The translations under genes and the position numbers were made by a program. Positions 1 through 39,853 of a stretch of 39,853 bases of DNA are shown piece after piece (the first letter of the stretch is position 1; the number at the start of each line of letters is the position of its first letter). A model generated the notes under the pieces. It was not told the origin of the DNA and searched no databases. It saw only the letters and a list, made by a program, of their open reading frames with translations. This DNA comes from Roseomonas sp. (GTDB lineage: Bacteria > Pseudomonadota > Alphaproteobacteria > Acetobacterales > Acetobacteraceae). The stretch lies in contig JADCEV010000102.1 in NCBI GenBank assembly GCA_020249865.1, positions 1 through 39,853 on the forward strand, read 5' to 3'.

Positions 1-653
1 ATCTCATATTCCTTCCAGCCGAGCACGCTTTCTTCCACCAGCACTTCACTGGTCATGGAAGCCGCGAGCCCAGCCGAGACAATCTGTTCAAATTCTTCGC
101 GGTTATAGGCAATGCCGCCACCGGTGCCGCCCAGCGTGAAGGATGGGCGAATGACGCAAGGCAGCCCCACGATTTTCAGCGCATCCCAGGCTTCCGCCAT
201 GGTATGGGCGATTTCGCTTTTCGGGCTTTCAATGCCGATTTTGGTCATGGCATTGCGGAATTTCTGCCGGTCTTCGGCTTTATCAATCACCTCGGCCTTC
301 GCGCCGATCAATTCGCAGCCGTATTTTTCCAAGACGCCCGCTTCCGCGAGCTTGAGCGAGGTATTGAGCGCGGTCTGCCCGCCCATGGTGGGCAGCAGCG
401 CATCCGGGCGTTCCTTGGCGATGATTTTTTCAACGATCTCAGGCGTGATCGGTTCCACATAGGTGGCATCCGCCAGCCCTGGATCGGTCATGATCGTCGC
501 CGGGTTGGAATTGACCAAAATGACGCGATAGCCCTCAGCCCGCAGCGCCTTGCAGGCTTGCGCGCCGGAATAATCAAATTCGCAAGCCTGGCCGATGACG
601 ATCGGCCCGGCGCCGATGATCATGATGGATTTGATGTCTGTGCGTTTCGGCAT
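1..653 (-). CDS. carB: Carbamoyl-phosphate synthase large subunit (5' part)
   Basis: The large subunit makes carbamoyl phosphate from bicarbonate, ATP and ammonia delivered by CarA, feeding pyrimidine and arginine synthesis in the cytoplasm. Only the first 217 residues are in the window; the gene runs off the left edge. The start [20 protein letters not shown] is the classic CarB N-terminus, followed by the [10 protein letters not shown] and [11 protein letters not shown] segments of the first ATP-grasp unit and by [10 protein letters not shown]. The ATG at 653-651 has AAGG about 9 nt upstream. It lies 41 nt after the LysE-type gene on the same strand. The identification is secure; carA is displaced about 2.1 kb upstream with three genes between. 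Confidence 0.97.
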
Positions 654-694
654 GGTTCAGGGCCTTGGGGTTTGCAGCAGGGTGAGAAGGGGGT

Positions 695-1327
695 TCATGC
701 GCGGCTTTCGGTGGCGAGCTTGAGCGCAATCAGCGCAAGCGCACCGCCCAAAATCCAACGCTGCGCGGCCATCCAGGTCGGGTTTTCGCTGAGGAAGCGC
801 GAAACCCCGGCGGCGCCGTAAATCAACAGGCCATCAAAGATGATGGCGATGGCAATTTGTACCGCGCCCAGCGCGATGCCTTGCAGAAAAACATCACCGC
901 GCGCGGGATCAATGAAGGGCGGCAGCACGGCAACATAGAAAATCGCGACTTTGGGATTGAGCGCGGCAGTGGCGAAGCCAACACCAAACAGGCGCGATGC
1001 GGGTTCACGCGGCATGGGGCGCGCGGCAAAAATCGGCTGCCCACCGGGGCGGAGGCATTGCCACGCGAGAAACGCCAGATAAGCCGCACCACCAATGCGC
1101 AGCACATCCCAGGCATAGGGAATGGCAAACAGCGCTGCGGTGATGCCCGCCGCCGCGCATAGCATAATGACCAGCGACCCACACTGGCAGCCGATCAGCG
1201 AAATCATGCCAGCGCCGACACCCTGCGCCAATGACCGCGAGACAAGATAGAGCATATTCGGCCCCGGTGTGGCGGCGAGACCGAGCGAAAGGGCAGCAAA
1301 AATCAGCAGGGTTTCGAGGGTGGGCAT
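695..1327 (-). CDS. LysE/RhtB-family amino-acid exporter
   Basis: A 210-residue inner-membrane protein of the LysE/RhtB translocator superfamily, which exports amino acids or related small metabolites by proton exchange. The family signature GPNMLYLVSRSLAQG is at about residues 22-36, and hydrophobic segments are spaced as expected for about six helices. Length is typical (about 205-210). The substrate cannot be read from the sequence. Its ATG directly follows the TAA of the preceding gene (TAAATG), without a clear ribosome site of its own, so it may depend on translation of that gene. It sits between carA and carB, a position not linked to carbamoyl phosphate synthesis by any sequence signal. 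Confidence 0.9.
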   Translation of the reverse strand: MPTLETLLIFAALSLGLAATPGPNMLYLVSRSLAQGVGAGMISLIGCQCGSLVIMLCAAAGITAALFAIPYAWDVLRIGGAAYLAFLAWQCLRPGGQPIFAARPMPREPASRLFGVGFATAALNPKVAIFYVAVLPPFIDPARGDVFLQGIALGAVQIAIAIIFDGLLIYGAAGVSRFLSENPTWMAAQRWILGGALALIALKLATESRA

Positions 1328-2005
1328 TTATGACTCAGACAGCCAACTTAAGACTTTTTCGACGGCTCTCTTAGCTAGTTCGCCTGTCGCATGCTGACCA
1401 AAAACTCGAATGATATACTTAAGCGGCGACAGGACGAACGCGGTAACCTGCTCACGCGAGGGCAGGTGCGAACGGAGAATCTCGATACCTACTTTCAGAC
1501 TATAGACTATGGTATCCCGCTCTCTGGGGCTCGTGGCAGCAAAGCCGTTATCTGCTTCAACGCGGTCTAGTACAGTCTGGATCGAATCAATCGCGTCTTT
1601 GCCTAAGTCGCTAGAAGAATCGGCTTGAATTGGGTGCCAAGAGTCGGAGCTTTGCTCATCGAGCGCGTTTAGGCGCGCGCTGATGATATGATCCAAATCA
1701 GCGGTCTTTCCGCTCGCAACCGTCGCCGTATAGTCTGCTGCGGCTTCATGTGATATTTCGGCACCGAATGCGGTCAGGGCGAATTTCTTTTCCGGGCCGA
1801 CAGATTCAGAATAATCGCTTTGATAAATGAGCTCAGATTCCATCAAAGCAACAAGGGTGGCGGCAACCACCCCCATCGGAAGCCTGGGAACAATTTGGAC
1901 ATGAACCTGCCGAGTTGAAAAGAAAATTTCATCCTCCAGATCCAGGCACTTGTATATCGCGACCAAAACGGTTCGCTGAAGCTGAGATAGATCGGAGATT
2001 AACAT
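1328..2005 (-). CDS. Unknown 225-aa protein, lower-GC insert between carA and carB
   Basis: I do not recognise this family. The start is taken at ATG 2005-2003 (MLISDLSQLQRTV), preceded by AGGAGAGG about 6 nt upstream; the open frame extends further but upstream it only overlaps the dehydrogenase gene. The N-terminal 80 residues look like a winged-helix fold (helix LSQLQRTVLVAIYKCLDL, then a segment ending EKKFALTAFGAEIS). The middle is acidic and loop-rich. The last 70 residues (ATSPRERDTIVYSLKVGIEI onward) form amphipathic helices ending in LAKRAVEKVLSWLSES. Base composition is visibly more A/T-rich than the neighbours, which suggests recent acquisition. No signal peptide or clear membrane helix is seen. 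Confidence 0.75.
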   Translation of the reverse strand: MLISDLSQLQRTVLVAIYKCLDLEDEIFFSTRQVHVQIVPRLPMGVVAATLVALMESELIYQSDYSESVGPEKKFALTAFGAEISHEAAADYTATVASGKTADLDHIISARLNALDEQSSDSWHPIQADSSSDLGKDAIDSIQTVLDRVEADNGFAATSPRERDTIVYSLKVGIEILRSHLPSREQVTAFVLSPLKYIIRVFGQHATGELAKRAVEKVLSWLSES

Positions 2006-2027
2006 AAATCCTCTCCTTCCGATTAGC

Positions 2028-2795
2028 TCACCCCTGCACCGAATACCCACCATCCACCGGAATCGCGACCCCAGTGATGAAGGCCGCAGCATCGGAAGCA
2101 AGGAAAGCCGCCACCCCCTCAAAATCTCCCGGCACGCCCCAGCGCTTGGAAGGCGTGCGCGCCAGCACATTGTCATTCAGCCCTGCCATATCCTGCCGCG
2201 CCTTGCGCGTCAGGTCCGTATCAATCCAGCCCGGCAGGATCACATTCACCGTAATGCCATCGGCGGCCCAGGCGACGGCGGTGGATTTTGTCATCTGCAC
2301 CACGCCGCCCTTGGAAGCGCCGTAAGCGACATGCAAGGGCAGGCCAAAGATGGACAGCATGGACCCGTTATTGATCACGCGCCCGCAGCCATGCGCCTTC
2401 AAATACGGATAGGCCGCTTGGGACGCCAACATGCCGCTGGTCAGGTTGGTATTGATGATGGTGTGCCAGTCTTCCAGCTTATAGGTCTCTGGCCGATTGC
2501 GGATATTCGTGCCCGCATTATTCACCAGAATATCCAAACGGCCGAGCCGTTTGGCGGTTTCTTCCACCATGCCGGTGATCGAAGCGGGATCGGTCACATC
2601 CACCGCGATGCTTTCCGCCTTGGCGCCAAGCGCGCGCAAGCCCGCCACTGCTGCATCATTCTTTGCGGCGTTGCGGCCAGCCACCATCACGGTCGCGCCG
2701 GCTTTCGCAAGGCCCGTTGCCATGCCAAGCCCAATGCCGCCATTGCCGCCCGTGACTAGCGCAACACGGCCGGTCAGATCAAACATCTTGTTCAT
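2028..2795 (-). CDS. Short-chain dehydrogenase/reductase (SDR)
   Basis: A classical 255-residue SDR, an NAD(P)-dependent oxidoreductase of the cytoplasm. The cofactor motif TGGNGGIG is at 15-22, NNAG at 92-95, and the catalytic Ser145, Tyr158 and Lys162 (YGASK) are all present. The C-terminus [17 protein letters not shown] is typical of gluconate/glucose-type SDRs (KduD or Gno-like), but the substrate cannot be decided. The ATG overlaps the carA stop codon by 4 nt (ATGA), so the gene is translationally coupled to carA. That coupling is an arrangement, not evidence for a role in carbamoyl phosphate synthesis. Confidence 0.93.
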
Positions 2796-4159
2796 GCCTT
2801 GGCCCTTTCGATCATTTCAACGAAGCGATGAAACAGATAATGGCTGTCGGAAGGGCCGGGGCTCGCTTCCGGGTGGTATTGCACGGAAAAGGCCGGGCGA
2901 TCTGTCGCCGCAATGCCTTCATTCGTGCCATCAAACAGAGAGATATGCGTGACCTTCGCATTGCCCGGCAGGCTTTCCGGGTCCACCGCAAAGCCGTGAT
3001 TCTGGCTGGTGATTTCGACCTTGCCGGTGGTGAGGTCCTTCACCGGCTGATTGGCGCCGCGATGCCCGCGCGCCAGCTTGAAGGTGCGCGCCCCAAGCGC
3101 GAGTGACAGCAATTGATGCCCCAAGCAAATGCCAAAGACCGGCAGCTTCTTGTCCAGCACGGCACGAATGGCGGGCAGCGCGTAGGTGCCTGTCGCCGCC
3201 GGATCGCCCGGACCATTGGACAGGAACACACCATCCGGCTTTTGCGCGAAAATCTCCTCAGCGGTCGCAGTCGCGGGCAGCACCACCACATCGCAGCCGG
3301 CGGAAGCCAGGCAGCGCAGGATATTGCGCTTGGCGCCGTAATCCATCGCGACAACGCGGTATTTCGGCGCCGCCTGGCGGCCAAAGCCGGTGGGCCAGGC
3401 CCATTCGGTTTCATCCCAGCGATAGCTCTGCCGGCAGGTCACATCCTTGGCCAGATCCATGCCTTCCAGCCCCGGCCAGCCAGCGGCTTCGGCGCGAAGG
3501 GCCGCGATATCAAACTTCCCATCCACGCGGTGGCACAAAACGCCATTGGGCGCGCCGCCATCGCGGATGCGCGCGGTCAGCGCGCGGGTATCAATGCCGG
3601 AAAGCCCCGGCACGCCGTGGGAGACCAACCAGGCATGCAAATGCCGCGTGGCGCGGTAATTGGCAGGCTCCGTCACATCCTGCTTCACGATCAGCCCGCG
3701 CGCGGCGGGGGTGAGGGCTTCAATATCTTCCTGATTGGTGCCGACATTGCCGATATGGGGGAAGGTGAAGGTGATGATCTGCCCGGCATAGGAAGGATCG
3801 GTCAGGGTTTCCTGATAGCCGGTCATGCCCGTGTTGAAGCAGATCTCGGCGACCGACTTGCCCTCGGCCCCGAAGCCGCGGCCCCAAAAGACGCTGCCAT
3901 CAGCCAGCACCAGGCAGGCGGTGGCGCCAGGGGGGGCGGTATCAGCCATGGGAAGGGGCTCCGTTTTCGGGGTGTCAGATGGGGCGCCGGGCATATCGGC
4001 CAGGGTCAGGCCAGTGGCGGTCAGGATGGCGGGCCAATGTTTTGCGGGAATGGCCTTGGATTGCCGCCATTTGCGAATGGCTTCCGTGCCGACGCCGCAG
4101 CGCTCGGCCGCGGCTTCAGAACCGCCCAAAAGGGCGATGATATCTTCGACGCTGCGCAT
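2792..4159 (-). CDS. carA: Carbamoyl-phosphate synthase small subunit with N-terminal HTH-like domain
   Basis: The glutaminase subunit supplies ammonia to CarB. The protein is 455 residues, about 70 longer than usual. From residue 71 ([18 protein letters not shown]) it is ordinary Car[18 protein letters not shown] near 108-124 and a class I glutamine amidotransferase domain with Cys345 (GICLGHQLL), His429 and Glu431 ([10 protein letters not shown]). Residues 1-56 ([20 protein letters not shown], then [14 protein letters not shown]) resemble a YdaS/Cro-type helix-turn-helix; NCBI uses the name carph-isopro for a similar domain, as I recall. The upstream start at 4159 is preferred: frame and codon use continue into it and no ribosome site precedes residue 71. 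The first gene of the run toward carB. Confidence 0.95.
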
Positions 4160-4233
4160 GAGGCGGTCTTATCCGGGAAAAAACTTCCCAGAGCAAGGGA
4201 AAAGCGCGGGGTGGGAAATTTCCTCCCGCAGAT

Positions 4234-5688
4234 TTAATCTTTCGCCAGCCGCGCCAGCACCAATCCCAGCCGGTGCATAGCGGCTTGGATGGTGGCCTCG
4301 CTGAACCCGGCAAAGCCCAAAAGCAGCCCTTGGGCGCGCGGTGGCCCGGCGTAAAGCGGGGAAAGTGGCGCCAAATGCACGCCTTCTGCCGCCGCCGCTG
4401 CCGCGATTTCCTGATCCGTGACCCGCCCCTTGAGGCGCGGGCCGAGGCTTGCCACCAGATGCAGCCCGGCATCGGTCGGTTCTGGCCTGAGATAGGGCCC
4501 AAGCGGCGCCATCGCTTCCTGCATGGCCGCCAGCCGCCGGCCATACACCCGGCGCGTACGGCGGATATGGGCGGCGAAATCCCCACCCGCGATAAACTCC
4601 GCCAACGCTGCCTGGGGCAGGATGGAAGCCGCTAAGCCCCGCCGCGCCAGATGCGCCCGCGCTGGCGCCACCAGCGGCCCGGGCAGCACCACATAGCCAA
4701 GCCGCATGGACCGGCTGAGCACTTTTGAAAAACTGCCCACATAAATCACCCGCGCCGCGCGATCGAGGCTCATCAGCGCCGGCAAGGGCGCGCCGGCATA
4801 GCGATATTCGCCATCATAATCATCTTCCACCAGGAAGCCGCCGGCGCGTTCTGCCCACTCCAGAAAAGCGAGGCGCCGGCTGAGTGAGAGCGTGCCACCC
4901 AAAGGATAATGGCGCGACGGCGCCATAAAGACGCCGCGCAAGGCTTGGTCCAGCGCGGCGGGGTCAAGCCCGGCCTGATCGGCAAGGCCGGGGATGGGCC
5001 GCAGCCCGAGCCGCTGCAGCGCGTGGCGAAGTGGCGGGAAGCCTGGTTCTTCAATCAGCACCGCATCGCCGGGCGTGAAGGCCGCGGCGGCGATGATATC
5101 CAGCCCATCGAAAAACCCGCTGGTGATGATGATTTGCGCCGGTTCCGCCGCAATGCCGCGCCAGGCGCGCAAATGCTCCGCCAGCGCGGCCCTGAGGGCG
5201 AAAAGCCCAAAGCCATCCTGCGGCGCCAGTAGCCCGGCGGCATCCAGCCGCCAGTGCCGCTGCAACAGCCGCCCGAGGCTTTGGCGCGGGAACAGCGCAG
5301 GATCGGTCGCTTCAATCTGAAAGGGCTGCCAGGGGGCGGGTGGCGCTGCTGGGGTTAGCGCGGCGGGGCCGGGGGGGCGGGCGGGTTGCAGATTGCCCTC
5401 CGGCAGTGTGGCGGAGGCATAAAGCCCCGAACCGCGGCGGGCGGTAACAAAGCCTTCGGCGGCCAATTGCTCCACCGCCAGCACGGCAGTGGCCCGCGCA
5501 ATGCCGTATTCCGCCGCAAGCGCCCGGGTGGAGGGCAACCTTGCCCCCGGCGCGATCCGCCCGCCCAGGATCAGCCGGCGGAGCCCCTCGGCCAATTGCA
5601 CATGCAAGGGCTGCCTCGCCGCGCGATCAAGGGCGAGGGAAAGCAGCGCGGCCTCAGCCCCCGGGGCTTTGCGAAGTGGTCTGCTCAT
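4234..5688 (-). CDS. MocR/PdxR-type regulator (GntR DNA-binding plus aminotransferase domain)
   Basis: A 484-residue transcription regulator. An N-terminal GntR winged helix (HVQLAEGLRRLILGGRIAPG through GFVTARRGSGLYA) is fused to a fold-type I aminotransferase-like domain that binds PLP through the lysine of the SFSKVLSRSMRLGY motif. MocR proteins sense PLP or an amino-acid aldimine and usually control a divergent neighbour. The ATG at 5688 (MSRPLRKAPG) is chosen because the longer frame runs into the divergent gene. Here the neighbour is a pyridoxamine-phosphate-oxidase-fold gene, a known pairing that supports a PLP- or flavin-linked regulon. Its stop lies 74 nt from the carA start; the two are transcribed in the same direction. 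Confidence 0.94.
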   Translation of the reverse strand: MSRPLRKAPGAEAALLSLALDRAARQPLHVQLAEGLRRLILGGRIAPGARLPSTRALAAEYGIARATAVLAVEQLAAEGFVTARRGSGLYASATLPEGNLQPARPPGPAALTPAAPPAPWQPFQIEATDPALFPRQSLGRLLQRHWRLDAAGLLAPQDGFGLFALRAALAEHLRAWRGIAAEPAQIIITSGFFDGLDIIAAAAFTPGDAVLIEEPGFPPLRHALQRLGLRPIPGLADQAGLDPAALDQALRGVFMAPSRHYPLGGTLSLSRRLAFLEWAERAGGFLVEDDYDGEYRYAGAPLPALMSLDRAARVIYVGSFSKVLSRSMRLGYVVLPGPLVAPARAHLARRGLAASILPQAALAEFIAGGDFAAHIRRTRRVYGRRLAAMQEAMAPLGPYLRPEPTDAGLHLVASLGPRLKGRVTDQEIAAAAAAEGVHLAPLSPLYAGPPRAQGLLLGFAGFSEATIQAAMHRLGLVLARLAKD

Positions 5689-5767
5689 GTTTTGAAAACC
5701 GGACCTTTTCAGCAAGCCACCTTTCGCCAAGGCTGCACCATTGGCAAGTGACAGAAGGAACCCTTCC

Positions 5768-6421
5768 ATGGCCCGTCCCAGCGCAGCGCCGTCTGAGCGC
5801 ACCCGCGTCAAGCGCATGCATGAGCGCGGCGCTTATGACCGCGCGAGCATTGATGCCATTCTGGATGCGCAGCCCTTGGCGCATATCGGCTATGTACTGA
5901 ATGGCGCGCCCTTCGTGACGCCGACGCTGCAATGGCGCGAGGGTGATCATGTCTATTGGCATGGCTCGGCCGCCAGCCGGATGATTGAAACCTGCATTGA
6001 GGCAGATGTCTGCGTCACCGTCACGCTGATGGATGGGCTGGTGCTGGCGCGGTCTGCCTATAACCATTCGGTCAATTATCGTTCGGTGATGCTGCTGGGC
6101 CGCGCGCGGTTGATCAGTGACCCGGCCGAGAAGGAAACGCTGCTGAAAAACTTTGTGGAGGGGATGTTCCCCGGCCGCTGGGACAGGCTACGCGCCATGA
6201 CGCCTTATGAAGCCAAGGCGACCACGGTGCTGGCAATTGAAATCAATGAGGCATCGGCGAAAATCCGAAGCGGCCCGCCTGGCGATCCGGATGAGGATTT
6301 GATGCAGGATGTCTGGGCTGGCGTATTGCCGTTGGAGATGCGCACGCTGCCGCCGATTCCTGATCCGCGCGGGAGCGTTGCCGTGCCGCCGGAATATCTG
6401 ACGCGGTTCAAGATTGGGTGA
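5768..6421 (+). CDS. Pyridoxamine 5'-phosphate oxidase-fold protein (NimA/FMN-binding type)
   Basis: A 217-residue flavin-binding split-barrel protein. The segment from MHERGAYDRASIDAILDAQP through IGYVLNGAPFVTPTLQWREG, the YWHGSAASRM motif and the NYRSVMLLGRARLI strand are typical of the NimA-like PNPOx family that binds FMN or F420 near pyridoxamine-type or nitro substrates. It lacks the C-terminal motif of true PdxH, so the exact reaction is unknown. The ATG at 5768 has AGAAGGA 8 nt upstream and is preferred over the in-frame TTG at 5741. It is divergent from the MocR gene with 79 nt between, the probable operator region, and is followed by the cupin gene after 14 nt. Confidence 0.9.
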   Translation: MARPSAAPSERTRVKRMHERGAYDRASIDAILDAQPLAHIGYVLNGAPFVTPTLQWREGDHVYWHGSAASRMIETCIEADVCVTVTLMDGLVLARSAYNHSVNYRSVMLLGRARLISDPAEKETLLKNFVEGMFPGRWDRLRAMTPYEAKATTVLAIEINEASAKIRSGPPGDPDEDLMQDVWAGVLPLEMRTLPPIPDPRGSVAVPPEYLTRFKIG

Positions 6422-6435
6422 GGGGGTGAACCAGC

Positions 6436-6774
6436 ATGTCTGAAACCCAAACCCGCACCCTGATCACAGCAGCTGAGGCTGCTGCGACGCCGCCTTCCCC
6501 CGGCCGGCTTTCCGCGCTGTTGCTGGAGCATGGCACCATGCAGCTCCGCTGGTTCGCCCCCAAGGGTGAGGATACGCAAACACCGCATGACCAGGATGAG
6601 CTTTATATCATCGCATCCGGCACCGGCTGGTTTCGCCGTGGCGCTGAGCGCGTGCCCTTCGGCCCGCATGACGCGCTTTTCGTGCGCGCGGGTGAGGCGC
6701 ATCGATTTGAGGAAACCTCAGCCGATTTCGCCACCTGGGTGATTTTCTATGGCGCGAAGGGTGGGGAGGGGTAG
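6436..6774 (+). CDS. Cupin-domain protein
   Basis: A 112-residue single-domain cupin. The first metal-binding motif is PHDQDELYIIASGTGWFRRG (His and Glu ligands) and the second is the short FVRAGEAHRFEE segment with His. Such proteins are small beta-barrels with metal-dependent enzymatic or ligand-binding roles; the reaction cannot be assigned. A GAGGGGG sequence lies about 9 nt before the ATG, and the gene starts 14 nt after the PNPOx-fold gene, so both probably form one MocR-controlled transcript. Confidence 0.85.
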   Translation: MSETQTRTLITAAEAAATPPSPGRLSALLLEHGTMQLRWFAPKGEDTQTPHDQDELYIIASGTGWFRRGAERVPFGPHDALFVRAGEAHRFEETSADFATWVIFYGAKGGEG

Positions 6775-6790
6775 GGCGGATCGAAAAGCC

Positions 6791-6820
6791 TTGCCGAAAC
6801 CACCTTAAAGGTGGTACAGA
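6791..6820 (+). promoter_or_regulatory. Probable mqsRA operator and promoter
   Basis: A perfect inverted repeat, ACCACCTTAAAGGTGGT, occupies 6799-6815. Its core CACCT-N3-AGGTG closely matches the AACCT-N3-AGGTT palindrome that E. coli MqsA binds to repress mqsRA. It lies between a -35-like TTGCCG (6791-6796) and a weak -10-like TACAGA (6815-6820), so a bound antitoxin would block the promoter. The GTG start of the toxin is only 7 nt beyond the -10, so the mRNA may be nearly leaderless. Operator call strong; promoter boxes tentative. Confidence 0.7.
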
Positions 6821-6826
6821 GATCCG

Positions 6827-7126
6827 GTGGAAAAGCGCAAGCCAAGTCATGATCTGGCGGCATTCCAGGCAGCCTTCTTGCGTGATGCCGCGATAACCAT
6901 GACCGCATTGCGCTCTGCCATTGCGCTTGGATATGGGCTTCAGGATGTGCAGGAAGTTGTGGCGCTGATGGAGCCGCGACATTTCGTGAAATCCGCAACA
7001 AGCCACGCAAACCATCGGCAATGGCAGGATGTTTATCACGTGCCGCATGATGGCTTGCTGCTCTACCTGAAATTCACCGACGCGGTTGTGACTGAATTCG
7101 TGCTTTTGTCCTTCAAGGAGAAATAA
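6827..7126 (+). CDS. mqsR: MqsR-family toxin (mRNA interferase)
   Basis: A 99-residue toxin of the MqsR family, a RelE-fold ribonuclease that cleaves mRNA (at GCU in E. coli). Family features visible are KPSHDLAAFQ at the N-terminus, the ITMTALRSAIALGYG helix, MEPRHFVKSATSHANHRQWQ, and the highly conserved ending QDVYHVP...LYLKFTDAVVTEFVLLSFKEK (quoted in parts). Length matches the family (about 98-100). It starts with GTG at 6827, directly after the operator palindrome, and is followed one nucleotide later by the antitoxin gene: toxin first, as is typical for mqsRA. It follows the cupin gene by 52 nt but has its own promoter-like region. Confidence 0.94.
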   Translation: MEKRKPSHDLAAFQAAFLRDAAITMTALRSAIALGYGLQDVQEVVALMEPRHFVKSATSHANHRQWQDVYHVPHDGLLLYLKFTDAVVTEFVLLSFKEK

Positions 7127-7127
7127 A

Positions 7128-7535
7128 ATGCCCCCGCCCAAGACCATGATCCACCCCGAAACCGGCGCCCCGTTGCGTCGGTGCAAGCGGCGCGAGGTTG
7201 TGGCCTATATGGACCTGACCCGCGTGGTGGAGGTAACGGGCTGGTTCCCCGAAGATGATGGCGATGGCGTTTTGCTCGGCGCGGATGCCGCGCCCTTGGA
7301 TGCTGCGCTGGCGGAGATGAAGGCGGAATACGCCGCTTCCGTGCAGCGCCTGGCGAAGCAAATGCGCAAGGCGGCCGGCCTCACACAAAAGGATGCCAGC
7401 CTTTTGCTGACGGGCTCGCCCAATAGCTTCTACAAATACGAACATGGTGAGGCGCAGCCGAGCCGCCCGACACTGCTGCTGATGAAGCTGCTGGCGCGGG
7501 AGCCGAAATTGATCGAGGCGATCCGGGCGGCTTGA
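7128..7535 (+). CDS. mqsA: MqsA-family antitoxin lacking the zinc cysteines
   Basis: A 135-residue antitoxin and repressor for the adjacent MqsR. The C-terminal half is an Xre-type helix-turn-helix (MRKAAGLTQKDASLLLTG, then NSFYKYEHGEAQPSRPTLLL) like the DNA-binding domain of E. coli MqsA, including the NxFxxYExGxxxPS segment. The N-terminal half starts IHPETGAPLRRCKRR and contains only one cysteine, so the two CxxC zinc-binding pairs of E. coli MqsA are absent. I recall a branch of MqsA-like antitoxins with such HPETG starts, so this is probably a genuine subfamily and not decay. Ribosome site AAGGAG lies in the 3' end of mqsR (about 7115-7120). Confidence 0.9.
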   Translation: MPPPKTMIHPETGAPLRRCKRREVVAYMDLTRVVEVTGWFPEDDGDGVLLGADAAPLDAALAEMKAEYAASVQRLAKQMRKAAGLTQKDASLLLTGSPNSFYKYEHGEAQPSRPTLLLMKLLAREPKLIEAIRAA

Positions 7536-7602
7536 CCCGCCCCGCCCTGGCCCGCCCGCCCCGCTTTGCTATAAGCGCGCCCGAGATTGAAGGAATAAGC
7601 CC

Positions 7603-8064
7603 ATGGAACTCCGCGCCCGTTTTACCGATGCCTTGAAGACCGCGATGCTGGCCAAGGATACGGCCACAACCTCCACCATGCGCATGATCATGGCGAAGTT
7701 GAAGGATACCGATATCGCCGCGCGCAAGACGCCGCAGGACCCTGGCGTGCCGGATGATCAGGTGATTGCCATGCTGCGCGGTATGGCGAAATCCAGGCGC
7801 GAAAGTGTGGAGCTATACCGCCAGGGCAATCGCCCCGAATTGGTGGCGAAGGAAGAAGCGGAAATCGCCGTGATCGAAAGCTTCCTGCCGCAGCAGATGG
7901 ATGATGCCGCCATGGCCGCCGCTGTTGACGCGGCGGTGGCGGAAGCGGGCGCGGCTTCCATCAAGGATATGGGTAAGGTGATGGCGGTGCTGAAATCCCG
8001 CCATGCGGCCGCGCTGGACATGGCCAAGGCCGGGCCGATGGTGAAGGCGCGGCTGGGGGGCTAA
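7603..8064 (+). CDS. yqeY: GatB/YqeY domain protein
   Basis: A 153-residue all-helical protein of the YqeY family, related to the C-terminal tRNA-interacting domain of GatB; its role may be in tRNA-dependent amidation but is not established. Seen: an N-terminal helix with MAKDTATTSTMRMIMAKLKD-type spacing (begins MELRARFTDALKTAMLAKD), the RRESVELYRQGNRPELVAKE segment, and EIAVIESFLPQQM, all strong family marks. GAAGGA sits about 9 nt before the ATG, and a -10-like TATAAG lies at 7570-7575. YqeY next to dnaG and rpoD is conserved in alphaproteobacteria; here the SnoaL and DUF3126 genes intervene. Confidence 0.94.
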   Translation: MELRARFTDALKTAMLAKDTATTSTMRMIMAKLKDTDIAARKTPQDPGVPDDQVIAMLRGMAKSRRESVELYRQGNRPELVAKEEAEIAVIESFLPQQMDDAAMAAAVDAAVAEAGAASIKDMGKVMAVLKSRHAAALDMAKAGPMVKARLGG

Positions 8065-8084
8065 CCCGCGCCCCCCCCAGGCGC

Positions 8085-8117
8085 TTCAGTCACTATCCTG
8101 CACATCTTCCGCCAGCA
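8085..8117. repeat. 33-bp direct repeat, copy A (3' end of DUF3126 gene)
   Basis: This stretch matches 8724-8756 at 32 of 33 positions in the same orientation. Copy B is the 3' end of the DUF3126 gene on the minus strand, encoding LAEDLQDSD and its stop; copy A encodes LLAEDVQDSD plus stop. The two copies bracket a segment of about 640 bp that carries the SnoaL-like gene. Confidence 0.9.
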
Positions 8118-8228
8118 GCAGGGTCGGCCAGGCGGTGGGCTCGGTGGGGTAGCGCTGATCACACCGGGTGCCTCGATCAGCAGCCTACCCGCCTCGCCAT
8201 CGGGATGAATGGGGGTAGAGTGCCGCAT
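8086..8228 (-). pseudogene. Possible frameshifted small-gene remnant
   Basis: Reading the minus strand back from the copy A stop codon gives CDQRYPTEPTAWPTLLL and then AEDVQDSD. An ATG at 8228-8226 opens MRHSTPIHPDGEAGRLLIEA in another frame that would join this one through a frameshift near 8160. Together they could be the remains of a small gene of about 47 residues whose last nine resemble DUF3126. No family is recognised and no function is claimed. The alternative is random open frame plus a short duplication. Confidence 0.25.
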
Positions 8229-8248
8229 ATCCAGGGGAGGAGCCTGTT

Positions 8249-8680
8249 ATGACGATATCGCCGTCTCGACTTATCGAGCGCTTCTACCACGAGGTCTGGA
8301 ACCAGGCTGACGAGGCTGTCGCGCGCGAAATCCTGCATCCCGGTTTCCGCTTCCGCGCTTCGCTCGGGCCCGAGAAGTTGGGACCTGCCGGCTTCATTGA
8401 ATACATGCGCCTGATCCACGCGGCCCTGGCCAGCTATACCTGCACCATCGAGGAAATCATCGAGCAGGGTGAGCGTGCGGCAGCGCGCATGCGATTTGCC
8501 GGTCTCCACCAAGGCGTCCTGTTTGGCGTCGCGCCGACCGGGCGGCAAATCGCGTGGTCGGGGGCAGCCTTCTTCACCACCGACGGACACCAGATCACCA
8601 GCCTATGGGTCCTGGGAGATGTGGATGCGGTCAAGCATCAGCTTGGCCACGGGCACTCAGCACCAACGCCGAACCCCTGA
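8249..8680 (+). CDS. SnoaL-like ester cyclase / NTF2-fold protein
   Basis: A 143-residue SnoaL-like protein. The start LIERFYHEVWNQADEAVARE, the HPGFRFRASLGPEKLGPAGF segment and the closing TTDGHQITSLWVLGD are characteristic of the NTF2-like alpha+beta barrel ester cyclase family. Members act on small hydrophobic molecules or have no known reaction; the substrate is not predictable. GGGGAGGAGCC lies just before the ATG, a strong ribosome site. It sits between the two copies of a 33-bp direct repeat, within the otherwise conserved yqeY-dnaG neighbourhood, so it is probably an insertion. Confidence 0.88.
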   Translation: MTISPSRLIERFYHEVWNQADEAVAREILHPGFRFRASLGPEKLGPAGFIEYMRLIHAALASYTCTIEEIIEQGERAAARMRFAGLHQGVLFGVAPTGRQIAWSGAAFFTTDGHQITSLWVLGDVDAVKHQLGHGHSAPTPNP

Positions 8681-8723
8681 GCCCCTGATCAGCGGCGCGG
8701 AGCCGGTCGCGTGGCACCGGCTT

Positions 8724-8756
8724 TTCAGTCACTATCCTGCAAATCTTCCGCCAGCA
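8724..8756. repeat. 33-bp direct repeat, copy B (within DUF3126 gene)
   Basis: The functional partner of the copy at 8085-8117, covering the stop codon and last ten or so codons of the DUF3126 gene. The single difference is C to A at the sixteenth or seventeenth base, which changes the coded Val to Leu. Confidence 0.9.
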
Positions 8757-8943
8757 CCACGATCTGCACGGCATAGGAAACATCGCCATCTTCCGCATCG
8801 CGGTGGATGGTGCCGATGAATTCATTGCCGATTTTAAGCTCCACACTGCCCTTGGGGCGGTCGGGCGCGGTTACCTGAATGCGGGGGTTGCTGAAAAGCT
8901 TGCGCAGATGCGCCTGCACGGCGGCGCGTTCGGCGGGGGTCAT
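8725..8943 (-). CDS. DUF3126 family protein
   Basis: A 72-residue protein of the alphaproteobacterial DUF3126 family, function unknown. The start MTPAERAAVQAHLRKLFSNP, the strand ELKIGNEFIGTIHRDAEDGD and the ending VLAEDLQDSD follow the family pattern over the full length. It is predicted to be small, soluble and cytoplasmic. It is divergent from dnaG with 166 nt between. Its 3' end is duplicated upstream at 8085-8117. Confidence 0.88.
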   Translation of the reverse strand: MTPAERAAVQAHLRKLFSNPRIQVTAPDRPKGSVELKIGNEFIGTIHRDAEDGDVSYAVQIVVLAEDLQDSD

Positions 8944-9028
8944 GGTCGCGTTCCTTCAAAACTCGGTGGGCCGGGATAGCCGCCCTGGTGCCGGGGCGCA
9001 AACCAGCCCGCAGACCTCAAAACAACTT

Positions 9029-9053
9029 CCCTATTTATAGGGGGTGTTTTTTT
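9029..9053 (+). terminator. Hairpin with T-run ahead of dnaG
   Basis: CCCTATTTATAGGG at 9029-9042 can fold into a short stem (CCCTA/TAGGG) and is followed by seven T at 9047-9053. It looks like a small intrinsic terminator reading toward dnaG. No plus-strand gene ends close by (the SnoaL gene stops at 8680), so it may stop stray readthrough or act as a leader attenuator. The TATTTATAG core could instead be promoter sequence. Confidence 0.35.
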
Positions 9054-9090
9054 CGCGCCCCCGCTCGCGCTCCACTTTTCCCTGCAAAGG

Positions 9091-9096
9091 TATAGT
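9091..9096 (+). promoter_or_regulatory. -10-like box of dnaG
   Basis: TATAGT lies 13 nt before the dnaG ATG at 9110, which would give a leader of only a few nucleotides. No convincing -35 is seen. Tentative. Confidence 0.35.
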
Positions 9097-9109
9097 CTGA
9101 CCCCTCGCC

Positions 9110-10915
9110 ATGGCCCTGCCCCCCGGTTTCCTTGATGAGCTTCGCGCCCGCACGCCCCTGCCCGGTCTGATCGGGCGGAAGACGCGACTGCTCAAATCCG
9201 GGCGCAATTGGAAGGGCTGCTGCCCCTTTCATGGGGAAAAGACCCCCTCCTTCTACGTCTATGACGATCACTTCCACTGCTTTGGCTGCGGCGCGCATGG
9301 GGATGCCGTTACCTTCGTCATGCGGGCCGAAGGCGCGCAATTCATGGAAGCGGTGGAGCGCTTGGCGAATGAGGCTGGGCTTGAGGTTCCCAAACTCGCC
9401 CCGCGTGATGCCGAACGCGCCCGCCAGGCGCGGGACCTTCACACCGTCATGGAAGCGGCCAGCGCCGCGTTTCAGCGCCGACTCCGCCTGCCGGAAGGCC
9501 GCCCGGCTTTGGAATATCTCCGCCGCCGCGGCCTGACAGAGGAAACCATTCAGAGCTTCGGCCTCGGCTGGGCGGGCGCGGGGCGCGGCGCCTTGCAGGC
9601 GGATTTGAAGCAGGACGCGTTTGAAACCGACCAATTGATCGAAGCCGGCCTGCTGAAACCGCCTGAGGGCGATGAGGCACCGCGCGATTTCTTCTTCAAC
9701 CGCGTCATGTTCCCCATTCGGGACCGGCGCGGGCGCGTGATTGCCTTTGGCGGGCGCATTCTGGGCGATGGCCAGCTGAAATACATCAATAGCCCGGAAA
9801 CGCCGCTATTTCGCAAACGCTACGCGCTTTACGGGCTGGACCGCGCGCGGGAAGGCGTGTTTCGCGGCGCTGCGCTGGTGGCCGTTGAAGGCTATATGGA
9901 TGTGATCGCGCTGCATCAGGCGGGCTTCACCGGGGCGGTGGCGCCGCTTGGCACCGCGCTCACGGAAGATCAGCTGCAGGAATTATGGCGCCTGTCGCCG
10001 GAGCCGGTGCTGTGTTTCGATGGCGATGCCGCCGGCGCCCGCGCCGCCGCCCGCGTGGCGGAAGCCGCCCTGCCGCTGATCAGCGCCGAACGCAGCCTGA
10101 AGCTGGCGACGCTCCCGGCGGGGGAAGACCCCGATACCCTGATCGCCAAGGGCGGCAAGGCTGCCTTCCAGGCCGTGTTGGATGGCGCGCGCCCACTTTC
10201 GGAAGCGCTGTATGGCCTGCTTCTGGAAGGCCAGGCCATGGCGAGCCCAGAACAGCGGGCCGCCGCGCGCAATCGCCTGGTCGCCGCCGCCGCCACGATC
10301 ACGGACCGCGCCCTGGCCGGGGAATATCGCCAGGCTTTGCTCGATCGCTTCTTTGCCGCCACGCGCCGCCAGCCTGGCCGCGCCGCACCCACCCAGCGCC
10401 TGACCCGCCCTGCCCTGGTGGAACCCGCCATCCGCACCGCCCAGGCGCGTATTCTGATCGCCATTCTGCTCCGCCACCCGTGGCTTCTGCCGCAGATCGA
10501 AGAAGCCTTTGGCCTGCTTGACCTGCCCGAAGGCCCGGCACGCAGCCTGCAAAGCGCCATTCTGTCCTGGCCTATGGACTCTCAGCGCCTTGACTCTGAG
10601 GGCCTACTATCCCACCTCGCAACTGAAGGTTTGGCGGAAGCTGCGGCTTGGGCGCTTGGCGCTGAGGCCCTGCCCCAAGCGGCGCACCCCGATGCGCTGC
10701 CGCGGGAGGTAGAGGAAGGCTTCTGGCATTTCTTCCTGCGGCTGCGCGGAGAGGCGGCTTTGCTTGAAGACCAAAAAGCGGCGCTGGAAGCCTTCGCCGC
10801 CACGAATGACCCGGCGGCGCAGCAAAGGCTGATCCGCCTGACCGAAGCCCTTGGCGCCTTGCGTCGGGGTGAAGATGGGGCCGATATGGCCGAAGATGCG
10901 GCGGCAACGCCATAA
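9110..10915 (+). CDS. dnaG: DNA primase
   Basis: A 601-residue primase that makes RNA primers at the replication fork with DnaB helicase. The N-terminal CHC2 zinc finger has Cys38, His41, Cys57 and Cys60 (CPFH and CFGCG). The Toprim catalytic core follows with VAVEGYMDVIALHQAG and LCFDGDAAG, whose acidic residues bind the metal. A C-terminal helicase-interaction region covers about the last 170 residues. Length is normal. It is followed by rpoD after 69 nt, the classic macromolecular-synthesis arrangement. The start codon is the first in frame after the -10-like TATAGT. Confidence 0.97.
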   Translation: MALPPGFLDELRARTPLPGLIGRKTRLLKSGRNWKGCCPFHGEKTPSFYVYDDHFHCFGCGAHGDAVTFVMRAEGAQFMEAVERLANEAGLEVPKLAPRDAERARQARDLHTVMEAASAAFQRRLRLPEGRPALEYLRRRGLTEETIQSFGLGWAGAGRGALQADLKQDAFETDQLIEAGLLKPPEGDEAPRDFFFNRVMFPIRDRRGRVIAFGGRILGDGQLKYINSPETPLFRKRYALYGLDRAREGVFRGAALVAVEGYMDVIALHQAGFTGAVAPLGTALTEDQLQELWRLSPEPVLCFDGDAAGARAAARVAEAALPLISAERSLKLATLPAGEDPDTLIAKGGKAAFQAVLDGARPLSEALYGLLLEGQAMASPEQRAAARNRLVAAAATITDRALAGEYRQALLDRFFAATRRQPGRAAPTQRLTRPALVEPAIRTAQARILIAILLRHPWLLPQIEEAFGLLDLPEGPARSLQSAILSWPMDSQRLDSEGLLSHLATEGLAEAAAWALGAEALPQAAHPDALPREVEEGFWHFFLRLRGEAALLEDQKAALEAFAATNDPAAQQRLIRLTEALGALRRGEDGADMAEDAAATP

Positions 10916-10984
10916 TAGTAGAGGGTAGTTGCGCGGGCATCCGGGGCGCCGGGTGCCTGTTGCAGTTGGATGGAGTGACACGGC

Positions 10985-12910
10985 ATGGCGACTAAAGCGG
11001 CGGCAGGGGCGGAACCGGTCGAAGCCCGCGACGAACAGGTGGAGGGCATGATGCTCGACATCCAATCGGCGGCGGTGAAGAAGCTGATCGCCCGCGGCAA
11101 GGAACGCGGCTATGTGACGGTGGACGAGATCAACGCCGTATTGCCCTCAGAACAAGTGTCTTCGGAAATGATCGAAGACACCATGGCGATGTTGAGCGAA
11201 GCCGGCATCACCGTATCCGAAGCGGAAGAAGCCGAAGAAGGCGAAGGCGCGCTGGTGAAGCCCGTCACGCGCGCCGATGGCGAAGACGAAGAAGAAGCCG
11301 GCGGCAATGTGGATGAGGAAAGCGTCGGGCGCACCGATGATCCTGTCCGCATGTATCTGCGTGAGATGGGCAGTGTTGAATTGCTCTCGCGCGAAGGTGA
11401 AATCGCCATCGCCAAGCGCATTGAAGCCGGGCGCGACATGATGATTGGCGGCTTGTGCGAAAGCCCGCTGACCTTCAAGGCGATCCTGCGCTGGCATGAA
11501 GCAGTGCGCCAAACACCGCCGCGCATGCTGCTGCGCGACATTATTGACCTGGAAGCAACCCAATCCGCCGGCAATCCTGAAGCGGCGGTTTCCGCCGCCG
11601 CAGTTGAGGAATTCGAAGAGGGTGAGGAAGGGGAAGGTCTTGGGCTTTCGCTTTCCGCGCTTGAAGAAAAGCTGAAGCCGGAAGTGCTGGCAACTTTTGA
11701 GCAGATCGAAAGCATTTATTCCAAGCTTTCTAAGCTCAGTTCCAAGCGGATGGAGGCCTTTACCTCCGGCGAGGAATTGGCCAGCCGTGGGGAGAAGAAT
11801 TACGAAAAGCTCCGCAAGGAATTGATCACGCTGGTTGAAAAGGTGCAGTTGCACAATAACCGCATCGAAGAATTGGTGGATCAGCTGAAAACGCTGAACC
11901 GCCGCATGACCCAGATGGAAGGCCAGGTGCTGCGCCTGGCCGATAGCCAGAAGGTGAAGCGCGATGAATTCCTCGCGCAATGGCGCGGCAGCGAAATGGA
12001 CCCCGCCTGGCTGGAACGCGTGAGCAACCTGCCGGGCAAGGGCTGGAAGGCCTTTGTTGCGAAACACGGCAATGAGGTTGAACAGATCCGCACGCGCATC
12101 AGCGAAGTCGCGAATGAAACCGGCCTGCCGGTCGCGGAATTCAAGCGCGTCTATGCCACCGTATCGCGCGGCGAACGCGACATGACCCAGGCGAAGAAGG
12201 AAATGATTGAGGCGAATCTGCGCCTTGTTATCTCCATCGCCAAGAAATACACCAATCGCGGCCTGCAATTCCTTGACCTGATCCAGGAAGGCAATATCGG
12301 CCTGATGAAGGCGGTGGATAAGTTCGAATATCGCCGCGGCTATAAGTTCAGCACCTATGCCACCTGGTGGATCCGCCAGGCCATCACGCGTTCCATCGCC
12401 GATCAGGCGCGCACCATCCGCATTCCGGTGCATATGATTGAAACCATCAATAAGTTGGTGCGTACTTCACGCCAGATGCTGCATGAAATCGGCCGCGAAC
12501 CTCAGCCGGAGGAACTGGCCGAAAAGCTCGGCATGCCGCTTGAAAAAGTGCGCAAGGTGCTGAAGATTGCGAAGGAGCCGATCAGCCTTGAAACCCCGAT
12601 CGGGGATGAGGAAGACAGCCACCTAGGCGACTTCATCGAAGACAAGAACGCGATTATCCCGATTGATGCGGCGATCCAATCCAATCTGCGCGAACAGACA
12701 ACGCGCGTGCTGGCCAGCCTGACGCCCCGCGAAGAACGCGTGCTGCGCATGCGCTTTGGCATCGGCATGAATACGGATCACACGCTGGAAGAAGTGGGCC
12801 AGCAATTCAACGTAACCCGCGAACGCATCCGCCAGATTGAAGCCAAGGCACTACGCAAGCTGAAACACCCAAGCCGCAGCCGGAAGCTGAGGTCGTTCTT
12901 GGATAATTGA
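10985..12910 (+). CDS. rpoD: RNA polymerase primary sigma factor (sigma-70)
   Basis: A 641-residue housekeeping sigma factor that directs RNA polymerase to most promoters. Region 1.1 is at the N-terminus ([20 protein letters not shown]), region 1.2 follows ([20 protein letters not shown]), and the acidic non-conserved region lies between 1.2 and 2. Region 2 contains [20 protein letters not shown] and [17 protein letters not shown]. Region 4 ends with [20 protein letters not shown] and [19 protein letters not shown]. Length and order are typical for alphaproteobacterial RpoD. It lies 69 nt downstream of dnaG. Confidence 0.98.
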
Positions 12911-12920
12911 GGGAAAGAAG

Positions 12921-12953
12921 GGGGGGGTCGCTGCCCCCTGACCCCCGCCGGGG
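12921..12953 (+). terminator. GC-rich hairpin after rpoD
   Basis: Starting 11 nt after the rpoD stop codon, GGGGG (12923-12927) and CCCCC (12934-12938) can pair around a 6-nt loop, and a second C/G-rich pairing follows (CCCCCGCCGGGG). There is no T-run, so termination may need Rho or the structure may be a short interspersed intergenic element instead. Confidence 0.35.
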
Positions 12954-13056
12954 TAAGCCGCGGGTGCGTACCTGCGGCGCGCGCAGGGTTGGTGTGGCGG
13001 CTGCGCGCAAAAGGAAACAGTGTTACCCCGGACCCCGCCTAGACTTTCTTCGCGCT

Positions 13057-13971
13057 TTAGTCTTCTGTGAAGAAATCCTCATCAAGGCGTTTGAATTCGA
13101 CAACTCGATTTGAGCGCACGCCAACATTGTAGGTAACCATCAGTTCCGTCAGACGCTTACCATCAATAAGGATAATGCGTTGCGGCACCCGTGACGCAAA
13201 ATCCGATGCCTGCGCCGAGAAGGATGACGTGGTAACGAAAACACCCTTGGTCGCACCCAATCCAACAAGGCTGCCATTGAAAGCCTGGACCTCTGGCCGA
13301 CCAACAGAAGTCCCGGGCGCATAGCGTTTTGCCTGAACATAAACGCGATCCAAGCCAAGCGCATCTTCATTGATGACGCCATCCACGCCACCGTCGCCTG
13401 ACTTACCAAGCTGCTCCGCTGCATTCAGACGCGAACCGCCATAGCCCATGGCCACCAGCAATTCCACGATAAGCTGTTCAAAGAATTGTGGAGAATTCTG
13501 TAGAATATGGCTCAGTAGATCATCGCGTAGCGCAGCGTTAAATGCCTTTTCTGCATCGTTGATGATTTCCTCAGGGGTCGCCGCGGGCGGTTCTAAAGCG
13601 CTGCCATCATCCGAAGGCTGCGCCGCTTCCGACTTCCCATAAAATTCCTTGAAGGCCGGAAGTGTAAGAAGATACTTGGTATTGAGAACAGCGGGTGGCC
13701 TATTGAGAAGCTGCTTGCCCATCTCAGTCACAGTAAAGCGGCCGCGCTTCGGGATCTCCAGCAACCCAGCCTTGGTCAGGTAAAATTTCGCCCAATGAAT
13801 GCGATTATGCAGCAGGCGCTGCTTGCCGCTTGGCAGCATCTCCTCAGCTTCAGCGTCAGAAAGACCATGGCTCTTTGCAATCTCGACCGCAGCCATCGGA
13901 ACCGAAAACTCACCCTGAGCGGCCAGCTTCAGGATCGGCAGCATCAAGCTCTGATAATCGGGAATCGCCAT
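13057..13971 (-). CDS. mrr: Mrr-type restriction endonuclease
   Basis: A 304-residue type IV (modification-dependent) endonuclease homologue. An N-terminal winged helix (MAIPDYQSLMLPILKLAAQG through RFTVTEMGKQLLN) probably binds DNA. The C-terminal Mrr_cat domain has FEQLIVELLVAMGYGG, the catalytic acidic stretch GDGGVDGVI and the QAK motif of VYVQAKRYAPG, a PD-(D/E)xK-like fold. It would cleave methylated foreign DNA. ATG 13971 is chosen because it begins the conserved domain; the longer frame overlaps the LysR gene. No methylase or specificity subunit lies nearby, so it is a stand-alone defence gene, 97 nt beyond the LysR gene on the same strand. Confidence 0.92.
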   Translation of the reverse strand: MAIPDYQSLMLPILKLAAQGEFSVPMAAVEIAKSHGLSDAEAEEMLPSGKQRLLHNRIHWAKFYLTKAGLLEIPKRGRFTVTEMGKQLLNRPPAVLNTKYLLTLPAFKEFYGKSEAAQPSDDGSALEPPAATPEEIINDAEKAFNAALRDDLLSHILQNSPQFFEQLIVELLVAMGYGGSRLNAAEQLGKSGDGGVDGVINEDALGLDRVYVQAKRYAPGTSVGRPEVQAFNGSLVGLGATKGVFVTTSSFSAQASDFASRVPQRIILIDGKRLTELMVTYNVGVRSNRVVEFKRLDEDFFTED

Positions 13972-14068
13972 GAATGTTATGCCCTCATGCAAGGCGGAAA
14001 GACTAATCTGCTTTTCAGAGCGATAGGCAGAAAAAAACGTCGTGCCCCACGCACCTGAATCCGCCCCC

Positions 14069-15043
14069 TCATTCACACCCGCTCGGCACACCCTGCGCTT
14101 CACACCAGGCCATCGCCTCCTCTTCCGCCTTCTGATCGGCCGCGCGGATCAAGTCCAAAAACCCCTGCTCTGCCGCGCCAAGCGCGCGGTTGCGCAAGGT
14201 GATGATGCCGGGATGGATTGAAGCCCAAGGGGCGCGCTGCCAGGGCAGGGCCACGATATCCCCATGGCGGAGTGCCGCCATCGCCATGGTGACACTTACC
14301 GCTGCCACCGCATCGCATTGCGGCAATAATTTCAACATCACGGTTGGGCTTTCATGCACCAGCGCGGGAAAGGCAGGGTGAAGCTGGCCAAGCCGGCGGG
14401 CTTCCTCCCGCGCTGCGACATGGGGCGCCTGTACCTCTCGCGGCGCATTACCGATAAACGCCAAGGGATAGGCCATGATATCGGCAAGGCTCACGCTGTT
14501 CCGCCCAGCCAGCGGATGGCCGGCGCGCGCGACGAATATCCCCGGCTGGGGGCGCAGCTTTTCCACCGTCAGGCCAGGGTTAGCGACGTAGCCGCGTATA
14601 TCCATCATACCGAAGGGGGCTTCCCGTTCCAGGATCGCCGCTGGCACCTCGGTCCAATTGGCGGAAATCAGGCGCACCCGCGTGGTCGGGAAGGCGGCAA
14701 GCATGCCCGCTGCTGCGGTCAGGCAAAGCGTCTCAGCCATATAGGCGCCGGCGATCACATTCAAATCATGGGTCTGCGTGCCGCGCGCTTCGGATAGATG
14801 CCGGTCCAACCTTTCCAGACTATCCAGAATGGCGCTGCCTTCGGCGATGATGGCGCGGCCCAGATCGGTTGCAATCACGCCACGGCGGCTGCGTTCAAAC
14901 AGCTTGCCGCGCAGCCGTGCCTCCAGCCGCGCCAGCGCCCGGGTCAGCGCCGGCTGGGCAATGCCAAGCACCCGCGCGGCGCGCACCAGGCTGCCGTTCT
15001 CGTCAATGGCCTTGACCAGCCGTAACTCGCGAACCTCGATCAT
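14069..15043 (-). CDS. LysR-family transcriptional regulator
   Basis: A 324-residue LysR regulator. The N-terminal helix-turn-helix (LRLVKAIDENGSLVRAARVL, then QPALTRALARLEARLRGKLF) is complete, and the rest is the periplasmic-binding-protein-like effector domain. It is divergent from the formylglycine-generating enzyme gene and probably controls that cassette, the usual LysR arrangement. A T-N11-A palindrome lies immediately upstream of its start. The effector is unknown; sulfate ester or sulfonate metabolites are a reasonable guess from the neighbours only. Confidence 0.93.
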   Translation of the reverse strand: MIEVRELRLVKAIDENGSLVRAARVLGIAQPALTRALARLEARLRGKLFERSRRGVIATDLGRAIIAEGSAILDSLERLDRHLSEARGTQTHDLNVIAGAYMAETLCLTAAAGMLAAFPTTRVRLISANWTEVPAAILEREAPFGMMDIRGYVANPGLTVEKLRPQPGIFVARAGHPLAGRNSVSLADIMAYPLAFIGNAPREVQAPHVAAREEARRLGQLHPAFPALVHESPTVMLKLLPQCDAVAAVSVTMAMAALRHGDIVALPWQRAPWASIHPGIITLRNRALGAAEQGFLDLIRAADQKAEEEAMAWCEAQGVPSGCE

Positions 15044-15044
15044 A

Positions 15045-15057
15045 TACCACCGGTGGA
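15045..15057. promoter_or_regulatory. LysR-type box between regulator and sulfatase cassette
   Basis: TACCACCGGTGGA fits the T-N11-A LysR box, with a perfect 10-bp dyad CCACCGGTGG at 15047-15056. It lies one base from the LysR start codon and about 90 nt before the preferred start of the divergent gene, so bound protein could repress its own gene and activate the other. Confidence 0.55.
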
Positions 15058-15148
15058 ATTACAGATTGCCGAAAAAGTATTGCACCCACTTGTCGCAAAG
15101 ATGGCAGTCTCTGCAAAGTCGCTCACGCTGCAAGGGTATGGTTTCGCG

Positions 15149-16108
15149 ATGATGGAAGGGCCAGGCAGGCCCGATCAGGTGGGTGAAGAGGCAGCCATGG
15201 CCTGGATTCCAGGCGGCACCTTCCTGATGGGTTCGGATCGACATTATCCCGAAGAAAGGCCCTGCCATAGCGTGAAGGTGGCGGGTTTCTGGATGGACCA
15301 GACAGCGGTGACCAATCGGGACTTCGCCCGTTTTGTCGCGGCTACGGGCTACAAGACGGTGGCCGAGCGACCGCTGGACCCCGCGCTTTATCCTGGTGCG
15401 CCGGCCGATATGCTGGCGCCGGGCGCGCTGGTTTTTCGCATGACCGATGGCCCGGTGGATACGCGCGACATTCGCAACTGGTGGCATTGGACCAAGGGGG
15501 CGCATTGGCGCGCGCCGGAAGGGCCGGGCAGTGATCTGAAAGGCCGGGAAGATCACCCGGTGGTGCATGTCGCGTTTGAAGACGCTGCCGCCTATGCCGC
15601 CTGGGCGGGCAAGGAACTGCCGACCGAAGCGGAATGGGAATTCGCCGCGCGTGGCGGGCTTGATGGTGCTGAATTTGCCTGGGGGCAGGAATTGGCACCG
15701 GGTGACGTGCATCTGGCCAATACCTGGCAAGGCCCCTTCCCCTGGCGCAATTTCGAAACCGATGGCTTTGCCGGGACCTGCCCGGTCAAAAGCTTTCCGC
15801 CCAATGGCTTCGGCCTGTTTGAGGTTTGCGGCAATGTCTGGGAATGGACCGTGGATTGGTGGGGCGCCAAACACGCCGCCGATCCGGAAAGCCCCTGTTG
15901 CGTCGCTGAAAATCCGCGCGGCGCAGACATGGCCGGGTCTTTCGATCCCTTGCAGCCCGCCATCCGCATTCCGCGCAAGGTGGTGAAGGGCGGTTCCTTT
16001 CTTTGCGCGCCATCCTATTGCCGACGCTACCGGCCCGCCGCGCGTCACGCCCAAATGGTGGATACCGGCATGAGCCATATCGGCTTTCGCTGCATCCGCC
16101 ACCCATGA
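15149..16108 (+). CDS. Formylglycine-generating enzyme (sulfatase-modifying factor)
   Basis: A 319-residue copper enzyme that oxidises the active-site cysteine of sulfatases to formylglycine. MAWIPGGTFLMGSDRHYPEE opens the SUMF1/FGE domain; PTEAEWEFAARGG, NVWEWTVDWW and VKGGSF are family motifs. The two copper-binding catalytic cysteines are present in LCAPSYCRRYRPAARH (Cys286 and Cys291), so this is a true FGE and not one of the many cysteine-less relatives. The start is uncertain: ATG 15149 has AAGGG 12 nt upstream; GTG 15053 lies within the LysR box and is unlikely. Sulfatase gene follows after 25 nt. Confidence 0.93.
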   Translation: MMEGPGRPDQVGEEAAMAWIPGGTFLMGSDRHYPEERPCHSVKVAGFWMDQTAVTNRDFARFVAATGYKTVAERPLDPALYPGAPADMLAPGALVFRMTDGPVDTRDIRNWWHWTKGAHWRAPEGPGSDLKGREDHPVVHVAFEDAAAYAAWAGKELPTEAEWEFAARGGLDGAEFAWGQELAPGDVHLANTWQGPFPWRNFETDGFAGTCPVKSFPPNGFGLFEVCGNVWEWTVDWWGAKHAADPESPCCVAENPRGADMAGSFDPLQPAIRIPRKVVKGGSFLCAPSYCRRYRPAARHAQMVDTGMSHIGFRCIRHP

Positions 16109-16133
16109 TCCAACCAAAGGGAAAACCGATCAC

Positions 16134-17741
16134 ATGAGCAAGGATAATCAACGCCCGTCACGCCGCGACATGCTGCTGGGTGGTGCGGCTGGACTGGCCG
16201 CAAGCACGCTGGGTGGCGTGCAATTGGCGCAAGCGCAATCGCAAGCCACGCCCGCGCGCCCCGCTGCGCCGCAAGGCAAGCCGAATATTCTGGTGATTTT
16301 TGGCGATGATATCGGCTGGTCCAATATCTCGGCCTATAACATGGGCATGATGGGCTATCGCACGCCCAATATTGACCGCATCGCGCGCGAAGGCGCGATC
16401 TTCACCGATGCCTATGGCGAGAATTCCTGCACCGCCGGGCGTTCCGCCTTCATCACCGGGCAAAGCCCTGTGCGCACTGGTCTGTCCAAGGTCGGTCTGC
16501 CCGGCGCGCCGGAAGGGATGCGCGCGGAAGACCCGACCATTGCCGTGCTGCTGAAGGCGCTTGGCTACGCGACCGGCCAATTCGGCAAGAACCATCTGGG
16601 CGATCGTGATGAGCATCTGCCCACCATGCATGGCTTCGATGAATTCTTCGGCTCTCTCTATCACCTGAATGCGGAAGATGAGCCGGAAAACCCCGACTAC
16701 CCGCGTGATCCGCGCTTTCGTGATCGCTTCGCGCCGCGTGGTGTCTTGAAAAGCTGGGCCAATGCGGATGGCTCTCAGCGGATCGAAAATACCGGGCCGC
16801 TCACCATGAAGCGCATGGAAACGGTGGATGAGGAATTCCTCGCGGCGTCGCTCGATTTCATTGATCGTCAGCATCGCGCGGGCAAGCCCTTCTTCACCTG
16901 GTTCAATTCAACGCGCATGCATATCTGGACGCGGTTGAAGGCGGAAAGCCAGGGCAAGACCGGGCTTGGCGTTTATCCCGATGGCATGGTGGAACATGAT
17001 GGCCATGTCGGGCAATTGCTGAAGAAGCTTGATGATCTTGGCATTACGCAAAACACCATCGTGATCTACAGCACCGATAATGGTGCGGAAGTGATGACCT
17101 GGCCGGATGGCGGCGCCACGCCCTTCCGTGGCGAGAAAGCCACCGCTTGGGAAGGCGGCTTCCGCGTGCCCAGCATGATCCGTTGGCCTGGGCGCATTCA
17201 GCCTGGGCAGGTGCTGAATGATATCTTCTCTCACCAGGATTGGTTGCCCACACTTCTGGCCGCAGCAGGTGAACCGCAGATCAAGGAGAAGTTATTGGCG
17301 GGCCATCAGGCTGGGCGGCGCAGCTACAAGGTGCATCTGGATGGCTACAACCAATTGCCGCTACTGACCGGCACCGGCCCAGGCGCGCGGCGGGAGATGT
17401 TCTACTTCACTGATGATGGTGATCTGGCCGCACTCCGCTACGATCATTGGAAGCTGCATTTCATGATCCAGGAACATCACGGGCTTGAAGTGTGGGAGAG
17501 AAACTTCACCACCTTGCGCCTGCCCATGCTGTTCAATCTGCGCGCCGATCCTTTTGAACGCGCGACTGAATCGATGAATTATAATCGCTGGCGGGTGGAA
17601 CGCGCTTTTGCTCTGGTGCCAGCGCAAGTCTATGTCGGGCGCTTCCTGGAAAGCTTCAAGGATTTCCCGCCGCGTCAACGGCCGGGCAGCTTCAGCCTGG
17701 GCGATGCGATGGAGCGCCTCCGCCGCGGTTCGGCGAATTAG
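16134..17741 (+). CDS. Tat-exported arylsulfatase-type sulfatase
   Basis: A 535-residue type I sulfatase hydrolysing sulfate esters. A twin-arginine signal (PSRRDMLLGG, hydrophobic stretch to about residue 35) predicts folded export to the periplasm. Metal ligands Asp58 and Asp59 lie in FGDDIGW. The formylglycine site is Cys99-Thr-Ala-Gly-Arg103, fitting CxAxR as well as the broader CxP/AxR rule for FGE. FGKNHLGD supplies the conserved lysine and histidine, and YSTDNGAE further metal ligands. Adjacent FGE would activate it in the cytoplasm before Tat export. The substrate (aryl, choline or sugar sulfate) is not determined. AGGGA precedes the ATG; the HAD gene follows after 10 nt. Confidence 0.94.
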   Translation: MSKDNQRPSRRDMLLGGAAGLAASTLGGVQLAQAQSQATPARPAAPQGKPNILVIFGDDIGWSNISAYNMGMMGYRTPNIDRIAREGAIFTDAYGENSCTAGRSAFITGQSPVRTGLSKVGLPGAPEGMRAEDPTIAVLLKALGYATGQFGKNHLGDRDEHLPTMHGFDEFFGSLYHLNAEDEPENPDYPRDPRFRDRFAPRGVLKSWANADGSQRIENTGPLTMKRMETVDEEFLAASLDFIDRQHRAGKPFFTWFNSTRMHIWTRLKAESQGKTGLGVYPDGMVEHDGHVGQLLKKLDDLGITQNTIVIYSTDNGAEVMTWPDGGATPFRGEKATAWEGGFRVPSMIRWPGRIQPGQVLNDIFSHQDWLPTLLAAAGEPQIKEKLLAGHQAGRRSYKVHLDGYNQLPLLTGTGPGARREMFYFTDDGDLAALRYDHWKLHFMIQEHHGLEVWERNFTTLRLPMLFNLRADPFERATESMNYNRWRVERAFALVPAQVYVGRFLESFKDFPPRQRPGSFSLGDAMERLRRGSAN

Positions 17742-17751
17742 GCCAAGCCGC

Positions 17752-18726
17752 GTGATTGAAAGACGTTCCCTGGCAGCGCTGTTTCTGGCGCTGCCAGTCG
17801 CAGCACAGGCGCAAGGCGCGGACCCTCTGCCTTCCTGGCGGGAAGGGCCGCGCAAGCGCGCGCTGTTGGATTTTGTCGCTGCCGTCACACGCGAAGGCAG
17901 CGGATTTGTCCCGCCCGCCGAGCGTATTGCAGTATTCGATAATGACGGCACGCTTTGGGTGGAACAGCCGGCCTATCCGCAGCTTGTCTTCATCCTGGAT
18001 CGCATTCGCACCCTGGCACCGCAAAATCCCGCCTGGCAGCAAGATGCGGTGTTTCGCGCGGCCATGGCGGGCGATCTGCGTGGCGCCATGGCGGGCGGCC
18101 ATGAAGGGCTGATGCGGCTCGCTGGTGCGGCGATGGCGGGCAATACGCCAGAAGCATTTCAGCAAATCGCCGCCGATTGGCTCAGAATGGCGCGGCATCC
18201 GAAATGGAACCGCACCTATCCCGCGCTGGTCTATCAACCGATGCTGGAAGTGCTGCGCTTTTTGCGCGCATCGGGCTTCACGAATTTCATTGTCTCCGGC
18301 GGCGGCGTTGAATTCGTGCGCGCCTTTGCTGAAGAGACCTACGGCATCCCGCCGCAGCATGTTGTGGGTTCAAGCTTTGCATTGAAAGTAACAGAAGATG
18401 CTGGGCGCCTGACACTGCTGCGCGAACCGCGCGTGGATTTCATTGATGATGGACCGGGTAAGCCGATTGGTATTGCACGCCATATCGGCCGGCGCCCGAT
18501 TGCAGCCTTTGGTAATTCCGACAGTGATTTCGAGATGCTGCGCTACACCATGGAAGGATCAGGGCAACGCTTCGGCATGATCATTCGTCATGATGATGCG
18601 GAACGTGAATTCGCCTATGACCGTGAAAGCCATGTCGGGCGATTGGCGCGCGCCTTGGATGCTGCGCCGGCGCTTGGGTGGCAAGTAGTGTCCATGCGGG
18701 AAGATTGGGCGCGGGTGTTTGTGTAG
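17752..18726 (+). CDS. Exported HAD-family phosphatase
   Basis: A 324-residue haloacid-dehalogenase-superfamily phosphatase. Motif I is VFDNDGTLW (nucleophile Asp and second Asp), motif II the serine of FIVSGGG, the lysine follows in SFALKVTED and motif IV is GNSDSDFEML: a complete phosphoserine-phosphatase-like active site. The start IERRSLAALFLALPVAAQAQ reads as a cleavable signal peptide, so it should act in the periplasm. GTG 17752 is preferred because it begins exactly before the signal peptide; the upstream frame overlaps the sulfatase gene. It forms the third gene of the FGE-sulfatase operon. The substrate is unknown. Confidence 0.88.
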   Translation: MIERRSLAALFLALPVAAQAQGADPLPSWREGPRKRALLDFVAAVTREGSGFVPPAERIAVFDNDGTLWVEQPAYPQLVFILDRIRTLAPQNPAWQQDAVFRAAMAGDLRGAMAGGHEGLMRLAGAAMAGNTPEAFQQIAADWLRMARHPKWNRTYPALVYQPMLEVLRFLRASGFTNFIVSGGGVEFVRAFAEETYGIPPQHVVGSSFALKVTEDAGRLTLLREPRVDFIDDGPGKPIGIARHIGRRPIAAFGNSDSDFEMLRYTMEGSGQRFGMIIRHDDAEREFAYDRESHVGRLARALDAAPALGWQVVSMREDWARVFV

Positions 18727-18899
18727 AAGGTGTTGGGCCCGAGAAAAGTCTGGGCAAGTGATTACTCAATCCCAATTGTGCTGAGGCGATACTCACGCCA
18801 CGGGCACGCTGGGCACCGGCCCACCCCGAGCTTATCCCCATATCGCCAAATCGCCAGCAGGCCACCGCCCGACATGCTATAGGTGCTCGGATGCCATGT

Positions 18900-18927
18900 G
18901 TAACCTTCCCACGACCTACGGCGTAAA
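18900..18927 (+). promoter_or_regulatory. SigF-type ECF promoter P1 (sigma factor gene)
   Basis: GTAACC at 18900-18905 (TGTAACC if extended) is separated by 16 nt from CGTAAA at 18922-18927. As I recall it, Caulobacter SigF promoters read GTAACC-N16-CGAA. The predicted transcription start is about 18934, 60 or so nt before the sigma gene. Implies positive autoregulation. Confidence 0.75.
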
Positions 18928-18996
18928 GACCCAGGGCGCTTCTCCAGCCATGCTTGACCCATCCGCACGGGCCGCCCCGCAAGGAGTTGTCTTGGA

Positions 18997-19638
18997 ATGC
19001 CGAGTACCTGCCTGCGAGCCTTTCCCGGGGAATCTTCCCTGATGGATAAGCCGGGCCTTGCCGCCGCCGCGCCGGATGATCGCGATGCGCGCGATCTGCG
19101 CTGGTCGCGCCTGATGGCCGCGGCACAGGCAGGGGATCGGCGCGCCTATGAGGATTTGCTGCGCGAATGCCTGCCACTGCTCCGCCAGATCTGCCGCGCC
19201 AGGCTGCGCGATGCGACCGAAGCCGAGGATGCCGTGCAGGACACGCTGCTGACCATTCATCGTGCGCGGGCAAGCTATGATGCCTCTCGCCCCTTTCGCC
19301 CCTGGCTCGTCGCCATTACCGAAAGGCGGGCGCTTGACCGTATCCGCGCTCGTGGCCGCCGTTCGGGGCGAGAGGCTGCGCTCGATCTGGCAGCCGAACT
19401 CCCGGCACCTGAAGGCAGCGCCGATGCTGCTTTGGATGCCAATCGTGCGGCGGCGAAATTGCGTGATGCCGTGCAGGATTTGCCGCAATCCCAGCGCACC
19501 GCGCTTGGGCTGACCAAGCTGCAGGACCTAACCTTACAGGAAGCGAGTGCGCGTTCCGGCATGAGTATTGGCGCGATCAAGGTCGCGACCCATCGCGCCG
19601 TGCAAACCCTGCGCCGCAGACTGACGGGGCAGGAGTAA
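18997..19638 (+). CDS. sigF: ECF sigma factor (SigF type)
   Basis: A 213-residue extracytoplasmic-function sigma factor. Region 2 runs from LMAAAQAGDRRAYEDLLREC through DAVQDTLLTIHRARASYDA to RPWLVAITERRALDRIRARG; region 4 is LPQSQRTALGLTKLQDLTLQ followed by GMSIGAIKVATHRAVQTLRR. The adjacent NrsF/DUF1109 gene places it with Caulobacter SigF-like sigma factors that respond to heavy-metal or oxidative stress. ATG 18997 has AAGGAG 10 nt upstream; ATG 19042 (MDKPGL) is a possible shorter start. A matching promoter precedes it, and four more copies lie 8-15 kb downstream. The gene symbol is by analogy. Confidence 0.92.
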   Translation: MPSTCLRAFPGESSLMDKPGLAAAAPDDRDARDLRWSRLMAAAQAGDRRAYEDLLRECLPLLRQICRARLRDATEAEDAVQDTLLTIHRARASYDASRPFRPWLVAITERRALDRIRARGRRSGREAALDLAAELPAPEGSADAALDANRAAAKLRDAVQDLPQSQRTALGLTKLQDLTLQEASARSGMSIGAIKVATHRAVQTLRRRLTGQE

Positions 19639-19644
19639 CGCGCC

Positions 19645-20298
19645 ATGCAAAGCGAAGACCTGATCCACCGTTTGGCCAGTGATCTCCGCCCGGTTCGCCC
19701 GGCGCGGCCCCCTGGCGCGGCAACGGCGCTTTGGCTGGGGCTGGCCGCCGCCGTCATCATTGGCGCGGTGCTGTTCTGGGGCCTGCGGCATGATCTGGCG
19801 GAACGCCTCGCCAGCGGGTTTGAGGCACCGCAACTGGTCACGGCACTTGCCACCGGCGTGCTTGCCGCCTTCGCCGCCTTTCAATTGGCCTTGCCGGATC
19901 GCAGCCGGCTTTGGGCCTTGCTGCCGCTGCCCGCTGCCTTGGGCTGGCTTGCCACCATGGGCTGGGGCTGCCTGCAGGATTTTGTGAAAATCGGGCCGGA
20001 GGCCTTGCATATCGGGATCAGCCTGCCTTGTTTCAGCTTCATCCTGGGCCTTGGCTTGCCGCTCACCATGGTCATGCTTTGGCTGTCCCGCCATGGGGCC
20101 TGGTTCAGCCCTGGTCCCGTTGCGGCCTTGGGTGGCCTATCTGCCGCGGCGCTGGCAAGCATTGGCCTCAGCCTCATTCATCATTTGGATGCGGCGCTGA
20201 TGGTGCTGATTTGGCATGGCCTATCGGTTCTGGTGGTGACCGCGATTGCGGCGAAGCTTGGCCCCCGGGTGATGCGGATTTCGTGGTCAGGCGAATGA
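19645..20298 (+). CDS. nrsF: NrsF/DUF1109-family membrane anti-sigma factor
   Basis: A 217-residue inner-membrane protein with six hydrophobic segments (about residues 23-45, 58-80, 88-108, 128-150, 160-182, 188-210) and a short cytoplasmic N-terminus (MQSEDLIHRLASDLRPVRP), the DUF1109 layout. In Caulobacter the family holds SigF at the membrane until stress releases it, through conserved cysteines. Here only two cysteines appear, in GWGCLQDF and LPCFSF, both near membrane segments and good sensor candidates. AGGAG overlaps the sigma stop codon; the ATG lies 6 nt after it, so the pair is co-expressed. Confidence 0.9.
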   Translation: MQSEDLIHRLASDLRPVRPARPPGAATALWLGLAAAVIIGAVLFWGLRHDLAERLASGFEAPQLVTALATGVLAAFAAFQLALPDRSRLWALLPLPAALGWLATMGWGCLQDFVKIGPEALHIGISLPCFSFILGLGLPLTMVMLWLSRHGAWFSPGPVAALGGLSAAALASIGLSLIHHLDAALMVLIWHGLSVLVVTAIAAKLGPRVMRISWSGE

Positions 20299-20360
20299 AA
20301 CCAAATCAGATGCGACCAATTGCTGTGTGTTTCGCTTAAAGGACAGAAAGATTTTCAAGA

Positions 20361-21143
20361 ATGCTCGCCCTTGAAACCATGATCAGGCTATCAGCCTCCA
20401 TCGGTGTGCTCAGCATCATGCTGATCCTGCAGCATGCGTTTCCGCGCCGGGCGCAGCGGCTTGCCTGGCGGCGGTGGCCGAGCAATTTCGGGCTGGTGGT
20501 GATTTCCTCCCTGCTTGTGCGGCTGCTTGTTCCAACTGCGGCGATTGGTGTGGCACTTTATGCCGAAAGCCAGGGCTTCGGCCTGCTGCGCTGGCTTGGC
20601 GTGAATGAGATTATCGGCGGCATCCTGGCGGTGCTGCTGCTGGATATGTTGATCTATTTTCAGCATCGCGTCTTTCACGCCCTGCCTATTCTCTGGCGTC
20701 TGCATCGTGTGCATCATGCGGATACGGAATTGGATGCTTCCTCGGGCCTCCGCTTTCACCCGATTGAGATCATGCTTTCCATGGGCATCAAGATGGCGGC
20801 GGTGGTCGCGCTGGGTGCGCCCGCCGAAGCGGTGCTGGTGTTTGAAGTGCTGTTGAACGCGACTGCGCTTTTCAATCATTCCAATCTTGCGCTACCGCTC
20901 TGGCTTGACCGCGTCTTGCGCTGGGTTCTGGTGACGCCGGATATGCATCGTGTGCATCATTCGGTGGTGCGCGCGGAAACCGACAGCAATTTCGGCTTCT
21001 GCCTTTCCGTTTGGGATCGGATTTTCGGCACGCATATTCCGGAACCCGCCGCCGGGCAGCTTGGCATGGTGATCGGCATTGATGAGTTCCGCGCCGATGA
21101 GGAACAGCGGCTGGATCGGTTATTGACGCAGCCTTTCCGCTGA
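20361..21143 (+). CDS. Fatty acid hydroxylase / sterol desaturase family protein
   Basis: A 260-residue membrane di-iron oxygenase homologue. The histidine clusters are complete: HRVFH, HRVHHAD, HSNLAL and HRVHHS. Four or so hydrophobic segments surround them. The family hydroxylates or desaturates lipids such as fatty acids, sterols or carotenoids; the substrate is not readable. It starts 62 nt after nrsF on the same strand and has no promoter-like motif of its own that I can see, so it may belong to the sigma-factor operon and link lipid change to that stress response. Identification strong, operon membership inferred. Confidence 0.9.
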   Translation: MLALETMIRLSASIGVLSIMLILQHAFPRRAQRLAWRRWPSNFGLVVISSLLVRLLVPTAAIGVALYAESQGFGLLRWLGVNEIIGGILAVLLLDMLIYFQHRVFHALPILWRLHRVHHADTELDASSGLRFHPIEIMLSMGIKMAAVVALGAPAEAVLVFEVLLNATALFNHSNLALPLWLDRVLRWVLVTPDMHRVHHSVVRAETDSNFGFCLSVWDRIFGTHIPEPAAGQLGMVIGIDEFRADEEQRLDRLLTQPFR

Positions 21144-21478
21144 GGGGTGTGATTGGGTGTACAGGGTGCGCTTATTGGGCTGCTCGTTGCTGCGGGTCTA
21201 CGAAAAGAGTCGTTATGTGACCCTTAAATTTTACCAGCAGTATTCCGAATTGTGGACGATGACCTTCTATGGATGACGATGAAAAACCCGCCGGACCTTT
21301 ATTTGCCGTTCGCCGAAACTGCAGGTCCACCCATCGTGGGTGCGGCTGTTCTGTCGTGGAGTAGGCACGATGGGGACGTTCGCTGCGAATATGAATACAG
21401 CTAGAAGAATTTGCCCTGCCTGCTAATAGAGGTCAAATTCAGAGCATTGGATAGGTGGATCACTTTTTCGGAGGGGGA
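21144..21478. other. 335-nt intergenic region upstream of the reverse transcriptase
   Basis: No convincing gene. Composition shifts to A/T-rich from about 21150. A 6-bp hairpin with a 3-nt loop, CACCCATCGTGGGTG, sits at 21328-21342. A 31-codon frame at 21269-21364 has no ribosome site. Several antiphage reverse transcriptases use a structured RNA encoded directly beside the gene, so this stretch is the first place to look for one; nothing in the sequence proves it. Confidence 0.4.
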
Positions 21479-23173
21479 ATGACCGCAAAGACGAGGACAC
21501 AACGGTTCAAGCGCCTTATCTCGCATGGCTTTTTTGCGCCGGAACTGCCGCCCTGTTTCGTTTCTGAGGATCTGGCTCATTATAGGGAGAGCCTCTGGAC
21601 GAGTATTGAGGCTATTCCAAAGTTGCCCGGGAGTAACTATTCCGGATCAAAGCAATTTGTATCTGAGCCTGCTTGGTTCTACTTTCCAAGATATGGACGG
21701 GATGACCGAAAGCATGGTGTCCTGAATCCTATTTCTTACCTTGCAATATCGAGAGTGGTATCCGATCATTTTGTGCAGTTGAGAGCAGCATCCAAAAAAT
21801 CAAAAATCAGCGCCTCTCCGTTGGTGTTTGATTGGAAGGGTAGCCGAGCTCTTTTCAGATCAAACATCGACCTTCGTGACGATTTCCGAGTGCACCTTGC
21901 GACCAGGCACGAAAGATATGTGACAGCAGATATACGAGCTTTCTTTCATTCAGTTTACACGCATGCAATTCCATGGGCGATTTACGGAAAAGAATGGGCG
22001 AAAGTGAATCGAAAAATAGAACATTATGGAAATCTTTTAGACCTTTACTGTCGAAATGCTCAAGATGGGCAAACAATAGGTTTACCCGTTGGCCCTGACA
22101 CGTCGCGACTGATTGCCGAAGTCATTGCTGCTGCAATAGATCAGCACTTTACGCGCATCATAAAGATTGAGCATCAAGACGCGTCGCGCTATATCGACGA
22201 TTATTCCATAGCAGTGCCAAGAGGAAAGTCCGGCGACGGCGTCATTGCCGCTGTCAGGCAAGCGGCTGCAAAATTTGAACTCGAACTAAACAACGATAAG
22301 TCGGAAGTTCATCTCACGTCTGTTCGACCAAGCACAGGGTGGAAGCAAGCAGTTCAGGTACACATTCCGCGTAGCGATGGATCGACCAACAACTTTCTTC
22401 GCTTTTTTTATGAAGTAGGCAGAGTATGCAACGAGCACCCAGCGTTAAATGTTGAGAAATTCGCATTTCAAAATGCGAGATCTGCTTTTGTGAATGCCGA
22501 TGAGTGGAAAGGGGTCCAAAGTCATCTCATCAATGCTTATCGGCGTAACTCAAGCCTAATCTCGATCCTTGTTGAAGTTTTAATTTTACGACAAATCAAA
22601 CACGCCGATGTAGACAAACAAAATCTTCAAGGGTTCCTCGAACGTCGGCTTCCCGATTTGGCGCAAGAGAACAGAACGGGTGAGATCATCTGGCTTTTGC
22701 TCTTGATCATAAGACTTCGACTTCGAGTGTCATCGGACCGAATCTCTCCTATATTTCATGTCGAAAACTCGATGGTCGCCCTGATGGTCACCTATCTCAA
22801 TCATCATGATTTAATCGACGGCGCGATAGATCATTCTATCTGGCAGAAAAACCTAACTTCACAAGGGCTCAAGGGTCCAATGTGGTTATACGCCTATGAA
22901 AGTGTTCGCAATGGAACAAACCCGAACAAGGATGAAAATTTTATCGCACAAGATCCATTTTTCTCTCTGATTTTTAAAAGAAGAATAAGTTTCTTTGATC
23001 CATTTCGTGGTTTTGAATCCATCGGAGCTTCCCTTCGAGGTAGAAGGGCAGAGAATGCTCGCGCGAATATTCTACGCCAAGATTTCTTGGCCGATTTTGA
23101 TATTGACTTGCTTGAGTTTGATGAAGACGTGATTGGTGATGAACCTTATCTGGGTTCCGACGATGCATACTAA
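21479..23173 (+). CDS. Reverse transcriptase of antiphage (Abi/UG/DRT) type
   Basis: A 564-residue RNA-directed DNA polymerase. The RT core runs from YFPRYGRDDRKHGVLNP through motif A VTADIRAFFHSVYTHAIPW (Asp151), the GLPVGPDTSRLIAEVIAAAI segment and motif C RYIDDY (Asp240, Asp241) to LELNNDKSEVHL. About 270 C-terminal residues are predicted mostly helical and lack a maturase, integrase or endonuclease domain, so this is neither a group II intron nor a retroelement protein. This fits the unknown-group RTs used in defence; I cannot assign the class. ATG 21479 has GGAGGGGG directly upstream; GTG 21455 is less likely. A/T-rich relative to its surroundings, single-gene island, probably transferred. 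Confidence 0.88.
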   Translation: MTAKTRTQRFKRLISHGFFAPELPPCFVSEDLAHYRESLWTSIEAIPKLPGSNYSGSKQFVSEPAWFYFPRYGRDDRKHGVLNPISYLAISRVVSDHFVQLRAASKKSKISASPLVFDWKGSRALFRSNIDLRDDFRVHLATRHERYVTADIRAFFHSVYTHAIPWAIYGKEWAKVNRKIEHYGNLLDLYCRNAQDGQTIGLPVGPDTSRLIAEVIAAAIDQHFTRIIKIEHQDASRYIDDYSIAVPRGKSGDGVIAAVRQAAAKFELELNNDKSEVHLTSVRPSTGWKQAVQVHIPRSDGSTNNFLRFFYEVGRVCNEHPALNVEKFAFQNARSAFVNADEWKGVQSHLINAYRRNSSLISILVEVLILRQIKHADVDKQNLQGFLERRLPDLAQENRTGEIIWLLLLIIRLRLRVSSDRISPIFHVENSMVALMVTYLNHHDLIDGAIDHSIWQKNLTSQGLKGPMWLYAYESVRNGTNPNKDENFIAQDPFFSLIFKRRISFFDPFRGFESIGASLRGRRAENARANILRQDFLADFDIDLLEFDEDVIGDEPYLGSDDAY

Positions 23174-23421
23174 TTGCCGTTGCGTAACTGTAGCATTTGG
23201 CGTGTAAGGTGGGTGCCCGACAGAGTCGTGGGGTGCCGATAAACTCCGCTACGGGCGCACTGTGTTGTTGCAAAGGGAAATGGTTTTACCGCGCGTCAGG
23301 ATACCTGAATGTTGCTGATTCGCTCGAACTTTCGTTGGGTGTCTTGTCTCATTAGCACAGCACTTGCTGTATGCGGTATACTGATTGCTATGAGAAAATT
23401 GAACACAAATCGTATCAAATA
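23174..23421. other. 248-nt region after the reverse transcriptase
   Basis: No gene is supported. The stretch keeps the island's low-GC style up to about 23430, where it abruptly meets the GC-rich 3' end of the phosphoesterase gene. A -10-like TATACT is at 23377-23382, followed by a short frame from ATG 23391 (MRKLNTNRIKYYQ) that runs into antisense of the phosphoesterase gene, perhaps the cut-off start of a lost gene. The right edge of the island probably lies here. Confidence 0.35.
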
Positions 23422-24267
23422 CTACCAAACCAATCCCGCCGGCATCAGCTTCTCCCCACGCCGCGCTCGTTCCGCCGGGGGCAAGACATCGCAGGAAGGC
23501 CAGATGCCGCTGCCAAGCGCCGCCGCGTAACCCTCTGGCAAGCCCGCCGCGCGCATGGCCGCTGCCGCCGCCGCATGATCATACTCCAAGGGCAGGATTT
23601 CGACGCTGAGGCCCGTTTCGCCCGGCGTCAGCAGCGCAAACCAAATGCGCGGCGTGCCATCATCGGCGGGCATGCCAATCGCCCCAGCATTGATCCAAAC
23701 CCCCGGCCCCACCTGCCGCGCAAAGGGAATGCCACAATGCCCGGCAATCACGCCATCGCATCCGGTGGCGGCGATTTCCGCCGCCAAATCCGCTTGCGGG
23801 GTGGAGGCGAAAATGAAGCGGCTGATATCGCTTGCCCCGCCATGCAGAACGGCAAGCCGCCGCCCATCCGGCAGAATGACCATCAGCCGCTGCGGCAAGC
23901 CCGCCATCCAGGCGCGATGCGCCGCCGTCACCTGCCGATCAGCATGCGCATACCAAGCGCGGGAGAGCAGATCGCACGCCGTCCCTTCCTCAAAACCGCA
24001 GCCGCAATCAAGCGCGCCTGCCGCCAGATTTTCCTCGCAATTGCCGGCAATCACCCAAATGCCGCTCGTCATGATCAGGTCGCAGCAGGCGGCCGCATCG
24101 GCGCCATAGGCAACAACATCGCCGGTGCAGATCACGCGCCCCGGTGGAATGCCGCGCCGGGTCGCCTCAGTCAGCACTGCGCGCGTTGCCTGTAGGTTTG
24201 AATAGGGGCCGCCAAAGACCAGCAGCGGGCCATCCGCCGCAACTTCCGTCAAAGCTGTCTGAGACAT
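23422..24267 (-). CDS. Calcineurin-like metallophosphoesterase (YfcE/MJ0936 type)
   Basis: A 281-residue metal-dependent phosphoesterase. Metal-binding motifs: GDVVAYGAD (Asp), GNCEE (Asn), VLHGG (His) and AGHCGIPF (His), the order of the Metallophos_2 family; the first motif, normally DxHGN, is degenerate as GGPYSNLQA. The family cleaves phosphodiesters or nucleotides. ATG 24267 (MSQTALTEV) is taken as the start, overlapping the ABC ATPase gene by 19 nt; it is the last gene of the radical SAM-transporter operon. The role may be removing a phosphate group from the imported or modified compound, which is inference only. Confidence 0.85.
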   Translation of the reverse strand: MSQTALTEVAADGPLLVFGGPYSNLQATRAVLTEATRRGIPPGRVICTGDVVAYGADAAACCDLIMTSGIWVIAGNCEENLAAGALDCGCGFEEGTACDLLSRAWYAHADRQVTAAHRAWMAGLPQRLMVILPDGRRLAVLHGGASDISRFIFASTPQADLAAEIAATGCDGVIAGHCGIPFARQVGPGVWINAGAIGMPADDGTPRIWFALLTPGETGLSVEILPLEYDHAAAAAAMRAAGLPEGYAAALGSGIWPSCDVLPPAERARRGEKLMPAGLVW

Positions 24268-24887
24268 CCATCCTCCAGGCAAAGCAATCGGTCGGCAAAG
24301 CGTGCGGCCAGATCATGTTGATGCAGCGATACCACCACCGCGAGGCGATCCCGGCGCGCAAGATCCTGCAATAGGCTCAGCACATCCTCTGCCAGGGCAG
24401 GGTCCAGGCTTGCCACGGGTTCATCCGCCAAAAGAATACGGGATTGCTGGTGCAGCGCGCGGGCAATGGCGACACGCTGCCGTTGCCCGCCGGAAAGCCG
24501 ATCCGCCCGCCGCCCCCCAAGCCCAGCGAGGCCAACCCGCGCCAGGCTTGCCTCTGCCAGGGCCATTTCCGCCCTGGGCCAAAGCCGCAGCGCCGCACGC
24601 CAGAAACCCATGCGGCCAAGCCCGCCGACCAGCACATTATCGCGCGCCGTCAGGCGGCTTGCCAGCGCATGTTGCTGGAACACCAGCGCGGGCTGGCTTT
24701 GCGACTCAAGCTTGCCGGAGGACGGCAAAAGCCCCGCCATGACGCGGAGCAGCGTGGTCTTTCCCGCCCCTGAAGGCCCGATCAGCGCCACCATCTCCCC
24801 CGCCGCCACGCTGAGCGAGATATCCCGCAGCACCACGCGCCCACCAAGCGAAGCGCCAAGCCCCTGCACTGATATCGCCAGCATCAC
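24249..24887 (-). CDS. ABC transporter ATP-binding protein, PhnC-like
   Basis: A 212-residue ATPase that powers the adjacent permease. Walker A is GPSGAGKTTLL, the signature LSGGQRQRVAIARAL, Walker B LLADEP with the catalytic Glu, and the switch His lies in SLHQHDL. It is closest to PhnC/phosphonate and methionine-type importers, but is shorter than PhnC (about 250). The start overlaps the permease stop by 4 nt (ATGA). Substrate could be a phosphonate, phosphite, selenate or another oxyanion-like ligand. Confidence 0.92.
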   Translation of the reverse strand: MMLAISVQGLGASLGGRVVLRDISLSVAAGEMVALIGPSGAGKTTLLRVMAGLLPSSGKLESQSQPALVFQQHALASRLTARDNVLVGGLGRMGFWRAALRLWPRAEMALAEASLARVGLAGLGGRRADRLSGGQRQRVAIARALHQQSRILLADEPVASLDPALAEDVLSLLQDLARRDRLAVVVSLHQHDLAARFADRLLCLEDGCLRQL

Positions 24888-25630
24888 AGCAACCTGGCGC
24901 GCAAGGCTGCGGAAAGCCGGTCAGCCGTCAGGGTCATGGCGACAATCAGCGCCAAAATCGCCAGCACACGGCTGAAATCCAGCAAATCCACCGCGTTTTT
25001 CAGCTCCTGCCCAATGCCGCCGGCGCCCACCAGGCCAAGCACGGTGGAAGCGCGGATATTGAATTCCCAGACATAGAGCGCCGCCGAAGCGGTTTGCGGC
25101 AATGTCTCCGGCAACAGGATCACGGCGGCTGCCTGGGCACGGCCTGCGCCGGCGCTGCGCGCGGCTTCCATGGGCGCGGGATCGGCGGCCTCCAGCGCTT
25201 CCGACCAGAGCTTGCCCAGGCTGCCAGCGGAATGCAGCGCCACGCCAAGCATGCCGGCAAAGGGGCCAAGCCCGACGGCGGCGACAAAAATCAGCGCAAA
25301 GACAAAGCCATCAATGCCGCGCAAGGCATCCAGCAAGGTGCGGATCGGGTGATACAGCGCCGGGTAGGGGTTGGCAGGCTTGGCTGCCATCAGCGCCAGG
25401 GGCAGCGCCAATACCCCCGCCAAAGTGGTGCCCAGGGTCGCGAGGGCAAGCGTTTCCGCCGCGCGCGCCGCAAGGTCTCCAAAGCCCGAAAAATCAGGCG
25501 GGAAGCCGCCCGCAATCCAGCCGGCAAGCCGGGGCAGGCCAGCCCAAAGCCGGCCCAGATCGGGCTGCACCACCCAGATACAGGCCGCCTGAACCGCAAT
25601 GAACCCAATGATCCAGGCAGCGCGCCGCAT
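24884..25630 (-). CDS. ABC transporter permease, PhnE-like
   Basis: A 248-residue inner-membrane permease. Around six hydrophobic helices are seen, and the ATPase-coupling loop is EAARSAGAGRAQAAAVILLP (EAA motif). The region FNIRASTVLGLVGAGGIGQE is the PhnE-family mark. The start codon overlaps the stop codon of the binding-protein gene by one base (25630), so the genes are tightly coupled. The predicted partner pair is the PhnC-like ATPase and the PhnD-like binding protein. Confidence 0.92.
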   Translation of the reverse strand: MRRAAWIIGFIAVQAACIWVVQPDLGRLWAGLPRLAGWIAGGFPPDFSGFGDLAARAAETLALATLGTTLAGVLALPLALMAAKPANPYPALYHPIRTLLDALRGIDGFVFALIFVAAVGLGPFAGMLGVALHSAGSLGKLWSEALEAADPAPMEAARSAGAGRAQAAAVILLPETLPQTASAALYVWEFNIRASTVLGLVGAGGIGQELKNAVDLLDFSRVLAILALIVAMTLTADRLSAALRARLL

Positions 25631-26481
25631 CAGGCAGTGGAAAGCCGCCCGAGTGCGCGGCCTGCGGCTTCGATCGGCGCATAGGTCTCCGGCGTTGCCG
25701 CCACCCAGCCGGTATAATTGAGCGGCATGATCTGACCGGCCTCGGCTTCCGTGATGGCCAGTGCTGCCTGGGTGATGGCGGATTTGAGGCCAGGATCAAA
25801 ATCGCGCCGCGCGGCCAGGGCATCATTCGGCAAGGGATCGCTGCGCCAGACCACCTTCACCTGATCCTGCCTGACACGCCCGGCGGCGATCATGGCGGCC
25901 AGGTTGCGGTCGAAATCCGTGGCAAGGTCAACCTGGCCCGAAGCGACGGAAATCACATTCGCCGCATGGCTTGCCCCATCGCGGTAGCGAAAGAAGCTGC
26001 GCGGGTTTATCCCGCGCGTCATGAACCAATGATGCGGGATCAGCCAGCCGCTGGTGGAACCGGCATCGGCGAAGGAAATGCTGCGCCCCTGCACATCTTC
26101 CGGAAAGCGGGTTATCGGCAGATCAGGCCGCGCGATGATGATGGCGTGATAGGTGGGCCGGCCCTGATAGAGCACGGTCGCCACAGCTTCCGCCCCGGCG
26201 CGGGCGCGCGCCAGCACATAGCCCCAAGGCCCCATCCAGGCGCAATCCGCCTGCCCGCTGCCCAGCGCCACCGCAATGCCGGCCCAATCGGTGGTGACGG
26301 CCAATTCATGCGGGCGGCCAAGCGCCTGGGCCAAATGGGCGAAAAACGGCGCAAAGGCGCGGCGCGTATCGCCTGCTGTTGGCTGAAAAGGGCCAACCGC
26401 AAAGCGCAAGGGGGTCGTTTGCGCCAGGGCAGGCGCGGCAAGTACTGCCAGGGGCAGCGCCATCAGGGAACGGCGGCGCAT
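25630..26481 (-). CDS. Periplasmic substrate-binding protein, PhnD-like
   Basis: A 283-residue periplasmic binding protein. MRRRSLMALPLAVLAAPALA is a signal peptide. The domain has family features LRFAVGPFQPTAGDTRRAFA, FADAGSTSGWLIPHHWFM (the STSG ligand loop) and VASGQVDLATDFDRN. PhnD-like proteins bind phosphonate, phosphite, or related small anions; the STSG loop is retained, but the exact ligand cannot be told. ATG 26481 is chosen as it begins the signal peptide, 8 nt after the radical SAM stop codon; a GTG/ATG further upstream would overlap that gene. Confidence 0.9.
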   Translation of the reverse strand: MRRRSLMALPLAVLAAPALAQTTPLRFAVGPFQPTAGDTRRAFAPFFAHLAQALGRPHELAVTTDWAGIAVALGSGQADCAWMGPWGYVLARARAGAEAVATVLYQGRPTYHAIIIARPDLPITRFPEDVQGRSISFADAGSTSGWLIPHHWFMTRGINPRSFFRYRDGASHAANVISVASGQVDLATDFDRNLAAMIAAGRVRQDQVKVVWRSDPLPNDALAARRDFDPGLKSAITQAALAITEAEAGQIMPLNYTGWVAATPETYAPIEAAGRALGRLSTA

Positions 26482-26489
26482 GGAAGCGA

Positions 26490-27455
26490 TTACCGAGAAC
26501 AGGCCGCACCGCCGAGCACGCAAAACCGCGCGCAATGCGGGTGGTTCAGGGTAACCGGCTGCGCTGCCTCGGCCAGGGTGGCGCCCAGTTCAAAGCGCTC
26601 ATCATAAGGCAGCAGCGTGCAGGCGATCACGGCAGGACGTTCCGCCCCCTTGCGCTTCACCACCATGCGGGCGGAAGCGCACATGACGCTATCGGGCGAT
26701 TTATGCAGAATGCCCCAGCAGGCTTCGGTGATTTCCGGCACCTCCGCCCTTTCATCCATTTCCGGGAATAACATCAGCGCCACGGGGTCTGCCGCATCCA
26801 CCGGAATGCCGTGTTCGGCGAAAAGCGCGGCATAGCCTTGACGCATGGCGGCTTCCTGGCCCTGACCGAAGCCAAGCCTGCCGGCGACGTGTACGGTGAA
26901 GCCCTCACGCACCAGCCAGCCAAGCCCTTCCAGGGTTTTGGCAAAGCTGCCCGCGCCGCGTTCCATGTCGTGAAAGGTTTTGGCGTAGTGATCCAGGCTC
27001 ACGCGCAGGATCAGGCGATCCGTGCCGAAGCGGTCCCGCAGCCGCAACAGCCCATCGGCATAGCGCCGCATGGGCTGCATGGCATTGGTCAGCACCAGGG
27101 CGGAAAGGCCAGGCCGGGCGAGTGTATCCGCCAGCATGTCAAGCAAGCCTGGGTTCATGAAAGGCTCGCCACCCGTGAAGCCGATCTGTTCCAGCGGCTC
27201 GCCAAGGGAAGCGGCCTCATTCAGATAGGCCGCGACTTCCTGAGGCGAGATATAGACAAGCGCATCATTGCGCGGGCTGCTTTCGATATAGCAATTGGCG
27301 CAGGTGATGTTGCAGAGCGTCCCGGTATTGATCCAAAGCGTCTGCAGGCCCTTGAGCGCGACGGTGGCGCGGCGTTCGCCCTTGGCGGTCACGAAAGGGT
27401 CCTGGAACTTGGCCAGGCTGCGTGGCGGAAGGCCGATGACGGACAAGAGATGCAT
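26490..27455 (-). CDS. Radical SAM protein with cysteine-rich C-terminus
   Basis: A 321-residue radical S-adenosylmethionine enzyme. The [4Fe-4S] motif is Cys48-x3-Cys52-x2-Cys55 (TLCNITCANCYIESSPRND), followed by the SAM-binding GFTGGEPFMNPG. Additional cysteines near the C-terminus (CWGIL, MCASARM, ACTLLPYD, HPHCARFCVLGGAACSR) suggest one or more auxiliary clusters, in SPASM-like fashion. The reaction is unknown. Homologues with this ending are, as I recall, common in alphaproteobacterial genomes near TIGR04282-type transferases. ATG 27455 (MHLLSVIGLP) is preferred; a SigF-type promoter lies 30 nt upstream. First gene of the operon with the PhnDEC-like importer and phosphoesterase. Confidence 0.9.
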   Translation of the reverse strand: MHLLSVIGLPPRSLAKFQDPFVTAKGERRATVALKGLQTLWINTGTLCNITCANCYIESSPRNDALVYISPQEVAAYLNEAASLGEPLEQIGFTGGEPFMNPGLLDMLADTLARPGLSALVLTNAMQPMRRYADGLLRLRDRFGTDRLILRVSLDHYAKTFHDMERGAGSFAKTLEGLGWLVREGFTVHVAGRLGFGQGQEAAMRQGYAALFAEHGIPVDAADPVALMLFPEMDERAEVPEITEACWGILHKSPDSVMCASARMVVKRKGAERPAVIACTLLPYDERFELGATLAEAAQPVTLNHPHCARFCVLGGAACSR

Positions 27456-27484
27456 CCTTTCGAGGATAGGCGCTGCGCCCACGG

Positions 27485-27512
27485 ACTACGCCCTAAACTG
27501 CCTTCAGGTTAC
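27485..27512 (-). promoter_or_regulatory. SigF-type ECF promoter P2 (radical SAM operon)
   Basis: On the minus strand GTAACC (27512-27507), 16 nt, then CGTAGT (27490-27485). The predicted start of transcription is about 27478, 23 nt before the radical SAM ATG. The -35 box contains the TAA stop of the upstream glycosyltransferase gene. Confidence 0.65.
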
Positions 27513-28246
27513 GGCTCAAGCCTTGAATTCGCTTCGGTGGTTTGCCGGGTGGGGCGCGCCAGCGCTTCCGCCGCGATCACCCAAAGGATTTTCCAGCCCG
27601 CCTTGATCGTGCCCATCAGGGTTCCCGATATCTTGGACTGGCCAATGCGGCGCCGATAGCCCACCGGCACTTCCCGCACGCGAAGCCCAAGGCGCGCGGC
27701 GCGCACCTGCATTTCAACGGTCCAGCCCCAGGTTTCATCGCGCATCTGAAGCCGCTCCAGCGCTGCCCGGCGGATCACGCGAAACGGGCCAAGGTCCGTA
27801 TAGCCTATGCCCCAAATCAGGCGGATCAGCCGGCAGGCCAGCGCATTGCCAAAGCGCTGCTGCGGCGTCAGCGCGCCGGGTTCGACATCAAGGCTGCGCG
27901 CGCCAATCACCAGCTCTGCCCCGTCCTCGATGAGAGGCGCCAGCAGCCGCGGCAAATCCTCGGGCCTGTCAGAGGCATCGGCATCCATGAACAGGACCGT
28001 ATCCACCGCGGGGGATAGCGCGGCGATGCCGGCAAGGCAGGCCCGGCCATAGCCGCGGCGGGGTTCGGAGACCACGCGCGCCCCCATGCCTGCGGCAATT
28101 TCCGGCGTGCCATCGGTGCTGGCGGTATCCACCACAATCACCTCAGCGACTTTGGGCAGGATGGCGTTGAGAACCTTGGGCAGCGCCGCGGCCTCATTCC
28201 TTGTGGGCATGATGACGCCGATGATGGGCGGGGCTATGGGTTTCAT
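27509..28246 (-). CDS. Family 2 glycosyltransferase (DPG/dolichol-phosphate sugar type)
   Basis: A 245-residue GT2 enzyme, presumably moving a hexose from a nucleotide sugar to a polyprenyl phosphate. GVIMPTRNEAAALPKVLNAI, VIVVDTASTDGTPEIAAG and the catalytic FMDADASDRPEDLP (DxD) are typical, as are TDLGPFRVIRR and RRRIGQSKISGT. It has no transmembrane tail. The ATG overlaps the mannosyltransferase-like stop by 4 nt (ATGA). The two would form a donor-plus-transferase pair working at the membrane. Confidence 0.92.
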   Translation of the reverse strand: MKPIAPPIIGVIMPTRNEAAALPKVLNAILPKVAEVIVVDTASTDGTPEIAAGMGARVVSEPRRGYGRACLAGIAALSPAVDTVLFMDADASDRPEDLPRLLAPLIEDGAELVIGARSLDVEPGALTPQQRFGNALACRLIRLIWGIGYTDLGPFRVIRRAALERLQMRDETWGWTVEMQVRAARLGLRVREVPVGYRRRIGQSKISGTLMGTIKAGWKILWVIAAEALARPTRQTTEANSRLEP

Positions 28247-29586
28247 GGCTTGGCGCGCCGCCTGATCAGGTTTTGGCCGAGCATCATCACCACCCCCGCA
28301 AGATGAATGGCCGCGATGCCTTGCGCAAAAATCGGGCGCAGCACGGGGCCGGTGAAGGCAAAGAACAAATAGTAGATCGGCAATAGCACCGCCGGCAGCA
28401 GCAGGGCCCGACAGCCCAAGACCGCGGCAAAGGGCAGAAACCACACCGCATACCAGGGGAATTGCGCCGGTGAGAGGTAGAAGGTCGCCGCCGCAATCAC
28501 CAGCACACCGCGCAAAAGCGCGCCGCCATCTGTGGGCGCGCGCCAAGCCATGGCGAGGGCAATTGCGGCGCCCGTGAGGCCCAGCAGCGGGCGCAGGATT
28601 GCGCCGGTATCTTCGCCGAGGATCGCCTCGGCCCAGGCCATCGGCGCGTTATTGACGGACCAGAAGCGCGCATAGGCATTCAGCCCGGCATCTGGCGCAG
28701 TGATGGTCGCCAGCAATGGCGCCAGAACAAGCAATGTTGTCGCACCAAAAGCGATCAAGGCGCCAAGCCAGGCGCTGCGTGGCAGCCAACGCCCGAAAAG
28801 CGGCGCCAGCAGTACAGGCCAAAGCTTCACGCCGGCGGCGAGGCCGAGCAAAACCCCAACGGCAATGCCCTTGCCGCGCAGCGTCAACAGCACCGCACCC
28901 AGCAGCAGCGGCGGCAAAAGCGCATCCACATGCGCGGCATTGGTCAACACCAGGGGCAGCAGCGGGCAACACCACCAGATCGCCACACGCATGATCGGAA
29001 GCCCCGCTTGGCGTAGCACAGCCGCCATCAGCGGCAAGGTGACAAGCTCCGCGCCCAGGATCACAAGCCGAAGGCCCGTGACATCCCAAGGCAGGATCCA
29101 ATGCGCCAGCAGAAAGGCGACCTGGGCTGTGGCGGGGTAGATGCTGCGGAGCTCGGTAAAGGGAAGCCTATCCAGCAGCGCTGCCCCCGCCGTGCCAAGC
29201 TCAGGCGGCAGGCCCGCCGCCGGGGGTGCAGCCCAGGGTGAGATCCCATGCGCGGCCAGCGCCCCATCCCAAAGATAGCGCAGCGCATCCGTATCCAGCA
29301 TGGGTAGCGTGCTGAACCAGGGCAGGCGGATCGCAAGGCCAAAGGCGAAAACCCCAAGCAGCACCAGCGGGCGCATGGGCAGGCGTTCAAGCGCGCCAAG
29401 CGCGGCAAACCAGGCGGCGCCGCCAAGCACGGCAAGCGCGACGTAGAGGAATATCGGCAGCGGCGGCGCAGTGGCCTCATCAGCCAGGGCGGGCGCAAGG
29501 GCCAGCATCGCCAATTGCGTCAGCGCGATGATCGCCGCTGAAATGGCCAATGGCGGGACCTTGCGCGGCGCCAATTCACCGCCCAT
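28243..29586 (-). CDS. GT-C polyprenyl-phosphate glycosyltransferase (DUF2029/mannosyltransferase type)
   Basis: A 447-residue integral membrane protein with about ten or more hydrophobic helices. The first periplasmic loop has the acidic MLDTDALRYLWDGAL catalytic motif (DxD), followed by SIYPATAQ, typical of GT-C fold mannosyltransferases that use polyprenyl-phosphate sugars in the periplasm. The acceptor is not known. It starts 5 bp from the GTAACC of the rhodanese promoter in the opposite direction. The GT2 gene downstream overlaps by 4 nt. No SigF-like motif of its own was seen. Confidence 0.9.
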   Translation of the reverse strand: MGGELAPRKVPPLAISAAIIALTQLAMLALAPALADEATAPPLPIFLYVALAVLGGAAWFAALGALERLPMRPLVLLGVFAFGLAIRLPWFSTLPMLDTDALRYLWDGALAAHGISPWAAPPAAGLPPELGTAGAALLDRLPFTELRSIYPATAQVAFLLAHWILPWDVTGLRLVILGAELVTLPLMAAVLRQAGLPIMRVAIWWCCPLLPLVLTNAAHVDALLPPLLLGAVLLTLRGKGIAVGVLLGLAAGVKLWPVLLAPLFGRWLPRSAWLGALIAFGATTLLVLAPLLATITAPDAGLNAYARFWSVNNAPMAWAEAILGEDTGAILRPLLGLTGAAIALAMAWRAPTDGGALLRGVLVIAAATFYLSPAQFPWYAVWFLPFAAVLGCRALLLPAVLLPIYYLFFAFTGPVLRPIFAQGIAAIHLAGVVMMLGQNLIRRRAKP

Positions 29587-29590
29587 GCGC

Positions 29591-29618
29591 GTAACCTGAA
29601 GCCTGCCTGCGGCGAAAA
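29591..29618 (+). promoter_or_regulatory. SigF-type ECF promoter P3 (rhodanese gene)
   Basis: GTAACC (29591-29596), 16 nt, CGAAAA (29613-29618): the closest fit in the window to the Caulobacter SigF consensus. The predicted start is about 29625; the gene's ATG is at 29651. It lies in the 64-nt gap between two divergent genes. Confidence 0.75.
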
Positions 29619-29650
29619 CATTGAGTCGCCATCAAAGCCGGGATATCGCA

Positions 29651-30232
29651 ATGGAAATGCCCAAACCACTGCTGCCAAATCGTCGCCTTGTTGTGGGCAT
29701 GGTGGGCGCCACCATCCTGGGCGGCGCCGGCATGGCGATGGCATGGCCTTGGCGTCGCGGCCTGCCCGATCCCACCGATCCGCGCACCACGCTGCAAGCG
29801 GTTGAAGATGCCATTGCGCGACTGCTGCCGGAACCGGAGATCACAACAACGGCCTTGGCGGCACGGCTGGCTGCGGGTGAACGCATCATATTGTTCGACA
29901 CGCGCGAGCCTGATGAATACGCGCAAAGCCACCTTCCGGGCGCGCTGCGCGTTGCACCAGATGCCTCTGCCAGCGCGATATTGGCCCAATACCGCGCGCT
30001 GATGGCTGATGCGACGGTGGTTGTTTATTGCTCGGTTGGGTGGCGTTCGGGTCTGGTGGTGCAGGCCATCCGGCGCGCTGCGAATGATGCGCCGGCCAAG
30101 GCGGTCTTCAATCTGCGCGGCGGCATCTTCCGCTGGCATGCCGAAGGGCGCCCCTTGGAATTCGGGCCCGGCGCTTCGGGCGTGCATCCCTTCAGCCGTG
30201 ATTGGGGACAATTGCTCAAGCGCCTTGGTTAG
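29651..30232 (+). CDS. Membrane-anchored rhodanese-like protein
   Basis: A 193-residue protein with one N-terminal membrane helix (RRLVVGMVGATILGGAGMAM), predicted to place a single rhodanese domain on the periplasmic side. The active-site loop is VVYCSVGWRSG with Cys127, the persulfide-forming residue; FDTREPDEYAQSHLPGA and FNLRGGIFRWHAEGRPL are family marks. It probably moves sulfane sulfur or acts on a thiol or oxyanion. ATG 29651 is chosen; a TTG at 29621 lies before the predicted transcript start. Only about 64 nt separate it from the divergent mannosyltransferase-like gene. Confidence 0.9.
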   Translation: MEMPKPLLPNRRLVVGMVGATILGGAGMAMAWPWRRGLPDPTDPRTTLQAVEDAIARLLPEPEITTTALAARLAAGERIILFDTREPDEYAQSHLPGALRVAPDASASAILAQYRALMADATVVVYCSVGWRSGLVVQAIRRAANDAPAKAVFNLRGGIFRWHAEGRPLEFGPGASGVHPFSRDWGQLLKRLG

Positions 30233-30286
30233 CGGGGCGGCATGAAAAATTTCAGGTGATGGCGCGATGCGCGCGTGGCGCATGGA

Positions 30287-31105
30287 TCAGGTGCCCGCCG
30301 GCGCATCGTTCAAGGCCCAATCATAGGTATCCTCGGCAATGCTGGTGCGACCGGCGAGGCGCTGGCGGAGCGGCGGGGCGGCGAATTGCCGGAGATGCGC
30401 GATCACCCCTGCCTCATCGCCGCCGAAATCCTCACGAAACCAGGTATAGATTGAGGATATGCGCAAGCGCCCATCCGGCAGAACGGTCACGCCGCGCGGA
30501 TGATTGACATAGGCGGCGGCAGCGGCATCCAGCTCGGCTTCCAACGTCGCGGCACGCCAGACCCTTGGCCAGAGATTGGGGCAGCCGATGGAGGCGCAAT
30601 TGACAGCGTAATGCACGCGCGGATCGCGAAAGAAGGGCCGCATCGTGCCGTGTTCGATATCATCAAGCGACATGCGCTTGCCCTCCACCGTGACAAGCCG
30701 CGTCCGCCAAGGCCCGATATAGCCTTTGGGGTCGAAGGGCACACCTGATGAACGGATGTCGCGAACGGAGCGCACCGGGTAGCGTTCCAGCACGACCTTG
30801 AGCGTCAGCGCATTATAGAGATTGGCCCAATAGGCGAAGGCTTCAGGCCGCGCCATGCGGGAAGGGCTGCGCGTTGCGGCCTCAGAAATCCAGGCATCAA
30901 GCGCGCGCATATCCTCGGCTGAAGCCTTCAGCGCGGCGTAGCGCACGCGCGTCACACCATCAGGTGGTTCAATGACATAACGTGCCAGCAAGGCACCAAG
31001 GCTCGCGTCAGGATTGGCAGCGGCGCGGCGCAATGGCAGCGCGGCGATGGCAAGCGCGCCTAGGGCGGCTGGAGCAAGCGCGCCAAAGGCGCGACGTGTT
31101 GGCAT
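30287..31105 (-). CDS. DUF547 family exported protein
   Basis: A 272-residue protein of the DUF547 family, function unknown, often found next to redox genes and thought to be enzymatic. MPTRRAFGALAPAALGALAI is a signal-like N-terminus with an adjacent-arginine motif (TRRAFG) that might be Tat-type. The domain has RYAALKASAEDMRALDAWIS, EAFAYWANLYNALTLKVVLE, HYAVNCASIGCPNL and WFREDFGG. AGGAGG is 7 nt before the ATG. The end of the merA-like/TVP38/DUF547 operon: it follows the TVP38 gene by 10 nt. Confidence 0.88.
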   Translation of the reverse strand: MPTRRAFGALAPAALGALAIAALPLRRAAANPDASLGALLARYVIEPPDGVTRVRYAALKASAEDMRALDAWISEAATRSPSRMARPEAFAYWANLYNALTLKVVLERYPVRSVRDIRSSGVPFDPKGYIGPWRTRLVTVEGKRMSLDDIEHGTMRPFFRDPRVHYAVNCASIGCPNLWPRVWRAATLEAELDAAAAAYVNHPRGVTVLPDGRLRISSIYTWFREDFGGDEAGVIAHLRQFAAPPLRQRLAGRTSIAEDTYDWALNDAPAGT

Positions 31106-31115
31106 GATGAGCCTC

Positions 31116-31826
31116 CTAGGATTTCGCAAACCGCGCCTTGAGCGGAATGGCAGCGAGTGACAGCACGGCAAGCCCGATCAGGGCGCCGAGTATTTCAGGC
31201 GTCAGCACGGAACCGACATCAAAATCGCCGCCCTGCGCCAGCACATCGCCAAGCCCCGCGCCGGCCAGGCTGAACACCGCCGTGCCGGGCAGAATGCCAA
31301 TCGCCGTGGTGATGACGTAGATGGGAAGGCGCACACCCACAAAGGCCGGCACCAGATTGACCAGAAAGAAGGGGAATAGGGGCACAAGACGCAGCACCAG
31401 CAGATAGGAAGCGGCATTGCGGCGAATACCCTCACCCAGGGCACGCGCCTTGGGGCCCATGCGATCCAGCGCATCCGCGCCGAAAATGCGTTGGGCGAAC
31501 AGGAAAATCAGCGTGGCACCAATGGTGGCACCAAAGACCGTCAGCGCCGTACCCAGAATGGCGCCAAACAGAAACCCGCCGGACAGCGTAATGAAGACAG
31601 CGCCGGGCACTGAGAAAGCGACCGCCACCACATACAACAAAACATAGGCGCCGGCAGCGAGCAGCAGATTGGCAGCAACGAAAGCCGCCAGCGCTTCGCG
31701 ATGCCGCGCCAAAGTCTCCAGAGAAAGCTGATCCGAAAGCCCGGTGGCCCGCAGCATGATCAGGATGGCGATAACACCAAGCGCCAACCAAAGCCGCCGG
31801 TCGCGCAGAAGGTTCTTGAGCTTCAT
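31116..31826 (-). CDS. TVP38/TMEM64 (DedA/VTT-fold) membrane protein
   Basis: A 236-residue integral membrane protein of the SNARE-associated/VTT family. Hydrophobic helices include LALGVIAILIMLRATGL, AFVAANLLLAAGAYVLLYVV and LIGLAVLSLAAIPL. The re-entrant motif is FSVPGAVFITLSGGFLFGAI, with FPFFLVNLVPAFVGVRLPIY in the second half. Proposed roles are lipid or thiol-ion transport; in bacteria the specific substrate is unknown. ATG 31826 (MKLKNLLRDRR) is preferred over a longer frame that overlaps the oxidoreductase. It follows the oxidoreductase gene by 13 nt. Confidence 0.9.
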   Translation of the reverse strand: MKLKNLLRDRRLWLALGVIAILIMLRATGLSDQLSLETLARHREALAAFVAANLLLAAGAYVLLYVVAVAFSVPGAVFITLSGGFLFGAILGTALTVFGATIGATLIFLFAQRIFGADALDRMGPKARALGEGIRRNAASYLLVLRLVPLFPFFLVNLVPAFVGVRLPIYVITTAIGILPGTAVFSLAGAGLGDVLAQGGDFDVGSVLTPEILGALIGLAVLSLAAIPLKARFAKS

Positions 31827-31839
31827 GATGTCTCTGCCT

Positions 31840-33318
31840 TCACGGCAACCAGCGCTGCAGCAGCCCAACCAGGCGCCGCGTGCGCGCGCTGAAAAGGCTT
31901 GGCGTGTAAAAACTGCCAGCGGCCCGCTTGGAAATCTCCGACATGGTCGGGTAGGGTGCGATCATTGAAGCAATGGCGCCGATTTTCATTTTCTGCTGAA
32001 TGGCTAGGCCCCAAACGCCGATCATCTCCCCAGCGCGGGGCGCCAGAATCGTGGCCCCCAGAATACGCCCGCGCGGCCCAAGGATGATTTTTGCAAGGCC
32101 TTCGGTTGCGTGTTCCGCCTGGGCGCGGTCATTGCCGGCGAGCGGTTGCAGCAGGGTGGAGATGTCATGCCCAGCCTCCCGCGCGGCTGCCTCCGTCAGG
32201 CCAACATGCGCCAATTCCGGATCGGCATAGGTCACCCAGGGCAGCGCGGCATAATCAACCTTGGCCGGCAGGCCAAACAGCGCATTCCGGATGACAATGC
32301 CCGCGTGATAGCCGGCGACATGGGTGAATTGTGGGCCACCCGAGACATCGCCTATCGCAAAGACACACCGATTGCTGCTGCGCAGGCGTTGGTCAACCGT
32401 GATGCCGCGCGGCGTCACTTCAATGCCGGCGGCTTCAAGCCCAAGCCCGGCGGTATTGGGTTTGCGCCCGGCCGCCACCAGCAGATGCGATCCTTGCACC
32501 AGCACGGTGCCCGCATTGCCGCGCAGTTCCAGTTCAACACCTGCGCCAGCGTTGCGCGCCGCCACTACCTCAATACCCTCATGCAGGGTGATGCCTTCGC
32601 GGACCAGGGTATCGCGCAGGATTGTCACCGCCTCTGGCTCATCACGCGGTAGGATGGCAGCGCGTTCAACCAAGGTGACGCGGGCGCCAAGGCGGCGAAA
32701 GGCTTGCGCCATTTCAATCCCGATCGGTCCCCCGCCCAGGACCAGCAAATGGTGCGGTCTTTCTTTCAAACCGAAGATGGTTTCATTGGTGAGGTATGGG
32801 ATATCGCCAAGGCCAGGCACGGGCGGAATGGCGGCGGAAGACCCCGTTGCCACGACAAACCGGCGCGCCCGGATGCGGTGGCTGCCGGCCTGGACTTCAG
32901 CCGGCCCTGTGAAGCTTGCTGCCGCCTGAATGACGGTGACGCCAAGGCCTTCAAAGCGTTCCACACTGTCATGCGGGGCGATGGCGGCGATGACGCCCTG
33001 CACATGCGCATGAACCTTGGCGAAATCCACGACGGGTTCGTGGCTGGCGATGCCGAAAGGATCGGCATGGCGCTGGGCATGGGCGGCATGCGCCGCGGCC
33101 AGCAGCGCCTTGGACGGAACGCAGCCGGTATTGAGGCAATCGCCGCCCATCAGGTGCTTTTCGATCAGCACAACGGAAGCGCCCATCTGGACGGCACCGG
33201 CTGCCACAGAAAGCCCGCCTGACCCCGCACCGATAATGCAAAGATCCGTATGCAGAACACCATCGCGCAGCACCGGGCGGCGTGCGGCAGTTCCAGAAGA
33301 CGGCGATGCGGCAGTCAC
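31840..33318 (-). CDS. FAD-dependent disulfide oxidoreductase (mercuric-reductase-like)
   Basis: A 492-residue pyridine-nucleotide-disulfide oxidoreductase. FAD binding is seen in LCIIGAGSGGLSVAAGA; the redox-active pair is in GGDCLNTGCVPSKAL; the NAD(P)H-binding fold is VLGGGPIGIEMAQAF; and the dimerisation domain ends in AVMSEISK-like sequence (YPTMSEISKRAAGSFY). It lacks the N-terminal HMA domain and the C-terminal Cys pair needed for Hg(II), so it should not be called MerA. GTG 33318 is preferred: GGAAAGG lies 9 nt upstream and the start follows promoter P5. First gene of the operon with TVP38 and DUF547 genes. Confidence 0.9.
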   Translation of the reverse strand: MTAASPSSGTAARRPVLRDGVLHTDLCIIGAGSGGLSVAAGAVQMGASVVLIEKHLMGGDCLNTGCVPSKALLAAAHAAHAQRHADPFGIASHEPVVDFAKVHAHVQGVIAAIAPHDSVERFEGLGVTVIQAAASFTGPAEVQAGSHRIRARRFVVATGSSAAIPPVPGLGDIPYLTNETIFGLKERPHHLLVLGGGPIGIEMAQAFRRLGARVTLVERAAILPRDEPEAVTILRDTLVREGITLHEGIEVVAARNAGAGVELELRGNAGTVLVQGSHLLVAAGRKPNTAGLGLEAAGIEVTPRGITVDQRLRSSNRCVFAIGDVSGGPQFTHVAGYHAGIVIRNALFGLPAKVDYAALPWVTYADPELAHVGLTEAAAREAGHDISTLLQPLAGNDRAQAEHATEGLAKIILGPRGRILGATILAPRAGEMIGVWGLAIQQKMKIGAIASMIAPYPTMSEISKRAAGSFYTPSLFSARTRRLVGLLQRWLP

Positions 33319-33346
33319 GCGATTGAACCTTTCCGAGTTGGAACGC

Positions 33347-33374
33347 CCTTCGCTGGGGGGTGCGAAAAGGTTAC
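33347..33374 (-). promoter_or_regulatory. SigF-type ECF promoter P5 (oxidoreductase operon)
   Basis: Minus strand GTAACC (33374-33369), 16 nt, CGAAGG (33352-33347). Transcription would start near 33340, 22 nt before the GTG start of the oxidoreductase. It fills the gap directly after the TIGR04282-type gene. Confidence 0.65.
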
Positions 33375-33376
33375 GT

Positions 33377-34123
33377 TCAGCCCTGGCCTGGTTGGTGGGG
33401 TGGCGATGTTTCCGCCGCCGTCCAAGCCGCCAGCAAGGCGCGCGTATACCGCGCTGGACCACCTTGCACCACCGCATCAGGGAAGGGTGGCTGCCCGCCA
33501 CATTCAGCCTTCAGGCGGTGAAAATCTTGGGCCTCATCCACATCATACCATTCATGCAGCACATGCACCGGCAGGCCCATTTGTGCTGCACGCGCGCAGG
33601 TTTCGGTAAAGACTGCCGCTGTACTCCAGGCCATATTGCGGAATAGTGCCGGATGAAAGCCTTTGAGCCCAATGAGGTAATAGCCACCATCCAGCGAGGG
33701 GCCGAGGACGACGCGATCACCATCGGCGCGCAGCGCAGTGATGGCTTCTTCGATCAGAATAGCAGGCAGGCTTGGGCTGTCGCTATTCATGAAAATAACG
33801 CTGTCATGCCCTGCCTGGAGCAGCGCCTTCAGACTTGCTTCCAGCACCTGCCCGACATTATCGGCCTCACGCGGGATGAGTTGCCAATCAGGGGTGAGGA
33901 GTTCGCGCAGCGCCGCTTCAGTGCCGGCAGGGCTGAACAGCGCATAGCATTGTCGGGGGAGCGTAGCAGGCAAAGCCGCCAAGGTTTCTGCAACATCACG
34001 GATGAAACAGGCGGATAGCTGGGCCGTTCGAACCTGCCCAAGCAATGGCCAAAGCCGCGACTTGCCGTGCCCGATGGCGGGGGTTTTGCAGACAAGCGCG
34101 ATGGCAATCTTTGGCGTCATCAT
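33377..34123 (-). CDS. TIGR04282-type glycosyltransferase (DUF2064, rSAM/arsenosugar-associated)
   Basis: A 248-residue nucleotidyl/glycosyl-transferase-like protein. The core VKTP-like start is here ALVCKTPAIGHGKSRLWPLL, followed by FMNSDSPSLPAILIEEAI (metal site) and the highly characteristic VLGPSLDGGYYLIGLKGFHP, then WSTAAVFTETCARAAQMG and LHEWYDVDEAQDFHRL. NCBI links the TIGR04282 family to arsenosugar or rSAM/selenodomain clusters. No arsM gene is in the window, so a role in arsenosugars is not shown here. Start at 34123 (ATG ATG; 34120 is equally possible). A SigF-type promoter lies 25 nt upstream. Confidence 0.9.
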   Translation of the reverse strand: MMTPKIAIALVCKTPAIGHGKSRLWPLLGQVRTAQLSACFIRDVAETLAALPATLPRQCYALFSPAGTEAALRELLTPDWQLIPREADNVGQVLEASLKALLQAGHDSVIFMNSDSPSLPAILIEEAITALRADGDRVVLGPSLDGGYYLIGLKGFHPALFRNMAWSTAAVFTETCARAAQMGLPVHVLHEWYDVDEAQDFHRLKAECGGQPPFPDAVVQGGPARYTRALLAAWTAAETSPPHQPGQG

Positions 34124-34465
34124 TCCGGGAGGATCAGTAAGATCTGCTTTACGTGGCGTTGAGCGTATAGGTTACACACGGCGACGTCGGAAAAACTATG
34201 GCGCCGTTTTTGATAGTTTTGACCCAAGGAGCCGGATTCCGAATACTTCAGGCAGTGATAAAGCCTAGTTTGGCCTATACACCTTCCAGTTGTGACCAAG
34301 TAGCGGACCGGAGTTAACATTACCCATATTGAACTCAGGGCACCAGTTGGTAGGCGCTATCCAGATGGCCTTTCCGATATCCGTCAGCGGTCGCCATCAT
34401 TCCACCATCACAACCGGTGTTCTATGATAGGCCCTATCCCACCATTCTCTTCACCACCTGCAAAT
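34124..34465. other. 342-nt gap between the glycosyltransferase and prophage tail genes
   Basis: It holds the P4 promoter at 34148-34175 and otherwise nothing I can name. The stretch from about 34180 is A/T-rich with stop codons in all frames and no tRNA, integrase or clear repeat. It is the boundary between the chromosomal cluster and the prophage and may contain an attachment site. Confidence 0.5.
34148..34175 (-). promoter_or_regulatory. SigF-type ECF promoter P4 (TIGR04282 gene)
   Basis: Minus strand GTAACC (34175-34170; TGTAACC extended), 16 nt, CGTAAA (34153-34148). Both boxes, including the preceding TG, equal those of P1. Transcription would start near 34141, about 18 nt before the ATG. 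Confidence 0.75.
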
Positions 34466-36268
34466 TCAGCCCGCCGCCGGCAGATCAACCGTGGACAGGC
34501 TCACATTCCGCGCCGTCACGCGCACCTTGTCATTCGACCAGACATGGCAATCCAGCACAAAGGCAATGCTGCTCGTATCAAGCGATGCATCCGCGAAATC
34601 CCCCCGCCTTGCGCCGGGCACCGTTACATCGGCATTGGTCGTCGCACTGGGCGCAATGCTTGGCAGATCCCAACTGGCGGAAAACATCAGCGTCCGGCCG
34701 CCAGCGGGTAGCGCGGGGCAGCCGGAAAGCACCGCCGGCGCGTCTTCGGGCAGGCCGTAAAGGCGCAGCGCTTCCAACTCAATTTGCCCGTCAAAGCCAA
34801 TGATCCCGATTTGCGCAAAGGCTACCTCTGGCCCAAAGCGCACGGTCTGGCGGCGGTTTAGGTCGCTCTCCTGCATCACCGCACCCGCCTGCCAGGTTTT
34901 GGAGGTCGGCGCCCATTGCAGCGTGGTGCCGGATGCCAGCGCATCGCCGGCGATGTTCTCCCGCACAAGGCCGGCGCCATCAAAGCAGCGCAGACAAAGC
35001 CGCCCGCCATCGGCACCGCCCACCAGCCAATGCGCCAGCGCGAATTCCTTGGCGTGGGTGGTCTGCACAACAAAGGCGACGCCGCGATTGGGGTTCAGCA
35101 GCAGGCCGCGCGCAGTCGGCGTGATGCCATTCAGCCCATTCCAGGACAGCGCTGCCATGGTGGTCTCAGCGGTGGTGGAAGTGGCCATGATGCAGGCGCC
35201 TTCCACTCCAATCTCCGTGCCGCTCTGCCAGAACGCAGCGGCGCGGATATTCGGGATATGCGCCAGCAGCCGCGTGAGGCGCGATGTCGGCGCGCGGTGG
35301 CGGTTGAATACGGCATTGCCGGCGCGGGTCGCGCTTGGGGTGTAGTCCACGCCAATGGCATAGCTCTGCGCCCAGGCGACATCATATTCGCAATCCGTTG
35401 CGGCGGCGGTGTGCCGCGCGGCAAAGGGGGAACACCCCTCCATCCGCATATTACGCGCGATTATGGCCGTGCCGTTTGTCTCATTCAAAAAGGGAATGGC
35501 GCTATTGGGGTCAAGCTGACGCAGCTCGAAATTCGGCGCGTCAAAGACATGGCGATTGTGGTTGTTATAGGCATCCGCGGCACCGCGCGAAAACCGCACG
35601 CCAAAACGGTCCAACGCTGGATTGATACCCGTCCCGCAGGCGAAATGCCCGCCATAGTATCGGATGGAGGTATTCCAGGCCGTCGCCGTCGCGGCATGCG
35701 CATCAAGCCCGTAGCGATTGTTGAGGATGCGCCCCAGGATCAGCGTGCTATCCTCAAAGCCCCGCCCATCGCCCAGCGTGCGCAGCCCAATGGTGAACCC
35801 GGAAACCAGGCGCAAATCGATCAGTGAGGAATCCAGGTTGCGTGCCAGGATGCCGATATCATCCTCACTGACCCAATCGGATTGGATCTGCCGCGTCACT
35901 TGCAGGCCGAGATAAAGCTTTTCGCCATTGCGCGTGGTGCCGCCATCACCCAGCGTCAGCACGGTGGCGGGCGCATTGGTGGCGCCTGTGTACTGGATCA
36001 CCCCCTGCATGATCAGCCCACGCGCGCCGCCGCCGAGCACAACGCCGGCATCCACGCGCCAAGTCCCGGGCGGGATGATGGCAAACTTCTTGTCTGCCGC
36101 CGCGCGATCAAAACAGGCCTGGATGGCCGCGCGGTCATTCGCCGCGCCATCGCCAAGCCCGCCGAAGTCAAAGGGCAGCACGGCTTCCCGGTCGCGCAGA
36201 TATTTGGCCAGATCGGTCTTGGAGATATTCTGCCCCAGCACCAGCAGATCATCGATGCGTGCGGCCAT
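34466..36268 (-). CDS. Phage tail spike-like protein (right-handed beta-helix type)
   Basis: A 600-residue protein, last gene of the tail module. A short N-terminal stretch (MAARIDDLLVLGQNISKTDL) is followed by VLPFDFGGLGDGAANDRAAI and IIPPGTWRVDAGVVL, the start of a Pectate_lyase_3-like beta-helix as in phage tail spikes; the rest is rich in Asn, Gly and short strands. No signal peptide. It probably binds or degrades surface polysaccharide of the host. Position after the tail-tip gene (10 nt gap) supports this. The fold is inferred, the catalytic residues not identified. It is a phage gene, not a secreted bacterial lyase. Confidence 0.8.
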   Translation of the reverse strand: MAARIDDLLVLGQNISKTDLAKYLRDREAVLPFDFGGLGDGAANDRAAIQACFDRAAADKKFAIIPPGTWRVDAGVVLGGGARGLIMQGVIQYTGATNAPATVLTLGDGGTTRNGEKLYLGLQVTRQIQSDWVSEDDIGILARNLDSSLIDLRLVSGFTIGLRTLGDGRGFEDSTLILGRILNNRYGLDAHAATATAWNTSIRYYGGHFACGTGINPALDRFGVRFSRGAADAYNNHNRHVFDAPNFELRQLDPNSAIPFLNETNGTAIIARNMRMEGCSPFAARHTAAATDCEYDVAWAQSYAIGVDYTPSATRAGNAVFNRHRAPTSRLTRLLAHIPNIRAAAFWQSGTEIGVEGACIMATSTTAETTMAALSWNGLNGITPTARGLLLNPNRGVAFVVQTTHAKEFALAHWLVGGADGGRLCLRCFDGAGLVRENIAGDALASGTTLQWAPTSKTWQAGAVMQESDLNRRQTVRFGPEVAFAQIGIIGFDGQIELEALRLYGLPEDAPAVLSGCPALPAGGRTLMFSASWDLPSIAPSATTNADVTVPGARRGDFADASLDTSSIAFVLDCHVWSNDKVRVTARNVSLSTVDLPAAG

Positions 36269-36278
36269 GGCAGCGCCC

Positions 36279-38273
36279 CTAGATTGCGGTAGCGGTGACC
36301 GGGCCGATCAGCGCGGAGACATTGCCCTCGGCCGAGACAGAACGCAGCCAATACCAGCGGGCATCAGCGACACTGAGCCCGGTGCGGTCCCAGGGCAGCG
36401 CTGTCGGTTCGCTGGCAAGCTTCACGGCCTGGGAGAGATTGGCGCTGCTCGCCTCAAACACCTGCAAGCGTACCACCTCCGGCGGCAGGATTCCTGAAAG
36501 CCGCACACCGCCCGCAATGCCAAGCGCCGCAAGCGCAGTGACGCCGCCCGGAATGGCGGCCTCCTGCCAGCCAGAAACCGCGCCACTGCGGGCCACGGCG
36601 CGGAGCCTGAACGCCGTCGGCTCGCTGGTGGCGATAGAGGCAGCAGTGGCGCTCAGCGCCCCGCCATAGCCCTGCCAAGCCGCCACAGAGGCCGGACGGA
36701 ATTCCAACTCATAGCCGGACAGATAGGCACTACCGACCGCCGCCCAGGAAAGGCTGAGCGCAGTGAACGCTCTTCCCGCCGGTGTTTCCACATTGATCGT
36801 GGCCGGCGCGGCAATCACGCCTGGGTTGGGCAGCACCACTGATGGGCTATCGCCGGTCGCACGTTCATCCACGGCCGGGTCCCAATTCCAGATGGCGGGA
36901 TCCTCCTCCGCCAGCGTCAGATCAACGCCGCCATCGGGCGCCAACCGCCAGCCCGTCACCCGCGCAGGGAATGGCCCCAGCCGGTCAAGCGCCAGCGTCA
37001 CGCTATCCCAGGGCCGCAGCCGTAGCGCCGATAGATTAGCCGGAAAGGCCACCTCACGCTGGCGGCGATTACGTTCCAGTTCGGCCTTCATGATGCGCTG
37101 CACGGTCGCAACCGAAGTCGTCAGCGGAAATTCCATGCTGCGGTAAATCGCCTCACCCCCATCCTCGGCCACGTAATTCGCAGCGAGCAAGGGCGGCGCA
37201 TCGGTCGGCTGCCAGTTTTTCGCAGGGTCCACGTAAACCGCGCGCACGCCGTTAAAGAGGTCCCGGCGCGGCCTGCTGCCCTGGATGGTGACATCTCTGC
37301 GCAGCGCATTGGCATTGAGCGTGGTCACAGGCAGCGCGGGGCCACCCGCGTGAACAAAAAACCGCCCGCCCGAGACCACCATCGCCCCCGCCATGGCGGC
37401 AACGAGCTTGCGGGTGATGGCAATCTTTCCTTCGCCAAGGGAGACACGGCCATTGACCGTGTAGCGCTTTTCATAGACGCCAGCGCGCGTGCCGATCAGC
37501 TCATCACAGATATTGGCGGCAGCAATCAGGGCGGGGATGTCGATATCATCCCAGGTAGCCTTCCAGCCAAAGGGTGCGGTGAGATACCAGGCAAGGCAGA
37601 GCGCAGGATTATCCGACCAGCCAGTGGTGTTCGTGCGCGGGTCGAGAATGCTATTCGCGCCTTGCACCAGCGCTGCGATGTTGGGCGGGCCAGATGGAAA
37701 GGCCTGGGCAGTGATTTTGAGCCGCACCGCGACATAGGCGCGCCCGCGGCCGCGATGATTGGCGGTCCATTTCCCGGCGGTCTCGGCGATCAAATTCGCA
37801 TTCGCTACCTGATCCGCCGCGCCCAAATGGCGATCAATCCGCACCAGCCCATTGTACTTCGCGTCCGTGGCCAGCGTATCGCCTAACCAGACATCGCCGA
37901 TGGATTGCACGCGATGCGCGGCAAGCACGACGACAGCATAGAAATACCCATCAGCGCGGCCCTGATCATCGGTCGCGGAATGGATGAACACGATGGGCCC
38001 GCCCACCTTGCAGCGGCCAAAGACGATCTGGTGTTCTGTGAGCGGCTGGCGAAAGGATTGTGTGCGCCCGGCGCCAGGGGCGGTCGCGTCATCCCCCGCG
38101 CGGGCGGGGATGACCGGGGCTGAGGGCGGGCGCGTCGGAAAGACCGAATTGCCGACGCTGGTAATGGCAAAGGCAGTACCGGCACCGACCAGCGCGCCGA
38201 TGATGCCACCACCGACAGCGGCTGAGGCCACCGCGCCAACGGCGACGGCGATGATCGGGATGGCGACGGGCAT
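36279..38273 (-). CDS. Phage tail tip / host-specificity protein (J-like)
   Basis: A 664-residue tail-tip attachment protein. It opens with a glycine/alanine-rich hydrophobic segment (about residues 1-45), as in lambda gpJ-like proteins, followed by the phage-tail region (QPLTEHQIVFGRCKVGGPIV, ALCLAWYLTAPFGWKATWDD, FFVHAGGPALPVTTLNANAL). The last 170 residues contain fibronectin type III-like repeats (SLSWAAVGSAYLSGYELEFR, AFRLRAVARSGAVSGW). Shorter than the gpJ of many siphophages. A palindromic repeat is embedded in its coding sequence. The ATG follows the preceding gene's stop codon by 1 nt. Confidence 0.87.
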   Translation of the reverse strand: MPVAIPIIAVAVGAVASAAVGGGIIGALVGAGTAFAITSVGNSVFPTRPPSAPVIPARAGDDATAPGAGRTQSFRQPLTEHQIVFGRCKVGGPIVFIHSATDDQGRADGYFYAVVVLAAHRVQSIGDVWLGDTLATDAKYNGLVRIDRHLGAADQVANANLIAETAGKWTANHRGRGRAYVAVRLKITAQAFPSGPPNIAALVQGANSILDPRTNTTGWSDNPALCLAWYLTAPFGWKATWDDIDIPALIAAANICDELIGTRAGVYEKRYTVNGRVSLGEGKIAITRKLVAAMAGAMVVSGGRFFVHAGGPALPVTTLNANALRRDVTIQGSRPRRDLFNGVRAVYVDPAKNWQPTDAPPLLAANYVAEDGGEAIYRSMEFPLTTSVATVQRIMKAELERNRRQREVAFPANLSALRLRPWDSVTLALDRLGPFPARVTGWRLAPDGGVDLTLAEEDPAIWNWDPAVDERATGDSPSVVLPNPGVIAAPATINVETPAGRAFTALSLSWAAVGSAYLSGYELEFRPASVAAWQGYGGALSATAASIATSEPTAFRLRAVARSGAVSGWQEAAIPGGVTALAALGIAGGVRLSGILPPEVVRLQVFEASSANLSQAVKLASEPTALPWDRTGLSVADARWYWLRSVSAEGNVSALIGPVTATAI
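38088..38114. repeat. GTCATCCCC palindrome inside the tail-tip gene
   Basis: GTCATCCCC (38088-38096), a 9-nt spacer rich in C and G, then GGGGATGAC (38106-38114): a perfect 9-bp stem. It resembles the widespread dispersed intergenic palindromes of proteobacteria. Here it stays in frame and codes for part of the PARAGDDATAPG segment, close after the N-terminal hydrophobic region. Confidence 0.7.
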
Positions 38274-38274
38274 A

Positions 38275-38625
38275 TCAACCGATCCTCCAGGCTATGCTGC
38301 ATTCCGTAATTGCTGCGGTGGTCAGGCCATGCGTCCCGACGAAAACCGCGCGCCCGGCTTCGACCACCACGCCAAGGCGCGGGGGATCACCGGCCAGGAC
38401 GATATCGCCGGGCCGCGCAAAGGCTGGCGCAATGCGTAGAAAGCCTGCGCTATCGGCCGAGGCCGCAAGGCAGGGCAGGATCTTCACGCTGGGCTTATGG
38501 CCCGTCACGGCCTCAACAGCGGCAATGGCAAAACTGGCGCAGTTCCAATGCCGGGCTTCAAAAGGACGCGCTTCCGCCGCCGACAGCAAGGCCGCCAGCC
38601 GCGCAGCCCAATCCCCCCGCCGCAT
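38275..38625 (-). CDS. Phage tail assembly peptidase-like protein (DUF6950/NlpC-like)
   Basis: A 116-residue protein in the position of the NlpC/P60 tail peptidase. WNCASFAIAAVEAVTG gives the catalytic Cys, and LGVVVEAGRAVFVGTHGL the distal part; the family resembles DUF6950. It may cut peptidoglycan during DNA entry or serve in tail assembly. Start: ATG 38625 or GTG 38628, both overlapping the preceding stop codon (GTGATG). It precedes the J-like gene by 1 nt. Confidence 0.75.
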   Translation of the reverse strand: MRRGDWAARLAALLSAAEARPFEARHWNCASFAIAAVEAVTGHKPSVKILPCLAASADSAGFLRIAPAFARPGDIVLAGDPPRLGVVVEAGRAVFVGTHGLTTAAITECSIAWRIG

Positions 38626-39200
38626 CACTGCGCCGGCAGCCGGATTTCCACCTCCTGCAAGGCGGGTACATATTCGAAAAAGCGGTCGCCCTGATATTCC
38701 GCCTGCTGGTCCGCATCCGTGTAACGACGCACCTCAGCGCGTTCGAGATCCACGAGGCGGCTTTCGCAGGTCAGCGCAATCCGCGCCTCGGTCCCATCCG
38801 TCACTTCCATCACATCCATCAGCCCGGCCCAAAGCGGGAATGGATCCGCGACAAAAGCACCCTCGGCATCCAGCAGCACGCCCCAAAGCCGCGCCGGGCG
38901 CAGGCGAAAGCTGCGCTCTGCCAGCGCGATATCCACCACCTCTTGCGGCACAGGTGAAAGTGAAAGGGTCAACCGCACCGCACGCAATTCAACGGTTTCC
39001 TCAATCTCACTGACAGCACCAATGGCCCCCAGCCCCTCAAACACCTTGCCGGCCCAATGCAATGGCCCGATCCCCGTCCAGGCGCGGAAAAAGCCCGAGG
39101 CGAAATCAAGCTCTACCAGCACAACAGGTGCCGCGATGGGTGATGCCGCCGCCGCGATGGCAGCAGGGGTGAGGCGTGGCGACGGGGTGCTGCCTAACAT
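38625..39200 (-). CDS. Phage tail protein (distal tail/baseplate hub type)
   Basis: A 191-residue phage structural protein. Its ending RRYTDADQQAEYQGDRFFEY followed by VPALQEVEI is, as I recall, typical of a siphophage tail protein encoded just before the NlpC-type peptidase. Beta-strand-rich (VVLVELDFASGFFRAWTG, ARLWGVLLDAEGAFVADP). It overlaps the preceding gene's stop codon by one base and the next gene by 1 to 4 bases, so the module is translationally coupled. Exact structural role not assigned. Confidence 0.72.
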   Translation of the reverse strand: MLGSTPSPRLTPAAIAAAASPIAAPVVLVELDFASGFFRAWTGIGPLHWAGKVFEGLGAIGAVSEIEETVELRAVRLTLSLSPVPQEVVDIALAERSFRLRPARLWGVLLDAEGAFVADPFPLWAGLMDVMEVTDGTEARIALTCESRLVDLERAEVRRYTDADQQAEYQGDRFFEYVPALQEVEIRLPAQ

Positions 39201-39853
39201 TACAACGCCTCCTCAAGCCGGATGGTGATCGCCGTGAAACGCCCTGGCCGCGTTGGATTGGCCGCCTCATCATCCGAGACCAGGCGCATCGGCACGGTGG
39301 GCTTGGTCAATACCAGGGGCTGGTTCACCAGCAGCGCCTCACGCAATGGCGGTGCAATCGGGATGGTCGCAGTGCCAGTGCCGGATGCGGTGATGGCCTC
39401 GGTCGCGATATAAAGCCGCCCGGTAAGGCCGATCATATCCCCGGCACCAATCGCGATAGCATTCGGATACCAACCCTGCGTCTGGATCGACAGCGCCCCA
39501 CGCGGCGCGCCCGTGGCCAAGGCGGGATTGCCCGATCCCACCACAAAGCCCGTGCCATCGGTAAAGATGGTCGCATCATCAAAGGAGAATGGCCCGCTTG
39601 GCACCTGGCCCTGGCTGCGCGGATCACCACTGCGGAATTCCCGCCGCCAATCATAGATCCTGACGGTATTGAGCGATCCCCCCAACGCCGCCAGCAACCC
39701 TTCCAGAATGCCGGCGCGCACGCGGTCCAAAGGATCAAAGCTCGCCTGTGCCACCCAGCGCGCACCTTCGCGCCGCAGCACCTGCGCCTGGCGCGTAATG
39801 GGCGAGACAAAGCGCGTGGTGTTGTGCTGCAGATAGAATGTCAGCCGCGTCGG
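39200..39853 (-). CDS. Phage tail-associated protein (5' end outside window)
   Basis: A minus-strand frame open to the right edge; 217 residues are visible (beginning PTRLTFYLQHNTTRFVSPIT). Beta-rich, with RAGILEGLLAALGGSLNTVR, YDWRREFRSGDPRS and the ending RPGRFTAITIRLEEAL. Position in the siphophage-like tail module suggests a distal tail or tail-component protein. I do not recognise the family with certainty. The stop (TAA) shares one base with the start of the next gene. Confidence 0.7.
   Translation of the reverse strand, partial: PTRLTFYLQHNTTRFVSPITRQAQVLRREGARWVAQASFDPLDRVRAGILEGLLAALGGSLNTVRIYDWRREFRSGDPRSQGQVPSGPFSFDDATIFTDGTGFVVGSGNPALATGAPRGALSIQTQGWYPNAIAIGAGDMIGLTGRLYIATEAITASGTGTATIPIAPPLREALLVNQPLVLTKPTVPMRLVSDDEAANPTRPGRFTAITIRLEEAL

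Follow-up and report, generated by a model that had tools for sequence, protein, structure and literature searches.

How a cluster of radical SAM, transporter and redox genes is controlled, and whether an ECF sigma factor encoded on the same stretch is its regulator, is the question raised by the 39.9-kb stretch of DNA analysed here (the window). A sequence-only reading had proposed that five sites of the form GTAACC-N16-CG(T/A) tie the sigma factor to a radical SAM (rSAM)/glycosyltransferase cluster as one local regulon. A pattern search of both strands returned exactly five matches to GTAACC-N16-CG, all of which extend to CG(T/A)A (CGWA), against a mean of 0.51 and a maximum of 2 in 100 dinucleotide shuffles of the window, none of which reached five; the estimate of about eleven bare GTAACC words was also exact (11, with 3.78 expected from the shuffles). 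The sites are candidate SigF-type promoters of sigF-nrsF (18900..18925, plus strand, GTAACC-N16-CGTA), the rSAM-phnDEC-phosphoesterase operon (27487..27512, minus), the rhodanese gene (29591..29616, plus), the merA-like/VTT/DUF547 operon (33349..33374, minus) and the TIGR04282/DUF2064 gene (34150..34175, minus), and, as had been claimed, each is followed on its own strand by a gene start. Four are intergenic, provided that merA starts at 33318, and the one at 27487-27512 shares bases with the stop codon of GT2, whose gene ends at 27509. As listed, the rSAM and merA open reading frames would start before the point at which transcription is expected to begin, and inspection favours ATG 27455 for rSAM (after GAAAGG) and GTG 33318 for merA (after GGAAAGG) as start codons. 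The gene caller placed the rhodanese site inside an antisense ORF, which we discounted.

The whole genome to which the window belongs (3.65 Mb, 154 contigs) contains 43 GTAACC-N16-CG and eight GTAACC-N16-CGWA sites, and five of these eight lie inside the window; the binomial probability that at least five of eight randomly scattered sites would land there is about 8e-9. The other three all fall inside ORFs drawn by a simple gene caller (L020, L231 and L235), so that random coding positions do not show the motif at an equal rate, and strict-consensus sites ahead of transcription units are confined to the window locus. A reversed-pattern control was commoner in this genome than the motif itself (34 for CGWA, 526 for CG), which indicates that the motif is scarce relative to its base composition. 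A scan for a wider regulon in this genome, with one mismatch allowed, gave 34 places, of which the five exact ones are all in the window and 29 are inexact; one inexact match in the window (21933-21958) lies inside a reverse-transcriptase gene. Strict sites are less scarce in some other genomes: across 59 genomes their number ranged from 0 to 16 per genome; eight genomes, two of them in the window's genus, had none, and many of the sites in G010, G017 and G029 look like chance occurrences.

We compared 80 related loci (1.32 Mb) and found that, among spacers of 8 to 27 nt, N16 accounts for 64 sites while each of the 19 other spacers occurs 0 to 3 times. Nearly all of the N16 sites (61 of 64) stand at the starts of orthologues of sigF, rSAM, merA-like, rhodanese, TIGR04282 or DUF547 genes, counted within a zone reaching from 250 nt before the matched start to 60 nt after it, and the motif is thus conserved ahead of orthologues. 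The sites carry 31 distinct spacers, with conservation outside the pattern at -1 (C in 25 of 31) and +6 (T in 20 of 31). By gene, a site is present at 15/16 testable orthologue starts for sigF, bearing out the claim that the sigma gene is itself site-led, at 21/77 for rSAM, 13/24 for merA-like, 6/9 for rhodanese (all six near relatives) and 5/12 for TIGR04282 (four near relatives), so that the rhodanese and TIGR04282 sites, as sequence comparisons, rest mainly on close relatives. The TIGR04282 site also occurs in L216 and L222, and some related genomes have additional site-led genes not seen here, including a thioredoxin/DsbD pair and an unnamed 152-aa protein. An origin of GTAACC-N16-CG in chance, base composition or codon usage is extremely unlikely: GTAACC is indeed over-represented in the window, but the spacing peak lies exactly at 16 among 31 different spacers and five of eight genome sites precede units in the window, and the spacing spectrum together with the site-to-gene map rules out a chance origin.

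The putative regulator is a SigF/ECF16-like ECF sigma factor with regions 2 and 4 only (18997..19638, plus; PF04542, 59.7 bits; PF08281, 32.9 bits), followed by a NrsF (DUF1109) membrane anti-sigma factor of a C109/C129/H179 variant (19645..20298, plus; PF06532, 99.6 bits), the only NrsF match in the genome. The domain content of the sigma factor, the adjacent DUF1109 protein with six membrane helices and the GTAACC-N16-CGAA-like sequence at a predicted autoregulatory promoter are those of an ECF16/SigF-NrsF pair; an AF2 model of NrsF, of moderate confidence (pLDDT 72, 15 sequences), has six long helices, and a structure search returned nothing usable (no E below 1). The earlier SigF-NrsF label thus holds at the level of Pfam, but not at that of the NCBIfam equivalog NF042994 (23 bits, far below the 300-bit cut-off), and the sensor cysteine of the literature is absent. 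A fatty-acid-hydroxylase family gene (20361..21143, plus; PF04116, 110.4 bits) is possibly the third of the sigF operon; it has no site of its own, nor do any of 11 orthologue starts.

The window motif is identical to GTAACC-N16-CGAA, published for Caulobacter SigF (PMC3511200), and fits the ECF16 consensus of PMC8315932 and PMC3420878. Caulobacter crescentus SigF-NrsF is likewise a sigma-DUF1109 pair with a promoter ahead of sigF and a small regulon, but that regulon comprises DUF2282/DUF692/DUF2063/DoxX operons and YedY, and the second conserved cysteine of its NrsF is His in the window protein (PMC3511200). No DUF692 (MNIO) member was detected in the window's genome, and GTAAC-N16..18-CGW was absent from the four YedY-family (PF00174) stretches examined there. 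Bradyrhizobium EcfF-OsrA is an ECF16 pair with a GTAAC-type promoter, but the peroxide response of OsrA needs C179, which the window NrsF lacks (PMC3420878); in relative G006, a thioredoxin/DsbD pair preceded by a SigF-type site matches an arrangement in that system. Brucella BcrS-AbcS, with the same promoter consensus, responds to hypochlorous acid, targets bcrXQP (a Met-rich peptide and MsrPQ) and, unlike the window pair, has an anti-sigma factor with both C129 and C179 (PMC8315932). The ECF16 pair RpoE7-EcfR7 of Sinorhizobium, with TGTAAC...GCGAA promoters at rpoE7 and a DUF692 operon, also conserves both cysteines and has other targets (PMC6180224).

Of the two conserved cysteines of ECF16 NrsF (C129 and C179, OsrA numbering), the window NrsF has only C129: it carries His at the published sensor position C179, and residue 109 is a cysteine. 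Among 118 NrsF proteins (L171 and L181 dropped for want of a 150-residue NrsF domain, and weaker or partial locus-less matches only partly included), C129 is invariant (118/118), whereas C109 (65) and C179 (41) never occur together; at position 179, 69/118 have His, as the window protein does, 41/118 have Cys and 8/118 another residue. In an even draw over the bacterial class of the window's organism, about half of the NrsF proteins (40/77) had no cysteine at 179. A quick tree with weak deep branches places one change between the two classes, which rules out repeated evolution as the source of the covariation, and the division is apparently one old subfamily split. A limited keyword search of open-access literature turned up no mention of the two classes. 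The window NrsF could still work like SigF-NrsF, with a different sensing residue.

Whether the sites belong to this sigma factor can be approached through their co-occurrence with NrsF. A strict rSAM site was present in 18/42 loci with NrsF in the genome and in 3/37 without (Fisher P 0.0007), and in 10/33 versus 3/37 when nine near copies were removed (P 0.029); in these counts L052, L065 and L092, with <300 nt upstream of rSAM, were entered as site-less, L072 had no genome, and L039 and L042 share one genome. Of the 24/42 NrsF-positive loci without an rSAM site, six (L048-L051, L054 and L056) have the site ahead of merA, with rSAM following merA-VTT-DUF547 on one strand, L041 has an N17 version and L052 has almost no upstream sequence, while the other 16 are unexplained. 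A Caulobacter MAG (L089) has one site each at sigF, rSAM and a DUF547-VTT-merA run, and rSAM-upstream sites remain where the rest of the cluster is absent from the sampled flanks (L038, L040, L043-L045, L047, L055, L058 and the 5 kb contig L059). The window's NrsF class and the sites occur together in culturable relatives such as Roseococcus suduntuyensis DSM 19979 (L050) and Falsiroseomonas stagni DSM 19981 (L047). The sites might instead be served by another ECF sigma factor with a similar specificity, SigF then being one of several: cross-talk between ECF16 pairs is suspected in Bradyrhizobium (PMC3420878), and strict rSAM sites occur without a detected NrsF in the genomes of L038 (isolate draft), L059 (2.8 Mb MAG) and L078 (5.7 Mb MAG). 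We consider this improbable given that the window's genome has a single NrsF match and that sigF itself is site-led, here and in nearly all orthologues. Very probably, the five sites serve as promoters for the neighbouring ECF16-type SigF and the locus is a self-contained regulon; the earlier proposal of one local regulon draws support from the comparison, in which predicted sites persist upstream of orthologues with diverged spacers.

What this predicted regulon contains can be specified in part. The rSAM protein (26490..27455, minus) has six further conserved cysteines of SPASM/twitch-like type; a fold search names only a broad SPASM/MoaA/viperin-like group, and literature on Rv1681 and on ArsS with glycosyltransferases yielded no function. 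Downstream on the same strand are a periplasmic binding protein ('PhnD') of HtxB/PtxB hybrid type (25630..26535; HtxB, 262 bits), a PhnE-type permease (24884..25630; TIGR01097, 242.9 bits, cut-off 216.7), a PhnC-like ATPase (24249..24887; TIGR02315, 204.6 bits, below the cut-off of 266.1) and, at the end of the operon, a calcineurin-like phosphoesterase (23422..24282; PF12850, 34.1 bits). The binding protein is 45% identical to the hypophosphite-binding HtxB (116/257) and keeps its W52, W68, P71, Y97, T129, S130, R178 and D206, but the pocket differs at N128 (Ser) and F158 (His), giving the STS-H of phosphite binders, and at M176 (Phe); apart from N128S and F158H, the named HtxB pocket positions are kept in the window and 16 aligned orthologues. 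Compared by description only, it fits the uncharacterised 'hybrid' group of HtxB/PtxB binding proteins (PMC5700983 and PMC6629693).

The remaining site-led units encode a rhodanese with a hydrophobic N terminus and a single cysteine, Cys127 (29651..30232, plus; PF00581, 65.1 bits), a minus-strand operon, and the TIGR04282/DUF2064 nucleotidyl/glycosyltransferase-like protein (33377..34123, minus; 152.4 bits, cut-off 134). The operon comprises a MerA/lipoamide-dehydrogenase-like FAD disulfide oxidoreductase with redox pair C61/C66 (31840..33318), a VTT-domain (TVP38-like) membrane protein (31116..31868; PF09335, 61.9 bits) and a DUF547 protein with, by eye, a signal-like N terminus (30287..31171; PF04784, 80.4 bits). 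Mercuric reductase MerA is marked by a C-terminal cysteine pair; the oxidoreductase has cysteines only at 27, 61, 66 and 318, without such a pair, and scores 381.5 bits against the MerA cut-off of 454 (TIGR02053). Of the proposed link between sigma factor and rSAM/glycosyltransferase cluster, the rSAM part stands but the glycosyltransferase part does not: the GT87-like membrane protein (labelled by eye, no family match) and GT2 glycosyltransferase (27509..29586, minus) have no SigF-type site, with 0/16 at testable orthologue starts and only a two-mismatch, N17 candidate upstream of GT87. The TIGR04282/DUF2064 gene is thus the only sugar-related gene of the predicted regulon. This gene and the weak similarity of the rSAM protein to ArsS recall the ArsS/arsenosugar gene set of NCBIfam, but the rSAM (54.1 bits against 300, TIGR04167) and GT2 (43 bits against 182, TIGR04283) proteins fall below its cut-offs.

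SigF may bind the sites although the genes of the locus are unrelated and share a regulator without forming a single pathway, a reading that we think quite possible though short of probable. The rhodanese, TIGR04282, GT and hydroxylase genes are present in some genera and missing from others, and the site-led thioredoxin/DsbD pair and 152-aa protein of other genomes point the same way; however, merA-like, VTT, DUF547, PhnD/PhnE and phosphoesterase genes lie close to rSAM in 10 to 17 of the 71 loci that are not near copies, some without detected NrsF, and in L048 a single site heads merA-VTT-DUF547-rSAM, all on one strand.

Returning to the self-contained SigF regulon, we propose that NrsF holds and inhibits SigF at the membrane, and that envelope stress would release the sigma factor to bind the five sites and transcribe five units: sigF-nrsF (perhaps with the fatty-acid hydroxylase), rSAM-PhnDEC-like transporter-phosphoesterase, rhodanese, merA-like-VTT-DUF547 and TIGR04282. 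An oxidant or a metal that reacts with thiols may be the signal, acting on a Cys109/Cys129 pair that faces the periplasm, together with His179, which would replace the Cys179 used in Bradyrhizobium OsrA; since Sinorhizobium RpoE7 was not induced by H2O2, Cd or chromate (PMC6180224), the inducer cannot be assumed here. The products would take up a small phosphite-type oxyanion and counter thiol or envelope damage. A bolder reading, which we hold only tentatively and regard as rather doubtful, is that NrsF has a second sensor class, with the cysteine moved from C179 in the TM5-TM6 loop to C109 at the outer end of TM3, near invariant C129 and His179, as a different redox or metal switch, and that in Acetobacteraceae this class drives an uncharacterised dedicated pathway in which a SPASM-like radical SAM enzyme, hybrid HtxB/PtxB importer and MerA-like flavoenzyme act on a phosphite-like oxyanion (phosphite, sulfite, selenite or arsenite). 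The two natural NrsF classes make the question of ECF16 sensing testable, and an orphan cluster of radical SAM, hybrid HtxB/PtxB-like transporter, MerA-like flavoenzyme, rhodanese, DUF547 and VTT genes gains a testable regulator, and through it a route to its inducer and function.

All five GTAACC-N16-CG sites that the sequence-only reading had placed in the window were recovered by pattern search, and its by-eye figure of about eleven GTAACC sites proved to be exactly 11. The identical spacing it described also held, with a 16-nt spacer common to 5/5 sites, each of which reads on to CGWA. Across the whole 3.65-Mb genome, which contains one NrsF match, GTAACC-N16-CG occurs 43 times and the strict form GTAACC-N16-CGWA just 8 times, with 5 of these 8 inside the window and the remaining 3 within ORFs predicted by a simple gene caller. 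The same caller set the rhodanese site within an antisense ORF, which we discounted because the site lies in the gap that separates the divergently oriented GT87-like and rhodanese genes. In a one-mismatch scan of this genome, the window contained all five exact matches, and 29 inexact matches were scattered genome-wide.

Using the radical SAM protein (rSAM) as a query, we collected 80 loci, by title mostly from Acetobacteraceae and other Alphaproteobacteria, in which GTAACC-Nk-CGWA (k = 8 to 27) had 64 matches at k = 16 and 0 to 3 at each other k. Sites were assigned to orthologues found by tblastn when they lay ≤250 nt upstream of the matched start or ≤60 nt into the gene. The strict motif was concentrated in the window and conserved at orthologue starts, with 61/64 sites assigned to sigF (15/16 testable starts), rSAM (21/77), merA-like (13/24), rhodanese (6/9), TIGR04282 (5/12), or DUF547 (1/17) genes. 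The other three were 261 nt ahead of the locus's own sigF ORF (L089), ∼800 nt upstream of rSAM (L081), and inside rSAM on the opposite strand (L105). No strict site was found in the related loci at orthologue starts of GT87 (0/7), GT2 (0/9), VTT (0/20), phosphoesterase (0/21), phnC (0/11), phnD (0/17), phnE (0/17), fatty-acid hydroxylase (0/11), nrsF (0/15), HAD (0/3), sulfatase (0/5), formylglycine-generating enzyme (FGE; 0/4), or reverse transcriptase (RT; 0/1). The loci are not all independent, nine of the 80 being near copies of the window; the 64 sites contain 31 distinct spacers, among which neighbors outside the search pattern were conserved too, C(-1) in 25/31 and T(+6) in 20/31. Counting against this, strict sites ranged from 0 to 16 per genome over 59 genomes, 8 of which had none.

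Among the genomes behind these loci (L072 left out), a strict site ≤300 nt upstream of rSAM accompanied 18/42 loci with NrsF in the genome versus 3/37 without (Fisher P = 0.0007), and 10/33 versus 3/37 once the nine near copies were removed (P = 0.029). Six loci (L048-L051, L054, and L056) carry merA-VTT-DUF547-rSAM as a single-strand run with the site ahead of merA, and L089, from a Caulobacter MAG with an NrsF of the Cys179 kind, has one site each at sigF, rSAM, and DUF547-VTT-merA.

Several further genes were observed near such sites or within the window. A thioredoxin-like and DsbD-TM pair lies behind a SigF-type site in L215 (2135-3256; relative G006), an arrangement shared with the EcfF regulon of Bradyrhizobium, and a membrane-like protein of 152-153 aa does so in three relatives, L221 (9937-10452), L223 (9775-10295), and L224 (9476-9998); a Pfam scan of the L221 protein, one of the three, gave no match. 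In the window, FGE, sulfatase, and HAD genes (15053-18726) precede sigF on its own strand and have no SigF-type sites, and ORFs at the right end (34466-39853) resemble, by eye, phage-tail or gene-transfer-agent genes. The fatty-acid hydroxylase gene (20361-21143) is also near rSAM/merA/TIGR04282 genes in L070 and L075, in whose genomes no NrsF was detected. For the DUF1109-type CarR of Myxococcus, responses to copper and to the combination of plasmalogen lipids and singlet oxygen are described (PMC9304148), so a possible lipid link is worth considering. Between the hydroxylase and phosphoesterase genes sits an RT gene (21455-23173; PADLOC Drt6 match, 515 bits). L031 likewise has a Drt6-type RT gene, the same place in L032 holds a scanned PDC-M11A/B candidate defense pair, L034 has by eye the same ORFs, and the gap is just ∼40-100 nt in L033, L035, L037, L046, and L052; the interval looks like a small defense insertion spot.

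In Bradyrhizobium OsrA, whose numbering we follow, sigma binding is reported to require C129 and the peroxide response C179 (PMC3420878), and in Caulobacter NrsF, C131 and C181 substitution is reported to disturb basal repression (PMC3511200). We compared 118 NrsF domains (the window, 40 from rSAM-scan loci, and 77 from an even draw over the window's taxonomic class). C129 was invariant (118/118); 64 had C109 with His179, 1 had C109 with Asn179, 41 had Cys179 without C109, 12 had neither, and none of the 118 had both (in the draw of 77: C109 29, C179 37, neither 11). On a quick tree built with alignment columns 109 and 179 removed, one change separates the C109 and Cys179 classes, so the division goes back to a single old split into subfamilies and not to exchange that happened repeatedly. 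Both classes occur together in some genomes (e.g., G107 and G467), and both show a spacing peak of the GTAAC motif upstream of nrsF, with GTAAC-N17-CGW at 30/64 genes of the class to which the window NrsF belongs (other spacers, 0-3), and at 20/41 of the Cys179 class (N16, 7/41).

In an AF2 model of the window NrsF (pLDDT 72), C109 falls in the final third of helix 95-116, C129 close to the beginning of helix 127-147, and His179 directly after helix 156-178. If the N terminus is cytoplasmic, these residues would all be exposed on the periplasmic side; both this topology and the sensing role are inferred. Judged by sequence and by comparison, the SigF regulon is real, and it is of a known kind, ECF16 SigF-NrsF, whose variant features here are its targets and its sensor.
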